Translations under genes and position numbers: made by a program
Notes under the pieces: model-generated
Databases searched by the model: none
What the model was told of the DNA's origin: nothing
The model's input: only the letters and a program-made list of their open reading frames with translations
Part shown: piece after piece, positions 1 to 64,000 of the stretch
Layout of the letters: every line of letters begins with the position of its first letter
How positions within the stretch are numbered: the first letter of the stretch is position 1
Source: Aromatoleum diolicum
GTDB lineage: Bacteria; Pseudomonadota; Gammaproteobacteria; Burkholderiales; Rhodocyclaceae
Reading direction: 5' to 3'
Length of the DNA: 64,000 bases
Assembly: GCF_012910955.1 (NCBI RefSeq)
Contig: NZ_WTVQ01000007.1
Location: 62,001 to 126,000 of the forward strand

Positions 1-45
1 ATGGGCGAAACCGTCCTGCCGCGCTGATCGCACGCCATATGCAAT
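1..45 (+). CDS. 3' end of a gene entering from the left (partial)
   Basis: A plus-strand gene probably ends here, because an intrinsic terminator follows at 50-77. Two frames are possible: one stops at TGA 25-27, the other at TAA 43-45. Too little coding sequence remains to identify the product or choose the frame. Confidence 0.3.
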
Positions 46-49
46 AAGC

Positions 50-77
50 AAAGGGCGACCTGCGGGTCGCCCTTTTT
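50..77. terminator. Rho-independent terminator, probably bidirectional
   Basis: Inverted repeat AAAGGGCGACC / GGTCGCCCTTT with a TGCG loop, followed on the plus strand by a run of five T. Read on the minus strand the stem is followed by a weaker TTTGCTT tract. It can therefore also end the ackA transcript, whose stop codon is 20 bp away. Confidence 0.85.
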
Positions 78-97
78 CATGCTCGCGCGATGTCGGC

Positions 98-1288
98 TCA
101 ATGCGCGTGTGCGAGCAGATCCACCGTGTAGCGCGCGATCATGCCTTCCTCGTTGGTCGGAATCACTGCGACGGCGACGCGGCTGTCCGGTGCGTCGATG
201 CGTGTGGCGTGGGCGGCATTGGCGCTGGCGTCGATGGTTACGCCGAGCCATGCCGACAGCTTTGCCACTTGTTCACGTACCGGCGCAGCGTGTTCGCCGA
301 TGCCGCCGGTGAACACCAGCGCGTCCAGTCCGCCCGCCGCAGCCGCCAGTGAGCCGATTTCGCGCGCGATGCGGTAGCAGAACAGGTCGACGGCCTCGCG
401 CGCTTCGCGGGCGTTCGAGGCGAGCAGGGTGCGCATGTCCTGGCTGATGCCGGACACGCCCAACAGTCCCGATTCCTTGTAGAGCAGGTTCGTCAGGGCC
501 TTTACGTCCATGCCCTTCTGCTCCATCAGGTACAGCATTACGCCAGGATCGAGGCTGCCGGTGCGGGTGCCCATCATCAGCCCTTCGACGGCGGTGAAGC
601 CCATCGTCGACGCCACGCTCTTGCCATCGCGCAACGCGCACATCGAGGCGCCGTTGCCGAGGTGGGCGATCAGCACCGCGCCGCGGGAGCGTTCGCCGAT
701 GACGTCCGGCAATTTGCGCGCGACGTAATCGTAGGACAGGCCATGGAAGCCGTAACGTTTGACGCCTTCGGCGCTGATCGCGCGCGGCAGCGCATAGGCT
801 TGGGCGAGGGCCGGCTGGCTGCGGTGGAAGGCGGTATCGAAGCAGCCGACCTGCGGGACGTCGGGCATCAACGTGGCGACCGCGCGCACTGCGCGCAGAT
901 TGTGCGGTTGGTGCAGCGGCGCGAGCGGGATGAAGCCGTCGAGGTCGCGCAGCACGAATTCGTTGAGCTGGACGGGGGCGCTGTAGAGTTCGCCGCCGTG
1001 CACGATGCGATGGCCGGCCGCGACGATGTCGAGGTTCGGGTTGTGGGCGCTTAACCAGCCGAACAGGTGGTTGAGAGCGTCGCGGTGTTGTTCGTTCTGG
1101 CTGCCGCTGGCCTTGACCGCTTCGTGATAGCGCTCGCCGTGCGCGTCCTTGGCGGAGAGCTGTGGCGTGGCGCCGATGCCCTCGATCTGACCCGACAGCG
1201 CCGGGCTGCCGGCCAGCTCGGGCTCGGTGGGGAACAGCGCGAACTTCAGGCTGCTGGAACCGGCGTTGATGACGAGTACGGCTTTCAT
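98..1288 (-). CDS. ackA: Acetate kinase
   Basis: Cytoplasmic enzyme that interconverts acetyl phosphate + ADP and acetate + ATP. The 396-aa product has the usual family length. It carries the ASKHA-type landmarks INAGSSSLKF at residues 6-15, GHRIVHGG, FDTAFH, GFHGLSYDYV, the HLGNGAS phosphate loop and TGGIGEH near the C-terminus. The ATG overlaps the stop of the upstream Pta-type gene by four bases (ATGA), so the two are translationally coupled and form a Pta-AckA pair. A long open frame continues upstream of this ATG, but it only reads through the pta gene in another frame. Confidence 0.97.
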   Translation of the reverse strand: MKAVLVINAGSSSLKFALFPTEPELAGSPALSGQIEGIGATPQLSAKDAHGERYHEAVKASGSQNEQHRDALNHLFGWLSAHNPNLDIVAAGHRIVHGGELYSAPVQLNEFVLRDLDGFIPLAPLHQPHNLRAVRAVATLMPDVPQVGCFDTAFHRSQPALAQAYALPRAISAEGVKRYGFHGLSYDYVARKLPDVIGERSRGAVLIAHLGNGASMCALRDGKSVASTMGFTAVEGLMMGTRTGSLDPGVMLYLMEQKGMDVKALTNLLYKESGLLGVSGISQDMRTLLASNAREAREAVDLFCYRIAREIGSLAAAAGGLDALVFTGGIGEHAAPVREQVAKLSAWLGVTIDASANAAHATRIDAPDSRVAVAVIPTNEEGMIARYTVDLLAHAH

Positions 1289-2697
1289 AGAAGCTTGGCC
1301 TCTCGCTTCTTGTGCGCCATCAGCTGGGCGATGGCACACGAGGCGGCGCGGGTTTCCGCGGTGTCGGCGCGGCTGGTGAGCACGATGGGCACGCGGGCGC
1401 CGAGCACGACGCCGGCCATCAGCGCGTTGGCGAGGTATTCGAGCTGCTTGGCGACCATGTTGCCGGACTCGAGGTCCGGTACGACGAGGATGTCGGCGTT
1501 GCCGGCGACCAGCGAGCGGATCCCCTTGGTCTTGGCGGCGACCAGCGACACGGCATTGTCGAACGCCAGCGGGCCGTCGAGCAGGCCGCCCGTGATCTGG
1601 CGACGGTCGGCCATCTTGCACAGCGCCGCGGCGTCGATCGTCGAGCGGATCTTGGAGGTGACGGTTTCGACTGCCGACAAGATCGCGACCTTCGGCTCGG
1701 CCAGCCCCAGTACGTGGGCGAGGTCGATGGCGTTCTGGATGATATCGACCTTGTCCTCGAGCGTCGGCTCGATGTTGATCGCGGCATCGGTGATCATCAA
1801 CGGGTGCGGGTAGGTCGGCACGTCGGCGAGGAAGACGTGGCTGATGCGGCGCGCGGTGCGCAGGCCGCCGACTTTGGAGATGACGGCGCTCATCAGTTCG
1901 TCGGTGTGCAGCGAGCCCTTCATCAGTGCTTCGACGACGCCGTCGCGTGCCAGCGCCACGGCGGTTTCGGCCGAGGCGTGGCTGTGGTCGACGTCGATGA
2001 TCCGGATGCCGTGCAAATCGAGGCCTTCCTGCTCGGCGACGGCGCGGATCTTGGCTTCCGGCCCGACCAGCACCGGGATGATGAGTCCGGCTTCGGCGGC
2101 CTGGATCGGGCCGCGCAGCGATTCGGGGTCGCACGGGTGGGCAACCGCCATGGGGATCGGCGCCTTGCCGGCGGTGATCGACAGCAGGTGGCCGTAGCGC
2201 AGTTCGCGATCGGAAATGGTGACTTCCGGCAGATTCATGCGCAGGCGCTTGATCTTCTCGGTCGGCGCCTGGACTTCGGCAATGCCGTCGATGACCTTGA
2301 GGCCATCCTGGTTAACGGCCAGGCAGTCAAACAGGATGTGGTGGTTGTGCTCGAATTTCTCGCGGCAGGTGACGCTGATCGTCAGCGTGTCGCCGATCGT
2401 GATCGGGCGATGGAAGTTCAGCCCCTGGGAGACATAGACGGTGCCGGGGCCGGGGAATTCGGTGCCGAGTACGGTCGAGATCAGCGTGCTGCCCCACATG
2501 CTGTGTCCGACGACTTCGCGGAACTGGCTGGAGCGGGCGAATTCCGTATCGACGTGGGTCGGATTTACGTCGCCCGACATCACCGCGAAGAGGTGAATGT
2601 CGTCCGGCCGCAGCGTGCGGACCAACTGCGCGTGGTCGCCTACCTGGATCTCGTCGAATACGCGGTTCTGGATGAATTGGGTGCCAGCATGGTCCAT
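1285..2697 (-). CDS. Bifunctional MaoC-type enoyl-CoA hydratase / phosphate acetyl(butyryl)transferase
   Basis: A 470-aa fusion. Residues 1 to about 150 form a MaoC/hot-dog hydratase domain, with FAVMSGDVNPTHVD and GHSMWGSTLIS marking the hydratase region. Residues about 165 to 470 form a PTA/PTB phosphotransacylase domain. The second half should make acetyl-P (or butyryl-P) from the acyl-CoA and phosphate and feed AckA, which overlaps downstream. The hydratase half suggests a link to 3-hydroxyacyl-CoA or crotonyl-CoA metabolism; that link is inferred. The start chosen is ATG at 2697. A TTG nine codons upstream is open but has no ribosome-binding site. Confidence 0.9.
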   Translation of the reverse strand: MDHAGTQFIQNRVFDEIQVGDHAQLVRTLRPDDIHLFAVMSGDVNPTHVDTEFARSSQFREVVGHSMWGSTLISTVLGTEFPGPGTVYVSQGLNFHRPITIGDTLTISVTCREKFEHNHHILFDCLAVNQDGLKVIDGIAEVQAPTEKIKRLRMNLPEVTISDRELRYGHLLSITAGKAPIPMAVAHPCDPESLRGPIQAAEAGLIIPVLVGPEAKIRAVAEQEGLDLHGIRIIDVDHSHASAETAVALARDGVVEALMKGSLHTDELMSAVISKVGGLRTARRISHVFLADVPTYPHPLMITDAAINIEPTLEDKVDIIQNAIDLAHVLGLAEPKVAILSAVETVTSKIRSTIDAAALCKMADRRQITGGLLDGPLAFDNAVSLVAAKTKGIRSLVAGNADILVVPDLESGNMVAKQLEYLANALMAGVVLGARVPIVLTSRADTAETRAASCAIAQLMAHKKREAKLL

Positions 2698-2892
2698 GGT
2701 CAGTTTCGCCTGGTTGCGTTGCAAAATCCGTATTTTAGCTGCGGTTAAAAGGTTTTTCGCCTCCGGACGTTAAATCTTGTGTGCAGTGCATCAACCTCTG
2801 TCCGATCAGTGCGACATCGCATCGCGGGTCATCGGGAGGGCATGGAGGTGCGTGCTAAAATCGCCGCCGATTCGAAGCAAAACGGGGTTTTC

Positions 2893-4251
2893 ATGGAAGT
2901 CGTGATTCTGGCCGCTGGCCAGGGCAAGCGCATGCGTTCGGTACTGCCGAAAGTGTTGCAGCCGATTGCCGGGCAGCCGATGCTTGCGCACGTGATTGGT
3001 GCCGCGCGGGCGCTGGATGCGTCGCGCATCTGCGTAGTGTATGGACATGGTGGCGACGTGGTGCGGGAGCGCCTGCACGACGCCGAACTGCTGTGGGCGC
3101 GGCAGGAACCGCAGCTCGGCACCGGACATGCCGTGCAGCAGGCGCTGCCGCAGCTGTCGGACGGCCAGATGGCGCTGGTGCTGTATGGCGACGTGCCCCT
3201 GATCGGGGCGCCGACGCTGCGCCGCCTGCAGGCCGCGGCGGGGGCTGAGCGCCTGGCGCTGCTGACCGTCGAACTGCCGGACCCGACCGGTTATGGCCGC
3301 ATCCTGCGCGATGGCGCCGGCAAGGTCACGCGTATCGTCGAGGAAAAGGATGCCAGCCCGGAGCAGCGTCGCGTGCGCGAGGTGAATACCGGCATTCTCG
3401 TCGCGCCGGTCGCCCGGCTGCGCGACTGGCTGGGGCGCATCGGCAACGACAACGCGCAGGGCGAGTACTACCTGACCGACATCATCGGTCTGGCGGTTGC
3501 CGAGGGTGTCGACATCGTCACCGTGCAGCCCGACGCGGTGTGGGAGACGCTGGGGGTCAATAGCAAGCCGCAGCTCGCGGAGCTGGAACGCATCCACCAG
3601 GGAAACATCGCGCGGCGGCTGATGGATGAAGGTGTGACGCTGCTCGATCCGGCGCGCATCGATGTGCGCGGCGCACTGCTGTGCGGGCGCGATGTCGAGA
3701 TCGACGTCAATTGCGTGTTCGAAGGGCGCGTGGAGCTTGCCGACGATGTACGCATCGGCGCGAATTGCGTGATCCGCAATGCGCGCATCGGTGGCGGCAC
3801 CCGGTTGGCGCCGTTTTCGCATGTCGAAGACACCGTGACCGGACGCGAGTGCGTGATCGGTCCGTACGCGCGCACGCGGCCGGGCACGACGCTCGGCGAC
3901 GGCGTGCATCTGGGCAACTTCGTCGAGGTCAAGAACAGCGCGATTGCCGATCATTCGAAGGCGAACCATCTCGCCTATGTGGGTGACGCGGACGTGGGGC
4001 AGCGCGTGAATATCGGTGCCGGCACGATCACCTGCAATTACGACGGCGCCAACAAGTTTCGCACCGTGATCGAGGACGATGTGTTCATCGGATCCGACAC
4101 CCAGCTCGTCGCCCCGGTGCGCGTCGGGCGCGGCGCGACGCTCGGTGCCGGCACGACGCTTACCAAGGATGCCCCGCCGGAGCAGCTTACCGTGTCGCGG
4201 GCCAAGCAGATCACCATAGCCGGCTGGAAGCGGCCGGTGAAGAAGAAGTAA
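2893..4251 (+). CDS. glmU: Bifunctional UDP-N-acetylglucosamine pyrophosphorylase / glucosamine-1-phosphate N-acetyltransferase
   Basis: Makes UDP-GlcNAc for peptidoglycan and LPS in two steps: acetylation of GlcN-1-P, then uridylylation. The 452-aa product has the N-terminal nucleotidyltransferase signature [17 protein letters not shown] (residues about 6-22) and the conserved YGDVPL. From about residue 250 it has left-handed beta-helix hexapeptide repeats, with NHLAYVGD around residue 358 and the [11 protein letters not shown] segment of the acetyltransferase site. Translation starts at 2893, where the homology begins. It sits 15 bp upstream of glmS, so UDP-GlcNAc synthesis is organised as an operon. 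Confidence 0.97.
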
Positions 4252-4266
4252 GCCGGAGAAAACATC

Positions 4267-6093
4267 ATGTGCGGCATCGTCACAGCAGTTGCGAAGCGCA
4301 ACGTCGTCCCCGTCCTCCTCGAAGGCCTGCGCAAGCTCGAATACCGCGGCTATGACTCCGCGGGCCTCGCCGTGCTCAATGGCGGCCTGCAGCGCGTGCG
4401 CTCGACCGGTCGCGTCGCGGAACTCGCCGCGCTGGCCGATGCAAAGAAGCTCGACGCCGGCATCGGCATCGCGCACACGCGCTGGGCCACGCACGGGGTG
4501 CCGTCCGAGCGCAACGCCCACCCGCATGTCTCGGGGGGGCTCGCGGTGGTGCATAACGGCATCATCGAGAACTTCGAGGCGATCAAGGAGCGGCTCGTCG
4601 CGCGTGGTTACGTGTTCGAGTCCGAGACCGATACCGAGGCGATCGCGCATCTGATCCACAGCAAGCTCGCGACTCACCCCGACCTCTTCGAGGCCGTGCG
4701 TCTGGCGACCAGCGAACTCGTCGGCGCCTATGCGATCGGCGTGATTGGCGAGTCCGATCCGTCGCGTGCCGTCGTCTCGCGCCACGGTGCGCCGCTGCTT
4801 CTGGGCGTCGGCGAAGACGGCATGTATGCCGCATCGGACACTGCGGCGCTGCTGCAAGTCACGCGCAAGGTGATCTACCTCGAGGAAGGCGACGTCGCCG
4901 AGCTGCGTATCGATGGCTTCCGCATCGTGGGGCCGGACGGCACGGCGGTCGAGCGCGAGATGCATGTGTCGAGCCTGTCGGCCGATGCAGTCGAGCTTGG
5001 GCAGTACCGTCACTATATGCAGAAGGAAATTTTCGAGCAGCCGCAGGCGCTTGCGAACACGCTGGAGATCATCGCCGGCGGTGGATCGATCAATCCGCAG
5101 CTGTTCGGCAGCCAGGCTGCCGAGGTGCTCGGCGGTGTCGGCCGTGTGCTGGTGCTGGCTTGCGGCACCAGTTACCACGCCGGCCTGGTGGCTCGCTACT
5201 GGCTGGAAGCGGTCGCGAAGGTTCCGTGCACCGTCGAGATCGCCAGCGAATACCGCTACCGCGATTCGGTGCCGAATCCCGACACGCTGGTCGTCGTGAT
5301 CTCGCAGTCGGGCGAAACCGCCGACACGCTGGCGGCGTTGAAGCACGCGAAGCGTCTCGGCATGACGCGCACGCTGGCGATCTGCAACGTGCCCGAATCG
5401 GCGATCGTGCGCGAGACGGCGCTGCGCTTCATCACGCGTGCGGGCCCCGAGATCGGTGTCGCCTCGACCAAGGCGTTCACGACGCAGCTGGCGGCGCTGG
5501 CGCTGCTGACGCTGTCGCTCGCGAAGCTCGCGGGGCGCTTGAGCGAGGCGGACGAAGCGCGCTATCTGACCGCGCTGCGCCACCTTCCCGTCGCGGTGCA
5601 GAAAGTGCTCGAACTCGAGCCCGAGATCGAGCGCTGGGCGCAGCGCTTCGCCGGCAAGCAGCACGCGCTGTTCCTCGGCCGCGGCCAGCACTGGCCGATT
5701 GCGATGGAGGGCGCACTGAAGCTCAAGGAAATCTCCTACATCCACGCCGAAGCCTATGCCGCAGGCGAACTCAAGCACGGCCCGCTGGCGCTGGTGGACA
5801 AGGAGATGCCGGTGATCGCGGTGGCGCCCGCCGACGAGTTGCTGGAAAAGCTGAAATCCAACCTGCAGGAAGTGCGCGCGCGCGGTGGCGAGCTGTATGT
5901 GTTTGCCGATGCCGGCAGCGAAATCCCCGCCAGCGAGGGGGTGCACATCCTGCACATGCCGGAGCACTACGGCATGTTGTCGCCGGTACTGCACGTGGTG
6001 GCCCTGCAGTTGCTGTCGTACCACGCGGCGCTGGTGAAGGGCACGGACGTGGATAAGCCGCGGAATCTCGCCAAGAGCGTGACGGTGGAATGA
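4267..6093 (+). CDS. glmS: Glutamine--fructose-6-phosphate aminotransferase (isomerizing)
   Basis: Converts fructose-6-P and glutamine to glucosamine-6-P, the first committed step of the hexosamine pathway. The 608-aa protein is full length. Cys2, the nucleophile of the glutaminase domain, follows the initiator Met (MCGIV), with [10 protein letters not shown] and HTRWATHG following. Two SIS sugar-isomerase domains make up the rest, with [10 protein letters not shown], the STKAFTTQL segment and the C-terminal KSVTVE. GGAG lies 8 bp before the ATG. No glmS ribozyme-like leader fits in the 15-bp gap to glmU. Confidence 0.97.
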
Positions 6094-6181
6094 TCGGCGG
6101 TCGTTGAATTTTTCGTCGTCGTTGTTCCCGACAATTACAGTCGAAACTCGCCATTAAAGTCGAAAACTGGATCTCTTCATG

Positions 6182-6208
6182 AAAACGCCCGACTTGTCGG
6201 GCGTTTTT
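6182..6208 (+). terminator. Rho-independent terminator of glmUS
   Basis: Perfect stem AAAACGCCCGAC / GTCGGGCGTTTT with a TT loop and a T tract, 89 bp after the glmS stop. It is nearly symmetric, so it could also act on the minus strand. Confidence 0.9.
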
Positions 6209-6332
6209 GCTGACGGCCAGCCTTCACGGAACGAGCGGCAGCGATGCTGTGTACAGCTGTAGTTCGATTCGAGACCAGCCTGAATGGCAGCGCTCACTTG
6301 CCATCGAACTAGCCCTTCCGACTCAGAACGGC

Positions 6333-6441
6333 TCATTCGCGTCGCCGTCGCCTCGAACCCATGCTCGACAAACATCGCCTCGGCCGCATCAAGGATGTGG
6401 TCGCGGGTTTCGGGGCCAAGCTGACGAGTGGCGGGATCGCG
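6333..6441 (-). pseudogene. Remnant of a TetR-family regulator (N-terminal helix-turn-helix start only)
   Basis: Read on the minus strand, this frame encodes RDPATRQLGPETRDHILDAA followed by EAMFVEHGFEATATRM. This is the characteristic first helix of TetR-family DNA-binding domains. An in-frame TAG lies directly upstream (6442-6444) and no start codon is present. The homology stops before the recognition helix; the frame continues as unrelated sequence into the glmS terminator. It is read as a decayed fragment, not a working gene. The 455-bp gap between glmS and the next gene otherwise holds only the terminator. Confidence 0.65.
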
Positions 6442-6547
6442 CTAGAATGGCGGGAACGTTTGCCTATGTTGAATCATAGGTCTGAAGTGGCCGGCTTTCC
6501 TTGCGGCGGCCGCATCAGGAGATCGAGCGACGAAGCGGGAGCAGGCA

Positions 6548-7057
6548 ATGGCGACAAGACATGCAGCAGGATGGGCGGCTTTCGTCGGTATGATCGGCTT
6601 CGCCCTCAGCGATACGTTTGCGGCCGACGCTGCGGCCGCCGGGCTGAGCGACGCCGACACCCGCGCCATCTTCAAGGCGGCCGGAGCGGTGCCACGCAAA
6701 GGGGGCTGGGTGATATGCACGGACGACCCCAACGCGTCCGGCGCCACGATCGACAGCGTGCGCGATCTGAACGGCGACGGGCTTCCTGAGGTGGTGCTGA
6801 TGGAAGGCGGCACCTATTGCTACGGCCACGCGGGAATGGGCTTCCAGCTATTGAGCAAGCAGTCCGGCGGCGGGTGGAAGGTGATGGCGAAAGATAGCGG
6901 CATCCCCGACTTCCTCAAGAGCGTCGGAGCGAATGGCTGGCCCGACATTTCTGTCGGCGGCCCGGGCTTCTGCTTTCCGGTGCTGCGCTGGAATGGCAAA
7001 CAATACGCGCATCATCGCTTCGAATACGAAGGCAAGCGCTGCAAACCGCCGCGGTAG
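6548..7057 (+). CDS. Small secreted hypothetical protein with a Ca-binding-like DxNxDG motif
   Basis: Encodes 169 aa. Residues 1 to about 26 form a signal peptide (basic start, hydrophobic core, cleavage near TFAADA), so the protein should be periplasmic or secreted. DLNGDGLPEVVL near residues 73-84 resembles the calcium loop of EF-hand, dockerin or FG-GAP/VCBS repeats. Four cysteines (in VICTDD, TYCYGH, GFCFP and KRCKP) could form disulfides. No enzyme family is recognised. No partner gene is adjacent: a TetR remnant lies upstream and a gene-free stretch downstream. Confidence 0.7.
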   Translation: MATRHAAGWAAFVGMIGFALSDTFAADAAAAGLSDADTRAIFKAAGAVPRKGGWVICTDDPNASGATIDSVRDLNGDGLPEVVLMEGGTYCYGHAGMGFQLLSKQSGGGWKVMAKDSGIPDFLKSVGANGWPDISVGGPGFCFPVLRWNGKQYAHHRFEYEGKRCKPPR

Positions 7058-7720
7058 CGACGGCCAACCGCCCAGCCGCGTCAGGCCTTGCCGGCCGCGC
7101 ACAGGCGGGCGCTGGCCGGGAAGTGATCCAAGGGGTAGCGCCCGGAATGCACTGAGGAACATCTGACTCCTCGCGAACGTGGTGGCGCTGAATCCCCTGA
7201 AAGTGTGGCTGCTGCATGTCGGTACTGCAAATCCAGACGCCCACGGAGGAAGCAACCAATGCCCCCGAGCAGTATCGTCAATACGTAGCCGCTCGGATAA
7301 GAGAAGGGGGGGATAGCATCTGTTGCATTGACGATAACTTTAGCAGGACGGCACCGGACCGTAAGCGGGAAGTCCCTGTTCGGCCACTGCTGCCGCTGGG
7401 ACCACAAGTGACGAACGTCCCGACTGGGCCAAGGCCGCCGTTCCTTGCGCCTTCAACAGACGACAGCTCCGCCCGACGACCCGTCCTCGGCCTTATGGAA
7501 AGCTTTCCATAAGGCCGAGGACGAGGCGGCCAGCCTGAAGAAGCGACTGGCAGCCTGAAGAGCAGAAAGCCGACTTCGACCTTGCAAGCCTCATCAGGCA
7601 GGTTAGGGGCGGCAGTGTGAATTCGAACAGAACGAAATCGGCCGTTCAGCAAAGCCCCGGAATCGGGGCAGGCCAGTGTGAGCAATAGTTCATTGACGAC
7701 AGCATGCGGGAGCGACAAAG
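7058..7720. other. 663-bp stretch without a recognisable gene
   Basis: Short open frames occur on both strands, but none has a ribosome-binding site, family similarity or sustained coding character. The stretch holds the 42-bp palindrome at 7482-7523. Just after it AGCCTGAAGA occurs twice (about 7533-7542 and 7552-7561). A frame running through the right arm reads KAEDEAASLKKRLAA then a stop, which could be the tail of a lost coiled-coil gene. It looks like decayed or insertion-scarred DNA. Confidence 0.5.
7482..7523. repeat. Perfect 42-bp palindrome
   Basis: The 21-bp left arm (7482-7502) is the exact reverse complement of the right arm (7503-7523), with no spacer. The centre reads GGAAAGCTTTCC. 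There is no T run after it, so it is not an ordinary terminator. Confidence 0.9.
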
Positions 7721-8377
7721 ATGGCAGACATGAAAGCCTCCATCGACCCCGCGATACATCTGCTGCACGAAGCGCACCACGCCACGCTGGCGACGCACTC
7801 GACGCAGCTCGCGGGCTATCCTTATGCAACCGCCCTGCCTTGCGTCGGCGATGAGGCGCACCGGCCGCTGTTCTGCATCAGCGCGCTGGCCGAGCACACG
7901 AAGAATCTCCTTGCCGATCCGCGCGCAAGTCTGTCCGTTGTGGGGGGCGAGAACGGCAACGTCCAGGCCGCGCCGCGCCTGACCCTGCTGGGCGACGCTG
8001 AGCGCTTCGATCCGGGCCCGGAGGTCGTTGCGCGCTATCTGCGTTACCAGCCGGACGCGAAGCAGTACCTCGAACTCGATTTCATGTTCTTCCGCTTCCG
8101 GCCGAAGCGTGTCCGGTTCATCGGCGGGCTGGGGCGCATGGGCTGGATCGAGGGCGCGCAGTGGGACGCGGTGCCCGTCCTCGCGCCGCAGGACGAGGCG
8201 GTGGCGCTAAAGCGCGTCGCCGTCAATCTGCCGGCCGGCCTGCATCTGCTCGGGCTGGACTGCTTCGGCATCGATTACGAAGCGAACGGCCGCCGCGCGC
8301 GCCAGCGCTTTCCCGAGCCGATGACCCCCGAGAGCCTCGCGGGGGGCCTTCCGCGGATCGTTGCCGGCCTGCGCTAA
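7721..8377 (+). CDS. Pyridoxamine 5'-phosphate oxidase-like FMN-binding protein (HugZ/PPOX family)
   Basis: A 218-aa cytoplasmic protein with a split-barrel flavin domain in the N-terminal two thirds: LATHSTQLAGYPYATALPC, then LFCISALAEHTKNLLADPRA and ASLSVV, a pattern shared by HugZ-type heme-utilisation proteins and other PPOX flavoproteins. The C-terminal part contains GLDCFGIDYEANGRRARQRF, the usual end of this group (DUF2470-like, here short). Function could be heme handling or general flavin-dependent reduction; the sequence does not decide. It is preceded by the gene-free stretch and followed by a YbjQ remnant. Confidence 0.8.
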   Translation: MADMKASIDPAIHLLHEAHHATLATHSTQLAGYPYATALPCVGDEAHRPLFCISALAEHTKNLLADPRASLSVVGGENGNVQAAPRLTLLGDAERFDPGPEVVARYLRYQPDAKQYLELDFMFFRFRPKRVRFIGGLGRMGWIEGAQWDAVPVLAPQDEAVALKRVAVNLPAGLHLLGLDCFGIDYEANGRRARQRFPEPMTPESLAGGLPRIVAGLR

Positions 8378-8381
8378 AGGC

Positions 8382-8435
8382 CTACCCTTGCATAACCACG
8401 GTGCCGCTGACCGCGGCCATCAGCATCCCGTTGGT
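8382..8435 (-). pseudogene. C-terminal remnant of a YbjQ/DUF74 (UPF0145) gene
   Basis: The minus strand encodes TNGMLMAAVSGTVVMQG then a stop. The intact ybjQ-like gene in this window (15288-15608) ends [17 protein letters not shown], so 12 of these 17 residues match and the endings are collinear. Upstream of the fragment the frame loses similarity. It is a fossil of a second copy, separated by about 7 kb from the intact one. Confidence 0.65.
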
Positions 8436-8448
8436 TTGCCGCGAAAGT

Positions 8449-8955
8449 CTAGCAATCAGGCTGACGGAAGTCGTCCTCGAGCCACGCGTTCGCGCTGGCC
8501 GCAGTCAGTTTGAACCCCGCGTCCACGCGCACCCGGGCCAGTTCTTCGCCGGCAGCATCGTAGGCCCCCAGTAGCGCATGGGGTTCGTATTCGTCGGCGA
8601 CGATGTCGAGCGTGACGATGATCGGGCCCGACTCGGTGCTTACGCTGAGCTTCTTGTGGAGCATCGCATGCAGCTGTTGCTCGTGGCGGCGCAGGACTTC
8701 CGAGGCGGTCTTGACCAGGGTGTTGAACGCAGAGGAGTCGAGGGGCTTGGGGTTCTTCTTGTCGCGCCCCATCGTCCAGGGGCCGACCAGGGCAGGCTCG
8801 GGTTCGCCCTCCTTGATCATTTCGACAGCCCAACCCTCGTCGTCGATGTTCTTGATGACGCGAGCGGTCCAGCCGTCGTCGCGCCACAATCGCGCCTCTT
8901 TCACAGGGGCGGAGTCGCCGGCCTCCAGGGCCTCGTCGGTTTCAATTGTGCTCAT
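8449..8955 (-). CDS. Conserved hypothetical protein, acidic
   Basis: A 168-aa soluble protein rich in Asp/Glu, without signal peptide or membrane segments. The N-terminal part, ARLWRDDGWTARVIKNIDDE, suggests a small beta-domain. The centre (SSAFNTLVKTASEVLRRHEQ) is predicted helical, and VTLDIVADEYEPHALLGAYD looks like a strand pair. No family is recognised. It is a single gene, convergent with the PPOX-like gene and divergent from ycaO. Confidence 0.65.
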   Translation of the reverse strand: MSTIETDEALEAGDSAPVKEARLWRDDGWTARVIKNIDDEGWAVEMIKEGEPEPALVGPWTMGRDKKNPKPLDSSAFNTLVKTASEVLRRHEQQLHAMLHKKLSVSTESGPIIVTLDIVADEYEPHALLGAYDAAGEELARVRVDAGFKLTAASANAWLEDDFRQPDC

Positions 8956-9139
8956 GGGCGAATCTTACTTGCTGGCAAGTGGCTGCGGGGCGCCGCAGGG
9001 GGCGCGTGACGCCAGCTTTGCGGCGGTGCGGTCGATCCGGGCGCGCCCGTTGCGGCGAACAAAGGGGCGACGTGTCATGGGAAGGGTGTACCATGGTGGG
9101 TTAATTCTTGTTTTTACGCAGCATCAGCGGAACGTATTC

Positions 9140-10867
9140 ATGCAATTAGAAAGCTTCATCCCGGGCAAGGACGCCTCGCTCGAATCCTCGATCAACACCA
9201 TGCAGGGCAAGCTGGAGGCGCTCGGCTTCCACGTGGAGGAACGGTCGTGGCTCAACCCCGTCGATGGCATCTGGTCGGTGCATGTGCGCGACCGCGATTG
9301 TCCGCTGATGTTCACCAATGGCAAGGGCGCGTCGAAGTTGGCGGCGCTGGCGAGCGCGCTGGGCGAGTTTTTCGAGCGCCTGTCGTGCAACTACTTCTGG
9401 AACCATTATTACCTCGGCGAACAATACGCCGAGGGCGGGGCCGGGCGCAGCTTTGTCCATTACCCGCAGGAGCAGTGGTTTCAGCCCGGCGAGGGCGGCG
9501 AGTGGCCGGAAGGCTTGCTGACGCGCGAGCTGCAGCAGTTCTACAACCCGAAGGGCAGCATTCACGCCGATTCGCTGGTCGATTTCAACTCCGGCAACTT
9601 CGAGCGCGGCATCTGCGCGATTCCCTACGTGCGCCAGCGTGACGAGGCCGTGGTGCATTTCCCGGTCAACATCATCGGCAACCTGTACGTCAGCAACGGC
9701 ATGTCGGCGGGCAATACGCCGGCCGAGGCGCGCACGCAGGCGCTGTCGGAAATCTTCGAACGCCACATCAAGTTCCGCATCATCAGCGAAGGGCTGTGCC
9801 TGCCGGACGTGCCGGAAGCCGTCATCGCACGTTATCCGCGCATTGCCGCCGGGATCGCTGGGTTGCGTGCCGCGGGTTTCGGCATCCTCGTGAAGGACGC
9901 CTCGCTCGGCGGCAAGTATCCGGTGATGAACGTGACCCTGCTGCATTCGCAGGACCAGGGCTGCTTCTCCAGTTTCGGCGCCCACCCGCGCTTAGAGATC
10001 GCGCTCGAGCGGGCGCTCACGGAGTTGCTGCAAGGCCGTGCGCTGGATGCGCTGGCCGGTTTCCCGGAGCCCGGTTTCGATCTGGAGGAAATCGCCAGTT
10101 CGCCGAACATCGAGATCCACTTCGTCGACTCCAGCGGCATCATCAGCTGGAACTTCCTCGGCGCGCAGCCGGACTTCGCCTTCCACGACTGGAACTTCGG
10201 CACTACGACGGCCGAAGACTACGCCTGGCTGGTCGATAGCATCCACGATGCGGGTCACGACATCTACGTGGCCGACTTCACGCATCTCGGCATGTACGCG
10301 TGCCGCATTCTCGTGCCCGGCATGTCGGAGATCTACCCGATCGACGAACTGGAATTCGAAAACAACAGTGTCGCCAACGATGTCCGTGAAGCGATCCTGC
10401 ATCTGGCCGAGCTCGACGACGATGAATGCGGCGATCTGCTCGATACGCTGAACGAAAGCGGCCTGACCGACGAGCGCCTGGTGGCCGCACTGATCGGCCT
10501 GGCGCCCGGCGACGATGCGTTCTGGAGCGATCTGCGCGTCGGCGAACTGAAAACCCTGCTGGCGCTGGCCGTGGGCGACGAGGACGCAATCGCGGAAGGT
10601 TGCGAGTGGGTGCGCCATTTCGATCAGGTCAATGCCGACCGTCGCCGTGTCTACCGCTGCGTCGAATGCCTGATGAAGCTCGACGATGACGAGCGCTACG
10701 CACCGGCGATGGAAAGCCTTTATGGCGCGGACACGCTGCGGCAGGCCAATGCCCTGCTCGACGGCGAACTGCGCTTCTTCGGCCGGCCTTCGCTCGGTTT
10801 GAAGCTTGCCAATTGCGACATGCATCAACGCCTGCTTGCGGGCTACGCCAAGCTGCACAGGAGCTGA
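9140..10867 (+). CDS. ycaO: YcaO-type ATP-dependent cyclodehydratase-like protein (ribosomal S12 modification accessory family)
   Basis: A 575-aa protein close in length and organisation to E. coli YcaO (586 aa), an accessory factor for RimO-dependent methylthiolation of ribosomal protein S12. The ATP/Mg-binding YcaO core covers roughly residues 40-400, with the acidic motifs GEFFERLSCNYF and ARTQALSEIFERHIKF. The last 170 residues (from about 405) are helical and TPR-like. No azoline precursor peptide or dehydrogenase is adjacent, so a natural-product role is unlikely. The ATG at 9140 is chosen because homology starts there; the frame is open far upstream. The stop is 8 bp from the start of a RIO kinase gene. 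Confidence 0.9.
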   Translation: MQLESFIPGKDASLESSINTMQGKLEALGFHVEERSWLNPVDGIWSVHVRDRDCPLMFTNGKGASKLAALASALGEFFERLSCNYFWNHYYLGEQYAEGGAGRSFVHYPQEQWFQPGEGGEWPEGLLTRELQQFYNPKGSIHADSLVDFNSGNFERGICAIPYVRQRDEAVVHFPVNIIGNLYVSNGMSAGNTPAEARTQALSEIFERHIKFRIISEGLCLPDVPEAVIARYPRIAAGIAGLRAAGFGILVKDASLGGKYPVMNVTLLHSQDQGCFSSFGAHPRLEIALERALTELLQGRALDALAGFPEPGFDLEEIASSPNIEIHFVDSSGIISWNFLGAQPDFAFHDWNFGTTTAEDYAWLVDSIHDAGHDIYVADFTHLGMYACRILVPGMSEIYPIDELEFENNSVANDVREAILHLAELDDDECGDLLDTLNESGLTDERLVAALIGLAPGDDAFWSDLRVGELKTLLALAVGDEDAIAEGCEWVRHFDQVNADRRRVYRCVECLMKLDDDERYAPAMESLYGADTLRQANALLDGELRFFGRPSLGLKLANCDMHQRLLAGYAKLHRS

Positions 10868-10875
10868 CCGAAGGC

Positions 10876-11751
10876 ATGAAGACACCCAGCAGAATCGAGC
10901 CGCTGGTGACGGACGGTCTCGTCGACCGCGTCACGCGTCAGCTGATGAGCGGCAAGGAAGCGATGGTCTTCGTCGTCGAGTGCGGCGACGAAGTGCGCTG
11001 TGCCAAGGTGTACAAGGAGGCCAACAAGCGAGGCTTCCGTCAGGCGGTCGACTACACCGAAGGCCGCAAGATCAAGAACAGCCGCCAGGCGCGCGCGATG
11101 GCCAAGGGCTCGCGCTATGGCCGGCAAGAGCAGGAGGCCGCCTGGCAAAGCGCCGAGGTCGATGCGCTGTATCGCCTCGCCGCTGCCGGCGTGCGCGTGC
11201 CGACGCCGTACAACTTCCACGAAGGCGTGCTGCTGATGGAACTGGTCGCCGACGTGAACGGCGAACCGGCGCCGCGCCTCAACGACATCGTGATGAGCGA
11301 CGAGGATGCGCGGCAATACCACGCTTTTCTGCTGCGGCAGGTGGTGCGCATGCTGTGCGCCGGCATCGTGCACGGCGACCTGTCCGAATACAACATCCTC
11401 GTCGATGCCGACGGACCGGTGATCATCGACCTGCCGCAGGCAATCGACGCGGCGGCCAACAACAACGCCAGCCGCATGCTCGAGCGCGACGTCGACAACC
11501 TCGCGGCCTACTTCGGCCAGTTCGCGCCGGAACTGCTGGCGACCGATTACGGCAAGGAAATCTGGTCGCTTTACGAAGCGGGCAGGCTGCATCCGGAGAT
11601 CGAACTCACCGGGGAATTCAAGCGAGACGAAAAGCCCGCCGATCTGGACGAAGTCATGCAGGTGATCGAGGCGGCGCGCGCCGAAGACGCGGCACGGCGG
11701 GCGCGCATGAGCGCAGCCAACGCGGAAGGCAACTGGCCGGGCGCGGAATAG
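10876..11751 (+). CDS. RIO1-like atypical serine/threonine protein kinase
   Basis: A 291-aa soluble kinase. SGKEAMVFVVE (residues 25-35) is the flexible loop replacing the Gly-rich loop. Lys44 in CAKVYK is the ATP-anchoring lysine. HGDLSEYNIL (166-175) is the catalytic loop with Asp168 and Asn173, and IIDLPQ holds the metal-binding Asp185. All core catalytic residues are present. The C-terminal 40 residues are charged and helical. It follows ycaO by 8 bp in the same operon. Bacterial RIO kinases are poorly understood; the link to a ribosome-modification gene is suggestive because archaeal and eukaryotic RIO kinases act in ribosome assembly. Confidence 0.92.
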   Translation: MKTPSRIEPLVTDGLVDRVTRQLMSGKEAMVFVVECGDEVRCAKVYKEANKRGFRQAVDYTEGRKIKNSRQARAMAKGSRYGRQEQEAAWQSAEVDALYRLAAAGVRVPTPYNFHEGVLLMELVADVNGEPAPRLNDIVMSDEDARQYHAFLLRQVVRMLCAGIVHGDLSEYNILVDADGPVIIDLPQAIDAAANNNASRMLERDVDNLAAYFGQFAPELLATDYGKEIWSLYEAGRLHPEIELTGEFKRDEKPADLDEVMQVIEAARAEDAARRARMSAANAEGNWPGAE

Positions 11752-11801
11752 CTGCGCGCGGGGGACTCGCAACGGCGTATCGACTGGCGGCGGAGGAACG
11801 C

Positions 11802-12017
11802 TCAGGCCAGCAGTCGCTTGAAGATCCAGTTGCGGTTGGTGGCGAGGTCGGGGCCCTGGACCAGTTCCCAGCCCTGCGCGCCGAGCTTGTTCAATTCGGA
11901 CGAAACGACTTCGGTGTAAGCGCTCAGCCGTTCGCGTTCCCTGCTGCCGTGAGGACGGGCGGCGTTTTCGGCCTGCTCGTGAAAGTCGCTGCGGACCAGG
12001 TATTCAAAACACTGCAT
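11802..12017 (-). CDS. Small conserved protein, DUF4177-like
   Basis: A 71-aa protein starting MQCFEYLVR and containing LNKLGAQGWELVQ and NWIFKRLLA. The pattern YEYLV..LN.LG..GWELV....FKR is typical of DUF4177-like small proteins. No enzymatic motif is visible and the function is unknown. Convergent with the RIO kinase gene. Confidence 0.75.
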   Translation of the reverse strand: MQCFEYLVRSDFHEQAENAARPHGSRERERLSAYTEVVSSELNKLGAQGWELVQGPDLATNRNWIFKRLLA

Positions 12018-12093
12018 CGGACGCTAAGCCTCAAAGGTATTCAGCACACTGTTCGGGGATCGAAAGCCGACCGCCCTGTTCCACCCGTCCGGG

Positions 12094-12222
12094 TCAGCGC
12101 GGAACAATGAAGGGAACGAAATCTTCAGCGTGCTTCTTGGCGTGCTTGGCGGATTTCTTTTCCTTCGGCGTCATGACCGCTTGTTTCTTCTCTTCCTTGT
12201 TGCTTTGTCGTTGCTTGCCCAT
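12094..12222 (-). CDS. Very small lysine-rich basic protein (42 aa)
   Basis: A minus-strand frame encodes MGKQRQSNKEEKKQAVMTPK, then EKKSAKHAKKHAEDFVPFIV and PR before TGA. A perfect AAGGAG lies 9 bp before the ATG, which supports translation. About a third of the residues are Lys. The AKHAKKHAEDFVPFI end looks like a single amphipathic helix. It could bind nucleic acid, but no family is recognised. It lies 76 bp upstream of, and on the same strand as, the DUF4177-like gene. Confidence 0.6.
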   Translation of the reverse strand: MGKQRQSNKEEKKQAVMTPKEKKSAKHAKKHAEDFVPFIVPR

Positions 12223-12400
12223 GATGCTGGCTCCTTGTGAGCACCAGCGAGCGCCGGTGCCCTTTCAGTATAGGCCGATGGCTGCCGGGGAACCGGTTGG
12301 CCAAACATATACTTCAGACATTGCCCGCCCGGTGATCATCCCGTGTGGCAGTCCGGCTTTCCGGTGTTTCAGCCGGTTGGATGAAGACCCCCGGCAGCAA

Positions 12401-12422
12401 GAAAGCCCCTTGCGGGGCTTTC
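12401..12422 (-). terminator. Terminator of the phasin gene
   Basis: Stem GAAAGCCCC / GGGGCTTTC around a four-base loop, followed on the minus strand by TTGCTG. It lies 26 bp beyond the phasin stop codon. The U tract is short, so strength is uncertain. Confidence 0.7.
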
Positions 12423-12447
12423 GCTTGGCTTGCGCCAATGGTTTCGC

Positions 12448-12936
12448 TCAAGCGGCTTTCTTCGGCACCAGGGTCGCACCAGCGGCGAATTTCGAACCCG
12501 CGTCGGTTGCTGCGGTGACGTTGGCGGCGGTCGCTGCCGAGAGTTCGCGAACGCCGCGGGTGAACATTTCAAGGGCGGCGTTCCAGTCGGCCGTCACTGG
12601 AAACCCGACCCCGGCGAGCGGGAACTTTTGACTCAGCACTTGCGCCGCTTCCTGTTGCCCCTGGGTGATAATTTCCATGGCATTGCGGGAGTATGCGAGG
12701 GTCCGCTCGAACACCGGTTGCCCAAGGACTTCGTTGAGCGCGCTCAGGTCACGGCTGTTGATCATCCGGGATGCGGCCTGTGTGGCTGAAGCGCAATCAT
12801 CGAGGGTCGTGCGGGCCGCGGACAGGGCAAGCTCGGACAGGCGCTCGGTGCTGGCCAGGTAAATCCTGGCGAGGTCGAGAAAGGCATCGACGGCATGGGT
12901 CTGGGCGGCGATGTTGTTGATTGACTTGGTGCTCAT
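12448..12936 (-). CDS. Phasin family protein (PHA granule-associated)
   Basis: A 162-aa, mostly helical, Ala-rich protein with the phasin-2/TIGR01841 pattern: a long amphipathic region (VDAFLDLARIYLASTERLSE), then QPVFERTLAYSRNAMEIITQ and a C-terminal PKKAA tail. Phasins coat polyhydroxyalkanoate granules and control their size. GAGG lies upstream of the ATG. Strong expression is plausible from its own promoter in the 263-bp upstream gap, and the gene has its own terminator. No phaC or phaB is next to it. Confidence 0.88.
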   Translation of the reverse strand: MSTKSINNIAAQTHAVDAFLDLARIYLASTERLSELALSAARTTLDDCASATQAASRMINSRDLSALNEVLGQPVFERTLAYSRNAMEIITQGQQEAAQVLSQKFPLAGVGFPVTADWNAALEMFTRGVRELSAATAANVTAATDAGSKFAAGATLVPKKAA

Positions 12937-13148
12937 GATTTTCCTCGTGGGAATTCGTGCGTGATGTGACGCGGATGAATTGTTGTTTTAGGGGGCGCGT
13001 CACGTGGTCCGCGCTTGGCGGCTGCTTGCTGCGGCGCAGCAAGGCCCGATCCAGTATCCCCTCACTGCAGTGGGAGTCAACGGATCACTTGTAAGGGTCT
13101 AAGGATATCGCCGCCGCGGCCGTCGCCTGCATTCAGACCCGTTGCTTG

Positions 13149-13184
13149 CGACGCGGCGCAGGGCGTGATCTGCGCCGCGCGTCG
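13149..13184. terminator. GC-rich hairpin after the diguanylate cyclase gene
   Basis: Inverted repeat CGACGCGGCGCAG / CTGCGCCGCGCGTCG with a two-base bulge, 16 bp beyond the stop of the GGDEF gene. No T tract follows on either strand, so it may protect the 3' end or act as a weak terminator. Confidence 0.35.
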
Positions 13185-13199
13185 TGGATCGGGAGGCGC

Positions 13200-14282
13200 T
13201 TACCTGCCCCGATGGTCCTTCTGCTCGTACATTTGCCGATCCGCCAGCGACAGGTAATCGGACAGGCTCAAGTCCGACGACGGATCGCACTGGACAATGC
13301 CGATGCTGAACGAGATCCGGCAGGGCGACGACGGCAGCGGGCGGAAATCGGCGAGATTTTGCCGAATTCTCTCCAGGATCACCTGTGGTTGCGCGGCATC
13401 CAGCGTGAAGGCGGCGAACTCGTCACCGCCAAGGCGGGCCACGACGTCGCTGTCGCGAAACGATTGCTCGAGAATCCGGGCCGCATCGTCGATGAGACGG
13501 TCGCCGGCATCATGGCCGAAGCTGTCATTGACGGCCTTCAATCCGTCGATGTCGACAAAAATCAGGGCGCTCGGTAAACCCTGGCGGCGCGCCACCTTGA
13601 AGTTCTGTTCCGCGTGAAGGAAGAAGCCGCGCCGATTCAGCATTCCGGTCATGACGTCGGTGACCGAGATGCGGTGGATCTCCTCCTCTACGCCATTGCG
13701 CCGCAGCAGTTCAATTGCATGTTGGCGGGTGGCCTCGGCAATCTCGCGGGATTGCGCCGCGAGCTGCCCTTCGAGTGACTGCCGGACGCCCGCATTGCCC
13801 AGGGCAGCCCCGGTAAGTTCGCCGAGCTGGCGCAAGGTGGAAATCTGCCTGGTGAGTTCGATCTGCCTGCCGTGGCGGTACCAAAAGGCGGCAAGGACGC
13901 CAACCGGCTTGATCGTGGGAAACGGAAAAGCAACGAGGCTCACTTTTTCGCTAGGGGGGTGTCGGCCCCCGAGCAGGCTGGAGTCGGCAACAACGGCGGG
14001 GAGAAGGATCGGCGTCTGGTTCGCGAGCGCTTGCCGTGCGTGCCGCAACAGCGCAGAGTCGGCGCGAGCGGGTTGCATGCTGCCGCGACGATCGAATTCC
14101 GTCACGTACTCCCGCTCGCCCATTTGCACCAGCAGCAAGGCGCCATCGGACAGCAGAAGGTTCGGAATGGCCTGGCCTGCCAGCTCCAGCACGGAGCCGA
14201 GGTCGGGCGCCTGCAACAGGTCACGCGCAAGGGCGAGCAGGCGCCTGAGCGCGCCGGCATTGTCCGCGGGGGGCTGGGTCAT
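13200..14282 (-). CDS. Diguanylate cyclase with N-terminal GAF-like sensor domain
   Basis: A 360-aa soluble protein. Residues about 10-165 resemble a GAF domain (LARDLLQAPDLGSVLELAGQ, then VSLVAFPFPTIKPVGVLAAF). A coiled-coil linker follows, then a GGDEF domain from about residue 200. The active-site motif ARLGGDEFAAF is intact, and RDSD lies five residues before it, which is the inhibitory I-site for c-di-GMP feedback. It should make c-di-GMP from GTP. ATG 14282 has GGGGGA 9 bp upstream; an in-frame ATG at 14312 and a GTG at 14351 would add 10 or 23 residues. Confidence 0.9.
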   Translation of the reverse strand: MTQPPADNAGALRRLLALARDLLQAPDLGSVLELAGQAIPNLLLSDGALLLVQMGEREYVTEFDRRGSMQPARADSALLRHARQALANQTPILLPAVVADSSLLGGRHPPSEKVSLVAFPFPTIKPVGVLAAFWYRHGRQIELTRQISTLRQLGELTGAALGNAGVRQSLEGQLAAQSREIAEATRQHAIELLRRNGVEEEIHRISVTDVMTGMLNRRGFFLHAEQNFKVARRQGLPSALIFVDIDGLKAVNDSFGHDAGDRLIDDAARILEQSFRDSDVVARLGGDEFAAFTLDAAQPQVILERIRQNLADFRPLPSSPCRISFSIGIVQCDPSSDLSLSDYLSLADRQMYEQKDHRGR

Positions 14283-14521
14283 GCGGTGATCCCCCAAAAG
14301 TGCGGTCGTCATGATCGGCTGGTGAAAAGGCACTCGACCTGGTGTCTTCACGCCGATAAGGGGCGATCCGGGTTAGTGGATCAATGATCGCTGCAAAATG
14401 CTGCATGCGCTCATCGTCCTACTAGTGTATGCGGGATACGGGCGTGCCGGGCGTCGTTCGCGACTGGGGTCCGCCGGCCGGACAGGATGGCCCGTTCCGG
14501 CCTCGCGGCGTGTCGCGTGAA

Positions 14522-14548
14522 CACCGCGCTGCGGGGCGCAGCGCGGTG
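14522..14548. terminator. Perfect 12-bp stem hairpin after paaY
   Basis: CACCGCGCTGCG and its exact reverse complement are separated by GGG. It lies 8 bp beyond the paaY stop, but without a U tract on either strand. It is likely a 3'-end structure of the minus-strand transcript. Confidence 0.45.
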
Positions 14549-14556
14549 GACCTCCG

Positions 14557-15174
14557 CTAGCGGGTGCGCTGCTTCTGCTCGCTCAGCGGGACGATGTCGG
14601 GCATCACGATGCGCTTGCGCCCGCTTTCGACTGCAGTCAGGGCATCGGTTTCGACCATCGTCGCCAGGCAGCGCAGCGTCAGATTCTGGTAGATGCCGGT
14701 GCCCTGGACTTTCCATGCCATTTCCTGCTCACTGAGCTCGCGGATCACCTTGGCCGGAGTGCCGGCGACCAGCGAGCGCGGCGGGACGACCATGCCGGCC
14801 TTGACGAAGCTGCACGCGGCGACGAAGGCGGATTCGCCGATCACGGCGTTGTCCATGATGACGGCGTTCATGCCGATCAGCGCGTTGCGGCCGATGGTGC
14901 AGCAGTGCAAGACGGCGCCATGGCCGACATGGCCGTTTTCCTCGATCACTGTGTCGTGCTCGGGGAAGCTGTGCACGACGCAGGTATCCTGGACGTTGAC
15001 CCCGGCCTGGAGGATCAGCCGGCCGAAGTCGCCACGCAGGCTGGCACAGGGGCCGACGTAGCAGCCGGGGCCGACGATGACGTCGCCGATCAGCACGGCC
15101 GACGGGTGGATGTAGGCGCTGGGATCGACGACCGGCACGACGCCGTCGATGGCATAGACACGGGGCGGTTTCAA
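14557..15174 (-). CDS. paaY: PaaY-like gamma-carbonic anhydrase-fold hexapeptide protein (thioesterase)
   Basis: A 205-aa left-handed beta-helix protein strongly resembling E. coli PaaY throughout: IDGVVPVVDPSAYIHPSAVL, CASLRGDFGRL, the metal-site region VVHSFPEHDTV then GHVGHGAVLHCCTIGRNALI, and RELSEQEMAWKVQGTGIYQ. PaaY hydrolyses dead-end acyl-CoAs such as 2-hydroxycyclohepta-1,4,6-triene-1-formyl-CoA in phenylacetate degradation. It is far from any paa cluster here. The start is a TTG at 15174 with a perfect AAGGAG six bases upstream; no ATG fits the homology. It lies downstream of the ybjQ-like gene on the same strand. Confidence 0.9.
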   Translation of the reverse strand: MKPPRVYAIDGVVPVVDPSAYIHPSAVLIGDVIVGPGCYVGPCASLRGDFGRLILQAGVNVQDTCVVHSFPEHDTVIEENGHVGHGAVLHCCTIGRNALIGMNAVIMDNAVIGESAFVAACSFVKAGMVVPPRSLVAGTPAKVIRELSEQEMAWKVQGTGIYQNLTLRCLATMVETDALTAVESGRKRIVMPDIVPLSEQKQRTR

Positions 15175-15287
15175 ATTGGTCTCCTTGGTGCTGCCCGGTG
15201 GGGCGGTTAATTGTTTGTGCTCGAACAAATTAACCGCTTGCGCCGCGGTTGCGCAAGTTGTGTTGTGCGTCCGGTGTGTGCCGGTGC

Positions 15288-15608
15288 TTATGCGAGGGTG
15301 ACGGCGGTGCCGCTGACGGCCACCATCAGCATGCCGTTGTTTTCGCCGAGCACTTCGTAGTCGATATCGATGCCGACGACGGCATTGGCACCGAGCTTTT
15401 CGGCCGCTTCGGCCATTTCCGCGAAGGCGGTCTCGCGTGCCGAGCGCAGGGTCTTCTCGTAGGCGCCGGAGCGTCCGCCGACGAAGTCGCGCACTGCAGC
15501 GAACATGTCCTTGAGAAAATTCGCCCCGATGATCGCTTCGCCGGTGACGACGCCGTGGTAGGCGCGGATGGTCTTGCCTTCGACGCTGGGGGTGGTGGTC
15601 ATCAACAT
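15288..15608 (-). CDS. YbjQ/UPF0145 (DUF74) family protein
   Basis: A 106-aa protein of the YbjQ family, sometimes called heavy-metal-binding domain, which forms pentameric assemblies in structures. It shows the usual [40 protein letters not shown] and [15 protein letters not shown] segments and full length. Biochemical role unknown. It lies between paaY and the SDR gene on the same strand. A C-terminal fossil of a second copy is at 8382-8435. Confidence 0.88.
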
Positions 15609-15658
15609 GTTGATTTCTTCCTTTTGGCGGGATGGATGCGGGAGGGTGCTGCCCCTGG

Positions 15659-16393
15659 CTATGACGACAGTTCGCGCAGATCGGCCAGCGGCGTCTCGCC
15701 GAAGCGGTCACTGGTCAGGTAGTCGACCAGGCGTCGCGCGCAGTCCTCCGGGGCGGCGAGGGCGCCGTCGCGTTTCAGGGCGTCAAAACGCGCGCGCAGC
15801 GGGAAAAGCGTCTCGGGGGTGGCGCGGATCTCGGCCTGCATCGCGGTATCGATGACGCCGGGCGCGAGGCTGCAGATGCGCAGCGCCGGGCTGTGGTCGA
15901 GCGCGACGGCGCGCACGTGGTGATCGAGCGCCGCCTTGGTCGCGCCGTAGACGCTCCAGCCGGGGTAGGGGGTGCGGGCGGCGCCACTGGAAATGTGGAG
16001 GATGCGCCGGTCGTGGGCGTCTGCGCTGGTGGCGGCGACGGCTGCGGCCAGCATCATGGGTGCGGCGACGTTCAGCGCGACGGCGCGGGCGATGGCGGCC
16101 GGAGCTTGCGTTTCGATCGGCCCGACGGGCTGCAGTGTGCCGGCGTTGTTGATCAGCAGCACGCTCGGGCAAGCGGACAGAAAGCGGTGGAGGTCGTTGC
16201 CGAGGAGCCACTGCGCAAGGCTGGCCGAATCGGCGAGATCGACTTCGACCTGTTCCAGCCCGTGCGGATAACGCCGCGCGAGGGCGGCATTGGGCGTGCG
16301 CGCGAGGCCCAGCACCGGAATCTTGCGAGCGAGGAGTTCTTCGGCAATGGCGGCACCAAGGCCGCGGGTGTGTCCGGTGACAATCGCTTTCAT
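15659..16393 (-). CDS. Short-chain dehydrogenase/reductase
   Basis: A 244-aa classical SDR. The Rossmann nucleotide motif is TGHTRGLG at residues 6-13, NNAG follows the fourth strand, the catalytic Ser lies in ILHISSGAA, and YGATK holds the catalytic Tyr and Lys. The substrate cannot be read from sequence; a sepiapterin-reductase-like subgroup is possible. The ATG overlaps the stop of the LysR gene by four bases, so the two are co-translated and the regulator may serve this enzyme. Confidence 0.88.
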
Positions 16394-17376
16394 CGCTGTA
16401 CCTGTCCGGTGTGGTTGCGGGGTGCCGCGGCTTCATTCGCCAGCCAGGCGCGGAAGGCGGCGACGGCGGGGCGCTGGGCGATCGCCTCTTGCATGACTAG
16501 ATAATAGGCGCAGGGCGAGGGCAGCGGGATGTCGAAGGGGATCGCGAGGCTGCCGTCGGCAACCCGCGATTCGATCAGGGGGCGTGAGGCGAGCGCGACG
16601 CCGTGACCGGCGAGGGCCGCGGCGAGCGCCAGCGCGGCGTTGGCGAAGCGCGGTCCGCGCCGGGCATCGATTCCGCCAACGCCCGCGAGGGCGAGCCATT
16701 GCGCCCAGCCGAAGTGGGTGTCGGCGCCGGGCCGGGCGTCATGCAGGGTGTCGTCGTGAATCAGCACGTGCAGGGCAAGGTCTGCAGGCTGGCGCAGGGC
16801 CGTGTCGCCGGCGAGCAGGGCCGGGGCACACACCGGAACGTAATCGGGCGCGAACAGCTTTTCCACGACATGGCCGGGGTAGATGCCATTGCCGTAGAGG
16901 ATCGCGACTTCGCTGCACGAGGTGCTGCGCAGTCCCGTCCTGAGCCGTTCCACGACGGCAGCTTCGCCGCGGCGATCGATGGCGTCGGGCGTGCTCGACA
17001 GCCGCAAGGCGACGTCCGGATGGGCGCGGGAAAAATCCGGCAGGCGCGGCACCAGCCAGTGGCTCGCGAAGGAGGGCGGGGCGGTCACGGTGAGCGGGCC
17101 CGTGACGGTCTGCCGCGTGGTTTCGAGTGCGGCCGCGAGGCAGTCGAAGCCTTCGCGGATCTTCGGCAGCATGGCGCTGCCCTGATCGGTCAGCGCGAGC
17201 GCGCGCGTCATGCGGTGAAACAGCGGCACGCCGACATAGGCTTCCAGCGCCTTGATCTGCTGGCTGACCGCCGCCGGCGTGACGCAGACCTCCGCGGCGG
17301 CTTTCTTGAAGCTCAAGTGGCGCGCGGCGGCTTCGAAAGTGCGCAACAGCGCAAGGCTGGGGAGCCGGTAGGACAT
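16390..17376 (-). CDS. LysR-type transcriptional regulator, GcvA-like
   Basis: A 328-aa LysR protein. The winged helix-turn-helix occupies residues about 7-65 (LALLRTFEAAARHLSFKKAA, then VTPAAVSQQIKALEAYVGVP), followed by a periplasmic-binding-type effector domain. RLPSLALLRTFEAAARHLSF is the opening typical of the GcvA/AmpR-like group. It diverges from the CoA-transferase gene at 17675 across 298 bp and is co-translated with the SDR. Either could be its target. Confidence 0.9.
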   Translation of the reverse strand: MSYRLPSLALLRTFEAAARHLSFKKAAAEVCVTPAAVSQQIKALEAYVGVPLFHRMTRALALTDQGSAMLPKIREGFDCLAAALETTRQTVTGPLTVTAPPSFASHWLVPRLPDFSRAHPDVALRLSSTPDAIDRRGEAAVVERLRTGLRSTSCSEVAILYGNGIYPGHVVEKLFAPDYVPVCAPALLAGDTALRQPADLALHVLIHDDTLHDARPGADTHFGWAQWLALAGVGGIDARRGPRFANAALALAAALAGHGVALASRPLIESRVADGSLAIPFDIPLPSPCAYYLVMQEAIAQRPAVAAFRAWLANEAAAPRNHTGQVQR

Positions 17377-17384
17377 GGGGACGC

Positions 17385-17398
17385 TTAAGTCTGGCTAA
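17385..17398. promoter_or_regulatory. Possible LysR binding site
   Basis: TTAAGTCTGGCTAA is a short inverted repeat (TTA-N8-TAA) of the T-N11-A type and contains CTAA, the core of GcvA-type sites. It lies 8 bp upstream of the LysR start, in the divergent intergenic region. The rest of that 298-bp region shows no clear promoter. Confidence 0.3.
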
Positions 17399-17674
17399 TC
17401 CGTCGCATCATAAATCGTCGTTTGTCGCGCCGCAAAGCCATCACTAGACTGCGTGGCGCATCCATCGCGGATGCCCGGCGGTTTCCTCTCCCTCCTCCGC
17501 CGCCGGGAGTCTTCGATCGATCGGAGCGCGCGCCATCAGATCGCTGGTGGCGCGCGATTTCCGCCCCCGCCGGGGCCGCGACGCCCGTTTCCACTGCCCG
17601 CGATTGCGGGTTTCGCCAAGGGGCGGCAGGCGCGGCGATACCGGCATCGCATTCGTCCTGGAGTCGTGAAGTAC

Positions 17675-19186
17675 ATGAGCAGAGAAAACCGCGTCCATTG
17701 CGCCGCCCTGCGCGGCAAGATCATGCCGGCCGAAGCGGCGGCGAGCCTGATCCCTTCCGGGGTGAATGTCGGCATGAGCGGCTTCACCGGGTCGGGTTAT
17801 CCGAAGGCGGTGCCGTCGGCGCTCGCGAAGCGCATCATGGACGCCAACCTGTACGGCAAACGCTTCAAGATCGGCGTGTGGACCGGGGCGTCGACGGCAC
17901 CCGATCTGGACGGCGCGCTGGCGATGGTCGATGGTATCGAGATGCGCCTGCCCTACCAGTCGGACCCGACCTGCCGCAAGCGCATCAACGCCGGCGAGAT
18001 GGAGTACATCGACATCCACTTGTCGCATGTCGCGCAGTTCGTGTGGTCCGGCTTTCTCGGCAAGCTCGACATCGCGGTGGTCGAGGTCGCCGGCATCCTC
18101 GAGGACGGGCAGCTGATTCCGTCCTCGTCGGTGGGCAACAACAAGACCTGGCTGGACCAGGCCGACAAGGTCATCCTGGAAGTGAATTCGTGGCAGAACC
18201 TTCATCTGGAAGGCATGCACGACATCTATTACGGCACGCAACTGCCGCCGAACCGCCAGCCGATCCCGCTGCTGCGCACCGCCGACCGCATCGGCGAACC
18301 CTACCTGCGCTGCGATCCGGACAAGGTCATCGCGGTGGTCGAGACGCACAGCCCGGACCGCAATTCGGCCTTCGCCGCGCCGGACGAGAACTCGCAGCTG
18401 ATCGCCGGACACATCCTGGAGTTCCTCCAGCATGAAGTGAAGAAGGGCCGCCTGCCGAAGGATCTGCTGCCGCTGCAGTCGGGCGTCGGCAACATCGCCA
18501 ATGCGGTGATGGCGGGGCTCAACGAAGGGCCGTTCGAGAACCTGACCGCCTATACCGAGGTGCTGCAGGACGGCATGCTCGAGATGATCAAGTCGGGCAA
18601 GCTCGCCTGCGCCTCGGCGACCGCCTTTTCGCTGAGCTCCGGCGCGCTGGCCGAGCTGAACGCCGATCTCGATCGCTATCGAGAGCGGATCATCCTGCGG
18701 CCGCAGGAGATCAGCAATCATCCGGAAGTGATCCGCCGCCTGGGCGTGATCGCGATGAACGGCATGATCGAGGCCGACATCTACGGCAACGTGAACTCGA
18801 CGCACGTGATGGGCACCAAGATCATGAACGGCATCGGCGGTTCGGGGGACTTCGCGCGCAACGCCTACCTGTCGATTTTCATGACACCCTCGCAGGCGAA
18901 GAATGGCGCGATCTCCTGCATCGTGCCGATGGCCTCGCATGTCGATCACACCGAGCACGACGTGCAGGTGCTGGTGACCGAGCAGGGACTCGCCGATCTG
19001 CGCGGCCTGTCGCCGAAGCAGCGTGCGCGTACGATCATCGAAAAGTGTGCGCACCCGCAGTTCAAGCCCGCCCTGATGGACTACTACAAACGTGCGCTGG
19101 AGCATTCGCCGGGCAAGCAGACGCCGCATCTGCTCGAAGAGGTGTTCAGCTGGCACCTGCGTGCACTGCGCGGCGAGTCGATGTAA
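17675..19186 (+). CDS. Acetyl-CoA hydrolase/transferase family protein, succinyl-CoA:acetate CoA-transferase type
   Basis: A 503-aa two-domain class I CoA-transferase similar to AarC/ScpC proteins, which move CoA between succinyl-CoA (or propionyl-CoA) and acetate. Glu295 in AYTEVLQDGM is at the position of the catalytic glutamate that forms the acyl-glutamyl thioester. VGNIANAVMAGL and the C-terminal EQGLADLRGLSPKQRA are family landmarks. ATG 17675 is where homology begins; the frame is open upstream without a better start. It stands alone, divergent from the LysR gene. Confidence 0.93.
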   Translation: MSRENRVHCAALRGKIMPAEAAASLIPSGVNVGMSGFTGSGYPKAVPSALAKRIMDANLYGKRFKIGVWTGASTAPDLDGALAMVDGIEMRLPYQSDPTCRKRINAGEMEYIDIHLSHVAQFVWSGFLGKLDIAVVEVAGILEDGQLIPSSSVGNNKTWLDQADKVILEVNSWQNLHLEGMHDIYYGTQLPPNRQPIPLLRTADRIGEPYLRCDPDKVIAVVETHSPDRNSAFAAPDENSQLIAGHILEFLQHEVKKGRLPKDLLPLQSGVGNIANAVMAGLNEGPFENLTAYTEVLQDGMLEMIKSGKLACASATAFSLSSGALAELNADLDRYRERIILRPQEISNHPEVIRRLGVIAMNGMIEADIYGNVNSTHVMGTKIMNGIGGSGDFARNAYLSIFMTPSQAKNGAISCIVPMASHVDHTEHDVQVLVTEQGLADLRGLSPKQRARTIIEKCAHPQFKPALMDYYKRALEHSPGKQTPHLLEEVFSWHLRALRGESM

Positions 19187-19341
19187 GGCCCGCTGTGGCA
19201 GTTGTCGGGTTTCATGAAGCAGTGCACGGTCGATGACCGGTGGATTTTGCCGGTGCCGGATTTGCAGATAACATGCTGCGTCCGGCTGCCCGTCGCCCGC
19301 GGCGATCGGGCGAATCCTCCCTTTTCAGGAAACCCTCGAAC

Positions 19342-20853
19342 ATGAACAAACCCGCCAAGATCGCACTCGTCGTGGCGTCGCTCGGCCTCGCGTGGCCTGC
19401 TGCGTCGTGGATGCTCGGCAAGCAGATCGAAAATGGCCTCGACACGCAATACCAGCAGCTGGCCGGGCTGCCCTATCTCAAGGTGGTCGAGCGCAAGTTC
19501 GCGCGCGGGGTGTTCCATTCGACCGAAGTGGTGAGCTTCGAGCTCAATGGCGAGTTGTTGCGCGAACTCGCCAAGGCCGGTGCGGAGGGGGCGGACGTGG
19601 CGGCGCTGCAGGATGCGCCGGCCGACGTCCCGGCGGCGCCGGTGCGTTTCACGATGCATTCCGAGATTACGCACGGCCCGCTGCCGGGGCTGACGACCGT
19701 CGCGGCTGCGGTGGCCGACAGCGAGCTGGTGCTGGACGAGGCCATGCAGAAGGAGCTCGCCGTGCTGTTCGGCGACAAGAAGCCGCTGCAGCTGAACACG
19801 GTGTATCGCTTTGACGGCGGTGGCAAGGCGACGCTGAGCAGTCCGGCATTTGCTGCGACGGTGGCGGCTGCGGATGGCGGCGAGCAGCGCGTGGCATGGC
19901 AGGGGGTAACGGCGACTGTCGATTTTGCCAAAGGCATGCAGCGCTACACCATGCGCGGCGACGCGCCGGGGCTCGAAATCCAGGACACGGCATCGCATCT
20001 GGTGCTGTCTGGCATGCAGCTGGAAGGGGATCAGCAGCGGATTTTCGATGATGAACCGCTGCTTTACGCCGGGACGCAGAAGTTCGTCATCGGGGAACTG
20101 AAATTCACGGGGCGGGGTGACGCCGATGGCGACGCTCAGGCGGAATCGGTGCAGGTGAAACAGCTCGTGTACGACATTGCGATGCCGTCGCAGGGCGAGT
20201 TCGTCGACATCACGGCGAAGCTGGGAGCCGAAGTGGTGCAGGTCGGCGAGAAGAATTACGGTCCGGCGCACTACGACCTGAGCTTCAGCCACCTGCATGC
20301 GCGTAGCGTCGCGCAACTGTCGCGCGCGGCGATGAACATGTATTCCGAGGCGTCGCTGCAACTCGCGCGCGAGGGGCAGTCCGAGGCCGTACTGGCGACG
20401 CTGATGGATCCGGCACTCGACCTGCTGGCGCACAACCCGGAAATCAGCATTGACCGCATCAGCTTCCGGAGCCCGCATGGCGAGGCCATGGTGTCCGCGC
20501 GCGTGCGCTCCAATGGTCTGCAGCCGGAAGACCTGGGCAATCCGCTGGCACTGATCGGCAAGCTTGAAGTGACTGGCCAAATGTCGCTGCCCGAGCCACT
20601 GCTCGCGGAGCTTCAGGGAGCCGGCGCCGAATCGGCGCAAGAAGCTGCGCTGAGCGCTTCGATTCTGGAAGGTCAACTTGCGGGCTATGCCGCGCAGGGT
20701 CTGCTGCTGCGCGAGCAGGGCTTCGTCAAGTCGATGCTCGAGTTCAAGAGCGGACAGCTGAAAGTGAACGGCAAGGTGGTCAATCCCTTCGCGCTGGCGG
20801 CACCGGCGCAAGCATATGAGGAAGCGGAAGGGCTGGAGCCGGAGGCACGCTGA
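19342..20853 (+). CDS. DUF945 (YdgA-like) envelope protein
   Basis: A 503-aa protein with an N-terminal signal or anchor (residues about 5-22, KIALVVASLGLAWPAASWML) followed by a YdgA-type beta-rich domain. Opening motifs of the family are IENGLDTQYQQLAGLPYLKV and RKFARGVFHSTEVVSFEL; the C-terminus ends QGLLLREQGFVKSMLEFKSG, then LKVNGKVVNP. Family members are inner-membrane anchored periplasmic proteins of unknown function. It is convergent with dinB. Confidence 0.85.
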   Translation: MNKPAKIALVVASLGLAWPAASWMLGKQIENGLDTQYQQLAGLPYLKVVERKFARGVFHSTEVVSFELNGELLRELAKAGAEGADVAALQDAPADVPAAPVRFTMHSEITHGPLPGLTTVAAAVADSELVLDEAMQKELAVLFGDKKPLQLNTVYRFDGGGKATLSSPAFAATVAAADGGEQRVAWQGVTATVDFAKGMQRYTMRGDAPGLEIQDTASHLVLSGMQLEGDQQRIFDDEPLLYAGTQKFVIGELKFTGRGDADGDAQAESVQVKQLVYDIAMPSQGEFVDITAKLGAEVVQVGEKNYGPAHYDLSFSHLHARSVAQLSRAAMNMYSEASLQLAREGQSEAVLATLMDPALDLLAHNPEISIDRISFRSPHGEAMVSARVRSNGLQPEDLGNPLALIGKLEVTGQMSLPEPLLAELQGAGAESAQEAALSASILEGQLAGYAAQGLLLREQGFVKSMLEFKSGQLKVNGKVVNPFALAAPAQAYEEAEGLEPEAR

Positions 20854-20915
20854 GCACTGTTGCAGCGGACCCGGTGCGCCAACGGACCGGGTGCATTCGA
20901 CGTCGTTCTGCGCGT

Positions 20916-22055
20916 TCAGTCGAACAGCCGCAGATTTCCCCCCGGTTCGGGCCCTCTGGCGCCCGGCTCACCGGGGGGCGTCAGGGTGCCGACCCTGACT
21001 CCCAGTAGCCGCAGGCGGCGGTCCAGCGGCACGCGCCGCAGACACGCGCGCACCGCCGCGAGTATCGTCTGCGCGTCGTCGGTCGCCTGTTCCAGCGTCG
21101 TGTCGCGTGTCACGGTGCGAAAGTCGTCGTAGCGCAATTTCAAGCCGATGGTGCGGCCGACGTAGCCTTTGCGTTCGAGATCGCCGGCAACCCGTTCGCA
21201 CAGGGACAGCAGGATGCGTGTGAGCTCTTCGCGGTCGGCCTTCGCGTCGAGGTCGCGTTCGAAGGTCGTCTCGCGGCTGATCGATTTCGTCTCGCGCTCG
21301 GTGACCACCGGACGCTCGTCGCGGCCGTGCGCCGCATCATTGAGCCAGCGCCCGTAGTGCTGGCCGAATTCGCGGATCAGCATCTCAGGCGCCGCCGCCG
21401 CGAGCTCGCCGATGGTGTGGATGCCGAGCGCTTCGAGCCTGGCGCCGGCGCGCGGGCCGATGCCGTTGATCTTGCGTGCGGGCAGCGGCCAGATGCGCGT
21501 CGGTATGTCGGCGAAGTCGAGCACGGTGAGGCCGTCGGGCTTCTGCAGGTCGGAGGCGATTTTCGACAGCAGCTTGTTGGGCGTGACGCCGATCGAGCAC
21601 GACAGGCCGGTGGCAGCGCGCACCGCGTCCTTGATGCGCTGCGCGAGCGCGACGGTTTCGCCGGGCCGCTCGGTGAGGTCGATATAGATCTCGTCGATGC
21701 CACGGTCCTCGATGTGCGGGGCGATCTCGGCCACCGTCGCCTTGAACAGCCGCGAGTAGCGCACGTAATCATCGAAATTGGCGGGCAGCAGGATGGCATC
21801 GGGCGCGAGTGCCGCCGCCTTCATCAGCCCGCTGCCGGAATGCACGCCGAGCGCACGCGCAGCATAGGTCGCCGTGGTCGCGACGCCGCGCCCGACATAG
21901 TCGCGCAGGCGCGGAAAATCCTCGCCGGACGTGGGCGCGAGCGTGCCGCGCCGCCCGCCGACGACGACCGGCAGGCCGGTGAGCTGGGGGTAGCGCAGCA
22001 GTTCGACCGACGCGAAGAAGGCGTCCATGTCGAGGTGGGCGATGCGGCGTTGCAT
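20916..22055 (-). CDS. dinB: DNA polymerase IV (Y-family translesion polymerase)
   Basis: A 379-aa protein with the Y-family catalytic residues: the metal-binding Asp in AHLDMDAFFASVELLRYP at the N-terminus and RGIDEIYIDLT at the second catalytic site. The helix-hairpin-helix segment INGIGPRAGARLEALGI and a little-finger domain follow. It extends lesion-containing or misaligned primers and lacks proofreading. The last residues replace the usual beta-clamp box with GGNLRLFD, which still resembles a QLxLF-type clamp-binding tail. No LexA box is obvious upstream. Confidence 0.95.
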   Translation of the reverse strand: MQRRIAHLDMDAFFASVELLRYPQLTGLPVVVGGRRGTLAPTSGEDFPRLRDYVGRGVATTATYAARALGVHSGSGLMKAAALAPDAILLPANFDDYVRYSRLFKATVAEIAPHIEDRGIDEIYIDLTERPGETVALAQRIKDAVRAATGLSCSIGVTPNKLLSKIASDLQKPDGLTVLDFADIPTRIWPLPARKINGIGPRAGARLEALGIHTIGELAAAAPEMLIREFGQHYGRWLNDAAHGRDERPVVTERETKSISRETTFERDLDAKADREELTRILLSLCERVAGDLERKGYVGRTIGLKLRYDDFRTVTRDTTLEQATDDAQTILAAVRACLRRVPLDRRLRLLGVRVGTLTPPGEPGARGPEPGGNLRLFD

Positions 22056-22110
22056 GGGCTTGCGTCGGACCGTGCCGCGGCCCCGTGGGCCGGGAGCGGC
22101 CGGGACGGCG

Positions 22111-22569
22111 TCAGTTGGACAGCGTCGGCGCGCGTTTCAGCAGGTGGTTGCCAATGTACGACGCCACCGCGTCACCGTGCTGATTGACCGTCTTGTACAG
22201 CAAGCGCGCAATGCCGCGCTCGGGCTTGGAGCGCGAGGGCTTCACTTCCAGCACTTCGATTTCGGCATGCAGGGTGTCGCCGGGGCGCACCGGCGCGAGC
22301 CAGCGCAGCTCGTCGATGCCGGGCGAGCCGATGCTCGATTCGACGATGATGCCGGTCTGGATGAAGAGGCGAAAGGTCAGTGCAACCGTCTGGAAACCGC
22401 TCGCGATCAGGCCGCCGTAGGGCGAGCGAGCGGCGGCGTCAGTATCGAGGTGGAAAGGCTGCGGGTCGTACATCATCGCGAAATCGATGATCTGCGCTTC
22501 GGTCAGCGTGATGCCCGCGGTGACGAAGCGTTCGCCGGGCGTGAAGTCGTCAAGGTAACGGTGATGCAT
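22111..22569 (-). CDS. MaoC-family (R)-hydratase-like dehydratase
   Basis: A 152-aa hot-dog fold protein. DFTPGERFVTAGITLTEAQI and FAMMYDPQPFHLDTDAAARS contain the MaoC hydratase signature with Asp and His. The C-terminal half holds LRWLAPVRPGDTLHAEIEVL. Likely hydrates an enoyl-CoA. ATG 22569 has GAGG upstream; an in-frame start 13 codons earlier is less supported. It follows the CoA-transferase gene by 85 bp on the same strand, with a hairpin between them. Confidence 0.85.
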   Translation of the reverse strand: MHHRYLDDFTPGERFVTAGITLTEAQIIDFAMMYDPQPFHLDTDAAARSPYGGLIASGFQTVALTFRLFIQTGIIVESSIGSPGIDELRWLAPVRPGDTLHAEIEVLEVKPSRSKPERGIARLLYKTVNQHGDAVASYIGNHLLKRAPTLSN

Positions 22570-22619
22570 GGCCTGCCTCGCAGTGATCAGCCGGATATTG
22601 TGGGCCATCGTGGCGGTTT

Positions 22620-22645
22620 GCGGGGCGCCGGTGCGGCCGCCCCGC
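22620..22645. terminator. GC hairpin between the CoA-transferase and MaoC genes
   Basis: GCGGGGCG and CGCCCCGC flank a ten-base loop just after the CoA-transferase stop. No U tract follows on the minus strand, so it probably attenuates or protects rather than stops transcription. Confidence 0.3.
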
Positions 22646-22654
22646 GCTACCGCG

Positions 22655-23950
22655 TCACAGCAGGTTCATGCGCCGCGCAGCCTCGCGCAGTTCGCCACGG
22701 AAGTCCGGGTGCGCGATGCCGATCAGCGCCTCGCAACGCTGTTTGGCGCTCTTGCCGCGCAATTGTGCGACGCCGTGCTCGGTGACGACGTAGTTGATGT
22801 CGTTCTTGCTGGTGGTGACGTGCGTGCCGGGAGTCAGCGTCGGCACGATGCGCGAGATGGTGTCGTCCTTGGCCGTCGAGGGCAGCACGATGAAGGCCTT
22901 GCCGTCGCGCGACCGGTTGGCGGCGCGCACGAAATCGACCTGCCCGCCGGTGCCCGAATAGGGCGAGAAGCCGAGGCTTTCCGAGCCGCACTGGCCGAGG
23001 AAGTCGATCTGCATGGTGGCGTTGATCGCCATCAGCTTGTCGTTGCGTGCCGCGTAGTACGGGTCGTTGGTGACGTCGACGGGATGCATTTCGAGCGCCG
23101 GGTTGCGGTGCATGTACTGGTAGAGCTTGTTCGAGCCGAGCGCGAAGGTCGCGAGGATCTTGCCGGGCTTGAGCGTCTTGCGCCGGTTGGTGACGGCACC
23201 GGATTCGATCAGCGTGAGGATGCCGTCGCCGATCATCTCGGTGTGGATGCCGAGGTCGTGCTTGTGCTTGAGCTGCATCACGACGGCGTCGGGGATGCCG
23301 CCATACCCGATTTGCAGCGTCGAACCGTCATCGATCAGGTCGGCGACGTACTTGCCGATCGCTTCCTGCACCGGGCCGATCTTCGGCAGTCCGACTTCGA
23401 GGATCGGCGCGTCGCTTTCGACCAGCGCCGTGACCCGCGAGATGTGAACGTGGCAGTCGCCGTAGGCGAAGGGGACGTTGGGGTTTACTTCGAGCACCAC
23501 CACGCGCGCCTTCTTCACTGCCGCCATGGTGTAGTCGGGGCCGAGCGACAGCGCGAAGTAGCCATGTTCGTCCATCGGCGAAGCCATCGAGAACACGACG
23601 TCGGCGGGCGTCAGGCCGCGCTCGATGAGCTGGGGGATCTCCGAAAAGTAGTTCGGAATGAAATCGACCCAGCCGGCCTGGCCGCCCGCGCGCGAGGCGC
23701 CGCCGAAAAAATATGCGGTGTGGCGCACGTTGGCGACGGTTTCCGGATCGAAGTAGGCGTATTTCCGTAGCGGCAGGATCTGGCTGACGGTGACGCCCTG
23801 CAGGCTGTGGCGGCGTTCCGAGAGCGCTTCGAGCAGCGCCGGCGGTTCACCGACGCCGGTCGGAACAACGATGGTGTCGCCCGATTTCACGAGTCCGGCG
23901 GCATCTGCGGCGCTCATGCGCTTCTGCTGGTACTGGCTGTGTACGCTCAT
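22655..23950 (-). CDS. Acetyl-CoA hydrolase/transferase family protein (4-hydroxybutyrate/butyryl-CoA:acetate CoA-transferase type)
   Basis: A 431-aa class I CoA-transferase, shorter and distinct from the one at 17675. Glu238 in IHTEMIGDGI is the catalytic glutamate, at the number used in characterised 4-hydroxybutyrate CoA-transferases. GYGGIPDAVV and VVTEHGVAQLRGKSAKQRCE are family motifs. It should exchange CoA between acetate and a short-chain acyl or hydroxyacyl-CoA. A TATAAT -10 box and an 18-bp inverted repeat shared with the actP promoter lie upstream. MaoC follows it. Confidence 0.92.
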   Translation of the reverse strand: MSVHSQYQQKRMSAADAAGLVKSGDTIVVPTGVGEPPALLEALSERRHSLQGVTVSQILPLRKYAYFDPETVANVRHTAYFFGGASRAGGQAGWVDFIPNYFSEIPQLIERGLTPADVVFSMASPMDEHGYFALSLGPDYTMAAVKKARVVVLEVNPNVPFAYGDCHVHISRVTALVESDAPILEVGLPKIGPVQEAIGKYVADLIDDGSTLQIGYGGIPDAVVMQLKHKHDLGIHTEMIGDGILTLIESGAVTNRRKTLKPGKILATFALGSNKLYQYMHRNPALEMHPVDVTNDPYYAARNDKLMAINATMQIDFLGQCGSESLGFSPYSGTGGQVDFVRAANRSRDGKAFIVLPSTAKDDTISRIVPTLTPGTHVTTSKNDINYVVTEHGVAQLRGKSAKQRCEALIGIAHPDFRGELREAARRMNLL

Positions 23951-23998
23951 GACCTTTCTCTCCCCAACTTCGGTTGTTTGTGTGTCGAATCGGGCGCG

Positions 23999-24029
23999 AT
24001 TATAGTCGCGTCCATACTGGTGCGTATGG
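23999..24029 (-). promoter_or_regulatory. Promoter with CCATAC-N6-GTATGG operator
   Basis: On the minus strand a perfect -10 box TATAAT (24004-23999) lies 7 bp downstream of the inverted repeat CCATAC-N6-GTATGG (24029-24012). With a 17-bp spacer the -35 position falls inside the repeat and reads ATACGC, far from TTGACA. Further GTATGG-like half-sites lie at 24034-24050. The same repeat is found at 47767-47784 before the DUF485-actP operon. Confidence 0.65.
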
Positions 24030-24069
24030 CAAACGTACGGATGCGTATGGGCGAATCGATTGGCTCCGA

Positions 24070-25077
24070 CTATCGGCGAGGCGATGGTCCGCACGGCGCG
24101 CAGGGGCTGCGGTGGAAAACCCGATCCTCGTCCGCGTCGGCCGGTTCGTCGTCGCTCGTGTCGGCGAGCACCGCGGCGATGTAGTCGGTGGGCAGGCCGT
24201 GGCGGCGGGCGAGTTCGTCGACCGTCTCGCCGCTCGTGCGGATCGCTGCGAACCAGCCGTCGAGGCCGGTCGACAGCGAACGGCCGGCCTTTTCGCCGTC
24301 GCGCGTATCGCCCGATTCGACATTGTACTTGTTCGCATAGCCGCGCGGCGTGACCATCAGGCCGTCGCGCACGAAGGTGTTGGAGTTGCCGATCAGCACC
24401 GTGCTGAGCATGCCGATCTCGCATTCCGTCATTGCGGCGAGCGTGGTGAACTCGATGCGCTGCTTCGGCCGGTAGGCGGACTTCACGATTGCGACCGGCG
24501 TGTCCGGGCGGCGGTGCGCGAGGAACAGGCGCTGCGCCTCGACGATCTGGCGTGCGCGGCGGCCGCTCTTCGGGTTGTACAGCGCGACGACGAAGTCGGC
24601 GGCGGCCGCGGCGTTGAGACGCCGGGCGATCGCCGGCCAGGGGGTGAGCAAGTCCGACAGCGAGATCGCGCAGAAGTCGTGCGTCAGCGGCGCGCCGACG
24701 AGGGCGGCACAGGTGTTGAGCGCGGAGGCGCCGGGGATGATCTCGACTTCGATGTCGGAGTCCGGCGTCCAGCCCGCCTGGAACAGCACTTCGAAGGTCG
24801 GGCCGGCCATGCCGTACACGCCGGCGTCGCCGGACGAGATCAGCGCGACCTTCTTGCCCTGCTTCGCGCGGTCCAGCGCCTCGATGGCGCGGTCGAGTTC
24901 CTCGGTCATTGACTTCTTCACCACCTCCTTGCCTTCGACGAGGTCGGCGACGAGGCGGATGTAGGTGACGTAGCCGATGATGGTGTCGGCCTCGGCGATC
25001 GCGGCGCGTGCGCGCCCGCTCATATGTTCGACACTGCCGGGCCCGAGGCCCACCAGCATGATCTTGCCTGTGGTCAT
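24070..25077 (-). CDS. cobJ: Precorrin-3B / cobalt-factor III C17-methyltransferase
   Basis: A 335-aa SAM-dependent tetrapyrrole methylase (CobJ/CbiH) that methylates C17 with ring contraction. Landmarks are MLVGLGPGSVEHMSGRARAA, ISSGDAGVYGMAGP (SAM site), IPGASALNTCAALVGAPLTH and VALYNPKSGRR. The family is normally about 240-260 aa. This one has roughly 70 extra C-terminal residues, including SGETVDELARRHGLPTDYIA, which has a helix-turn-helix-like look. Last gene of the riboswitch-led operon; a REP-like element lies between cbtA and cobJ. ATG 25077 is chosen by homology. Confidence 0.94.
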   Translation of the reverse strand: MTTGKIMLVGLGPGSVEHMSGRARAAIAEADTIIGYVTYIRLVADLVEGKEVVKKSMTEELDRAIEALDRAKQGKKVALISSGDAGVYGMAGPTFEVLFQAGWTPDSDIEVEIIPGASALNTCAALVGAPLTHDFCAISLSDLLTPWPAIARRLNAAAAADFVVALYNPKSGRRARQIVEAQRLFLAHRRPDTPVAIVKSAYRPKQRIEFTTLAAMTECEIGMLSTVLIGNSNTFVRDGLMVTPRGYANKYNVESGDTRDGEKAGRSLSTGLDGWFAAIRTSGETVDELARRHGLPTDYIAAVLADTSDDEPADADEDRVFHRSPCAPCGPSPRR

Positions 25078-25117
25078 GATGTTGTTGTTCTCTCTGTCGT
25101 TGGAGTAAGAGTCATAT

Positions 25118-25236
25118 CCGTAGGGCGGATGAGCCGGAATTTGGCAACCGCGCCGCCGCATGTGTTATCGATGACTATCCATGCGGCGGAAGGCGCTTCG
25201 CCTTTGGCTACGCCGAAACTTCGTTTTCCGCCCTAT
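25118..25236. repeat. REP-like imperfect palindromic element
   Basis: The outer ends are TAGGGCGGA (25121) and TCCGCCCTA (25227). An inner pair, CGCCGCCGCATG and CATGCGGCGGAAGGCG, flanks a short centre. TAGGGCGGAT-type ends belong to a widespread class of intergenic repeats. The right end supplies the TAG stop codon of cbtA (25233-25235), so the element is inserted flush with that gene. Confidence 0.6.
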
Positions 25237-26012
25237 GCCTGGGCGGGAGCGCCGAGCGTCGCCAGTGCCGGGCGCACCCAGCGGGCGACAGCCCAGCCGG
25301 CGAGGCTGCCGAGGGCAAGCCATTCGGTGGCGCTGGAGATCGCGGTGGCGATGGCAAACTGTCCGGCGAGGGCCTCCATCGTGTGCTCGGCGTCGGCGCT
25401 GTAGCCCGAGTAGGCGCCGACATCGAGGTGCGGCGCGCCGACGACGAAGGGCAGCGCCAGCACGGCGAGGCCCAGCCAGCGCGTGCGCTGCGGGACGAAG
25501 ACGAGCAGCGCGAGGCCCGCGGCAGTGCTGCCTGCGGCGAGCAGCCACCAGCTTTGACGGGCGTCGAGCGGGGCGGCGGCGGCCCCGGGGATCTCCGGCG
25601 GCAGGCCGAGGGCCGGCGCGACAAAGACGCACGCAAAGCCGGCGGCGCCCCACAGCAGGCCCGTGCGGGCCGAGGCGAGCGGCCGGCCGCGCAGGTGCTC
25701 CCAGGTCGTGATGGCGGCGACCAGGATCAAGCCGAAGCCGATCGCAGTCGTCACGTTGGCAATGGCGGTCCACAGGTGCCGTTCGGCCCCGTCCTCGGGC
25801 GCCCACGCGCCCTCATCATGCTCGTGCTGTTCCTCATGGGCAGTTGCGAGCAGATGCTCCTCGTGCTCCGTGGAATGCGGGACGGCAGCCGATTCGAGGA
25901 CTTCGGCAGCGGCAATGATGGGGATGACCTGCCAGTGCTGCACGGCACTCACGAGCAGGCCGGCCAGCGCCCCGACCAGCAGGGCGCACAGGACGATGCG
26001 GCGGAACAGCAT
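25233..26012 (-). CDS. cbtA: CbtA family cobalt transporter subunit
   Basis: A 259-aa membrane protein with about five or six hydrophobic segments, starting RRIVLCALLVGALAGLLVSA. A periplasmic-type loop rich in His and Glu follows the first segment (EHEEHLLATAHEEQHEHDEG), fitting metal capture. CbtA/CbtB are predicted B12-regulated cobalt transporters, known largely from riboswitch comparative genomics. It follows cbtB in a B12 riboswitch operon, which supports cobalt as substrate. The stop codon lies inside the REP-like element. Confidence 0.9.
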   Translation of the reverse strand: MLFRRIVLCALLVGALAGLLVSAVQHWQVIPIIAAAEVLESAAVPHSTEHEEHLLATAHEEQHEHDEGAWAPEDGAERHLWTAIANVTTAIGFGLILVAAITTWEHLRGRPLASARTGLLWGAAGFACVFVAPALGLPPEIPGAAAAPLDARQSWWLLAAGSTAAGLALLVFVPQRTRWLGLAVLALPFVVGAPHLDVGAYSGYSADAEHTMEALAGQFAIATAISSATEWLALGSLAGWAVARWVRPALATLGAPAQA

Positions 26013-26026
26013 GTCGGACTCCGCGC

Positions 26027-26212
26027 TTAGTGGCAGGCGAAGACGTTGGCGTGGCGCGTGTCGTGCGCCGCGTTGTGGGCTGCGGCGATGTGGCTGAAGC
26101 CGACGCCGTAGACGATCACGGCGCCGAGCAGCACGGCGGTGAGGACGGGCAGCGCGATCGCCATCAGGGCGCTCTTCGGGCGGGCGATGTGCAGGGTGGC
26201 TTGCTGTTGCAT
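26027..26212 (-). CDS. cbtB: CbtB family cobalt transporter small subunit
   Basis: A 61-aa protein with one transmembrane helix (ALMAIALPVLTAVLLGAVIV) and the C-terminal histidine-rich tail HNAAHDTRHANVFACH, which is the CbtB hallmark and a likely Co(II) ligand set. AAGGAG lies upstream of the ATG. Immediately followed by cbtA. Confidence 0.92.
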   Translation of the reverse strand: MQQQATLHIARPKSALMAIALPVLTAVLLGAVIVYGVGFSHIAAAHNAAHDTRHANVFACH

Positions 26213-26253
26213 GGTGGTTCTCCTTCTTCGATGGGTGTGACAGCGTTTGAAAA

Positions 26254-26658
26254 TCAGTGGGAAGCCGGCATGCGCGCGACCGACACGGTCGCGTTGCGTC
26301 CGTCGGCGCCGCGCAGCTTGTGTTTTTCGACGATCAGCGCCGTGAGATCGGCGCCCGCGGCGAGCAGCGCGGCGGCTTCCGACACAGACGGGGTGCCGGT
26401 GTAGCGGCGTACGGTCTCCGACGGGTTCGGTACCGCGACTGCAGCGAGCGCAGCCGCCGGGTGGAAGTCGATCGTCCAGCCGAGGTGCGCGGCGAGTTCG
26501 AGCAGGCCGGCCTCGTCGGCCTTGAGATCGATGCTCGCCACGGCGCGCACGTCGGCAAGGCGGGCGCCGGCCCGGGCCAGCGCCTCGTCGATGGCCCGGG
26601 CGATGGTCTCCGCGGGCGTGCCGCGGTCGCAGCCGAGGCCTAGTGCAACCTGGATCAC
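26254..26658 (-). CDS. cobE: CobE / CbiG C-terminal domain protein
   Basis: A 134-aa protein matching the C-terminal domain of CbiG (CobE family): VALGLGCDRGTPAETIARAI, DVRAVASIDLKADEAGLLEL and PSVSEAAALLAAGADLTALI. The start is GTG at 26658 with an excellent AGGAGG upstream; it overlaps the stop of the cbiG gene by four bases (GTGA). The normal CbiG polypeptide is thus encoded as two coupled genes. Role in cobalt-precorrin-5A handling is inferred. Confidence 0.88.
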   Translation of the reverse strand: MIQVALGLGCDRGTPAETIARAIDEALARAGARLADVRAVASIDLKADEAGLLELAAHLGWTIDFHPAAALAAVAVPNPSETVRRYTGTPSVSEAAALLAAGADLTALIVEKHKLRGADGRNATVSVARMPASH

Positions 26659-27428
26659 GCCACCTCCTGTGGCGGCCGGTAGATCACGCGACGCCCTGCA
26701 AGGCGCTCGCCCCAGCCTTCGGGGAGCTCGCGGTGGCTGATCCATAGCACGGCGCCGAACGTCTGCGGGTCGATGTCTTCGAGGCGCTCGAAGCGTTTCA
26801 GGTTCGCGGGCAGCGGACCGCTGCGGCCATTCGCATGGCGCGCCCACCAGTCATGGCTGCCGGCTTCCTGCACGAGCGCGACCGGCTCGTCGTTCACGAC
26901 CGCGGCGCTGGCACGCACGATCTCGTCGTGGCTCGCGTCGAAGGTCCAGCCCAACTCGCGGCCGAGCAGGTCCACGGCAAGCGTGGCGCGCGCGTCGGAG
27001 GCGGTGGTCAGCACCGGTTGCGCGCCGAGCGCCGCCGCCAGCACGCCGGCCAGCGCATTGGCGCCACCGAGGTGGCCCGACAGCATCGGGATCGCGTAGC
27101 GGCCGCCTTCGTCCAGCACGACGATGCCGGGGTCCTGTTCCTTGTCCTTCAGGTGCGGCGCGATCAGGCGCACGACGGCGCCGAGCGAGACGATCGCGAC
27201 GATGCCGTCGAAGCCCGCGAACAGTGCCGGCACCTGGTCGCCGGTCTTGCCCGTGTAGCAGGTCGCCGCGCCGGGTGCGGCGGCCTCGGCTTCGGCGCGG
27301 AATTTCTCGGGGGCGAAGAGCCGTGCGCCGGGGAGTGTGGCAACGACGCGTCCGGCGAGTGCGAGGCCGTGACGCGTGATCGAGACGACGGCGACGCGTT
27401 GATTGGGGAAAGGGAGTTGCACGCTCAT
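26655..27428 (-). CDS. cbiG: Cobalt-precorrin-5A hydrolase, N-terminal and central CbiG domains
   Basis: A 257-aa protein covering the CbiG N-terminal and mid domains. Motifs are VAVVSITRHGLALAGRVV, FDGIVAIVSLGAVVRLIAPH, VVLDEGGRYAIPMLSGHLGG and ANALAGVLAAALGAQPVLTT. CbiG opens the delta-lactone ring with loss of acetaldehyde in the anaerobic pathway. The C-terminal domain is the separate overlapping gene cobE. It overlaps the stop of cobI by four bases. Confidence 0.93.
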   Translation of the reverse strand: MSVQLPFPNQRVAVVSITRHGLALAGRVVATLPGARLFAPEKFRAEAEAAAPGAATCYTGKTGDQVPALFAGFDGIVAIVSLGAVVRLIAPHLKDKEQDPGIVVLDEGGRYAIPMLSGHLGGANALAGVLAAALGAQPVLTTASDARATLAVDLLGRELGWTFDASHDEIVRASAAVVNDEPVALVQEAGSHDWWARHANGRSGPLPANLKRFERLEDIDPQTFGAVLWISHRELPEGWGERLAGRRVIYRPPQEVA

Positions 27429-28258
27429 GCCGGGGCCTCCTCGGTGGTGACGATCGTGCCGATCTCTACGGCGGCGGCACGCTTGCGGCAGCCGCGGCGC
27501 AGTTCGCCGCGCGCGCGCTTGGGGTTCTGCACCAGCAGCAGCGACAGGTAATTGACCTTCTCGCCGCGCAGGCTCGCGACGTCCTTCACGACGCGCTCCT
27601 CGGGCGAGCCGACTTTCTCGACGAAGCAGCTCGTCGCGACGAGGTCGCGCGCTTCGAGAAGATCGAGCACCTCGTCGAGCAGCGGCTTCACCTTCATCAG
27701 CACCAGCGTGTCGAACTCGTCGAGCAGGTGGTCGATCACCGAGACGCCGTACGCGGCGGGGATCACGGCAAGCGTCTCGTCCTCTTCGGCGAGCGCGATG
27801 TCGGCGCAGGCCGCGGCGGCGGCGAAGGAGCTGACACCGGGAATCGTCTCCACTTCGACTTCCGGTGCAAGCTCGCGCACGGTGCGGGCGAGGTGGCGGA
27901 AGGTCGAATAGGTCGACGCGTCGCCCTCGACCAGGAAGGCGACGTCGCGCCCGTCGGCAAGGAGTTCGGCCGTGCGGGCCGCGGCGCGCGCCCAGGCTTT
28001 CGCGAGCGCCGCGGCGTCGCGCGTCATCGGGAACACCAGCTCGACTGCGTCGGCGGGCACGGACAGGCCGCCGCGGCGCACGATGTCGAGCGCGTAGGAG
28101 CCTTCCTCGGCCTTCTTCACCGGATAGGTCCAGCGCGCCGCCGACAGCAGCGCGGCCCAGCCGCGGCGCGTGATCAGTTCGGGATCGCCAGGGCCGAGCG
28201 AGACGCCGATCAGGCGGCCGTAGCGGGGGGAGGGGAGGTCGTTTGTCATTGTCGTCAT
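27425..28258 (-). CDS. cobI: Precorrin-2 / cobalt-factor II C20-methyltransferase
   Basis: A 277-aa SAM-dependent methylase (CobI/CbiL). GRLIGVSLGPGDPELITRRG opens it, VAFLVEGDASTYSTFRHL contains the SAM-binding loop, and VETIPGVSSFAAAAACADIA, LKVKPL-like LMKVKPLLDEVLDL and NYLSLLLV follow. It methylates C20 after cobalt insertion by CbiX. Starts at 28258 and 28249 are both possible, and neither has a clear ribosome-binding site. A REP-like palindrome separates it from cobL. Confidence 0.94.
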   Translation of the reverse strand: MTTMTNDLPSPRYGRLIGVSLGPGDPELITRRGWAALLSAARWTYPVKKAEEGSYALDIVRRGGLSVPADAVELVFPMTRDAAALAKAWARAAARTAELLADGRDVAFLVEGDASTYSTFRHLARTVRELAPEVEVETIPGVSSFAAAAACADIALAEEDETLAVIPAAYGVSVIDHLLDEFDTLVLMKVKPLLDEVLDLLEARDLVATSCFVEKVGSPEERVVKDVASLRGEKVNYLSLLLVQNPKRARGELRRGCRKRAAAVEIGTIVTTEEAPA

Positions 28259-28298
28259 GCTGTTATGAGTGTCGGTATGTTGGGTTGGCACCGACCTA

Positions 28299-28353
28299 GT
28301 GGGAGCGGCTTCAGCCGCGAATCGGCGCGCATTCGCGGCAGAGCCGCTCCCAC
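28299..28353. repeat. REP-like palindrome
   Basis: GTGGGAGCGGCT at the left end and AGCCGCTCCCAC at the right end, with inner complementary GCCGCGAATCG / ATTCGCGGC, form a long stem-loop. It resembles the GTGGGAGCGGCTTCAGCCGCGA repeats common in pseudomonads. It starts 5 bp after the cobL stop codon, so a stem-loop forms at that gene boundary in the operon mRNA. Confidence 0.75.
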
Positions 28354-28357
28354 GTGC

Positions 28358-29677
28358 TTATCCACGGTTCTCCTGCAAAGTGTCCGTTGCCACGGAGCCT
28401 CCCTTGCGCGCGGTGATGATCCACACCGGGTTCTGCGCGGCGAGGCGGTGCATGTCGAGGATGGGCTGGCTGCGCGCGGCCGACAGCATCGTCACCTCCC
28501 ACTCCGCGCCGGCGGCGGCGAGCGCGGTGGTCGCGGTGGCGAGGTTTTCGAGAGTGACGAAGTTCATCACGAGGCGCCCCGCGGGTCGCAGCCGCGCGAG
28601 GCACAATTCGATCAGGTGGGCGAGTTCGCCGCCCGAGCCGCCGATGAACACCGCGTCCGGATCGGGCCAGGTGTCGAGGCCGTCCGGCGCCTTGCCTTCG
28701 ACCAGCGTGTAGTTCGTCGCCTGCAGGCGCTGCGCGTTCTCGCGTGCATTCGCGGCGTCACCGGCGTTCTTCTCGATCGCCCACACGTGACCGAGGCGCG
28801 CGATGCGCGAGGCTTCGAGTCCCACCGAACCGGAGCCCGCGCCGATGTCCCAGACGCGGCTGTCGGCGCGCAACCCGAGTTTCGCGAGCGACACCGCGCG
28901 CGCTTCGAGCTTGGTAATCAGGCCCTTTTCGGGCTGGCGCTGCACGAAAGCGCCGTCCTCGAAGCCGAACACCGCGCACGGCGCGGGAGCTGCGACACGG
29001 TCGATGACGACGATGTTGGGGTCGGGGAAGCGGCGGGCGGAAGCGTCCGCGAGCGACAGGTCCTGGAAGATGGCTTCGTCCGGCAGGCACAGCCGCGCCG
29101 CGACCGAGATGCGCAGGTCTTCGCCGTAGCCCGCGGCAATTAGCGCGCGTGCGACGCGGTCGGGACCGTTCGCGGGGCTCGTGAAGGTCGCGACACGCGC
29201 ATGCTCCGTGACCGCGCGCACGATCGCATAGAGGCCGTGTTCGGGTGTCGCCCCGGTCTGCCACTCGCCGGCATCCGCGCCATGGCAGGAACGGACCGCG
29301 GCGTCCTGCCAGGGCTTCTTCAGCCGTGCGCAGGCGAGTGCGATCGTCGACGGGGCGGGCAGCACCTCAACCTGTGCCGCGCCAATCTTGTCGATCAGGA
29401 AGCGCGCGATGCCGTGGCATAACGGGTCGCCGGTCGCGAGCACGGTGACCGGCAGGCGGTCGGCGAGCGCGGCGCGCACCCACTCGGGCGTCTTGCCGAG
29501 CGAACCGTCCATGTCGCGCAACTCGACTTCGGCGCCGAGATGCGGCGCCACCAGCTCCAGCGTGCGGCGCGCGCCGATCACGACGCGGCTCGCGGCGAGC
29601 CGTTCGCGGGCGGTGGCAGAGAGCCCCTCCCAGCCGTCGTCGAGGATGCCCAGGATCAGGCAGGGACGTTCAGACAT
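28358..29677 (-). CDS. cobL: Precorrin-6Y C5,15-methyltransferase (decarboxylating), CbiE-CbiT fusion
   Basis: A 439-aa bifunctional enzyme. Residues 1 to about 210 are the CbiE-type methylase (VTVLATGDPLCHGIARFLID, VEVLPAPSTIALACARLKKP). From about residue 235 comes the CbiT class I methyltransferase with the SAM loop VWDIGAGSGSVGLEASRIAR and DAVFIGGSGGELAHLIELCL. It methylates C5 and C15 and decarboxylates the C12 acetate. GGAGG precedes ATG 29677. The start lies inside the end of cbiD (22-bp overlap). Confidence 0.95.
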   Translation of the reverse strand: MSERPCLILGILDDGWEGLSATARERLAASRVVIGARRTLELVAPHLGAEVELRDMDGSLGKTPEWVRAALADRLPVTVLATGDPLCHGIARFLIDKIGAAQVEVLPAPSTIALACARLKKPWQDAAVRSCHGADAGEWQTGATPEHGLYAIVRAVTEHARVATFTSPANGPDRVARALIAAGYGEDLRISVAARLCLPDEAIFQDLSLADASARRFPDPNIVVIDRVAAPAPCAVFGFEDGAFVQRQPEKGLITKLEARAVSLAKLGLRADSRVWDIGAGSGSVGLEASRIARLGHVWAIEKNAGDAANARENAQRLQATNYTLVEGKAPDGLDTWPDPDAVFIGGSGGELAHLIELCLARLRPAGRLVMNFVTLENLATATTALAAAGAEWEVTMLSAARSQPILDMHRLAAQNPVWIITARKGGSVATDTLQENRG

Positions 29678-30816
29678 TCGGATTCCTCCACGGTGACAAT
29701 GGGCACGCCCTCGAAATTGCACGCGAGCACGGTGAGGCGGTGCGGGCCGGGATAGCGGCTGCGCAGGCTGCGGATCGCGCGTACCGCCAGCGCGCGGTGG
29801 AAGGCCACGGTGAGCCCCAACTCACCGAGGCGTTCGGCGGCGAAGCGCGCGGTCTCGGCGGCGCGAATCTCTTCGACGAGGTCCGGCGGTGCGCCGACCT
29901 CGATGGCCGCGTCGGCGATCAGCTCGCGGTCGATTTCCTCGCGCCACGCATGCGTCACCGACAGGCCCTGCGCGATCTTCGTGAGCTTGCCGACCATCGC
30001 GCCGACGATCACGTGCTGCATGCGCTGATTCACCGCGGTCGTGAACGCCGCCTTGACGAAGTCGCCCATCTGCACGAAGCAAGCCTCGTCGAGTTCGGGG
30101 AGCTCGCGCATCGCGCATTTCTCGGTGCGCCCGCCGGTCGTGAACACGACGGTGGTCTGGCCCTGATTCGCCGCGACATCGACCGCCTGGATCACGCTGG
30201 CGCGGAAGGCTGCAGTCGAATACGGCCGCACGATGCCGGTCGTGCCGAGGATCGAAATGCCGCCGAGGATGCCCAGGCGCGCGTTCAGCGTCTTCTTCGC
30301 CATCTCCTCCCCGCCCGGCACCGAGATCGTCACCTCCAGGCTGTCGCCGGCGGCGAGGATGGCGGCGCCGGCGCGCGCGACGTTCTCGGCGATGTTCCTG
30401 CGCGGCACCGGGTTGATCGCCGGGCCCCCGACTTCGAGCCCCAGACCCGGCTTCGTCACGACGCCGACGCCGGATCCGCCCTTCAGGATCACCACGCCGC
30501 CGCCGCGGATGCGCCGCACGTCGGCGGTCAGATGCGCGCCGTTGGTGGCGTCCGGGTCGTCGCCGGCATCCTTGATGCTGACCGCGTGGGCGCACTCGCC
30601 TTCAACGCGCCCGTCGATGATGCGGAAGACCACGTGCCGGGTGTTCGGCAGCACGCACTCGATCTCGCCGGGTACCTCACCGTGCACCAGGCCAAGCGTC
30701 GCCGCGGTCGCCGCGGCGGCCGAGTTCGCGCCGGTCGAGAAGCCCGTGCGGTTGCCGCGCTCGCGCTTCGCGTCGCCCTTGCGCACCTTCTCCGGCAAGG
30801 CGTGGCCCGCTGCCAT
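29656..30816 (-). CDS. cbiD: Cobalt-precorrin-5B C1-methyltransferase
   Basis: A 386-aa CbiD protein: RTGFSTGANSAAAATAATLG near the N-terminus, then GGGVVILKGGSGVGVVTKPG, INPVPRRNI and GTTGIVRPYSTAAFRASVIQ. CbiD is specific to the oxygen-independent pathway, so its presence is a main argument for cobalt-early B12 synthesis. The ATG at 30816 lies 8 bp after the cobH stop; only a weak ribosome-binding site is visible, so coupling is likely. Confidence 0.95.
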   Translation of the reverse strand: MAAGHALPEKVRKGDAKRERGNRTGFSTGANSAAAATAATLGLVHGEVPGEIECVLPNTRHVVFRIIDGRVEGECAHAVSIKDAGDDPDATNGAHLTADVRRIRGGGVVILKGGSGVGVVTKPGLGLEVGGPAINPVPRRNIAENVARAGAAILAAGDSLEVTISVPGGEEMAKKTLNARLGILGGISILGTTGIVRPYSTAAFRASVIQAVDVAANQGQTTVVFTTGGRTEKCAMRELPELDEACFVQMGDFVKAAFTTAVNQRMQHVIVGAMVGKLTKIAQGLSVTHAWREEIDRELIADAAIEVGAPPDLVEEIRAAETARFAAERLGELGLTVAFHRALAVRAIRSLRSRYPGPHRLTVLACNFEGVPIVTVEESECLNVPA

Positions 30817-30824
30817 GGCGATCT

Positions 30825-31502
30825 TTACGCCTGCTGTGCGCGCTGGCGCTCTTCGGCGAGGCCCAGCAGCGCATGGATCGCCGCGACGACCAGCGTCGAG
30901 CCTCCCTTGCGCCCGCGGATCACGATCCACGGCACCTCATCGACTTCGGTCATCAGCTCCTTCGACTCGGCCGCCGACACGAAGCCGACCGGCATGCCGA
31001 TCACCAGCGCGGGCCGCGCGCCTTCCTCGCGGATCAGGCGCACGATTTCGATCAGCGCCGTCGGCGCGTTGCCGATGCCGACGATCGCGCCATCCAGCAG
31101 GCCCTGACGGTGCGCCTTCCTCATCGCCTGCACGGCGCGCGTGGTGCCCTCGGCCTTCGCCTGCTCGATCACGTCGGCGTCGGAGATGAACTGGTGTGTC
31201 CGCATGCCGAAGTGCGCGAGGCGCGACGCCGACAGGCCGACGCAGATCATCTCGACGTCGGCGACGACGTGCGTGCTGCCCGCGAGGATCGCGTCGAGCC
31301 CCGCGGCGACCGCGCCGGGGTGGAAATCGGTCAGGCCGTTGAATTCGAAATCCGCGTTCGCATGGATCATGCGGCGCACGACCGGCCACTGTTCGGGGCG
31401 GTAGTCATGGCGGCCGACCTCCGCGTCGATGATCGCGAAGGAATCGTGCTCGATCGCGCGCCCGGCGGCGGTGAGCTGTTCGGTGACGACGTTCGTGTTC
31501 AT
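30825..31502 (-). CDS. cobH: Precorrin-8X / cobalt-precorrin-8 methylmutase
   Basis: A 225-aa CbiC/CobH enzyme that shifts the methyl group from C11 to C12 to give cobyrinic acid. The catalytic His lies in VVRRMIHANADFEF; VVADVEMICVGLS, IVGIGNAPTALIEIVRLIRE, and GMPVGFVSAAESKELM are family signatures. It starts 3 bp after the cbiX stop. Confidence 0.96.
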   Translation of the reverse strand: MNTNVVTEQLTAAGRAIEHDSFAIIDAEVGRHDYRPEQWPVVRRMIHANADFEFNGLTDFHPGAVAAGLDAILAGSTHVVADVEMICVGLSASRLAHFGMRTHQFISDADVIEQAKAEGTTRAVQAMRKAHRQGLLDGAIVGIGNAPTALIEIVRLIREEGARPALVIGMPVGFVSAAESKELMTEVDEVPWIVIRGRKGGSTLVVAAIHALLGLAEERQRAQQA

Positions 31503-31505
31503 GGT

Positions 31506-32471
31506 TCAGGCGTGGGCGTGGTGAGTGCAGCCGGCGTGCGGTGCACGGTCGTGGGCACAGGCGTGGCCGTGCTCGTGGTGGTGATGCACATGACCGTGAT
31601 CGTGGCCATGCTCGGGATGGATCTGCGTGTGGCTGTGGTCGTGCAGGTGCTCGGCTTCGGCGGCGAGGCGGTACTTGCAGCCGTCGCATTCGAGCAGGCT
31701 CGCCGCGCCTGCGGCAGAACCTTCCGCGGCAGCGGCGACGCGTGCCTCGACCAGGTCGAAGATCCCGGCATCGAAGCCGAAATGCGTGCCGAGCGCGAAG
31801 GCGATCTGCGGATACTGCGCGCGCAGGCGCTCCAGCTGCCCCTTGATGCGCTCGATCAGGACACCGGTGAAGAGATACACCGGCACCACCGCGATCTGCG
31901 TCATGCCGAGGCGCACCTGACGCTGCACCGCGGTCTCGAGGCGCGGCCAGGTCACGCCGGTGAAGGCGAGATCCACCAGTTCATGGTCGCTGTCCTCGAA
32001 GATCCAGCGCGCCATCTTCGCCAGTTCGCCATTCGCACCGGCGTCCGACGAGCCGCGCCCCAGCAGGATCACGCCGGTCGTGCACGGGTCCGGCATGTGC
32101 AGCTCGCGCATCAGGCGGTCGAGCTGTCCCGTCAGTACGTCGAAGATCTCGCGCCCCATGCCCAGGTGGCGCGTGCACTCGAAGGCCACGCCGCGGTGGC
32201 GGTCGCGCGCATGCGAGATCGCAGCCGGCAACTCCATCTTCACGTGGCCCGCGGCATTGAGGATGAAGGGGATCACGATCACACGGCGCGCGCCGTGCGC
32301 GGCGCGGTCCAGGCCCGCGTCCAGCAGCACGTCCGCGTATTCGATGAAGCAGGCCTCGATGCGCCAGTCGGGATGGCGCTCGCGCCATTGCGCGGCGAAA
32401 CGTTCGATCTCGTCGTTGCCCGCGCGATTGCGCGAACCGTGGCCCACCAGCAGGATCGTCGTGTCGTTCAT
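31506..32471 (-). CDS. cbiX: Sirohydrochlorin cobaltochelatase, long CbiX with His-rich tail
   Basis: A 321-aa chelatase inserting Co(II) into sirohydrochlorin at the start of the cobalt-early pathway. Two CbiX half-domains are visible: ILLVGHGSRNRAGNDEIERF at the N-terminus with VIVIPFILNAAGHVKMELPA, and GVILLGRGSSDAGANGELAK from about residue 132. The end carries ECDGC, a possible Fe-S or metal ligand pair, and a run of about 20 His within the last 55 residues. Such tails occur in long CbiX proteins and probably buffer cobalt. It starts four bases inside the end of cobM. Confidence 0.95.
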   Translation of the reverse strand: MNDTTILLVGHGSRNRAGNDEIERFAAQWRERHPDWRIEACFIEYADVLLDAGLDRAAHGARRVIVIPFILNAAGHVKMELPAAISHARDRHRGVAFECTRHLGMGREIFDVLTGQLDRLMRELHMPDPCTTGVILLGRGSSDAGANGELAKMARWIFEDSDHELVDLAFTGVTWPRLETAVQRQVRLGMTQIAVVPVYLFTGVLIERIKGQLERLRAQYPQIAFALGTHFGFDAGIFDLVEARVAAAAEGSAAGAASLLECDGCKYRLAAEAEHLHDHSHTQIHPEHGHDHGHVHHHHEHGHACAHDRAPHAGCTHHAHA

Positions 32472-33262
32472 GATGTGGTTTCCGTAGATGCCCGGCGGAA
32501 GCGGTGGCTGAAGGCCGGGTCGTAGAGTTTGGAACGGGCGATCTCGGGCCAGTCGCGCGCGCCGAGCGCGGGGCTCGCGATGATCATCGCCTGCGAGGCG
32601 ATCTTTTCCGCCTGGCACTTCTTCTTGATGTCGGCGAGGGTGCCGCGGACGACCTTCTCCTCGTCCGGCCAGCTCGCCTTGTGCACGACCAGCATCGGCG
32701 CGTCCTCCGCCCAGCCGGCGCGGCGCAGCGCGTCCTGCACCTCGTGCAGCAGGGTGATCGACAGGAAGATGCACAGCGTCGTGTGGTGCGCCGCCAACGC
32801 ATCGAGCTCCTCGCCGCGCGGCATCGGCGTGCGCCCCGCCACGCGCGTCAGGATCACGGTCTGCGTCACTTCCGGCAGCGTCAGCGTCTCGCCCGCGGCC
32901 GCGGCCGCGGCCAGCGCCGATGAGACGCCCGGCACCACTTTCCACGGCACGTTGGCTGCGTCGAGCAGGCGTGTCATCTCCACGAGCGCGCCGTACAGTC
33001 CCGGATCGCCGGTCTGCAGGCGCACGACCGTCTCGCTGCGCGCTGCCGCGTCGATCAGCCATGCGCCCATCTGCTCGAGCGTCATGTCCTTCGAATCGCG
33101 GATCGCGCAGCTTTGCGGCGCATAGAGGGTGGCGGCCTGGTCGACGAGCGAACCCGCGAACAGGATCGCGCCCGCCTGCTCGAGCAGACGACGGCCCTTG
33201 ACGGTGATCAGGTCCGGGTCGCCCGGACCGGCGCCGACGAACCAGATGGTGCCCGTCGCCAT
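32468..33262 (-). CDS. cobM: Precorrin-4 / cobalt-precorrin-4 C11-methyltransferase
   Basis: A 264-aa CobM/CbiF methylase with IWFVGAGPGDPDLITVKGRR, LQTGDPGLYGALVEM (SAM loop), VVPGVSSALAAAAAAGETLT and LPEVTQTVILTRVAGRTPMP. First structural gene after the B12 riboswitch. No ribosome-binding site is visible before ATG 33262. Instead a 25-codon leader ORF with a good one ends 4 bp upstream, so translation may be coupled. Confidence 0.95.
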   Translation of the reverse strand: MATGTIWFVGAGPGDPDLITVKGRRLLEQAGAILFAGSLVDQAATLYAPQSCAIRDSKDMTLEQMGAWLIDAAARSETVVRLQTGDPGLYGALVEMTRLLDAANVPWKVVPGVSSALAAAAAAGETLTLPEVTQTVILTRVAGRTPMPRGEELDALAAHHTTLCIFLSITLLHEVQDALRRAGWAEDAPMLVVHKASWPDEEKVVRGTLADIKKKCQAEKIASQAMIIASPALGARDWPEIARSKLYDPAFSHRFRRASTETTS

Positions 33263-33266
33263 CGGT

Positions 33267-33344
33267 TCAGGCGCCCGGCGCGCATTGCGCCGACCGATGA
33301 TTGACGACAGGCCGCCGGCCCGTCCCGGTTTGATCGAATTGCAT
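33267..33344 (-). CDS. Putative 25-codon leader ORF before cobM
   Basis: The minus strand carries GGGGAG, 6 bp, then an ATG and 25 sense codons (MQFDQTGTGRRPVVNHRSAQ, then CAPGA) ending in TGA four bases before the cobM ATG. cobM itself lacks a ribosome-binding site. The peptide has no recognisable family, so the ORF more likely acts by coupling translation of cobM to initiation here. Within reach of the riboswitch expression platform, GGGGAG could be the element that is sequestered. Confidence 0.45.
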   Translation of the reverse strand: MQFDQTGTGRRPVVNHRSAQCAPGA

Positions 33345-33546
33345 GACGACTCCCCGCGAGTTCGTGACAAACGCGCACCGGGAGACGGAGACGACGGACC
33401 GAGGCCGCGAAAATCGGGCACAGTCCGGTCGATTCTTGAGGCTGGTCGAAGAGTGGCTGCGCGCGGGCGGTCGAAGCCCGTCGCAGACGCGATCGAAAAC
33501 CAGTCGGCAAGCCCTCACCCCGGGGCACACACCTACCAATTCGATC

Positions 33547-33715
33547 GGGCCGGTCTTCTGGCTTGCCTTCTCCCGGATGTCGCCGCCTTCCCGAGCACAA
33601 GGCTCAGTGGCGTATGGCGAATCCGTCAGGCTTACAGCAGCGGGGGCTGCGCCGGACTGGTCGGGGGATCGCGTCCCCGGACGTCACCGGACTTCCCGTT
33701 TCACCCCGTCACGCG
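33547..33715 (-). ncRNA. Cobalamin (AdoCbl) riboswitch
   Basis: Reading on the minus strand, the sequence shows GGTGAAACGGGAAGTCCGGTG, then CCGGCGCAGCCCCCGCTGC-TGTAAGC, GCCACTG, GGGAAGGCGG and the B12 box AAGCCAGAAGACCGGCC, all in the order and spacing of the cobalamin riboswitch aptamer. It lies about 285 nt before cobM and should shut off the cobalt uptake and corrin genes when B12 is plentiful. No intrinsic terminator is obvious between aptamer and gene, so control at translation is more likely. The 675-bp gap between cobM and rquA holds this element, its leader and the leader ORF. Confidence 0.93.
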
Positions 33716-33938
33716 GTCGCATGGCGGGGAACCCGGATCGAAAACAGCGCGAGGATAGGCGATCAGGGCAGGGCCGCGCAAGTTGCCCTTACGTCAGTCG
33801 CCATGATCGCCAATCGCTGCCAATCGCCACATAATCGCCGATGCGATTGCCGGCGGCGTTTTGCTGCTGTAACGGACATTTCTTGTGGATATGCGGAAGG
33901 CGTTCCAAGTCGCAGAATCTCCGGTTATGCTGGCGTCC

Positions 33939-34658
33939 ATGAAGACATCGCCTGCCGACATTTCCATGCCGCCGCCGGTACCCCGCGTGAGCGCCGTCCC
34001 CGTTTATCTGTCGCGGACCTATCACTGGGCCTACCTCAACCGTCATACCCTGCCGTGGCTCGACCGCTCGCTGGTCGTGTCGGCGATTCTGTGGGGCAAT
34101 GCCGGGCGCCTGATGCGCGCCGCCGTCACGGAATTCTCCCCCGGACAGCGCCTGCTGCAGGCCGCGTGCGTGTACGGGCCGTTCTCGCGCATGCTCGCGG
34201 AACGGGTCGGGGGCGACGGGGTGCTCGAGGTGGTGGACGTGGCGCCGATTCAGGTCGCCAACGCGCGCCGCAAACTCGTCGGCTTGCCGCAGGCGCAGGT
34301 GCGCCAGGGCGATCTGGCGGCGCCGGGGTGCGTGGCCGCCGAGGCCTACGAGGCCGTGTGCTGTTTCTTCCTGCTGCACGAAGTGCCGCCGGTCGAGCGC
34401 GCCTGCATCGTCGACAACCTGCTGGCCGCAGTGCAGCCCGGCGGCAAGATCGTCTTCGTCGACTATCACCGCACCCACGCATGGCATCCGCTGCGTCCGA
34501 TCATGGCGCAGGTATTCCGCTGGCTCGAGCCGTATGCGCCGTCGCTGCTCGCTACCGACATCGTGTCGCTGTCGGCACGTGCGGACGGTTTCACATGGAA
34601 AAAGACCACCTGTTTCGGTGGTCTCTATCAAAAGCTCGTCGGCTTGCGGCGCGGCTGA
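33939..34658 (+). CDS. rquA: Rhodoquinone biosynthesis methyltransferase RquA
   Basis: About 239 aa. The N-terminal block VPVYLSRTYHWAYLN plus SAILWGN and LQAACVYGPFSRMLAERVGG is the diagnostic pattern of RquA, a divergent class I SAM-methyltransferase-fold protein that converts ubiquinone to rhodoquinone. Rhodoquinone lets fumarate reductase run with NADH under low oxygen. GDGVLEVVDVAPIQVANARR fits the nucleotide-binding strand. The start is uncertain: ATG 33939, ATG 33927 or GTG 33885, none with a good ribosome-binding site. It is divergent from the B12 operon and convergent with rhlE. Confidence 0.85.
   Translation: MKTSPADISMPPPVPRVSAVPVYLSRTYHWAYLNRHTLPWLDRSLVVSAILWGNAGRLMRAAVTEFSPGQRLLQAACVYGPFSRMLAERVGGDGVLEVVDVAPIQVANARRKLVGLPQAQVRQGDLAAPGCVAAEAYEAVCCFFLLHEVPPVERACIVDNLLAAVQPGGKIVFVDYHRTHAWHPLRPIMAQVFRWLEPYAPSLLATDIVSLSARADGFTWKKTTCFGGLYQKLVGLRRG
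34597..34625 (-). terminator. Rho-independent terminator of rhlE, inside the rquA coding sequence
   Basis: On the minus strand GACCACC-GAAACA-GGTGGTC is followed by TTTTTCC, a canonical intrinsic terminator, 57 bp past the rhlE stop. It overlaps codons near the end of rquA on the other strand. Confidence 0.75.
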
Positions 34659-34681
34659 TTCAGCCCGCCGCCGCGACACGT

Positions 34682-36220
<1,539 letters not shown>

Positions 36221-36563
36221 CAAGAAAAGCTCCAGCGACGGCCTGTCGCTCTAGCTGAGTGACACCAATCGAGGCGGGCGGGGAAGTGCGACCGGAAAAG
36301 GGTCGTTGTGAGAAGACTGCGGCCGATTGGCTGGGCTCGCAGGGTGCGCGGATTGTACGGGCTTTTGCCGCGGTGCAGCGAGAATCTTTTTTTTCACGCC
36401 GCCACGCGGGATGTCCGTCACACTGATGGTGGTATCGGCGCAGTGCCGCGGGTGACCCGCGGGCCGATTTGTGTCTATCTATTACCAAGGTGCAATGTTC
36501 TGTTTACCCGATGTTGGGTATAGTCCATGTCCTTTCCATGGTTTTTATTGCGGAGCCTGGCCC
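36221..36563. other. 343-bp divergent upstream region of rhlE and the M48 protease gene
   Basis: No gene found. It holds an A/T run (about 36384-36395) and, closer to the protease gene, the AT-rich stretch TTTACCCGATGTTGGGTATAGT. That has a -10-like TATAGT but no -35 at the right distance. Long untranslated leaders are usual for cold-regulated helicase genes. Confidence 0.4.
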
Positions 36564-37697
36564 ATGGCAACATTTCGATTACGCCTGTCGCGCACGCGTT
36601 CGCGCCTTGCGCGCCGCCTGGGGCTGCGAGCGGTGGGAGGGCTGTCCGTGCTCAGCCTGGCGGTGGGCTGTATCGGGCTGACCGCAGCCTGGCTCGTCGG
36701 CAAGACCTGGGGCGCGCTGGTCGCCGGCGAGGTGCTGCACGCCATCGTGTCCGTCGCCGTGTTCATGGTGACGGTCGCGGTCGGCGCGCTCTGCGTCGGC
36801 TGGCTGTTTGCGCCGACGGCGCGACCCGACGGTGTCCGCCTGCCGCGTGAGGCCGCCGAGTCGCTGCATCGCCTGGTGGACCGCATGGGGAGCCGTTTCG
36901 GCGGTATCGCGATCGACGCGGTGTGGGTCGTCGGCGACATGAACGCCGCCATTCTGCAGCGTCCGCGCTGGGGATGGATGGGGCCGATGGAGACGCATCT
37001 GATGATCGGCCTGCCGCTCGCGCACAGTGTTTCGCGCAGGCAGTTCAGCGCCATTCTTGCGCATGAATTCGCTCACCTGGCCCTGCAGCGTCAGGGGCTG
37101 CATGCCTGGTGGGGGCATCTGCGGGCGTGGTGGTTCCGGGTGCTCGACCGTTGCATCGAGGACATGCCGCGCCTGGGACGTGTGCTGGAGCGCTGGTCGG
37201 CGCGCGACCTGCACGACGCGATGCGCCTGTCGCGCCTGGAAGAGTTCGAAGCCGATGCCATGGCGGCCCAGATCGTCGGCGCCCGCCGGGTGGGCGAAGC
37301 GCTCGTCGAGGTCGCGCTCAAGGAGCGTTTCCTGAGCGAGGATTACTGGCGCAAGGTGATGGAACAGAGCCGCTTCACGCCGCAACCGTCGATCCGTCCG
37401 TTCCGGGAAATGGGGCTGGGGGTGATGGCCGGCTTCCGTCGGCCGATGCCCGGCACGGTGGATATCCGTGGCATGTTCGGCGGCGCTGCGTCGGAGGCCG
37501 ACTTTCATCCGACACTCGCCGAACGTCTGCGCGTGCTCGGCGTAATGCCCGCAGTGCCGCGCGGCGACTCCACGTCGCTGGCGACGACCCATCTGACGCC
37601 ACTGCTGCCGACCCTCGCGTGGATCTTCGATCGCGCCTGGTGGGAGGACTCGCGTCGCGACTGGCGTCGCCGCTACGAGCACGCCCGTCAGGCGTAG
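36564..37697 (+). CDS. Membrane-anchored M48-family zinc metalloprotease
   Basis: A 377-aa protein with two N-terminal transmembrane segments (about residues 20-45 and 55-80). The zinc site HEFAHLALQ carries the HExxH motif around residue 172, and EEFEADAMAA supplies the third ligand glutamate. The layout resembles HtpX/Ste24-type proteases, but length and loops differ, so the target is unknown. GGAG precedes ATG 36564. Convergent with btuF. Confidence 0.85.
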   Translation: MATFRLRLSRTRSRLARRLGLRAVGGLSVLSLAVGCIGLTAAWLVGKTWGALVAGEVLHAIVSVAVFMVTVAVGALCVGWLFAPTARPDGVRLPREAAESLHRLVDRMGSRFGGIAIDAVWVVGDMNAAILQRPRWGWMGPMETHLMIGLPLAHSVSRRQFSAILAHEFAHLALQRQGLHAWWGHLRAWWFRVLDRCIEDMPRLGRVLERWSARDLHDAMRLSRLEEFEADAMAAQIVGARRVGEALVEVALKERFLSEDYWRKVMEQSRFTPQPSIRPFREMGLGVMAGFRRPMPGTVDIRGMFGGAASEADFHPTLAERLRVLGVMPAVPRGDSTSLATTHLTPLLPTLAWIFDRAWWEDSRRDWRRRYEHARQA

Positions 37698-37707
37698 TGG
37701 AGCTGCG

Positions 37708-38640
37708 TCAGGCCTCCGGGCTGCGTTTGCGGCGGGCAGTCTCGAGCTGTTCGCACAGGATCGCCGCGCCCTCGAGAATCCGTGGCGTGTGACGCTGGAT
37801 CAACTCGGGCGGCACGAAATACAGGTTTCCACTGGCGTTGGCCGCGAGCTTCGGCCAGCGCTTCCAGCTCTCCAGCCATTCCGGGCGCGCCTCGCCCATG
37901 CCGCTGGCGACGATGACTTCCGGGTTGGCCGCAAGCACTCCCTCGACGCCCAGGCTCGGCGCGAGTTGTTTCAGCTTGCCGAACACGTTGTCGCCGCCGC
38001 ACAGGCGGATCACGTCCGAAATCAGATGCTCGTCATTGACGGTCATCAGTGGCTTGTCCCAGATCTGGTAGAACATCCGGACCCGCGGACGCTCGCCGTA
38101 ACGCTTCCCCAGTTCCTCCTTGCGGGCGCGGAAACTCGCGGCCGCGGCGCGCGCAGGCGGCTCGTTTCCTGCCAGCACGCCGAATGCCTCGAGGCTGCGG
38201 GCAACGTCATCAAGGCTGCGTGGCTCGTTCATGTAAACCGGAATGCCGAGGGCGGCGAGCTTGTCCAGGTGCGCATCGCGGTTGCCGCTTTTCCACGCGA
38301 TCACCAAGTCCGGCTTGAGTCCGGCGATGGCTTCCATGTCGACGTTGCTGTAACCCCCGACTCGCGGCAGTTTGCGCGCGGTTTCGGGGAAGTCGCTGTA
38401 TGCGACCGCGCCGACAACCCGCTCCCCGGCGCCGGCGGCGAACAGCAGTTCGGTGATGTGCGGCGCAAGGCTGACGATGCGCTGCGCGGGTTGCGCCAGC
38501 TTCACGGGTTGGCCGGTATCGTCCCGCACCGTGAGTTCGGCGTGCGCCGAAAACGCGAGCAGGGTGCTTGCTAGAACGGTAGCAAGTGGGACCCCGCGGC
38601 GGAATCGGGGGGCGTGCTGGGGCGACGGTCGATGCGGCAT
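37708..38640 (-). CDS. btuF: BtuF-like cobalamin/cobinamide ABC transporter substrate-binding protein
   Basis: A 310-aa periplasmic protein. The signal peptide spans about residues 1-35 (ATVLASTLLAFSAHA). The cluster A-2 metal-chelate binding fold shows RIVSLAPHITELLFAAGAGE, VGGYSNVDMEAIAGLKPDLV and CGGDNVFGKL. It is the last gene of the cbiB-cobD-yhcC-btuF run, so salvage of corrinoids is the likely role. The matching BtuC/BtuD genes are not in the window. Confidence 0.87.
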   Translation of the reverse strand: MPHRPSPQHAPRFRRGVPLATVLASTLLAFSAHAELTVRDDTGQPVKLAQPAQRIVSLAPHITELLFAAGAGERVVGAVAYSDFPETARKLPRVGGYSNVDMEAIAGLKPDLVIAWKSGNRDAHLDKLAALGIPVYMNEPRSLDDVARSLEAFGVLAGNEPPARAAAASFRARKEELGKRYGERPRVRMFYQIWDKPLMTVNDEHLISDVIRLCGGDNVFGKLKQLAPSLGVEGVLAANPEVIVASGMGEARPEWLESWKRWPKLAANASGNLYFVPPELIQRHTPRILEGAAILCEQLETARRKRSPEA

Positions 38641-38678
38641 GGAGCTTTGTCAGTTTAAAACGACCGGCAGGGCCTGCC

Positions 38679-39617
38679 TCAGGTCGGGTTGCTCGAAGCG
38701 GGAGTAGGCGGTAGCGGCCGAGTGGTGAGGCTACCCTGACCGCCCGTGGCGGCCAGCCGGCGCGCAATCGCATGGATGCCTTCGAAGCGGCCCGCGCACC
38801 AGGGCGGGGCCAGCAGTGTCGGTGCATTCGCGGTGGCCGAAACGCGATGATAAACGACTGGTGCGGGGGTGCGGCGAATCATCTCGGTCGCGACGTCGGC
38901 ATAGTGGCCGGCGTCGGGCGGGGCGACCTCGCCGCGGCGCCACGCGGCAGCGAGGCGGCTGCCCTTGACGATCATCAGCGGGTGCAGCTTGAGGCCCGCA
39001 ACGCCGAGTTCGAGCACGCGGTCGAGCGTGTCGAGGCTGTGCTCGGGCGTCTCGCTCGGCAGGCCGACGATCAGATGGGTGCACACCGGAACGCCACGGG
39101 CATGCGCGCGGGCCACCGCGTCGGCATAGGCGGCGAAGCCATGGCCGCGGTTGATGCGTGCGAGGGTGTCGTCGAAGGCGCTTTGCAGACCGAGCTCCAG
39201 CCACACTTCGTAACCGCGTGCGCGATAGCCGGCGAGCAGGTCGAGCACCGCGTCGGGCACGCAGTCCGGTCGGGTGCCGACACACAGGCCGACGATGTCT
39301 GCGCCCGCGAGCGCCTCCTCGTAGAGCCGCTGCAGTGTCGCGACTTCGGCATAAGTGCTGGTGTAGGCCTGGAAATAGGCGAGGTAGCGTCGCGCGCGAT
39401 GCATCTTCGTGCGCCCTTCGTCGAGCTGATGCGCGAGCGGCGCAGCTTCATCCCGGTTGAAGGACCGCACATTGCAGAACGTGCAGCCGCCGCGCCCGAG
39501 CGTGCCGTCGCGGTTCGGGCAGGTGAAGTTCGCGTGCAGCGGCAGCTTGTGCACGCGCTCGCCAAAACGGCCGCGCAGGTGACGCCCGATGGTATTGACG
39601 TAATGATCGAGTTGCAT
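38679..39617 (-). CDS. Radical SAM protein, YhcC family (TIGR01212)
   Basis: A 312-aa radical SAM protein. The 4Fe-4S ligands are CPNRDGTLGRGGCTFC (C-x12-C-x2-C) about residue 33, the spacing of the YhcC family rather than the usual CxxxCxxC. KLPLHANFTCPNRDGTLGRG, AYFQAYTSTYAEVATLQRLY and GLQSAFDDTLARINRGHGF are characteristic. Biochemical activity is not established for the family. It sits between cobD and btuF within a corrinoid gene run. Confidence 0.9.
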   Translation of the reverse strand: MQLDHYVNTIGRHLRGRFGERVHKLPLHANFTCPNRDGTLGRGGCTFCNVRSFNRDEAAPLAHQLDEGRTKMHRARRYLAYFQAYTSTYAEVATLQRLYEEALAGADIVGLCVGTRPDCVPDAVLDLLAGYRARGYEVWLELGLQSAFDDTLARINRGHGFAAYADAVARAHARGVPVCTHLIVGLPSETPEHSLDTLDRVLELGVAGLKLHPLMIVKGSRLAAAWRRGEVAPPDAGHYADVATEMIRRTPAPVVYHRVSATANAPTLLAPPWCAGRFEGIHAIARRLAATGGQGSLTTRPLPPTPASSNPT

Positions 39618-39628
39618 GGGGTCCGGGC

Positions 39629-40600
39629 TCAGAGATTGGCGAGGGCGCGCGCGAGGCGCGTCCATCCGGCTTCGTCCGGCGGCAAGCCGAAGCGCAGGCT
39701 GGCCGGTTCGTCGAAGCGGCGTACGAGGATGCCCTGACGGGCGAGCCGGTCGTGCAGCGTCGCGGCGTCGCGATGACGCAGCCACTGAAACAGCGCCGGT
39801 CCCGAGGGGGCGCCGAGGCCGTTGCTGCGCAGGAGGTCGGCAAGGCGGACGCCTTCGTGTGCGAGACGCTCCCGCATCGTCGTCTGCCACGTCGTGTCGG
39901 CGAATGCATGACGCGCAACATGGCGCGCCGGCCCGCTGATCGTCCACGGCCCGAGCTGCTCGGCAAGGCGCTGGCGCAGCCCGGCTGGCGCAAGCACGCA
40001 ACCGACGCGCGCACCGGCCAGCCCGAAGAACTTCCCGAGCGAGCGCAGAACGACCAGATTCGGGCGTCCCGCCGCGCTGGCCAGGCTTTCGGTCGGAGCG
40101 GCGTCGATGAAGGCTTCGTCGACGATCAGCCAGCCGCCGCGGGCGACGAGGCGGGCGTGCCAGTCGAGCAGTTGCGCGTGCGGAAACTGCACGCCCGAGG
40201 GGTTGTTTGGCTGGACGAGCAAGAGTACGTCGGTGTTGGCGACGGCAGCGTCGATGGTGTCGGCGCTGCATGCGCGCACGCGGCGATCGCGCCATGCGTG
40301 CGCGTGTTCGGCGTAGGTCGGCGCGAGCACCGTGACGCGCTCGCCGGGAATCAGCCCCGGCAGCGCCTGGATTGCCGCTTGCGAGCCGGCGACCGGCAGC
40401 AGCTCGTCCGTGCCGTAATACTGTGCGGCGGCCGCTTCGAGTCCGTCGTGTTCTTCCGGCAGGCGCTGCCAGGCTTCGGGCGGGACCGGCGGCACCGGCC
40501 AGGCGTGCGGATTGATGCCGGTCGACAGGTCCAGCCAGTCGGACAGCGGGATGCCGTATTGCAGCGCGGCGCGGCGCAGGCGGCCGCCGTGCTCAAGCAT
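39629..40600 (-). CDS. cobD: L-threonine-O-3-phosphate decarboxylase / CobD-CobC aminotransferase-fold enzyme
   Basis: A 323-aa PLP enzyme making (R)-1-amino-2-propanol phosphate, the linker of the nucleotide loop. Fold I aminotransferase landmarks: [56 protein letters not shown] and the PLP-lysine in [18 protein letters not shown]. It overlaps the end of cbiB by eight bases and precedes yhcC. Confidence 0.93.
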
Positions 40601-41528
40601 GGCCGAGCAGTCCTGAGAGGGGAACGGATAGCGCCGCGATGGCGATGGTCCCCAGCCACAGCAGCATGCCGTGCTGCATCAGGCGCACCGCAGCACGGAT
40701 GCTGGCGGCGTCCGGTGCCTTGCCGCAGCCGAGCGGCGGGCGTTGTTCCTCGCGGCCGTGGTAGATCGCCGCGCCGCCCAGTTGCACACCGAGCGCGCCG
40801 GCGCCGGCGGCCATCACCGGGCCGGCGTTGGGGCTGTCCCACGCCGGAGCCTGGCTGCGCCAGCAGCGCAGGGCGTCGCGACTGCGGCCGATGAGGGCGT
40901 AGGTCAGCGCGGTGAGGCGTGCGGGAGCCCAGTTGAGCACGTCGTCGAGGCGTGCCGCGGCCCAGCCGAAGCGGATGAAGCGTTCCGTGCGATAGCCCCA
41001 CATCGCGTCCAGCGTGTTGGCGAGGCGGAACATCAGCGCGCCCGCGCCACCGGCGACGCAGAACCAGAACAGCGCGCCGAATACCGCGTCGTTGCCGTTT
41101 TCGAGCACGGATTCGGTGCCGGCCTTGGCGACTCCTGCCGCATCGAGGGCGCGCGTGTCGCGGCTGACGATCCAGCCGACGCGCACGCGTGCGGTGTCGA
41201 GGTCGCCGGCGGCAAGCGGCGCGGCAATGGCCTCGGCGTGCTGCGCAAGGCTGCGCGCGCCGAGCGCGAGATACAGCAGGCCGATATCGATGACCCAGTG
41301 CGCCAGCGGATGGCTTTCGCGTAGCACCAGCGCCAGTCCGAGCCACGGCCCGATCGCCAGCGCCCACGCGAGCAGGCCGCCGACGCGATTCGGCAGCAGC
41401 GGGCGCAGGTGCGCTTCGAGCCAGCCCGCCCAGCGGCCGAAGCCGATCAGCGGGTGCCAGCGCCGCGGTTCGCCGAGAAGGCGGTCGAGCGCGATGCCGG
41501 CGGCGAGTTTGACGAACAGGGAAATCAT
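40593..41528 (-). CDS. cbiB: Adenosylcobinamide-phosphate synthase (CbiB/CobD)
   Basis: A 311-aa integral membrane protein with about five helices. It joins adenosylcobyric acid to aminopropanol phosphate. [20 protein letters not shown] near the N-terminus, [40 protein letters not shown] and [14 protein letters not shown] are family motifs. Divergent from cobQ across 56 bp. First gene of the minus-strand run ending at btuF. Confidence 0.94.
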
Positions 41529-41584
41529 CGGCGCGGTGCTTTCGGCGATAATCCGCCGCTTTGAAAGAGCCGGGATTTTACGCC

Positions 41585-43060
41585 ATGCCACAAGCAATCG
41601 CCCTGATGGTGCAGGGAACGACCTCGGACGCCGGGAAAAGCACGCTGGTCGCCGGGCTGGCGCGGCTGCTGGCGCGGCGCGGCGTGCGCGTGGCGCCGTT
41701 CAAGCCGCAGAACATGGCGCTCAATTCGGCGGTGACCGTCGACGGCGGCGAGATCGGCCGCGCCCAGGCGCTGCAGGCGCTGGCGGCGGGGCTTGCGCCG
41801 CATACTGACTTCAACCCGGTTCTGCTGAAACCCTCGACCGACATCGGTGCGCAGGTGATCATCCACGGCAAGGTTGCGGCGAACCTGTCGGCGCGTGACT
41901 ACCACGCCTACAAGCCGACCGCGATGGCTGCGGTGATGGCGTCGTGGGACCGGCTCACCACGGCCTATGAGTGCGTGCTGGTCGAAGGCGCGGGCAGCCC
42001 GGCCGAGATCAACCTGCGCGACCGCGATATCGCCAACATGGGGTTTGCCGAAGCGGCCGACGTGCCGGTGATCCTGGTGGCCGACATCGACCGTGGTGGC
42101 GTGTTCGCGCATCTGGTGGGCACGCTGGAGCTGCTGTCGCCATCCGAGCAGGCGCGCGTCAAAGGTTTCGTCATCAACCGCTTCCGTGGCGACATCGGCC
42201 TGCTGCAATCCGGACTGGACTGGCTGGAAGCGCGCACCGGGCGGCCGGTGCTGGGGGTGTTGCCCTATCTGCACGGACTTTTTCTCGACGCCGAGGATGC
42301 GCTGGCCGACGCGCGCGCCGAGAAGGGCGAGACGCGCCTGCGCGTGGTGGCGCCGGTGTATCCGCGCATCTCGAACCACACCGACCTCGACGCGCTGCGC
42401 CTGCATCCGCAGGTGGACTTCCGCTGGGTTGGGCCGGGTCAGGCGATGCCGCCCGCGGACCTGATCGTGTTGCCCGGCTCAAAGAGCGTGCAAGCCGATC
42501 TGGCATGGCTGCGCGCGCAGGGCTGGGACGCGGCGATCCGGCGTCATCTGCGCTACGGCGGCAAAGTGGTCGGCATCTGCGGCGGTTTCCAGATGCTCGG
42601 CGCGACGCTGTCCGACCCGCTCGGGCTCGAAGGGGGCGCAACGACAGTCGCGGGCCTCGGCCTGCTCGACATGGATACCGTGCTCGAAGCGGAAAAGTGC
42701 CTGGAAAATGCCCGCGGCACGCTTTTGCTGCCGGGCGGCGCGGAGGTGTCCGGCTACGAGATCCACATGGGCGTGAGCCGCGGTCCGGCGCTCGATTGCC
42801 CGGCGTTGCGTTTCGCCGACGGGCGTGCCGACGGCGCGTTGTCGGTCGATGGCCAGATTCTCGGCACGTATCTGCACGGCCTCTTCGACGCGCCCGCAGC
42901 CTTGCCTTCCCTGCTTGCCTGGGCGGGCGCCGGCGACCTCGCGACGGTCGATCTCGCTGCGCGGCGCGAGGCCGATCTCGACCGGCTCGCCGATGTGATC
43001 GAGCGTCACCTCGATCTCTCAACGCTGTTCCCGGCCGCCTGGGGCGCGGCGGGCGGCTGA
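41585..43060 (+). CDS. cobQ: Adenosylcobyric acid synthase (glutamine-hydrolysing)
   Basis: A 491-aa enzyme (CobQ/CbiP) amidating four side chains of adenosylcobyrinic acid a,c-diamide. The N-terminal P-loop is [20 protein letters not shown], with [12 protein letters not shown] and [15 protein letters not shown]. The C-terminal class I glutaminase-like domain has the nucleophile in [11 protein letters not shown] and the His in GTYLHGLFD. No riboswitch precedes it; the divergent promoter with cbiB is only 56 bp. Confidence 0.95.
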
Positions 43061-43116
43061 ACGCAGGTCCAATCTTTACTATTTCTTAACCCGCCCGGCG
43101 CCAGAATCCGGGCGCT

Positions 43117-44631
43117 ATGAATATTCTCGCAAATGCCCTCGGCGTCGTCCGGCTGTCGCGGGTCAATGGCGCACTGCGCGTCTATTTTCCGGTGCTGAAC
43201 GCGCTCGGCCTGATCATCATGATCTTCGGCCTGCTGATGGCGTTCCCCCTCGTGGTGTCGTTCATCCTCGACGACGGCGCGACCGAAGCCTACGACATGG
43301 CGATCCTCGCGACCTTCTTGCCCGGCGCGCTGTTGTGGGCGCTCACCCGCGGCGCGCGGCGCGACCTGCGGGTGCCCGACGGCTTCCTGATGGTGGCGGC
43401 GACCTGGACGGTCGTGCCCATTTTCGGCGGTCTGCCGCTGATGTTCTATCTGCCGCAACTGTCGTTCACCGATGCCTATTTCGAAGCCGCGTCAGGACTC
43501 ACCACGACCGGCGGGACGGTATTGACCGGGCTCGACGGCATGGCGATCTCGATCCACCTGTGGCGCACCTTCATGCACTGGGTCGGCGGCATGGGCGTCA
43601 TCGTGCTGATGGTCGCGATCCTGCCCCTGCTCGGTATCGGCGGGCGCCAGATCTTCAAGGCCGAGGCGCCGGGTCCGATGAAGGAGTCCAGCCTCACACC
43701 GCGCATCGCGGAAACCGCGAAGGGTTTATGGACGGTGTACCTGCTTCTGACCATCGCGTGCGGGCTGGGTCTTTACCTTGCCGGGTTACCGCCGTGGGAG
43801 GCATTGATCCATGCCTTCTCGATCACCGGCCTGGGCGGATTTTCGAGCAAGGATGCGAGCCTCGGCTTCTTCAACAGCGTGCCGGTGGAACTGGTCACGA
43901 TGCTGTTCGCGTTGCTCGCGGGTTTCAACTACGCGACGCACTACCTCGCGTTCGCCCGCCGCAGCCTGGTGCCCTATGCGCAGGACCCGGAAATCCCGTG
44001 GTTCCTTGCCGTGCTGGCGGTCAGCATCGTCTGCCTGACTGTCTACCTGCTTCCGTTCAATGCGCACGAAGACGTCGCCCAGACGCTGCGCTACGTCGCC
44101 TTCCACGCGATTTCGCTCGCCACGTCACTGGGGCTGGCAACCTACGACTACACCGCGTGGCCGATGTTCGCGCAACTGTGGATCCTGTTCCTGTGCAGCT
44201 TCGCGGCCTGCTCGGGTTCGACTGGCGGCGGCATCAAGATGATGCGCGCGATCATTCTTTACAAGCAGACCTACCGCGAGGTGATCCGCTCACTGCACCC
44301 GAACGCGGTGGCGCCGGTACGCCTGGGGGGGGTACCCGTGTCGGACAATGTCCTGCATGCGGTGCTTGCCTTCAGCTTCATGTACATGGTGACGAACGTG
44401 GTGCTGACGCTCGTGCTTTCGGCGAGCGGGCTCGACATCATCAGCGCGTTTTCGGCGGTCGTGGCCTGCCTCAACAACACCGGGCCGGGGCTCGGTGCGG
44501 TCGGTCCGGCTGCGAACTACCAGGGACTCAACGACTTCCAGATCTGGGTGCTGTCATTCACGATGATCCTCGGTCGCCTCGAGATCTTCACGCTGCTGGT
44601 GGTGATGACCCCGGTGTTCTGGCGGCGCTGA
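43117..44631 (+). CDS. trkH: Trk/Ktr-type potassium uptake protein TrkH
   Basis: A 504-aa membrane protein of about ten helices with four pore loops: AASGLTTTGGTVLTGLDGMA, SITGLGGFSSKDASLGFF, CSFAACSGSTGGGIKMMR and VVACLNNTGPGLGAVGPAA. The filter glycines are in place. It imports K+ and needs TrkA-type RCK proteins, which are not in the window. It is convergent with kdpE with only 12 bp between stops, next to a Kdp-type two-component system. Confidence 0.94.
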   Translation: MNILANALGVVRLSRVNGALRVYFPVLNALGLIIMIFGLLMAFPLVVSFILDDGATEAYDMAILATFLPGALLWALTRGARRDLRVPDGFLMVAATWTVVPIFGGLPLMFYLPQLSFTDAYFEAASGLTTTGGTVLTGLDGMAISIHLWRTFMHWVGGMGVIVLMVAILPLLGIGGRQIFKAEAPGPMKESSLTPRIAETAKGLWTVYLLLTIACGLGLYLAGLPPWEALIHAFSITGLGGFSSKDASLGFFNSVPVELVTMLFALLAGFNYATHYLAFARRSLVPYAQDPEIPWFLAVLAVSIVCLTVYLLPFNAHEDVAQTLRYVAFHAISLATSLGLATYDYTAWPMFAQLWILFLCSFAACSGSTGGGIKMMRAIILYKQTYREVIRSLHPNAVAPVRLGGVPVSDNVLHAVLAFSFMYMVTNVVLTLVLSASGLDIISAFSAVVACLNNTGPGLGAVGPAANYQGLNDFQIWVLSFTMILGRLEIFTLLVVMTPVFWRR

Positions 44632-44643
44632 ACGCAGGGCGCG

Positions 44644-45345
44644 CTACAGCACCAGCCGGTAGCCGATTCCCGATTCGGTGAGGATGTGCGCCGGGAAACC
44701 GGGATTGGGCTCCAGCTTGCGTCGCAGGCCCGCCATGTAAACACGCAGGTAATGCGTGTGTTCGACATGGTTCGGCCCCCAAATCTGTGACAGCAGCTGC
44801 CGGTGCGTGAGCACGCGCCCGGCGTTGGCGATCAGGTGGCCGAGCAATTTGTATTCGATCGGCGTCAGATGCACCGGCTCGCCCTTGCGCGTGACGGCGC
44901 GCTGCGCCAGATCCACCTCGATCTCGCCGAACTGCACCAGCGCCGGACCGTCCATTTGCGGGCGGGTTGCACGCCGCAGCAGCGCGCGCACCCGCGCCAG
45001 CAGCTCTGCCACGCCGAAGGGCTTGGTCAGGTAATCGTCGGCACCGGCATCCAGCGCAGCCACCTTGTCAGCCTCGTCGCTGCGGGCCGACAGCACCAGC
45101 ACCGGCACCGACGACCAGCCGCGCAATTGCGCGATCATCTCCAGACCGTCGCGGTCGGGCAAGCCGAGATCCACCAGCACCAAGTCCGGCTTGCGCGAGC
45201 CGGCCTCGATCAACCCGCGTTCCGCGGTGCTCGCCTCGCTGACCTGCCATTGCTCCGATTCGAGCGCGCGGCGCAGAAAATGGCGGATGTGCGGCTCGTC
45301 CTCGACAATGACGGCAACCGGTGCGGGCGCTCGTGCGTCCTTCAT
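44644..45345 (-). CDS. kdpE: KdpE-like OmpR-family response regulator
   Basis: A 233-aa regulator. The receiver domain carries acidic residues VEDEPHIR, the phosphoacceptor Asp in LVLVDLGLPDRDGLEM and Lys in DDYLTKPFGVAELLARVRAL. The C-terminal OmpR/PhoB winged helix ends HTHYLRVYMAGLRRKLEPNP, typical of KdpE. The ATG overlaps the kinase stop (ATGA). In E. coli KdpE activates kdpFABC; no such operon is here, while trkH lies next door. Confidence 0.92.
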   Translation of the reverse strand: MKDARAPAPVAVIVEDEPHIRHFLRRALESEQWQVSEASTAERGLIEAGSRKPDLVLVDLGLPDRDGLEMIAQLRGWSSVPVLVLSARSDEADKVAALDAGADDYLTKPFGVAELLARVRALLRRATRPQMDGPALVQFGEIEVDLAQRAVTRKGEPVHLTPIEYKLLGHLIANAGRVLTHRQLLSQIWGPNHVEHTHYLRVYMAGLRRKLEPNPGFPAHILTESGIGYRLVL

Positions 45346-46805
45346 GCGTGACGCTCCGGCAGCGCGGGCGGTTCGCCGCGCGGCAATTCGATGACGAAGC
45401 GGGCGCCGCCGCCGGGGCGATTCTCCGCCCGCACGCTGCCCCCGTGCGCTTCGGCCACCGCCTGCACGATCGACAGCCCCAAACCGACGCCCGGGATGCC
45501 GGATTCGCCCTGTCCGCGGCTGAACTTGTCGAACAGCTGGCGTTCGCGTCCCGGCGGCAGCCCCGGGCCGTCGTCGGCGACAACGATGTCGATATGGGTC
45601 TCGCGCTCGCGCGCGGCGATCTCGATCGTGCTGCCGGGCGGCGTGTACTTGGCCGCGTTTTCCAGCAGATTGCACAGGGCGCGCTCCATCAACACCGCGT
45701 CCACCTCGATCAGCGGCAACTCGGCGGGCAGATCGAAGCTCAGGCGGTGATTTGCGAGCTGCCGCGCGCGTGCCTGCAAGGCGGCGCCGACCACTTCTTC
45801 GAGCGGTTGCCATTCGCGCCGCAGACGGATCTGACCGGATTGCAGGCGCGCCATGTCGAGCAGGTTATGCACCTGCGCGCTGCTGCGCAGGGCATCGTCG
45901 CGGATCGCCTGCACCAGTTCGGTTTGCGCCGCCGAAAGCGGCGGCGTGCTCATTTGCAGGGTGTCGGCCAGTCCGACCAAGGCCGTGAGCGGCGTGCGCA
46001 AGTCATGCGACAGCGCCCCGAGCAGCGAATTGCGCAGACGCTCCGACGCCATGTCCAGCTGCGCCGCCTGCGCGACGGCGACGTAATGCACGCGTTCGAG
46101 GGCAATCGCGATCAGCGTCGCAAAGGTTTCAAGCAGCTGGCGCTGTTCGGCCGTGAAGCCCGGACTGCCGTCGGGGCAAACGATCGCCATCGTCCCGTGC
46201 GCGCGCGTCGGCGCCTGCAGGGGGAGCAGCAGGTGCGCGTCGTCCTCGGTGTGGCGGGTGCTCGTCGCGGGCGCTGCGTCACCCGTGTCCGCCTGCAGTA
46301 GCGTGGCCTGGGCGCCAAAACCGTCATGCACGAAGCGTTCGGCGATCTCCGCGATCTGTTCCGTGGTCAGTGCGCCCGACAACTCGCGCCCCATCTCGTA
46401 GAGCGCGCGTGTTCGCTTTTCGCGCTCCTCGGCGGCATCGCGCTGCGCCCGCAGGCCGGTCGCGAGCTCGGCCGTGATCAGTGCCACCGCAAGCATCACG
46501 CCGAAAGTCACGAGGTACTGCAGATCGCTGACGGCGAGCGTCAGGTGCGGGGCGACGAAGAAAAAATCGAACAGCACCACCGACAGGAAGGCCGCCAGGA
46601 CCGCCGGGCCGCGTCCCAGCCGCACCGCCGCGAACAGCACCGCGAGCGGAAACAGCATCACGATATTGACCGGGTCGACGTGGCGCAGCAGCGGTGCGCT
46701 CGCCGCCGCAACGGTGCACACGACCGCCGCCGCAATGGCGTACGCGCGCCAGCCGGCAGGGCGGTCGGTGAGCGGGGCGAAGAGTTTGCGGGCCGACGTG
46801 GGCAT
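45342..46805 (-). CDS. kdpD: KdpD-like sensor histidine kinase lacking the N-terminal KdpD/Usp sensor region
   Basis: A 487-aa kinase, against about 895 in E. coli KdpD. The N-terminal cytoplasmic KdpD domain with its Walker motifs and the Usp domain are missing. The protein starts just before the four transmembrane helices (residues about 20-115, with LFDFFFVAPHLTLAVSD typical of KdpD). A GAF domain, the HisKA box LGALSHDLRTPLTALVGLAD, ENAAKYTPPGS and the ATP site DDGPGLPP follow. The start at 46805 is supported by length of the reading frame; nothing KdpD-like precedes it upstream. Confidence 0.9.
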   Translation of the reverse strand: MPTSARKLFAPLTDRPAGWRAYAIAAAVVCTVAAASAPLLRHVDPVNIVMLFPLAVLFAAVRLGRGPAVLAAFLSVVLFDFFFVAPHLTLAVSDLQYLVTFGVMLAVALITAELATGLRAQRDAAEEREKRTRALYEMGRELSGALTTEQIAEIAERFVHDGFGAQATLLQADTGDAAPATSTRHTEDDAHLLLPLQAPTRAHGTMAIVCPDGSPGFTAEQRQLLETFATLIAIALERVHYVAVAQAAQLDMASERLRNSLLGALSHDLRTPLTALVGLADTLQMSTPPLSAAQTELVQAIRDDALRSSAQVHNLLDMARLQSGQIRLRREWQPLEEVVGAALQARARQLANHRLSFDLPAELPLIEVDAVLMERALCNLLENAAKYTPPGSTIEIAARERETHIDIVVADDGPGLPPGRERQLFDKFSRGQGESGIPGVGLGLSIVQAVAEAHGGSVRAENRPGGGARFVIELPRGEPPALPERHA

Positions 46806-46909
46806 CGGTGAACTTTAACCTGCCCGCGCCCTTGCGACCTGAGTCTCAAGTGTGTGGCATTAAGCCAGCCAGCGCGGAGTTGTTCCCTGCGGCTCTCCAA
46901 CTCGCCGCG

Positions 46910-47692
46910 CTATCGTCCGCTGAAGCGGGGTGCGCGCTTCGCGAAGAAGGCGTCCATGCCTTCGCGATAGTCGTCGGTGTCGAGGAACGCGAAGGCCGCC
47001 CGCTTTTCGTCCAGGCTCAGTGGCCGATCCTGCGTCAGCCGATGCACCCACTGTTTGTGCCAGCGCGACACCAGCGGTGCCCCTGCGGCGATGCGTGCGG
47101 CGCTGGACTGCGCCTCGTCGAGCACCTGTTCGTCGTCGGTGACGCGGGTCAGCAGCCCTTTTTGCAGCGCCTCGCGGGCGCCGAGGATGCGTCCCTCGAG
47201 CAGGATTTCGAGCAGTACCGCCGGGCCGACGAGTTCCAGCAGTCCCGCCATCTCTCCCGGATACATCGAAAAACCGAGGCGGTTGATCGGTGCGCCAAAG
47301 CGTGCCGATTCGCCGGCGATGCGCAGGTCGCAGCAACCGGCAATTTCCAGTCCGCCACCGATGCACGCCCCCTGGATCGCAGCGACGGTGGGAATCGGGC
47401 AGGTGCGGATCGCGTCCAGCGCGGCGGCCACCAGGGTGTCGTGATAGTGCAGCGCGTCGTCGACGGTCGCGCGCACGGTCAGAAATTCCTCGATGTCTCC
47501 GCCGGCCGCAAAGGCCTTGTCACCTGCACCGCGCAGGACCACGCAACGCAGCTCCGGGGTCGCGGCGATGCCGTCAAACGCCTCGCGCAGCGCCACCCAC
47601 ATCGCCGAATCGATGGCGTTGAGCTTGTCCGCGTTCGACAGGGTCAGGGTGGCGATGGCGCCATCCGAAGAAAAGAGTATTTCGCCGCTCAT
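46910..47692 (-). CDS. Enoyl-CoA hydratase/isomerase family protein
   Basis: A 260-aa crotonase. The oxyanion-hole segments are AFAAGGDIEEFL and PTVAAIQGACIGGGLEIAGC, and the catalytic region is RFGAPINRLGFSMYPGEMAG. Of the two crotonase acidic positions, Glu is retained in PGEMAG; the earlier one is not clear, so hydratase versus isomerase or hydrolase activity is open. It diverges from the DUF485-actP operon across 215 bp containing several inverted repeats. Confidence 0.87.
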   Translation of the reverse strand: MSGEILFSSDGAIATLTLSNADKLNAIDSAMWVALREAFDGIAATPELRCVVLRGAGDKAFAAGGDIEEFLTVRATVDDALHYHDTLVAAALDAIRTCPIPTVAAIQGACIGGGLEIAGCCDLRIAGESARFGAPINRLGFSMYPGEMAGLLELVGPAVLLEILLEGRILGAREALQKGLLTRVTDDEQVLDEAQSSAARIAAGAPLVSRWHKQWVHRLTQDRPLSLDEKRAAFAFLDTDDYREGMDAFFAKRAPRFSGR

Positions 47693-47716
47693 GGCTGGGC
47701 CCCAAAGCTAAAAACT

Positions 47717-47758
47717 GAGTGCAACACTCGGAAATTATTGAATTGTTGCGCTGCGCAA
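47717..47758. promoter_or_regulatory. Two short inverted repeats upstream of the enoyl-CoA hydratase gene
   Basis: GAGTG-CAA-CACTC (47717-47729) and TTGCGC-T-GCGCAA (47746-47758) lie 25-66 bp upstream of the hydratase start, in the divergent region. Each could be an operator. No regulator can be assigned from sequence. Confidence 0.35.
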
Positions 47759-47766
47759 AAAAACTT

Positions 47767-47795
47767 CCATACTGTGTGGTATGGAGTCATATAGA
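47767..47795 (+). promoter_or_regulatory. Promoter of DUF485-actP with CCATAC-N6-GTATGG operator
   Basis: The inverted repeat CCATAC-TGTGTG-GTATGG (47767-47784) is followed after 5 bp by the -10-like TATAGA (47790-47795). The same repeat in the same position relative to a -10 box is found at 23999-24029 before the CoA-transferase gene. The leader from here to the start codon is about 110 nt. Confidence 0.6.
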
Positions 47796-47907
47796 TGATA
47801 TATCATCCGCTCGTCGAACCCACCGCAGCAGACGGCCGGGTCGGCACCCAGGGGGTGGTTGGAGGAGGTGACGTGCTTGACGTTGCTTTTTTGAGGAGGG
47901 AGGAAAT

Positions 47908-48228
47908 ATGTCCGTTTCAATGTATGCGCACATAAGGCGCAATCCGCGTTTTGACGAACTGGTGTCGAAGCGCACCCGTTTCGCGACGATCCTGTCGGTC
48001 ATCGTACTGACGATTTTCTATGGTTTCGTGATGATGGTCGCGTTTGCACCCAGCGTGATCGGCATGCGACTGTCCGAGGGCAGTAACCTGACCTTCGGAA
48101 TCGCGGCCGGTCTGTTCCAGTTCGTGTTCTTCTGGGTGCTGACCTTTGTGTACGTGCGTCGCGCCAACGGCGAATTCGACGACATCAATAACGAGATCGT
48201 GCGCTCCGCATGGAAGGACGAAAAATAA
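47908..48228 (+). CDS. yjcH: DUF485 membrane protein, companion of ActP (YjcH-like)
   Basis: A 106-aa inner membrane protein with two transmembrane helices (about residues 28-50 and 64-86) and the DUF485 pattern [31 protein letters not shown], and [16 protein letters not shown]. It is almost always encoded before acetate permease actP and is thought to support it. A strong GAGGAGGGAGGA precedes the ATG. Its stop overlaps the actP ATG by one base (TAATG). Confidence 0.92.
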
Positions 48229-49904
48229 TGAAAGCGCCTTTCCTGTCCCGTCTCGCCGCCGGCCTGCTGTCGCTGTCGGTTGCCGCCGCAGCCTTCGCCG
48301 GTGACGCAATTGCACAAACCGAAAAGCAGGGTCTCAATCTCACTGCCATCGGCATGTTTTTCGTGTTCGTGCTGATGACCCTCGGCATCACCTACTGGGC
48401 GGCCAGCCGCACCAAGACCACCGCCGACTTCTACACCGCGGGCGGCGGCATCACCGGCTGGCAGAACGGCCTGGCGATCGCTGGCGACTACATGTCGGCC
48501 GCGACCCTGCTGGGTCTGACCGCGATGATGTACACCCAGGGCGTCGATGCCTACATCTACATGATCGCGTTCTTCGTGGGCTGGCCGATCATCCTGTTCC
48601 TGATGGCCGAACGCCTGCGCAACCTCGGCAAGTTCACCTTCGCCGACATCACCGCCTACCGCCTCGACCAGGGGAAGGTGCGCACGATGGCGGCAATCAG
48701 CTCGCTGACCGTGGTGTGCTTCTACCTCGTCGCGCAGATGGTCGGTGCCGGCCAGCTCATCAAGCTGCTGTTCGGTCTCGACTATGTCTACGCGCTGTTC
48801 GTCGTCGGCGCGCTGATGATGGTCTACGTGACCTTCGGCGGCATGGTCGCCACCACCTGGGTGCAGATCATCAAGGCCTGCATGCTGCTGATCGGCGGCA
48901 CCACCGTGATGCTGCTCGCATTCAGCCAGTTCGGCTTCAGCTTCGACGAACTGACGACGCGTGCGATGGAAGTGCACAAGCTCGGGGACAAGCTGCTGGC
49001 TCCGGGCAGCCTGCTCGCCGATCCGGTCACCGCGATCTCGCTCGGCCTGGGCCTGATGTTCGGTACCGCCGGCCTGCCGCACATCCTGATGCGCTTCTTC
49101 ACCGTCACCGACGCCAAGGAAGCGCGCAAGTCGGTGCTTTACGCCTCGGGCATCGTCGCCTACTTCTTCAACGTCATCGCCATCATGGGCCTGTGCGCGA
49201 TCCTGATCGTCGGCACCAGCCCGGAGTTCTTCGAAGGTGGCGTGATCGGCGGCAAGGTCATCGGCGGCGGCAACATGATTGCGATGCACCTGGCCAAGGC
49301 GGTCGGCGGCAACCTGCTGCTGGGCTTCCTGTCGGCTGTGGCGTTCGCGACGATTCTTGCCGTGGTGGCCGGTCTGGCACTTGCCGGCGCGTCGGCGATC
49401 TCGCATGACATCTACTCGCGCGTCATCATGAAGGGCAAGGCGTCGGAAAAGACCGAACTGCGCGTATCGAAGTTCGCCACGATCGGCCTCGGTATCGTCG
49501 CAGTCCTGCTCGGCATCGCGTTCGAGAAGATGAACATTGCGTTCATGGTCGCGCTGGCCTTCGGCGTCGCGGCTTCGGCCAACTTCCCGGTGCTGATCCT
49601 GTCGATGTACTGGAGGGGCCTGACGACCCGCGGCGCGTTGTGGGGCGGCTACTCGGGCCTCATCAGCGCGGTGCTGTTCGTCGTGCTGTCGAAGTCGGTG
49701 TGGGTCGACGTGCTGCACAACGCTGCAGCGATCTTCCCCTACACGCAGCCGGCGCTGTTCTCGATGCCGATCGCGTTCCTGCTGGCGATCATCGTCTCGA
49801 AGATGGATAGCAGCGTGCGCGCCAAGAGTGAAATCGAGGCCTTCGAAGACCAGTACGTCCGCGCGCAGACCGGTGTCGGCGCAGAGACTGCTGCAGCGCA
49901 CTAA
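48228..49904 (+). CDS. actP: Cation/acetate symporter ActP
   Basis: A 558-aa sodium:solute symporter of the SSS family for acetate and related monocarboxylates. An N-terminal signal-like segment (residues 1 to about 26) precedes 13 transmembrane helices. Signatures include [54 protein letters not shown] and [20 protein letters not shown]. The gene ends in a strong bidirectional terminator. Together with the CoA-transferase and AckA-Pta it gives the cell acetate uptake and activation. Confidence 0.95.
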
Positions 49905-49946
49905 GCCCCTCTAGCAACATCCCGCCGCGCCATACGGTGCGGCGGC

Positions 49947-49988
49947 AAAACCCCCGTCAGGGCCAAGCCCTGACGGGGGTTGTTTTTT
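49947..49988. terminator. Bidirectional Rho-independent terminator between actP and the Tad locus
   Basis: AAACCCCCGTCAGGG / CCCTGACGGGGGTT with a short loop, then seven T on the plus strand and TTTTG on the minus strand. It can end both the actP transcript and the Tad operon, whose last gene stops at 50013. Confidence 0.9.
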
Positions 49989-50012
49989 TGTGCAGCCCTT
50001 GCGGGCGAGGGG

Positions 50013-51425
50013 TCAGTCTTTCGCGGTAAGGGGAGCGCGCGCGACCGCAAGCTTTGCTGCGGGAACGCGGGCGACGGTGCTGCAAAGGCCGAGTGCGGCG
50101 CAGGCATCGCTCGTCGTGAGGTCGCGTCCCAGCATCAGTCGCACATCGACAACCATGTTCGATGCCGCCGCCTGGATCGTTGGCCGGAAGGGCAGACGGG
50201 CAGCAAACGCCTCGGCGGCGTCACGGTAGCCATCGCGATACTCGACGTAGGAAGCCGGCTGGTTGTAAGGCTGTTGATTCGTCAGCCGCGGGCGCGCAAC
50301 GCCCTGCTTTCCGAGCAGCGCCGCGAGCCGCCGGGCGAGGCCTTCACCGCCATGACCGTTCGCGATCTCGTAGCGCGCAGACCGCAATACGGCTGCGACC
50401 GGCGCGGACACGGGCGCTGGGGATCCCGCCGCCTCGGTGGCTGCTCGCTGGGTTGGGGAAAGCGTGGGAGCGGATACCGAAGGTGCTGGAGCGGGCACTG
50501 AAGGAGGCGCGACGGCTGCAATGATCGCCGCGGCTTCGAGCACCGCTGCGGCCGGCTTTGCCGGGCCGTTGTGCAATTCGAAAACGTTGTTTGCGACTTT
50601 CACCAGCACCGTGCGCGGCGTGGTGCTGACCGAAAGCGCTGGCACCGTAGCGGGGCTGACGGGAGCCGGACGTTCGACTTTGCTCGCGGGTTGATCGAAT
50701 GGCCGCGCCACCGTGTTCGGTACAGCAAGCAGCGGCATCGGTGCCGTGGTGGCAGGCGTTTCCGTGCTTATCGGGCTTACCGTGCTAACCGGGCTTACCG
50801 TCACAGCCGTTGCCGTTGCCGTTGCCGCTGCCGTTGCAGGGGCTGTCGTCGCGGGCCGCGTGGCATGCCCGGTGGGGGCGGGGGCTGGCGGCCAGGCGCC
50901 GCTGGCGCGGGCATCAGCAAATTCGGCCTTGTCCTGCATGCCGAGGCGTTGGTATGTGGTCGCCAGATTGCTCCAGGCGCGGCGGTTGTTGCCGTCGAGT
51001 TCGACCGCCCGGCGCAGCGATGCGACGGCGGCTTCGTCCCGGCCGGCGAGTTGCAGCGCGTAACCGAGGTTGTTGTGCAGGTGACTCGCGCTGGGGGTGA
51101 TGCTCACCGCCCGTTCGAGCGCCTTCAGGCCGTCGTCGAACTGGCCCATTTGCACCTGCAGCGAGCCCAGCGCGCTCCACGCGGCGGCGTATCCGGGGTC
51201 AGCCTCGAGGGCCTTGCGGTACGCGGCAATCGCCTGTTCGTTCGCGCCCTGGCCTTCCTTGTAACGTCCAAGGGCGAAATAGCCCGTCGCATTCGATCCG
51301 CCGTGACGCACGGTTTGCACCGGTGCAACTTTCCAGGCATTTACCGGCATCGTCGGGCTCGTGCTGCAGGCGCCAAGCACGAGCGCCGCAAGCACGGGTT
51401 TCAACGTGAGCGCAAACTTGTTCAT
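50013..51425 (-). CDS. tadD: TadD-like TPR lipoprotein with LytR_C-like C-terminal domain
   Basis: A 470-aa protein. The lipobox VLGACSTS gives Cys20 as lipidated residue. TPR repeats (residues about 45-175) include GANEQAIAAYRKALEADPGY, LKALERAVSITPSASHLHNN, and VASLRRAVELDGNNRRAWSN. A long Thr/Ala/Pro-rich linker follows with tandem DNA repeats. The last 110 residues, YEIANGHGGEGLARRLAALL and beyond, resemble the LytR_C domain. TadD-like lipoproteins are needed for pilus biogenesis. The LytR_C end suggests contact with peptidoglycan; that is inference. Confidence 0.85.
   Translation of the reverse strand: MNKFALTLKPVLAALVLGACSTSPTMPVNAWKVAPVQTVRHGGSNATGYFALGRYKEGQGANEQAIAAYRKALEADPGYAAAWSALGSLQVQMGQFDDGLKALERAVSITPSASHLHNNLGYALQLAGRDEAAVASLRRAVELDGNNRRAWSNLATTYQRLGMQDKAEFADARASGAWPPAPAPTGHATRPATTAPATAAATATATAVTVSPVSTVSPISTETPATTAPMPLLAVPNTVARPFDQPASKVERPAPVSPATVPALSVSTTPRTVLVKVANNVFELHNGPAKPAAAVLEAAAIIAAVAPPSVPAPAPSVSAPTLSPTQRAATEAAGSPAPVSAPVAAVLRSARYEIANGHGGEGLARRLAALLGKQGVARPRLTNQQPYNQPASYVEYRDGYRDAAEAFAARLPFRPTIQAAASNMVVDVRLMLGRDLTTSDACAALGLCSTVARVPAAKLAVARAPLTAKD
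50757..50837. repeat. In-gene tandem repeats in tadD linker
   Basis: GGGCTTACCGT occurs twice 18 bp apart, and then about five copies of the hexamer GCCGTT (one with GCCGCT). Both units are multiples of three, so copy-number change would alter linker length without frameshift. Confidence 0.7.
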
Positions 51426-51442
51426 CCCGGTTCTCCTGGGTG

Positions 51443-52390
51443 TCAGCCGCCGCTGCTGCCGGCCATCGTCGGTAGCAGGATGCGGTAAATCTGGATCATC
51501 GCTGGCCCGAGCAGCACCAGCATCAACGACGGGAAGATGAAGAAGATCAGCGGGAAAAGCAGCTTCAGCGCGATTTTCGCGGCGGCTTCCTCGGCGCGCT
51601 GGCGGCGGCGCGTGCGCAGCATGTCGGAATGGACTCGCAGCGAGGCGGCAATGCTGGTGCCGAAGCGTTCCGCCTGGATGATCATCGCGACGAAGCCCTC
51701 CACTTCCTCGACACCGGTGCGGTTGGCGAGGTTGCGCAAGGCGCGCGCACGTTCGAGACCGGCGCGCAGCTCCAGTGTGACGAGATGGAGTTCCTCGGCG
51801 AGCGTCTCGCTTTTGTGCTGCATCTCGTCAGCGACGCGAACGAGCGCCGCCTCGACGCCAAGCCCGGCCTCGACGCAGACCGTCATCAGGTCAAGCGCGT
51901 CCGGGAAGGTCTCGAAGATCTCGCGCTGGCGCACGAAGATCAATCGATTGAGCACTATGTTCGGCAGGTAGTAGCCGACGGTCGCAGCAAGCAGCACGAC
52001 GAACAGTGTGCCCTGAAACTGCAGCTCGGGGCTTGAAATCAGCACCGTGAAATACGCGAGCAGAGGAAGGCCGAGCGCCAGCGCGGTCTTGATGCCGAAA
52101 AAAGCGAGCGGTGCGGACGCGTGACGGATCCCGGCGTGCATGAAGCGTGCGCGTAGTGCGGAGGTGTCCTCGCTGTCCTCGGGGGCCGAGAGCTTCGCAA
52201 ACGGTCGGGTGAGCCTTACTGTTCGCTCAACCCACGTGTCGGCGGAGGGCGTCGCCACCCCCTTCCCACCACCCAGCGCGATCAGACGCTCCGCGGTCGG
52301 CGAGCGCGAGAAAAGACTCATCACAAAGAACGCACCGGCCGAAACGGCGATGAACAGTAGTCCGAGAAATGCGACCTGGGTATAGTTCAT
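51443..52390 (-). CDS. tadC: Tad pilus inner-membrane platform protein TadC
   Basis: A 315-aa type II secretion F-domain protein. Transmembrane segments lie near residues 7-28, about 105-150 and 275-305. The cytosolic GspF domain has FPDALDLMTVCVEAGLGVEA, ELHLVTLELRAGLERARAL and RFGTSIAASLRVHSDMLRTR. It pairs with TadB (next gene upstream, 27 bp) as platform for Flp pilus assembly. Confidence 0.93.
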   Translation of the reverse strand: MNYTQVAFLGLLFIAVSAGAFFVMSLFSRSPTAERLIALGGGKGVATPSADTWVERTVRLTRPFAKLSAPEDSEDTSALRARFMHAGIRHASAPLAFFGIKTALALGLPLLAYFTVLISSPELQFQGTLFVVLLAATVGYYLPNIVLNRLIFVRQREIFETFPDALDLMTVCVEAGLGVEAALVRVADEMQHKSETLAEELHLVTLELRAGLERARALRNLANRTGVEEVEGFVAMIIQAERFGTSIAASLRVHSDMLRTRRRQRAEEAAAKIALKLLFPLIFFIFPSLMLVLLGPAMIQIYRILLPTMAGSSGG

Positions 52391-52417
52391 GTTTGTCCCC
52401 TTGTCATTGCCGTATAG

Positions 52418-53392
52418 TTAGACCCGGATGCGGATGATCTTGCGCATCCAAAGGACGCCGAGGACCATCAAGCACAGCGCGCCATATATGAAGTTGATGC
52501 CCGCGGGGTCTTCCCACAGCACTTTCATGAAGTCGGGGTGGACAATGTTAACCATGGCCGCCGTCGCAAACGGCAGGCTACCGAGAATCCACGCCGACAG
52601 CCGTCCCTCGGCGGACAAGGTGCGGATTTCACCATACAGTTTCAGGCGCGCGCGGATGATCGCGCTGATGTTGTCCAGCAGTTCGGCAAGGTTGCCGCCG
52701 GATTCGCGCTGGATCAGCACCGCGATCACGAAGTAGCTCAGGTCCGTGCTGTCGGTGCGTGAGGCAAGGTTCAGCAGCGCCGTCTGCTGCGGCACGCCGT
52801 AATTCATCTCGTCGAACAGGATGCGGTACTCGCCTCCGATCGGGTCCTTCATTTCCTCCGCGACCATCTTGATTGCAGTTGGAAACGCATGCCCTGCACG
52901 CATCGCCCGCCCCATCAAGTCGAGGGCTTCGGGCAATTGCCGCTCAAAGTGCTGCATGTGCTGGGAACGTGCCCGCAGCACATAAAACGTTGGCAGCGCG
53001 GCCAGCACCCCGCCCACCACTAGGCCGATGAACATGGGCCGGTTTAGCAGTACCGGCAGCGCGAATCCCAGCGCGGCGAGCGCCACTGTCCAGCCGAGGA
53101 ACTGAGTGAGGGACAGTGACAGGCGCGACTGGATGATCATCCGGTTGACGCCTTCCAGGTGCGTTATCGCCGAGAGCAGTCGGTCGCCACTTGCCGAGCC
53201 CGTGGCATTTTGTTCCTTGTACAGCGACGCAGCGCGCGTGCCCTGCACGCCGGTCGAAACCTCTTCGAGACGCCGGTTGAGGCGTTTTACTTCAGCGCTG
53301 TGCGTCGAGGCCCACCACAAATAACCGCCTTCGAGGAACAGCACGACGGCGATGAAGGTCGCCAGTGCAAAAAGCAGGGTCAGGATGTCCAT
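52418..53392 (-). CDS. tadB: Tad pilus inner-membrane platform protein TadB
   Basis: A 324-aa GspF-type platform protein with N-terminal and central membrane helices and FERQLPEALDLMGRAMRAGH, FPTAIKMVAEEMKDPIGGEY and VLIQRESGGNLAELLDNISA. The start is 7 bp after the tadA stop. It probably works as a heterodimer with TadC. Confidence 0.94.
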   Translation of the reverse strand: MDILTLLFALATFIAVVLFLEGGYLWWASTHSAEVKRLNRRLEEVSTGVQGTRAASLYKEQNATGSASGDRLLSAITHLEGVNRMIIQSRLSLSLTQFLGWTVALAALGFALPVLLNRPMFIGLVVGGVLAALPTFYVLRARSQHMQHFERQLPEALDLMGRAMRAGHAFPTAIKMVAEEMKDPIGGEYRILFDEMNYGVPQQTALLNLASRTDSTDLSYFVIAVLIQRESGGNLAELLDNISAIIRARLKLYGEIRTLSAEGRLSAWILGSLPFATAAMVNIVHPDFMKVLWEDPAGINFIYGALCLMVLGVLWMRKIIRIRV

Positions 53393-53399
53393 GTCAGCC

Positions 53400-54752
53400 T
53401 CACTCGAAGCGTCGCGTCGGGTCGAACATATCCTCGGGCAGGCGGATGCCGAAGGATCGCAGGCGGTCGGCGAAGTGCGGACGCACGCCGGTTGCGGCGA
53501 ACTGACCCTGCACCACGCCGGCTTCCGATATGCCCTGCTGGCGGAAGGTGAAGATCTCCTGCATCGTGATCATGTCGCCCTCCATGCCGGTGATCTCCTG
53601 GATGCTCATCAGCTTGCGCTTGCCGTCGGCCAGCCGGCTTGCCTGCACGATCACGCCAATCGCGCTGGCGATCTGTGCGCGCGCGACCTTTGGCGGCAGA
53701 TTCGCGCCGGACATGCCAATCATGTTCTCCATGCGGCCCAGCGCGTCACGCGGGGTGTTCGCATGCACCGTCGTCATCGAGCCCTCGTGGCCGGTGTTCA
53801 TCGCCTGCAGCACATCGAAGGCCTCGGCGCCGCGCGTCTCGCCGAGGATGATTCGGTCCGGCCGCATGCGCAGCGCATTGCGTACGAGGGAACGCTGCGT
53901 CACCTCGCCTTTGCCCTCGATGTTCGGCGGGCGGGTTTCAAGCCGCACCACGTGAGGCTGCTGCAGCTGCAGTTCGGCCGCGTCCTCGATCGTGACAATG
54001 CGCTCGTCCTCGGGAATGTTGTGCGACAGGATGTTCAGCAATGTCGTCTTGCCGCTGCCGGTGCCGCCGGATATCAGGATATTCACCTTAGCCCGCACCA
54101 GCCCGGCGAGCAGTTCGGCCATTCCGGGGGTCAGTGCCTTGAACTCGATCAGCTTCTCGATCGTCAGCGGAATCGCAGCGAAACGGCGAATCGACACCAC
54201 CGGCCCGTCGAGCGCCAGCGGCGGGATGATGGCGTTCACCCGCGAGCCGTCGGGCAGGCGCGCATCCACCATCGGGCTCGATTCATCGACACGCCGTCCG
54301 ACCCGCGACACAATCTTGTCGATGATCTTCATCAGGTGCGCGTCGTCGCTGAAGGTGATGTTCGTAAGTTCGATCTTGCCGTGGCGTTCGACGTAGATCT
54401 GCTGAGAGCCGTTGATCAGGATGTCCGATACGGTTGGGTCGGCCAGCAGCGGCTCGATCGGCCCCAATCCGAGCATCTCGTACTGGATGTCGCGCACCAG
54501 GTCGCGCCGTTCGTTGGTGTTAACGACAACGTTCTCTTCGGCAAGCAGGCGCTCGACCATCAGGCGCAACTCTTCGCGCAGCCGCTCCGGTGCGAGGTTC
54601 TCCATCGCCTCCAGGTCGATGCGCGACAGCAGCAGCTGATGGATGCGCATCTTCAGGCTCTGGTAAGCCTTGCTGGCACCGGCATCGGGCGCGACCTGCG
54701 GGCGCAGGGCACTTTCCGCCGAGACTGATTCGAGGCGCTGACGCAGACTCAT
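53400..54752 (-). CDS. tadA: Tad pilus assembly ATPase TadA (CpaF)
   Basis: A 450-aa secretion ATPase of the CpaF/TadA type. The N-terminal helical domain is followed by [14 protein letters not shown] (Walker A), [13 protein letters not shown] (Asp box), [20 protein letters not shown] (Walker B) and [18 protein letters not shown] (His box). It powers pilus extension and, in Tad systems, retraction too. No separate PilT is in the locus. Confidence 0.95.
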
Positions 54753-54787
54753 TTCATGTTCCCCTCAGAAAACGGCGGTAATGCGCC

Positions 54788-55951
54788 TCAATGGGTGGCA
54801 AACAGGCGCGAGAGCCAGCCCTTGCCGTTTTTTTCCTGCACGGTGTCGAGCGATGCGGCGATTTCGCGCAAGGCTTTCGTCACCGGACTGTTCTTTGCCA
54901 AGCGTGCAATCGGCTCGCCCTGATTCACCGATGCGGCGACCTCCTCGTAACAATTCGGCACAGCCTTGAACACCTTCGCATTCACCGTGCGCTCCAGATC
55001 CTGCAAGCCGATCTCGGCGTTCTTTTGGTGGCGATTGACGATCAGTCCGACCTTCGACATTGGATACCCGAGCGACATCAGTACCGCAACCAGCCGCTTT
55101 GCCTCGCGGATGAACGGCAAGGTAAGTTGCACCACCGGAAAGATCATGTCGGCCATGTCGAATGGCTGCAGGCTGACTGCATCGAGCGAGCGGCCGACGT
55201 CGACGATGACGAAGTCGTAGTTTGCGCGTGCTACCTTCAGGATCGCCTCGACGTGTTCGGGCTTTACGTCGGTGGCGTGCGCAGGATCTTCCGGGGCCGC
55301 GAGCAGATGGAAATCGGGCGCGACCTCGATCATCGCCGATGCAAGAAATGCGGCGTCCAGCCGATGGATTTGCTGGCACACCAGTGCGAGATTGCTCGCA
55401 GGTTTCTGGTCGGTGACGTACATCGCGGCGTCGCCGAACTGCAGGTTCAGATCGATCAGCGCGACCCGCTTGCCATGCACCGCCGCCAGCACCCACGCGA
55501 GATTCGTCGCAAGAAAAGTCGCGCCGCTGCCGCCTTTGCACGAGGTCATTGCGAGGATCTTGCCGTCCGCGACGGGGCTCCCGGTGACACCGCGCTTGTG
55601 CGCGATACGTGCCAATGCAGCGTGCAGCGCTTCGGTAGTCGGTGCGCTGGGTAGTACCTCGCGCACTCCGGCGCGGAACGCCTTGAGCAGGAAGTCGGAT
55701 GAGGTCTCGGCAGTGATCACGATCGGGTCGATCTGCGGATAACGAAGCGTCATTTGCTCGAGAGCAGCGAGGCCGCTCGCCTTGAACGCATCGAGCACGA
55801 CGATATCGGGGATTGTGCCGTTGACCGCGCCAATCGGCTCGCTCGACGTCGCATGACCGACTGCAACGTCCATCATCTTGCCGGCCTGAGCCAGCGCTCC
55901 ACGAAGGCGCTCGGCGTTGTCATTGCTGTCGGAAAGGATCTTGATTTTCAT
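54788..55951 (-). CDS. tadZ: TadZ/CpaE family pilus localisation ATPase
   Basis: A 387-aa protein. Residues 1 to about 125 are an atypical receiver-like domain (IPDIVVLDAF, VLPSAPTTEALHAAL). The ParA/MinD-type domain carries the deviant Walker A TSCKGGSGATFLATNLAWVL, where the usual GKT is GAT, and VALIDLNLQFGDAAMY. TadZ proteins position the Tad machine at the pole. ATG 55951 has GAGGA 8 bp upstream; GTG 55957 is the alternative. Confidence 0.9.
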   Translation of the reverse strand: MKIKILSDSNDNAERLRGALAQAGKMMDVAVGHATSSEPIGAVNGTIPDIVVLDAFKASGLAALEQMTLRYPQIDPIVITAETSSDFLLKAFRAGVREVLPSAPTTEALHAALARIAHKRGVTGSPVADGKILAMTSCKGGSGATFLATNLAWVLAAVHGKRVALIDLNLQFGDAAMYVTDQKPASNLALVCQQIHRLDAAFLASAMIEVAPDFHLLAAPEDPAHATDVKPEHVEAILKVARANYDFVIVDVGRSLDAVSLQPFDMADMIFPVVQLTLPFIREAKRLVAVLMSLGYPMSKVGLIVNRHQKNAEIGLQDLERTVNAKVFKAVPNCYEEVAASVNQGEPIARLAKNSPVTKALREIAASLDTVQEKNGKGWLSRLFATH

Positions 55952-55987
55952 TTCCACGTCCTCAGTTGCATACGTTTGCTGCGTCCA

Positions 55988-56440
55988 TCATTGACACACC
56001 GGATTGTTGACGTCATCCACCTCGCTCGCTAGGCTCTCGCGCGGTAGCGTGGTGGCGAAGGCGGGCAGGTTCAGGGTGAGTGGAATGTATGGTATCAACG
56101 TAGTCACCGCGACCGGCTGGATGCGGACGGTAACTTCATCGCAAGTTTCGACGCTGCATCCCGCAGGGGAATACAGCACCTGAATATTGTCTCCTGATAC
56201 CATTGGAAACAGGCTGCTCATCTTCGTTTTGATCGCCGAATCGTTGACGTCGCATACCACCGCGATTCGCGCTCCGAGCCGGGTCGCTTCTGTCGCCGTG
56301 TTCCAGTAGAAGAGCACCCGCCCCATCTCCATCACGCCAATCAGCAGGCTGAAGAACAGCCCGGCCACGAGGGCGAACTCCACTGCCGCCACGCCCCGTT
56401 GGCTCCTGTTGCCGATCTTGAAAGGCATATCCTGTTTCAT
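55988..56440 (-). CDS. TadE/TadF-like pseudopilin (downstream copy)
   Basis: A 150-aa protein with the TadE N-terminus QRGVAAVEFALVAGLFFSLL: a cleavage-type Gly before a hydrophobic helix with Glu at position +5. EMGRVLFYWNTATEATRLGA is the other family hallmark. Two pairs of Cys may form disulfides outside. The ATG overlaps the stop of the upstream TadE-like gene by one base (TGATG). It should be processed by the prepilin peptidase at 62536. Confidence 0.85.
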   Translation of the reverse strand: MKQDMPFKIGNRSQRGVAAVEFALVAGLFFSLLIGVMEMGRVLFYWNTATEATRLGARIAVVCDVNDSAIKTKMSSLFPMVSGDNIQVLYSPAGCSVETCDEVTVRIQPVAVTTLIPYIPLTLNLPAFATTLPRESLASEVDDVNNPVCQ

Positions 56441-56886
56441 CACATCACCTGTCTCATCGTGACGCTGATGTCGCCAAACGTGATGTTCGTTGCGACAAAC
56501 GGCACCAGCGAAACAAACTGGTAACCATCGATCGTCACCGTCACCAGGTTGATCACGCCGCTACCGGTGGGCTGGTTCTGGTGCGTGCCCGGGTCGGTAA
56601 TCTGGTCGTGTACCTGGACGTTTGACAAAGTTAGCCCGGGGGCAAGTGGGGTGCCGCTGCAAGTGCGATTACCATGCACTGCGAGGCATCTGGCGGTACC
56701 CGACCCTTCGCCAGGTCCCTGTTGGGACAGGTAACGCGTGGCGTCGCGAACCGACTTTGCCAGCGTGTTGTAGTGGTATATCGCCCGCCCGAACTCGGTG
56801 ATGCCAAAGGCCATCAGTATCAGCGGAATCATCACGAGGGCCAGTTCTACTGCGGCCACTCCACGTTGTTTGCGTCGGCATCTCAT
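56440..56886 (-). CDS. tadE: TadE-like pseudopilin (upstream copy)
   Basis: A 148-aa TadE-like protein starting MRCRRKQRGVAAVELALVMI, followed by ITEFGRAIYHYNTLAKSVRD. It has the short basic leader and Gly cleavage site of pseudopilins. Encoded directly after the TadG-like gene and coupled to the next TadE/F gene, so the usual trio of minor pilins is present. Confidence 0.87.
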   Translation of the reverse strand: MRCRRKQRGVAAVELALVMIPLILMAFGITEFGRAIYHYNTLAKSVRDATRYLSQQGPGEGSGTARCLAVHGNRTCSGTPLAPGLTLSNVQVHDQITDPGTHQNQPTGSGVINLVTVTIDGYQFVSLVPFVATNITFGDISVTMRQVM

Positions 56887-56896
56887 GGTCTGTCCC

Positions 56897-58177
56897 TCAC
56901 TGGACCAGTGCCGGCACCAGCGGCCCGATGCTGCCAGGGCCCCCGACCGAACCTGCGGTGGCACAAGGGCTTGCGGAATCGCTGGCGCTGCCTCGATACT
57001 CGAGCCACACTTCCTCGCCCGCAGCCGGACCGTTTTCGCCTGTCATCGGGTGGAGCATCAGGACGCAGGCATAGCCGAGAATGGCGACCGTCTGTGGATT
57101 GGATACTTTCCATCCCTCGCAATCGACGACGGGAACCACCACCGTCCGCCGATCCGCGCCGTAACTCTGATGTTCGGCGGCGGTGCTTGGCTTAAAGCCC
57201 TGACCTAAGGACGGCCCCTGATAGGGAGCATACAGCGATCGCGCAGATTTATAGTTGGGCAGGGCGCCCGCCGACGTCCCGGCGTAGGCGTTGAACTTCT
57301 CAGGCCAGGAAAGCTGCGTATAGCTGATACCGGTCCAATCCGGCGGTGCGGAGGTGACCGAGTCGCTGCCCTTGTAGATGCCGAAGCGCGTATTCCACGC
57401 TTTGCCGAGCGACGCAATGTTCCCCTGCTGGCCAACCTGGTTCCCCGGGCCCGGCGCTTCAAGCGTGCATTGGCCAGAACCTTTCAGGAGATTTGCGAGT
57501 TCACTTGCACCACCGCCGTCGCCGGGCGTGAAGTCGATCCAGTCAAAGCTCCCCGTCGCGGATTCCGTGAGTTTGCTTGTCACCCATTGGCCAACGGTGA
57601 AGCCGTCGAATGGGGAGGTGGGAGGCACCCCTGGGGGTTTGCACAGGCCGATTGGGATCGCGCAGTTGGTCTGGGCCTTGCTTAAGGTTGCCACCGCGTA
57701 AGCGGAAACGTCCTGTGCGCCAAATCCCAGGACCTGCATGAACCACGGCGGGATACCTTGGGCGCGTGCGATACACATGACGAAACGCGAGTTTACATTG
57801 GCGCCCGGCATCGGCAAATAGGACTCATTTGGTGCCAGTGCGGTGTAAAAGCGGACATCCCCGGGAGCAATCGTGACCGCGCTGCCCTGGAAGTCACGAT
57901 TATTCCGGGCGGCCACGGCTGTACCCGCGGCCACTGCGTTTTCCAGGTAGCTGCTGGTGCAAGCGCCAGCCGAAGGGTCGCAAGTCAGTTCGCGGGACGC
58001 CGCCAACGCGCATGCGTCGGCCGCGTTCTGCAGTTCGGTCTTATTGACATAGAGATGACCAAGGTCCAGCGCGAGGCCGACGAAACCGACCAGCGCCACG
58101 AGCGACAGCGCAGTGATGATCGCGACGGCGCCGCGTTGCCGACGCGGAGTTGAAGAGCGGTCTCGCATTTTGGTCAT
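56897..58177 (-). CDS. tadG: TadG-like pilus assembly protein
   Basis: A 426-aa protein with the TadG-like N-terminal domain: basic leader RRQRGAVAIITALSLVALVG, one helix, then LALDLGHLYVNKTELQNAAD and ACALAASREL. The rest is a large extracytoplasmic part rich in Gly and Ser with several Cys. There is no full vWA domain as found in longer TadG proteins. It lies between the small lipoprotein and tadE. Confidence 0.87.
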   Translation of the reverse strand: MTKMRDRSSTPRRQRGAVAIITALSLVALVGFVGLALDLGHLYVNKTELQNAADACALAASRELTCDPSAGACTSSYLENAVAAGTAVAARNNRDFQGSAVTIAPGDVRFYTALAPNESYLPMPGANVNSRFVMCIARAQGIPPWFMQVLGFGAQDVSAYAVATLSKAQTNCAIPIGLCKPPGVPPTSPFDGFTVGQWVTSKLTESATGSFDWIDFTPGDGGGASELANLLKGSGQCTLEAPGPGNQVGQQGNIASLGKAWNTRFGIYKGSDSVTSAPPDWTGISYTQLSWPEKFNAYAGTSAGALPNYKSARSLYAPYQGPSLGQGFKPSTAAEHQSYGADRRTVVVPVVDCEGWKVSNPQTVAILGYACVLMLHPMTGENGPAAGEEVWLEYRGSASDSASPCATAGSVGGPGSIGPLVPALVQ

Positions 58178-58193
58178 CTCCCGTGCTAACCGT

Positions 58194-58475
58194 TCAGCGC
58201 CCCGAACCGCCGCCGACCCCGATTGTCAGCACGTTGGGTTGCGGTTCTGGCTGTGTGAAGCTCTTGGCATACTCGCCCATCGCCGCTTGTGCGGCCTTAC
58301 CATCGACTCCGATGACCGGGTCGGCATTGCGCGATGCGTCCGGGGCGATAACCTGCTGTGCAGCGACGATCCTCGCAGCTTCGCCGAAACGGGCGTCCCA
58401 GTTTGGCGAGGTGGCGGCACAGCCGGTTATGGCCAGAATCATCAGGGCACCGGTCAGTTTCGTGACTATTTTCAT
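58194..58475 (-). CDS. Small Tad-locus lipoprotein
   Basis: A 93-aa protein with a lipoprotein signal: LMILAITGCAATSP, lipidated Cys19. The mature part is short, with WDARFGEAARIVAAQQVIAP and a Gly-rich end. ATG 58475 has GAGG upstream. Placed between the secretin and TadG-like genes. It may be a pilotin or TadB/RcpB-like partner of the secretin by position; the sequence does not show it. Confidence 0.75.
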   Translation of the reverse strand: MKIVTKLTGALMILAITGCAATSPNWDARFGEAARIVAAQQVIAPDASRNADPVIGVDGKAAQAAMGEYAKSFTQPEPQPNVLTIGVGGGSGR

Positions 58476-58486
58476 GATCCGCGTCC

Positions 58487-60190
58487 TCACTTGGGTTCGA
58501 AGCCGCCACGGGCGGGGTCGGCTACGCCGGACGTTGCTTCCGTCCTGTCGGCCGGTGTAGGGCCATCGCCCTCGACCTTGCCGCGCCAGATTACGTCGGA
58601 GCGGCTAGGCTCGATGTAATTGTCAGTCGGCAACACGAAATCCGGGGGCAGCGGCTTTACCAGTCGCGGGGTGATGACGAACACCAGCTCCGAGCGGTCG
58701 GTCTGGAATTCCGTGCTGCGGAATAGCGCGCCCAGTACCGGGATTTCGCCGAGGAAGGGGAAGGCGCGGATGTTCGTAGTGGTGTTGTTCTTGATCAGGC
58801 CGCCGATCGCGAAGCTCTGGCCATCCAGGAGCTGGACTGTGGTGAAGGCACGGCGCGTCGTGAAGGAGGGAAGGATCGCCAGGCCATTGACACCGGGCGC
58901 ACTAAGGCCGACGCCCTCTCGGTTCAGTTCAGACACCTCGGGCCGCACGGCGAGGTTAATTCGTCCGCCTTCGAGCACTGTCGGCGTAAATTTCACCGAA
59001 ACACCGAATTCCTTTTCCTCCAGCGTGACCGTCCTTGACCCACCATCGTTCTGCGACACCGGGATGAAGATCTTGCCGCCGGCGAGGAAGCTGCCTTCCT
59101 GGCCGCTGATTGCCATCACTGTCGGCTCGGCGAGAATCTTGATCAGGCCGTCGCTCTTCAGTGCGTCGACCCCGATCATCGTGCTGTTCTTGCCGGAAAT
59201 CAGTGGAATCGTCGTAGAGTCTCCCCCGATCGTCGCATTGCCGATCGGCGCGGTGAGCGCGCTGGTGGCGCTGCTGTTGCTGAGGGAATCGACGACGCCT
59301 CCGCCGACGCGGGCTCCCACGGTACCGGAGACCTGTCCGCCGACGGCGCTCTTGCCGCCGAAAACACCCGACAGGAAGCGGATCATGGTTCCGTCACCGG
59401 ACGCATACGCGCGGGTGAAGTCGATGCCGAAGCGATCGAGCACGGCTTTCGAGACCTCGGCGACTTTGACTTCAAGCATCACCTGCTGCGGCGCCCCAAC
59501 ACGGAGCATGTTCAGGACCCGCGTGTTGCGCCCGCTCTCGCCGCCGCCATCTCGTACATAGGCCGAGGCGATTTCGACTGCGCGATCAACTTTCGTCGCA
59601 TCGCTCACGGTGCCGGTCAGGACCAAAGAGTCATAGGCGGAACTCACCTTGATGCCGGTTTCGTCTGGCAGCAGCGTCGCAATCGCCCCCTGGACTGAAG
59701 TCACGTCCATCGCCACGGTCACGTCGAGGGCCGTGCAACCGCCAGCACGGTCGACGAGCACGACGTTGGTGGAGCCGACCGACTTGCCAAGCAGGTAGAT
59801 CTCGTTCGGGCTGAGCAGTAGCACGTCGACTTGGGCGACGCCAGGGCGGCCGTCATCCTTTTTCGCCTGCTGCTGGGCGCCCTTGTCGTCCTTCGCGGCT
59901 TCAGTACTCGGGCGGGCCGCTTGGGCGTTTTCCGGGTTACCCAGCAGGATGCGCGTGACTGGCGTCTGGGGCCGAATCACCGAGGACTTGCCAACGGGGA
60001 TCGTCACCATCGGCGCGATTTCGACTCGCCCGCATGGAGAACCGCCGGTGGTTGTTACGGCAACGGGTTTTCTCGCCGGTGGCGTATTAGTCACCGCTGT
60101 CTGCGCTGTGCCGGATAGCAGCAGCGCAATGATTGCCGGTGCGACAAATCGCGCGAGCCTGCGACTGGACTTGTTTTTCTTCGTGGTCAT
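58487..60190 (-). CDS. rcpA: Tad pilus outer-membrane secretin RcpA/CpaC
   Basis: A 567-aa protein. A signal peptide (to about residue 32) precedes a region with N-terminal secretin/BON-like motifs (PVTRILLGNPENAQ, EIYLLGKSVGSTNVVLVDRA) and an inserted charged stretch around residue 90-115. The secretin domain starts about residue 240 (VMLEVKVAEVSKAVLDRFGI) and ends LGEIPVLGALFRSTEFQTDR, SELVFVITPRLVKPL. AGGGGA precedes ATG 60190. Confidence 0.93.
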   Translation of the reverse strand: MTTKKNKSSRRLARFVAPAIIALLLSGTAQTAVTNTPPARKPVAVTTTGGSPCGRVEIAPMVTIPVGKSSVIRPQTPVTRILLGNPENAQAARPSTEAAKDDKGAQQQAKKDDGRPGVAQVDVLLLSPNEIYLLGKSVGSTNVVLVDRAGGCTALDVTVAMDVTSVQGAIATLLPDETGIKVSSAYDSLVLTGTVSDATKVDRAVEIASAYVRDGGGESGRNTRVLNMLRVGAPQQVMLEVKVAEVSKAVLDRFGIDFTRAYASGDGTMIRFLSGVFGGKSAVGGQVSGTVGARVGGGVVDSLSNSSATSALTAPIGNATIGGDSTTIPLISGKNSTMIGVDALKSDGLIKILAEPTVMAISGQEGSFLAGGKIFIPVSQNDGGSRTVTLEEKEFGVSVKFTPTVLEGGRINLAVRPEVSELNREGVGLSAPGVNGLAILPSFTTRRAFTTVQLLDGQSFAIGGLIKNNTTTNIRAFPFLGEIPVLGALFRSTEFQTDRSELVFVITPRLVKPLPPDFVLPTDNYIEPSRSDVIWRGKVEGDGPTPADRTEATSGVADPARGGFEPK

Positions 60191-60225
60191 GATGTCCCCT
60201 GCGATCCGAAATAGTTTGGAATGGG

Positions 60226-61074
60226 CTAGAAGCATTCGTTGACCTTATTGACGCCGCGGATCACTTCGACGCAGACCTGTGCGCTGGGCACCGCCGCGGG
60301 GCGCGGTTTCGCGGACGTGCGCCGCGGGGCCGCGGTCTTGACCGGGGCCGGTGCAGGCGGCACCTCTACCGAGGTGCGCAGCAGCATCGCCTTGGTGATG
60401 CCTGCCGTGGCGGTCGGATTCGAATCGACCTGGTTGCGCAAGACCAGCGACAGGTTGCCGACGCTGCGGGCGAGGTCCAGCCGCTCTGCCTGTTCGGGGG
60501 TAACTTCCAGCGTGACGGCATTCACCACGCGCGGCTTGGTCTCGTCGCGGTTGGCCTCCTGGGCGACGGCGAGGACCAGGATGCGCTCGAGCACGATCTT
60601 CGAGATCATCTGATCCTGATTGTTACGGTTCGCCCCCGCAGCCTCAGTATTGACCATGATGTCTACATAGTTGCCGGGTAGCGTGAAGCCGGCGACGCCG
60701 ACGACGTCATTGACGCGCACGGTGATCGCGCGCTTGCCGTCGGGTACGACCGCGGACAGGCCGCCTTTCGTGCCCACGGGGGCCAAGCGCGATTCCAACA
60801 CCGGTTCGCCGGGTTGGATGCCGGTGATTGCAACGCGTCCGTCAAGTGCAGCAAGATCGGTGAAGGCTCCGGTGGGGGTGCTGCCGGACGGCCAGTCCAC
60901 GAGGCGGATTGCTTCCGGTGTGATACGGCCGCCAAGTTGCAGTTCAACGGCTGCAACGGCGATGCGGTTGCCGTCGGCGCCGGCCTTATCCTGCAGCCAG
61001 CGTGTTCCGAGTACGACTGCGGCAAGGCCGGCGAGCATCGCGACGAAGAGAAAGACAAGACCTTTGGCCTTCAT
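60226..61074 (-). CDS. cpaB: Tad pilus assembly protein CpaB/RcpC
   Basis: A 282-aa periplasmic protein anchored by the N-terminal helix KGLVFLFVAMLAGLAAVVLG. A SAF-like domain follows (VDWPSGSTPTGAFTDLAALD, GRVAITGIQPGEPVLESRLA) and the RcpC domain with ITVRVNDVVGVAGFTLPGNY. The C-terminus is basic and Pro-rich and ends in two Cys. It precedes the secretin, the standard order. Confidence 0.92.
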   Translation of the reverse strand: MKAKGLVFLFVAMLAGLAAVVLGTRWLQDKAGADGNRIAVAAVELQLGGRITPEAIRLVDWPSGSTPTGAFTDLAALDGRVAITGIQPGEPVLESRLAPVGTKGGLSAVVPDGKRAITVRVNDVVGVAGFTLPGNYVDIMVNTEAAGANRNNQDQMISKIVLERILVLAVAQEANRDETKPRVVNAVTLEVTPEQAERLDLARSVGNLSLVLRNQVDSNPTATAGITKAMLLRTSVEVPPAPAPVKTAAPRRTSAKPRPAAVPSAQVCVEVIRGVNKVNECF

Positions 61075-61204
61075 GTGAGTCCCCTTGTTTCCGGACCGTC
61101 AGTCACCGCCTGCCGGTCCCGTAAGTGCCCGCCGTGGCGGGCGTTCCGGTGCAGTGCCGGCGGTCACAGAACCGGCCGCCGTCGCCTCCCTCCGAATCGC
61201 GGCC

Positions 61205-62512
61205 CTAGCGGGTCGCGAAGTAGTTGTGCCAAGCCCAGTGCAGTGCGTCCGGGGTCAGTCGTGCGGGTTCGCCGAGATAGCGGGCGAGGTCGGCAATCTG
61301 ATTCACCAGGTCGCGTGGATAGCACGCCAGCAGCGGCTGCCCATGCACTGCGTGATAGTCGTTCAACAGTGTCTGAAATGCGCCTTCATCAAAGGGTACG
61401 CCCCGCTCTTCGCAAACGCGCGTGAATATGTTCCTGTATTCGTCCTCATTCATCGGCCCAATGTGGATCTTGTAGCCGAGTCGGCGCAGGAAGGCAGGGT
61501 CGGCGACGTCGGACGGCATCAGGTTGGTCGAGAACACCAGTACGACGTCGAACGGCAGCGTGAACTTAGTGCCGCTATGCAGTGCCAAGTAGTCGTGATG
61601 CCGGTCCATCGGCACGATCCAGCGGTTCATCAGCTGTTCCGGCGTGACCAGTTGCCGTCCGAGGTCGTCGACGACGAACAGACCGTTGTTGGCCTTGACA
61701 TGCGGCGGTGCCTGATAGAATCCTGTGCTTGCGTCATAGTCGAGATCGAGCATGCGCAGCGTCAGTTCGCCGCCGGTGATCGCCACCGGGCGGCGGCAGC
61801 GTACCCAGCGCAGGTCCGGGCGCATCAGGTTGTCGAGCACGGCGGGACGCTGGTCGTCCTCGACCGGCGAATGGATCAACGGGTCGAACACCTGGATGAT
61901 CTCGCCGTCGACGAGGATCGCGTGTGGCACGGCGACGTCACCGTCGAGCAGCAGCGCAAGGCGCTCGGCGAGATAGGTCTTGCCGGCGCCGGCCGGGCCG
62001 TACATGAACAGCGCCCGGCCCGAGCCCATCGCTGCGCCGAGCTGGTCGCGTACCTCCGGCTTGATGATCAGGCCGCGGAACGCTTCGTTTACGTCCTCGC
62101 GGGTGACGCGCATCTTCGTCACCGACTGGCGCTCGACCTGGGCGACATAGGCCGTCAGGCCGACCGGTGCCGCACCGGCGTACTTGCAGCGGTTCAGGTA
62201 TTCCGCTGCACGGATGCGGCCCGCGTCGGTGAGTTCGTAAAGGATGTCGCCGTCGGTCTCGCCGCGCCGGATGACCTCGCACAGGCGCTCTGCGCGCATG
62301 AAGGCGAGCAGGCTTTCCAGCACGGTCGCCGGCAGGCGCAGTTGCTGCGATAGCTCGGTGAGGCGCAACTGGCCGCGCACGAACAGCAGCTTCGCCGCGA
62401 GTTCGACTAGGAACAACAGCGGCAGGCCGGTTTCTTCGAGCGTGCGCGGCGCCCGCGGGAAAAGGGTGGGTTCGTCGAAGGGGATTACCTTGGCGCTGGA
62501 GGGGGCGTTCAT
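61205..62512 (-). CDS. Tad-locus AAA+ ATPase with N-terminal winged-helix-like region
   Basis: A 435-aa ATPase. The N-terminal 130 residues look like a helical, winged-helix-type module (LAAKLLFVRGQLRLTELSQQ, LYELTDAGRIRAAEYLNRCK). The AAA+ core has Walker A FMYGPAGAGKTYLAERLALL near residue 190, GLFVVDDLGRQLVTPEQLMN (Walker B region), VVLVFSTNLMPSDVADPAFL (sensor 1) and RRLGYKIHIGP (arginine finger region). It is distinct from TadA and TadZ. A third ATPase in a Tad operon points to a regulatory or remodelling role; not determined. Confidence 0.82.
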   Translation of the reverse strand: MNAPSSAKVIPFDEPTLFPRAPRTLEETGLPLLFLVELAAKLLFVRGQLRLTELSQQLRLPATVLESLLAFMRAERLCEVIRRGETDGDILYELTDAGRIRAAEYLNRCKYAGAAPVGLTAYVAQVERQSVTKMRVTREDVNEAFRGLIIKPEVRDQLGAAMGSGRALFMYGPAGAGKTYLAERLALLLDGDVAVPHAILVDGEIIQVFDPLIHSPVEDDQRPAVLDNLMRPDLRWVRCRRPVAITGGELTLRMLDLDYDASTGFYQAPPHVKANNGLFVVDDLGRQLVTPEQLMNRWIVPMDRHHDYLALHSGTKFTLPFDVVLVFSTNLMPSDVADPAFLRRLGYKIHIGPMNEDEYRNIFTRVCEERGVPFDEGAFQTLLNDYHAVHGQPLLACYPRDLVNQIADLARYLGEPARLTPDALHWAWHNYFATR

Positions 62513-62535
62513 GAGGTGGCTCCGCAAAGATCCAT

Positions 62536-63105
62536 TCAGCTCAGTGCCCAGCCGCCGGATCGGACCAGGAGAAGCTGTAACAAAGTGCCGGCAGCGATCG
62601 CCACCGCATAGGGCATGCGCCCGGCGGTCTGCTGCAGCGGCTCGAAGCGAGGGCTTTCGCCGCCCGCGGCGCGCATAGCGCTGGTGGTCAGCATGAAGCG
62701 CAGATTCAGCGCCAGTTGGCCGAAAGATCGTTGCCATAGCGCCATGACAAGGGCCAAGACACCACCGGCCGCGAAGGTTAGCATCACGACGCCAAGTGTT
62801 TGCAGCGGACCGAGAAAGGCGCCCACCATCATCATCAATTTGACGTCGCCGGCCCCCATCGCTCGCAGCGCGTAAAGGGGGAACAAGGCGGCGAAGCCTA
62901 CGGCGACTCCGCCCAAGGAAGACAAAAGGCCGATTGCGCCGCCAGAGACGTCAAGGATTCCTGCGCCAGGCGCTGCCACCGCATGGATGCCGGAGGCGGC
63001 GAGTATGCCGCCGAGGACCAGGAGATTCGGCACCTTGCGCGCATGCAGATCGGAGAGCACTGCAATTGCAAGTGCGCCGAGCAGGCATGCGAGTCCGAAA
63101 GTCAT
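62536..63105 (-). CDS. cpaA: Prepilin peptidase TadV/CpaA
   Basis: A 189-aa polytopic membrane aspartyl protease of the A24 family. The catalytic aspartates are in LSDLHARKVPN and GAGDVKLMMMVGAF. It cleaves Flp prepilins and TadE/F-type proteins after the Gly of their leader. A GTG three codons upstream is possible, but ATG 63105 follows GGTGG. A hairpin at 63149-63186 separates it from the pilin genes. Confidence 0.93.
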   Translation of the reverse strand: MTFGLACLLGALAIAVLSDLHARKVPNLLVLGGILAASGIHAVAAPGAGILDVSGGAIGLLSSLGGVAVGFAALFPLYALRAMGAGDVKLMMMVGAFLGPLQTLGVVMLTFAAGGVLALVMALWQRSFGQLALNLRFMLTTSAMRAAGGESPRFEPLQQTAGRMPYAVAIAAGTLLQLLLVRSGGWALS

Positions 63106-63148
63106 TTGAGCCACCGGTTAGTTCAAGAGTCATCAATGCCCTTGGTCA

Positions 63149-63186
63149 AGGATCGTGGGGCCGCCGTCCTGCGACCCAACGATCCT
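63149..63186. terminator. Hairpin between the flp genes and cpaA
   Basis: AGGATCGTGGG and CCCAACGATCCT pair with a one-base bulge around a GC-rich loop, without a T tract. It lies just past the stop of the third pilin in transcription order. It could cause partial termination or stabilise the pilin mRNA, so that pilin exceeds machinery. Confidence 0.5.
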
Positions 63187-63209
63187 GCCGTGCAAGGCGT
63201 TTGGGCTAC

Positions 63210-63380
63210 TCAAAGAGCGCCGGCCAGCGCAGCACTGACCGCGCCGAACACGCCCTGCAGATTGGTGCCGACAAGCTGAACGCTGGCGATAATGACTACG
63301 GCGATGAGTGCCGCAATCAGACCGTATTCGATCGCTGTGACGCCTTCTTCATCCCGGATGAATTGCCTGATCAGTTCCAT
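63210..63380 (-). CDS. flp: Flp/Fap-type prepilin (third in transcription order)
   Basis: A 56-aa prepilin MELIRQFIRDEEG with cleavage after Gly before VTAIEYGLIAALIAVVIIAS, the Flp motif with Glu+5 and Tyr+6. It makes the major pilus fibre. GGAG lies upstream of ATG 63380. Apart from the first residues and one Gln/Arg exchange it equals the neighbouring pilin at 63502, so the two are a recent tandem duplicate. Confidence 0.94.
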   Translation of the reverse strand: MELIRQFIRDEEGVTAIEYGLIAALIAVVIIASVQLVGTNLQGVFGAVSAALAGAL

Positions 63381-63501
63381 TTCGATCTCCATCTATCCAA
63401 AAAGAAACAACACTGGTTTCCTGCGTACCGGTCTCGTGCTCGGCAAGGTTCGTTGGGGCACATTTCGGCAATTCCAACAAACCTTCCGTGCAAGCGCGTG
63501 C

Positions 63502-63672
63502 TCAGAGGGCGCCGGCGAGGGCAGCGCTGACCGCGCCGAATACCCCTTGCAGGTTCGTGCCAACCAGTCGCACGCTGGCGATGATGACTACGGCAATTAG
63601 TGCCGCAATCAAGCCGTATTCGATCGCTGTAACGCCTTCTTCGTCCCGAATGAATTTCTTGAGCATGTCCAT
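63502..63672 (-). CDS. flp: Flp/Fap-type prepilin (second in transcription order)
   Basis: A 56-aa prepilin MDMLKKFIRDEEG/VTAIEYGLIA, nearly identical to the one at 63210. GGAGG upstream of ATG 63672. The 3' untranslated spacer (about 120 bp) differs from that of the next copy, so the duplication is coding-biased. Confidence 0.94.
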   Translation of the reverse strand: MDMLKKFIRDEEGVTAIEYGLIAALIAVVIIASVRLVGTNLQGVFGAVSAALAGAL

Positions 63673-63793
63673 TTCAGCCTCCATCTATCAAAGAACTACA
63701 AGGCCGGTTCCCCGGCTACCCATCCGAAACGGGGAACCCGGTCCGGAAAATTTGAAGCGAAACGCGGGGCTTCGCTCGATTTGTTGCCCACGA

Positions 63794-63973
63794 TCACGGG
63801 AACACCCCGGCCACGAAGGCGAAGAACGCAGCCAGATTGGTGCCCACCAAGCCGACGGACGCCGCGATGACCGTGAAAATCAAGGCTGCGAGCAGCGCAT
63901 ATTCAATCGCCGTGACGCCGTCCTGCTCTGCGAAGAATGCGTTTAGCATTCCCTTGATTTGCACGGTATTCAT
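63794..63973 (-). CDS. flp: Flp/Fap-type prepilin, divergent copy (first in transcription order)
   Basis: A 59-aa prepilin, MNTVQIKGMLNAFFAEQDG followed by VTAIEYALLAALIFTVIAAS and ending FVAGVFP. The cleavage site and Glu/Tyr of the Flp motif are kept, but the helix and C-terminus differ from the other two. AAGGGA lies upstream of ATG 63973. It may be a minor or specialised pilin. Anything before 63974 is cut by the window edge. Confidence 0.9.
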   Translation of the reverse strand: MNTVQIKGMLNAFFAEQDGVTAIEYALLAALIFTVIAASVGLVGTNLAAFFAFVAGVFP

Positions 63974-64000
63974 TTCTGTCGTCCCTTTCTGTGCGTCCTG

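What the first reader, a model, noticed from the sequence alone, without database searches (positions are those of the whole stretch)
23999..47795. Same 18-bp inverted repeat in two acetate-related promoters
CCATAC-N6-GTATGG occurs at 24012-24029, before the CoA-transferase gene (22655-23950), and at 47767-47784, before DUF485-actP. In both it lies 5-7 bp upstream of a -10 box (TATAAT, TATAGA), with no consensus -35. The N6 centres differ (GCACCA against TGTGTG in the reading direction), so this is not a duplicated DNA block. The simplest reading is one regulator that activates or represses acetate uptake and CoA transfer together. It is not a site I can assign to a known regulator.
Basis: partly seen in the sequence, partly recalled or inferred. 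Interest (0 to 1): 0.72.

Follow-up and report, generated by a model that had tools for sequence, protein, structure and literature searches.

The report
Shared operator of fatty-acid-breakdown repressor
The repeated 18-letter palindrome is very likely the docking site of a TetR-type repressor, encoded elsewhere in the same genome, that switches a set of fatty-acid breakdown genes together with an acetate transporter, in Aromatoleum-like bacteria and many relatives.

Summary
In detail: CCATAC-N6-GTATGG lies at 24012-24029 and 47767-47784, with 0 expected in shuffles. The 5.15-Mb genome holds four exact copies. A third precedes a 3-hydroxybutyryl-CoA dehydrogenase (HBD) gene. The fourth is one of three tandem copies between divergent etfB and a TetR-family gene; one covers the tetR start codon. 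Weaker copies precede ETF-quinone oxidoreductase/thioesterase/acetoacetate-CoA ligase and an SDR dehydrogenase. All 30 best tetR loci of the family and all 39 close orthologues in named records carry the palindrome upstream. In 150 family genomes an exact site occurs in 79 of 91 with this TetR and 5 of 59 without (p=5e-23). Both window sites recur at orthologous promoters with variable N6, though not in all.

So one regulator does join these promoters, but the regulon is beta-oxidation/short-chain acyl-CoA metabolism, not acetate as such. Operators lie upstream of -10, downstream of -10 or on a start codon, which favours repression. Binding, repression and ligand are inferred. It is a new member of a known kind.

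The parts
24012..24029 (-). Operator CCATACGCACCAGTATGG of the CoA-transferase promoter (reading direction of the gene)
   Evidence: exact match; palindrome with 2 mismatches or fewer upstream in 17 of 30 orthologous loci, this one included
24033..24050 (-). Second, weaker operator copy CCATACGCATCCGTACGT, 21 bp upstream of the first
   Evidence: 2 mismatches; also in the nearest same-genus locus L096; found by the relaxed pattern
23999..24004 (-). -10 box TATAAT of the CoA-transferase promoter, 7 bp after the operator
   Evidence: sequence; TATAAT 6-8 bp after the palindrome in 12 of 17 loci
22655..23950 (-). Acetyl-CoA hydrolase/transferase family gene (431 aa); exact acyl specificity not settled
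   Evidence: PF13336 and PF02550; TIGR03948 304.2 bits, below its cut-off of 674.8
22111..22608 (-). MaoC-like enoyl-CoA hydratase gene, 46 bp downstream, probably the same transcript
   Evidence: PF01575; spacing
47767..47784 (+). Operator CCATACTGTGTGGTATGG in the crotonase / DUF485-actP intergenic region
   Evidence: exact match; present in 15 of 20 actP loci with divergent crotonase, this one included
47795..47806 (.). Palindrome ATGATATATCAT, likely actP core promoter (TATATC 47799-47804 as -10) or a second operator
   Evidence: of 15 promoters with the operator 10 have it exactly, 5 with one letter changed, all 15 have TATATCAT; ATGATATATCAT absent in 13 of 13 other promoters checked, TATATCAT in 12 of them
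47908..48228 (+). DUF485 membrane protein gene
   Evidence: PF04341
48210..49904 (+). actP, cation/acetate symporter (ORF limits as listed; true start may be near 48228)
   Evidence: NF009135 909.7 bits, cut-off 850; NF006903 884.3, cut-off 750; TIGR02711 727.5, below its cut-off 1099.25
46910..47692 (-). Enoyl-CoA hydratase (crotonase) gene, divergent from DUF485-actP, likely also controlled by the 47767 operator
   Evidence: PF00378; three crotonase loci with no actP found beside them keep the palindrome

Best explanation
CCATAC-N6-GTATGG is the operator of a TetR-family repressor encoded elsewhere in the genome (contig C113, 297-905 +, divergent from etfB). A dimer would sit on the palindrome over or next to the core promoter and block RNA polymerase at etfB/tetR, HBD, the CoA-transferase(-MaoC) operon, the crotonase and DUF485-actP pair, and probably ETF-QO/thioesterase/acetoacetate-CoA ligase and an SDR dehydrogenase. 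A pathway intermediate, most likely an acyl-CoA, would release it, so that beta-oxidation, electron transfer from it, CoA transfer and acetate/monocarboxylate uptake rise together. Shown in silico: the site set, its link to the tetR gene, its recurrence at orthologous promoters, and its positions. Inferred: physical binding, repression, and the ligand.
For: Three tandem palindromes in the etfB-tetR gap, one covering the tetR start codon. All 30 best family loci (own included) carry palindromes with at most 2 mismatches, as do all 39 close orthologues in named records. Exact site in 79 of 91 TetR-positive and 5 of 59 TetR-negative family genomes (p=5e-23); 155 sites against 4 control in the former, 5 against 3 in the latter. 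One genome per genus: 34 of 42 against 2 of 26 (p=1.6e-9). CoA-transferase promoters 17 of 30, crotonase 19 of 30, actP 15 of 20 with divergent crotonase. Arms nearly invariant, N6 variable (sites chosen by match). Other targets are beta-oxidation genes: HBD, ETF-QO/thioesterase, FadH-like, FadB-like, acyl-CoA synthetase. Operator upstream of -10 (CoA-transferase), 5 nt downstream of TATAGT at HBD, with a TA-N-A-N-T box 1-10 nt before the operator in 23 of 23 HBD loci against 0 of 23 in a control window, and on a start codon (tetR), which fits steric repression.
Against: No binding or expression data. 12 TetR-positive family genomes have no exact site. 13 of 30 CoA-transferase loci lack the palindrome, 12 of them in TetR-positive genomes. 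5 of 20 actP-crotonase promoters lack it, all in TetR-positive genomes. The weaker sites in this genome (SDR with 1 mismatch, ETF-QO with 2) are within reach of chance by number alone (controls 3 and 60). The ligand is a guess: the predicted fold resembles TetR proteins of many functions. The TetR scores far below the cut-offs of all 12 NCBIfam models listed, fatty-acid FadR included.
Confidence: 0.83

Rival explanations
1. The site belongs to an acetate-specific regulator such as the CrbS/CrbR (MxtR/ErdR) two-component system, whose response regulator activates acs and actP.
For: CrbR activates actP in Pseudomonas through an imperfect inverted repeat next to the promoter (PMC5715377, passages).
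Against: The listed ACTU sequences (such as TACTACCATCGTCGAAT) differ in arms and spacing from CCATAC-N6-GTATGG (compared by eye). The site tracks a TetR gene and lies downstream of -10 at HBD, where an activator is unlikely. Whether crbSR is present in this genome was not searched.
Confidence: 0.04
2. The TetR protein binds here but activates, or does both, so the poor -35 boxes are compensated by the bound protein.
For: The CoA-transferase and actP promoters show no consensus -35 by eye, and the operator occupies that region.
Against: At HBD the operator starts 5 nt after the -10, and at tetR it covers the start codon.
Confidence: 0.09
3. At 47767 the true target is only the divergent crotonase gene; actP is a bystander, so the link to acetate uptake is accidental.
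For: Three of 14 crotonase loci with no actP found beside them keep the palindrome; 0 of 9 actP loci without any crotonase nearby have it (upstream sequence is short in two of these).
Against: All 16 crotonase loci with DUF485/actP beside them have the palindrome, against 3 of 14 without. Distance to DUF485 is steadier (135-144 bp in 10 loci, 195-212 in 5) than to crotonase (48-138 in 19 loci). In all 15 promoters the conserved TATATCAT element lies 14-15 bp from the operator on the actP side. L184 has a 1-mismatch site before DUF485-actP without divergent crotonase.
Confidence: 0.15
4. Chance palindromes in promoter DNA.
For: Matches to a relaxed pattern are common (87 against 60 control with up to 2 mismatches).
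Against: Exact copies: 4 against 0 in this genome, 155 against 4 in TetR-positive genomes, and recurrence at orthologous promoters.
Confidence: 0.01

Closest known systems
FadP (TetR-family predicted regulator of fatty acid degradation in Ralstonia, Burkholderia and Comamonadaceae)
   Same: TetR family, Betaproteobacteria, fatty acid degradation regulon (PMC5343134, passages)
   Different: A TetR of the present type is found at E<=1e-15 in only 12 of 300 genomes of the order, six of them its own family, which is hard to square with orthology to FadP; no FadP sequence or motif was at hand, so this is not settled
PsrA (TetR-family regulator of fatty acid degradation, chiefly in Gammaproteobacteria)
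   Same: TetR family and pathway (PMC5343134, passages)
   Different: The PsrA operator as I recall it (arms of the GTTTGAAC kind) differs from CCATAC-N6-GTATGG; from memory, not tested by a tool
FadR of Bacillus (TetR-family acyl-CoA-responsive repressor)
   Same: Overall fold; B. halodurans and B. subtilis FadR are ranks 1, 3 and 4 of the Foldseek list (TM 0.64-0.68, 16-17% identity)
   Different: NCBIfam FadR model scores 24.5 bits against a cut-off of 200; other hosts; a shared TetR fold shows no function
CrbR/ErdR (LuxR-type response regulator of acetate use)
   Same: Controls actP through an inverted repeat (PMC5715377, passages)
   Different: Different motif and protein family; it is an activator
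EdcR (TetR repressor of estradiol degradation in Caenibius)
   Same: TetR repressor of a catabolic regulon with a palindrome on the core promoter (PMC8700777, passages)
   Different: Operator TnnCnnTACnAnTnGTAnnGnnA differs; pathway differs

Membership tests
TetR-family regulators (general) | N-terminal TetR_N helix-turn-helix domain | tested here: met
   PF00440, 42.9 bits against gathering score 24
TetR-family regulators (general) | All-helical fold with C-terminal ligand/dimer domain | tested here: met
   AlphaFold2 model of the A. toluvorans orthologue (90% identical), pLDDT 86.4, ten helices; VIA-align Z up to 18.1 (rmsd 2.6, 181 aligned) to solved TetR-type structures
TetR-family regulators (general) | Binds a palindromic operator at its own promoter (autoregulation) | tested here: inconclusive
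   Three palindromes upstream of and on the tetR start; sequence evidence only, no binding test
TetR-family regulators of fatty acid degradation (functional class) | Sites upstream of several beta-oxidation operons | tested here: met
   etfB, HBD, crotonase, and weaker sites at ETF-QO/acetoacetate-CoA ligase and SDR in this genome; FadH-like and FadB-like in relatives
TetR-family regulators of fatty acid degradation (functional class) | Release by an acyl-CoA or fatty acid ligand | not testable with these tools
   needs a ligand-binding assay
FadP | Orthology to FadP of Ralstonia/Burkholderia/Comamonadaceae | tested here: inconclusive
   12 of 300 order genomes match at E<=1e-15; no FadP sequence or motif held (Kazakov 2009 not in the library)
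Bacillus-type FadR (NF053878) | NCBIfam model above its cut-off | tested here: not met
   24.5 bits against 200
ScbR family (NF041196) | NCBIfam model above its cut-off | tested here: not met
   43.5 bits against 150
CrbR/ErdR acetate regulon | ACTU motif upstream of actP | tested here: not met
   The site compared by eye with the ACTU sequences listed in PMC5715377: different arms and spacing. The rest of the actP promoter was not scanned for an ACTU box, and crbSR was not searched in the genome

The most novel reading that the evidence does not exclude
A deeply rooted TetR clade has kept the same operator, CCATAC-N6-GTATGG, across Beta- and Alphaproteobacteria while its regulon was rewired around acyl-CoA metabolism, and in Rhodocyclaceae it became the general beta-oxidation repressor that also brought acetate uptake (actP) and CoA transfer under its control. 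Support: distant homologues (27-43% identity) have the palindrome with at most 1 mismatch within 300 bp upstream in 15 of 41 loci (about 0.03 expected by a uniform-base estimate of mine, no shuffled control run; L286 and L287 are from one MAG), and in two Rhodospirillaceae loci it lies both between a thiolase-like gene and tetR and before an acyl-CoA synthetase-like gene (gene names by eye).
Probability: 0.35. Interest if true: 0.58.

Novelty: new member of a known kind. Interest (0 to 1): 0.45.

Why it matters
Aromatoleum, Azoarcus and Thauera are models for anaerobic degradation of aromatic and fatty compounds, but no regulator of their general beta-oxidation genes stood out in the open-access search listings made here. 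This gives a candidate protein, a precise operator and a target list that one EMSA or one knockout with RNA-seq can test. It also suggests that acetate uptake is wired to fatty-acid breakdown in these bacteria rather than to an acetate sensor.

Tried and rejected
CrbR/ACTU box: read the motif passages, different sequence. The 1-mismatch hit C91:188393 lies inside an asparagine-synthase-like gene (by eye) and is taken as chance. Other core matches (C60, C61, C64, C65, C84, C102, C124:141524) lie inside ORFs or beside genes with no evident link, by eye (C124:141524 is inside an acyl-CoA-carboxylase-like ORF); C146:103421 was fetched but not analysed. Up-to-2-mismatch matches are mostly noise (87 against 60; only part of the places are listed by the tool). 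The relaxed pattern (9 forward and 7 reverse, controls 4 and 5) added only the second CoA-transferase copy; C58:250445 was looked at without a convincing target. Fold comparison does not single out an acyl-CoA-binding relative: Foldseek has FadR at ranks 1, 3 and 4, while FadR is not among the 50 rows of VIA-align and FasR is at rank 26, so no ligand claim rests on it. A profile search of solved structures gave 112 sequences, with the 60 shown matching mainly the DNA-binding domain of assorted TetR proteins. PA3973 and EdcR motif passages were read and differ. A text search for CCATAC/GTATGG with TetR listed no evidently relevant title among the 20 of 62 shown. Kazakov 2009, the paper behind FadP, is not held, and RegPrecise could not be consulted, so this regulon may already be predicted there. 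In genus g21 exact sites lie between bioB-like and comF-like genes; left unexplained. Other exact sites in relatives (L197, L200, L202, L221, L315, L331, L332) have no obvious beta-oxidation gene. Two sites before CBS-domain-like genes (L321, L324) remain unexplained. The first regex for -10 boxes at HBD found 17 of 23 because it excluded TAAAGT; the wider TA-N-A-N-T found 23 of 23, control 0 of 23. The etfB fragment used was translated in a wrong frame, so its hits are not used; etfB was identified from L236. On recounting, the exact ATGATATATCAT count was corrected to 10 of 15.
Full report
Observation. The pattern CCATAC-N6-GTATGG occurs exactly twice in the window, at 24012-24029 and 47767-47784; 100 dinucleotide shuffles give none. 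In the whole genome (G000, 5.15 Mb, 146 contigs) it occurs at four places, control 0; with up to one mismatch at eight places, control 3.

The other copies name the regulator. One exact copy lies upstream of a 3-hydroxybutyryl-CoA dehydrogenase gene (L001; NF004474, 484.6 bits, cut-off 408). The last lies on contig C113, where three copies (one exact, two with one mismatch) stand in a row at 232-249, 253-270 and 283-300, between divergent etfB and a TetR-family gene at 297-905. The third copy contains the tetR ATG. EtfB is cut by the contig end here; it is complete in the A. toluvorans orthologous locus L236, where it has the ETF domain PF01012. A one-mismatch copy on C135 lies just upstream of an SDR dehydrogenase. 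A two-mismatch copy on C56 (ACATACGGTACCGTATGT) lies between a thioesterase gene followed by acetoacetate-CoA ligase (NF002937, 998.6 bits, cut-off 639) and ETF-quinone oxidoreductase (PF05187). Of the eight places with at most one mismatch, seven are next to gene starts of tetR/etfB (three), HBD, CoA-transferase, crotonase/actP and SDR; the eighth is inside an unrelated gene.

Link to the TetR gene across genomes. The TetR was found (E<=1e-30) in 91 of 150 genomes of the family. Thirty best loci, own included, were examined: all 30 have one to four palindromes with at most two mismatches upstream, at near-constant distances from the helix-turn-helix in 26 of them. Of 80 loci fetched from named records, the 39 close orthologues (71-93% identity; Aromatoleum, Azoarcus, Thauera, Pseudothauera, Parazoarcus and MAGs) all have them. 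Exact sites occur in 79 of 91 TetR-positive and 5 of 59 TetR-negative genomes (Fisher p=5e-23); 155 sites against 4 control sites in the first group, 5 against 3 in the second. With one genome per genus: 34 of 42 against 2 of 26, p=1.6e-9. Relatedness is not fully removed by this.

The two window promoters. CoA-transferase orthologues occur in 43 of 150 genomes; 30 loci were examined and 17 have a palindrome (at most 2 mismatches) within 300 bp upstream, 14 of the 17 starting 69-79 bp before the aligned start, and 12 of the 17 with TATAAT 6-8 bp after it. Of the 13 without, 12 are in TetR-positive genomes. Crotonase orthologues occur in 95 of 150 genomes; 30 loci were examined and 19 have the palindrome. 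All 16 with DUF485/ActP beside them have it, against 3 of 14 without (L135 has only 173 bp of upstream sequence). ActP homologues occur in 47 of 150 genomes; 30 loci were examined: 15 of 20 with divergent crotonase have the site, 0 of 9 with no crotonase nearby (two of these have little upstream sequence), and one further locus has a one-mismatch copy. The five crotonase-actP loci without it are in TetR-positive genomes. In the 15 actP sites the arms differ at one of 180 cells while every N6 position varies; in the 17 CoA-transferase sites the arms differ at six of 204 cells and N6 begins with G in 17 and GC in 14 (both sets were chosen by match, so arm conservation is partly built in).

A second element. 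Just after the actP operator lies the palindrome ATGATATATCAT (47795-47806; once in the window with up to one mismatch, mean 0.02 in shuffles). Thirteen other actP promoters were checked: 12 lack the operator and TATATCAT alike; the 13th, L184, has a one-mismatch operator and TATATCAT. TATATC is thus the likelier -10; the palindrome may also bind something.

Mechanism. Relative to the core promoter the operator lies upstream of -10 over the -35 region (CoA-transferase, actP); 5 nt downstream of TATAGT at HBD, with a TA-N-A-N-T box 1-10 nt before the operator in 23 of 23 HBD loci (chosen for an exact operator), against 0 of 23 in a control window further upstream; and over the start codon at tetR. 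A protein acting from all these positions is most simply a steric repressor, as TetR proteins usually are (general knowledge). The targets (ETF, ETF-QO, HBD, crotonase, CoA-transferase, acetoacetate-CoA ligase; in genus g8 also FadH-like and FadB-like, and in G103 an acyl-CoA synthetase) point to an acyl-CoA signal. That step is inference; the structural comparison does not decide it.

Comparison with what is known. Published TetR regulators of fatty acid degradation in Proteobacteria are PsrA and, in Ralstonia, Burkholderia and Comamonadaceae, FadP (PMC5343134, passages). The TetR described here is found in 12 of 300 genomes of its order at E<=1e-15, six of them its own family, so it is probably not FadP, but no FadP sequence was available. 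CrbR, the known acetate regulator, has a different motif (PMC5715377, passages). In A. aromaticum EbN1 the two TetR passages shown concern aromatic pathways (PMC9765128), and in the strain CIB paper TetR genes of Gram-positive bad-ali clusters (PMC9795900, passages).

Verdict. It is an operator of a TetR-type beta-oxidation regulon in Rhodocyclaceae: new in its details as far as could be checked, ordinary in kind, and directly testable. The host is probably Aromatoleum, judging from the TetR orthologues of 90-93% identity.

Noticed in passing
window 47795-47806: Perfect palindrome ATGATATATCAT that goes with the operator in actP promoters of relatives (10 of 15 exact, 5 with one letter changed); G057 keeps both elements (L137) although no actP is found beside the crotonase.
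   Followed up: partly
L194, L196, L198 (genus g21): Exact CCATAC-N6-GTATGG sites between a bioB-like gene and a comF-like gene (by eye), with similar flanks; a biotin link or a different regulator.
   Followed up: no
L286 and L290 (Rhodospirillaceae MAGs), near 2855 and 3696: Distant TetR homologues (31-32% identity) have the same palindrome between a thiolase-like gene and tetR and again (1 mismatch) before an acyl-CoA synthetase-like gene (gene names by eye).
   Followed up: partly
L319, L323, L325 (genus g8): Exact site whose centre is 56-69 bp before a FadH-like flavoprotein gene, divergent from a glucose-1-phosphate adenylyltransferase-like gene (the latter by eye).
   Followed up: partly
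L321, L324 (genus g8): Exact site upstream of a small CBS-domain protein gene (PF00571 for L321; L324 by eye); its role in the regulon is unclear.
   Followed up: no
window 43117-46805: TrkH-like transporter gene and KdpDE-like sensor kinase and response regulator next to the crotonase gene (recognised by eye from ORF translations).
   Followed up: no
window 51443-58177: Tad/Flp-pilus-like cluster (TadB/C-, CpaF-, CpaE- and TadE-like ORFs, recognised by eye).
   Followed up: no
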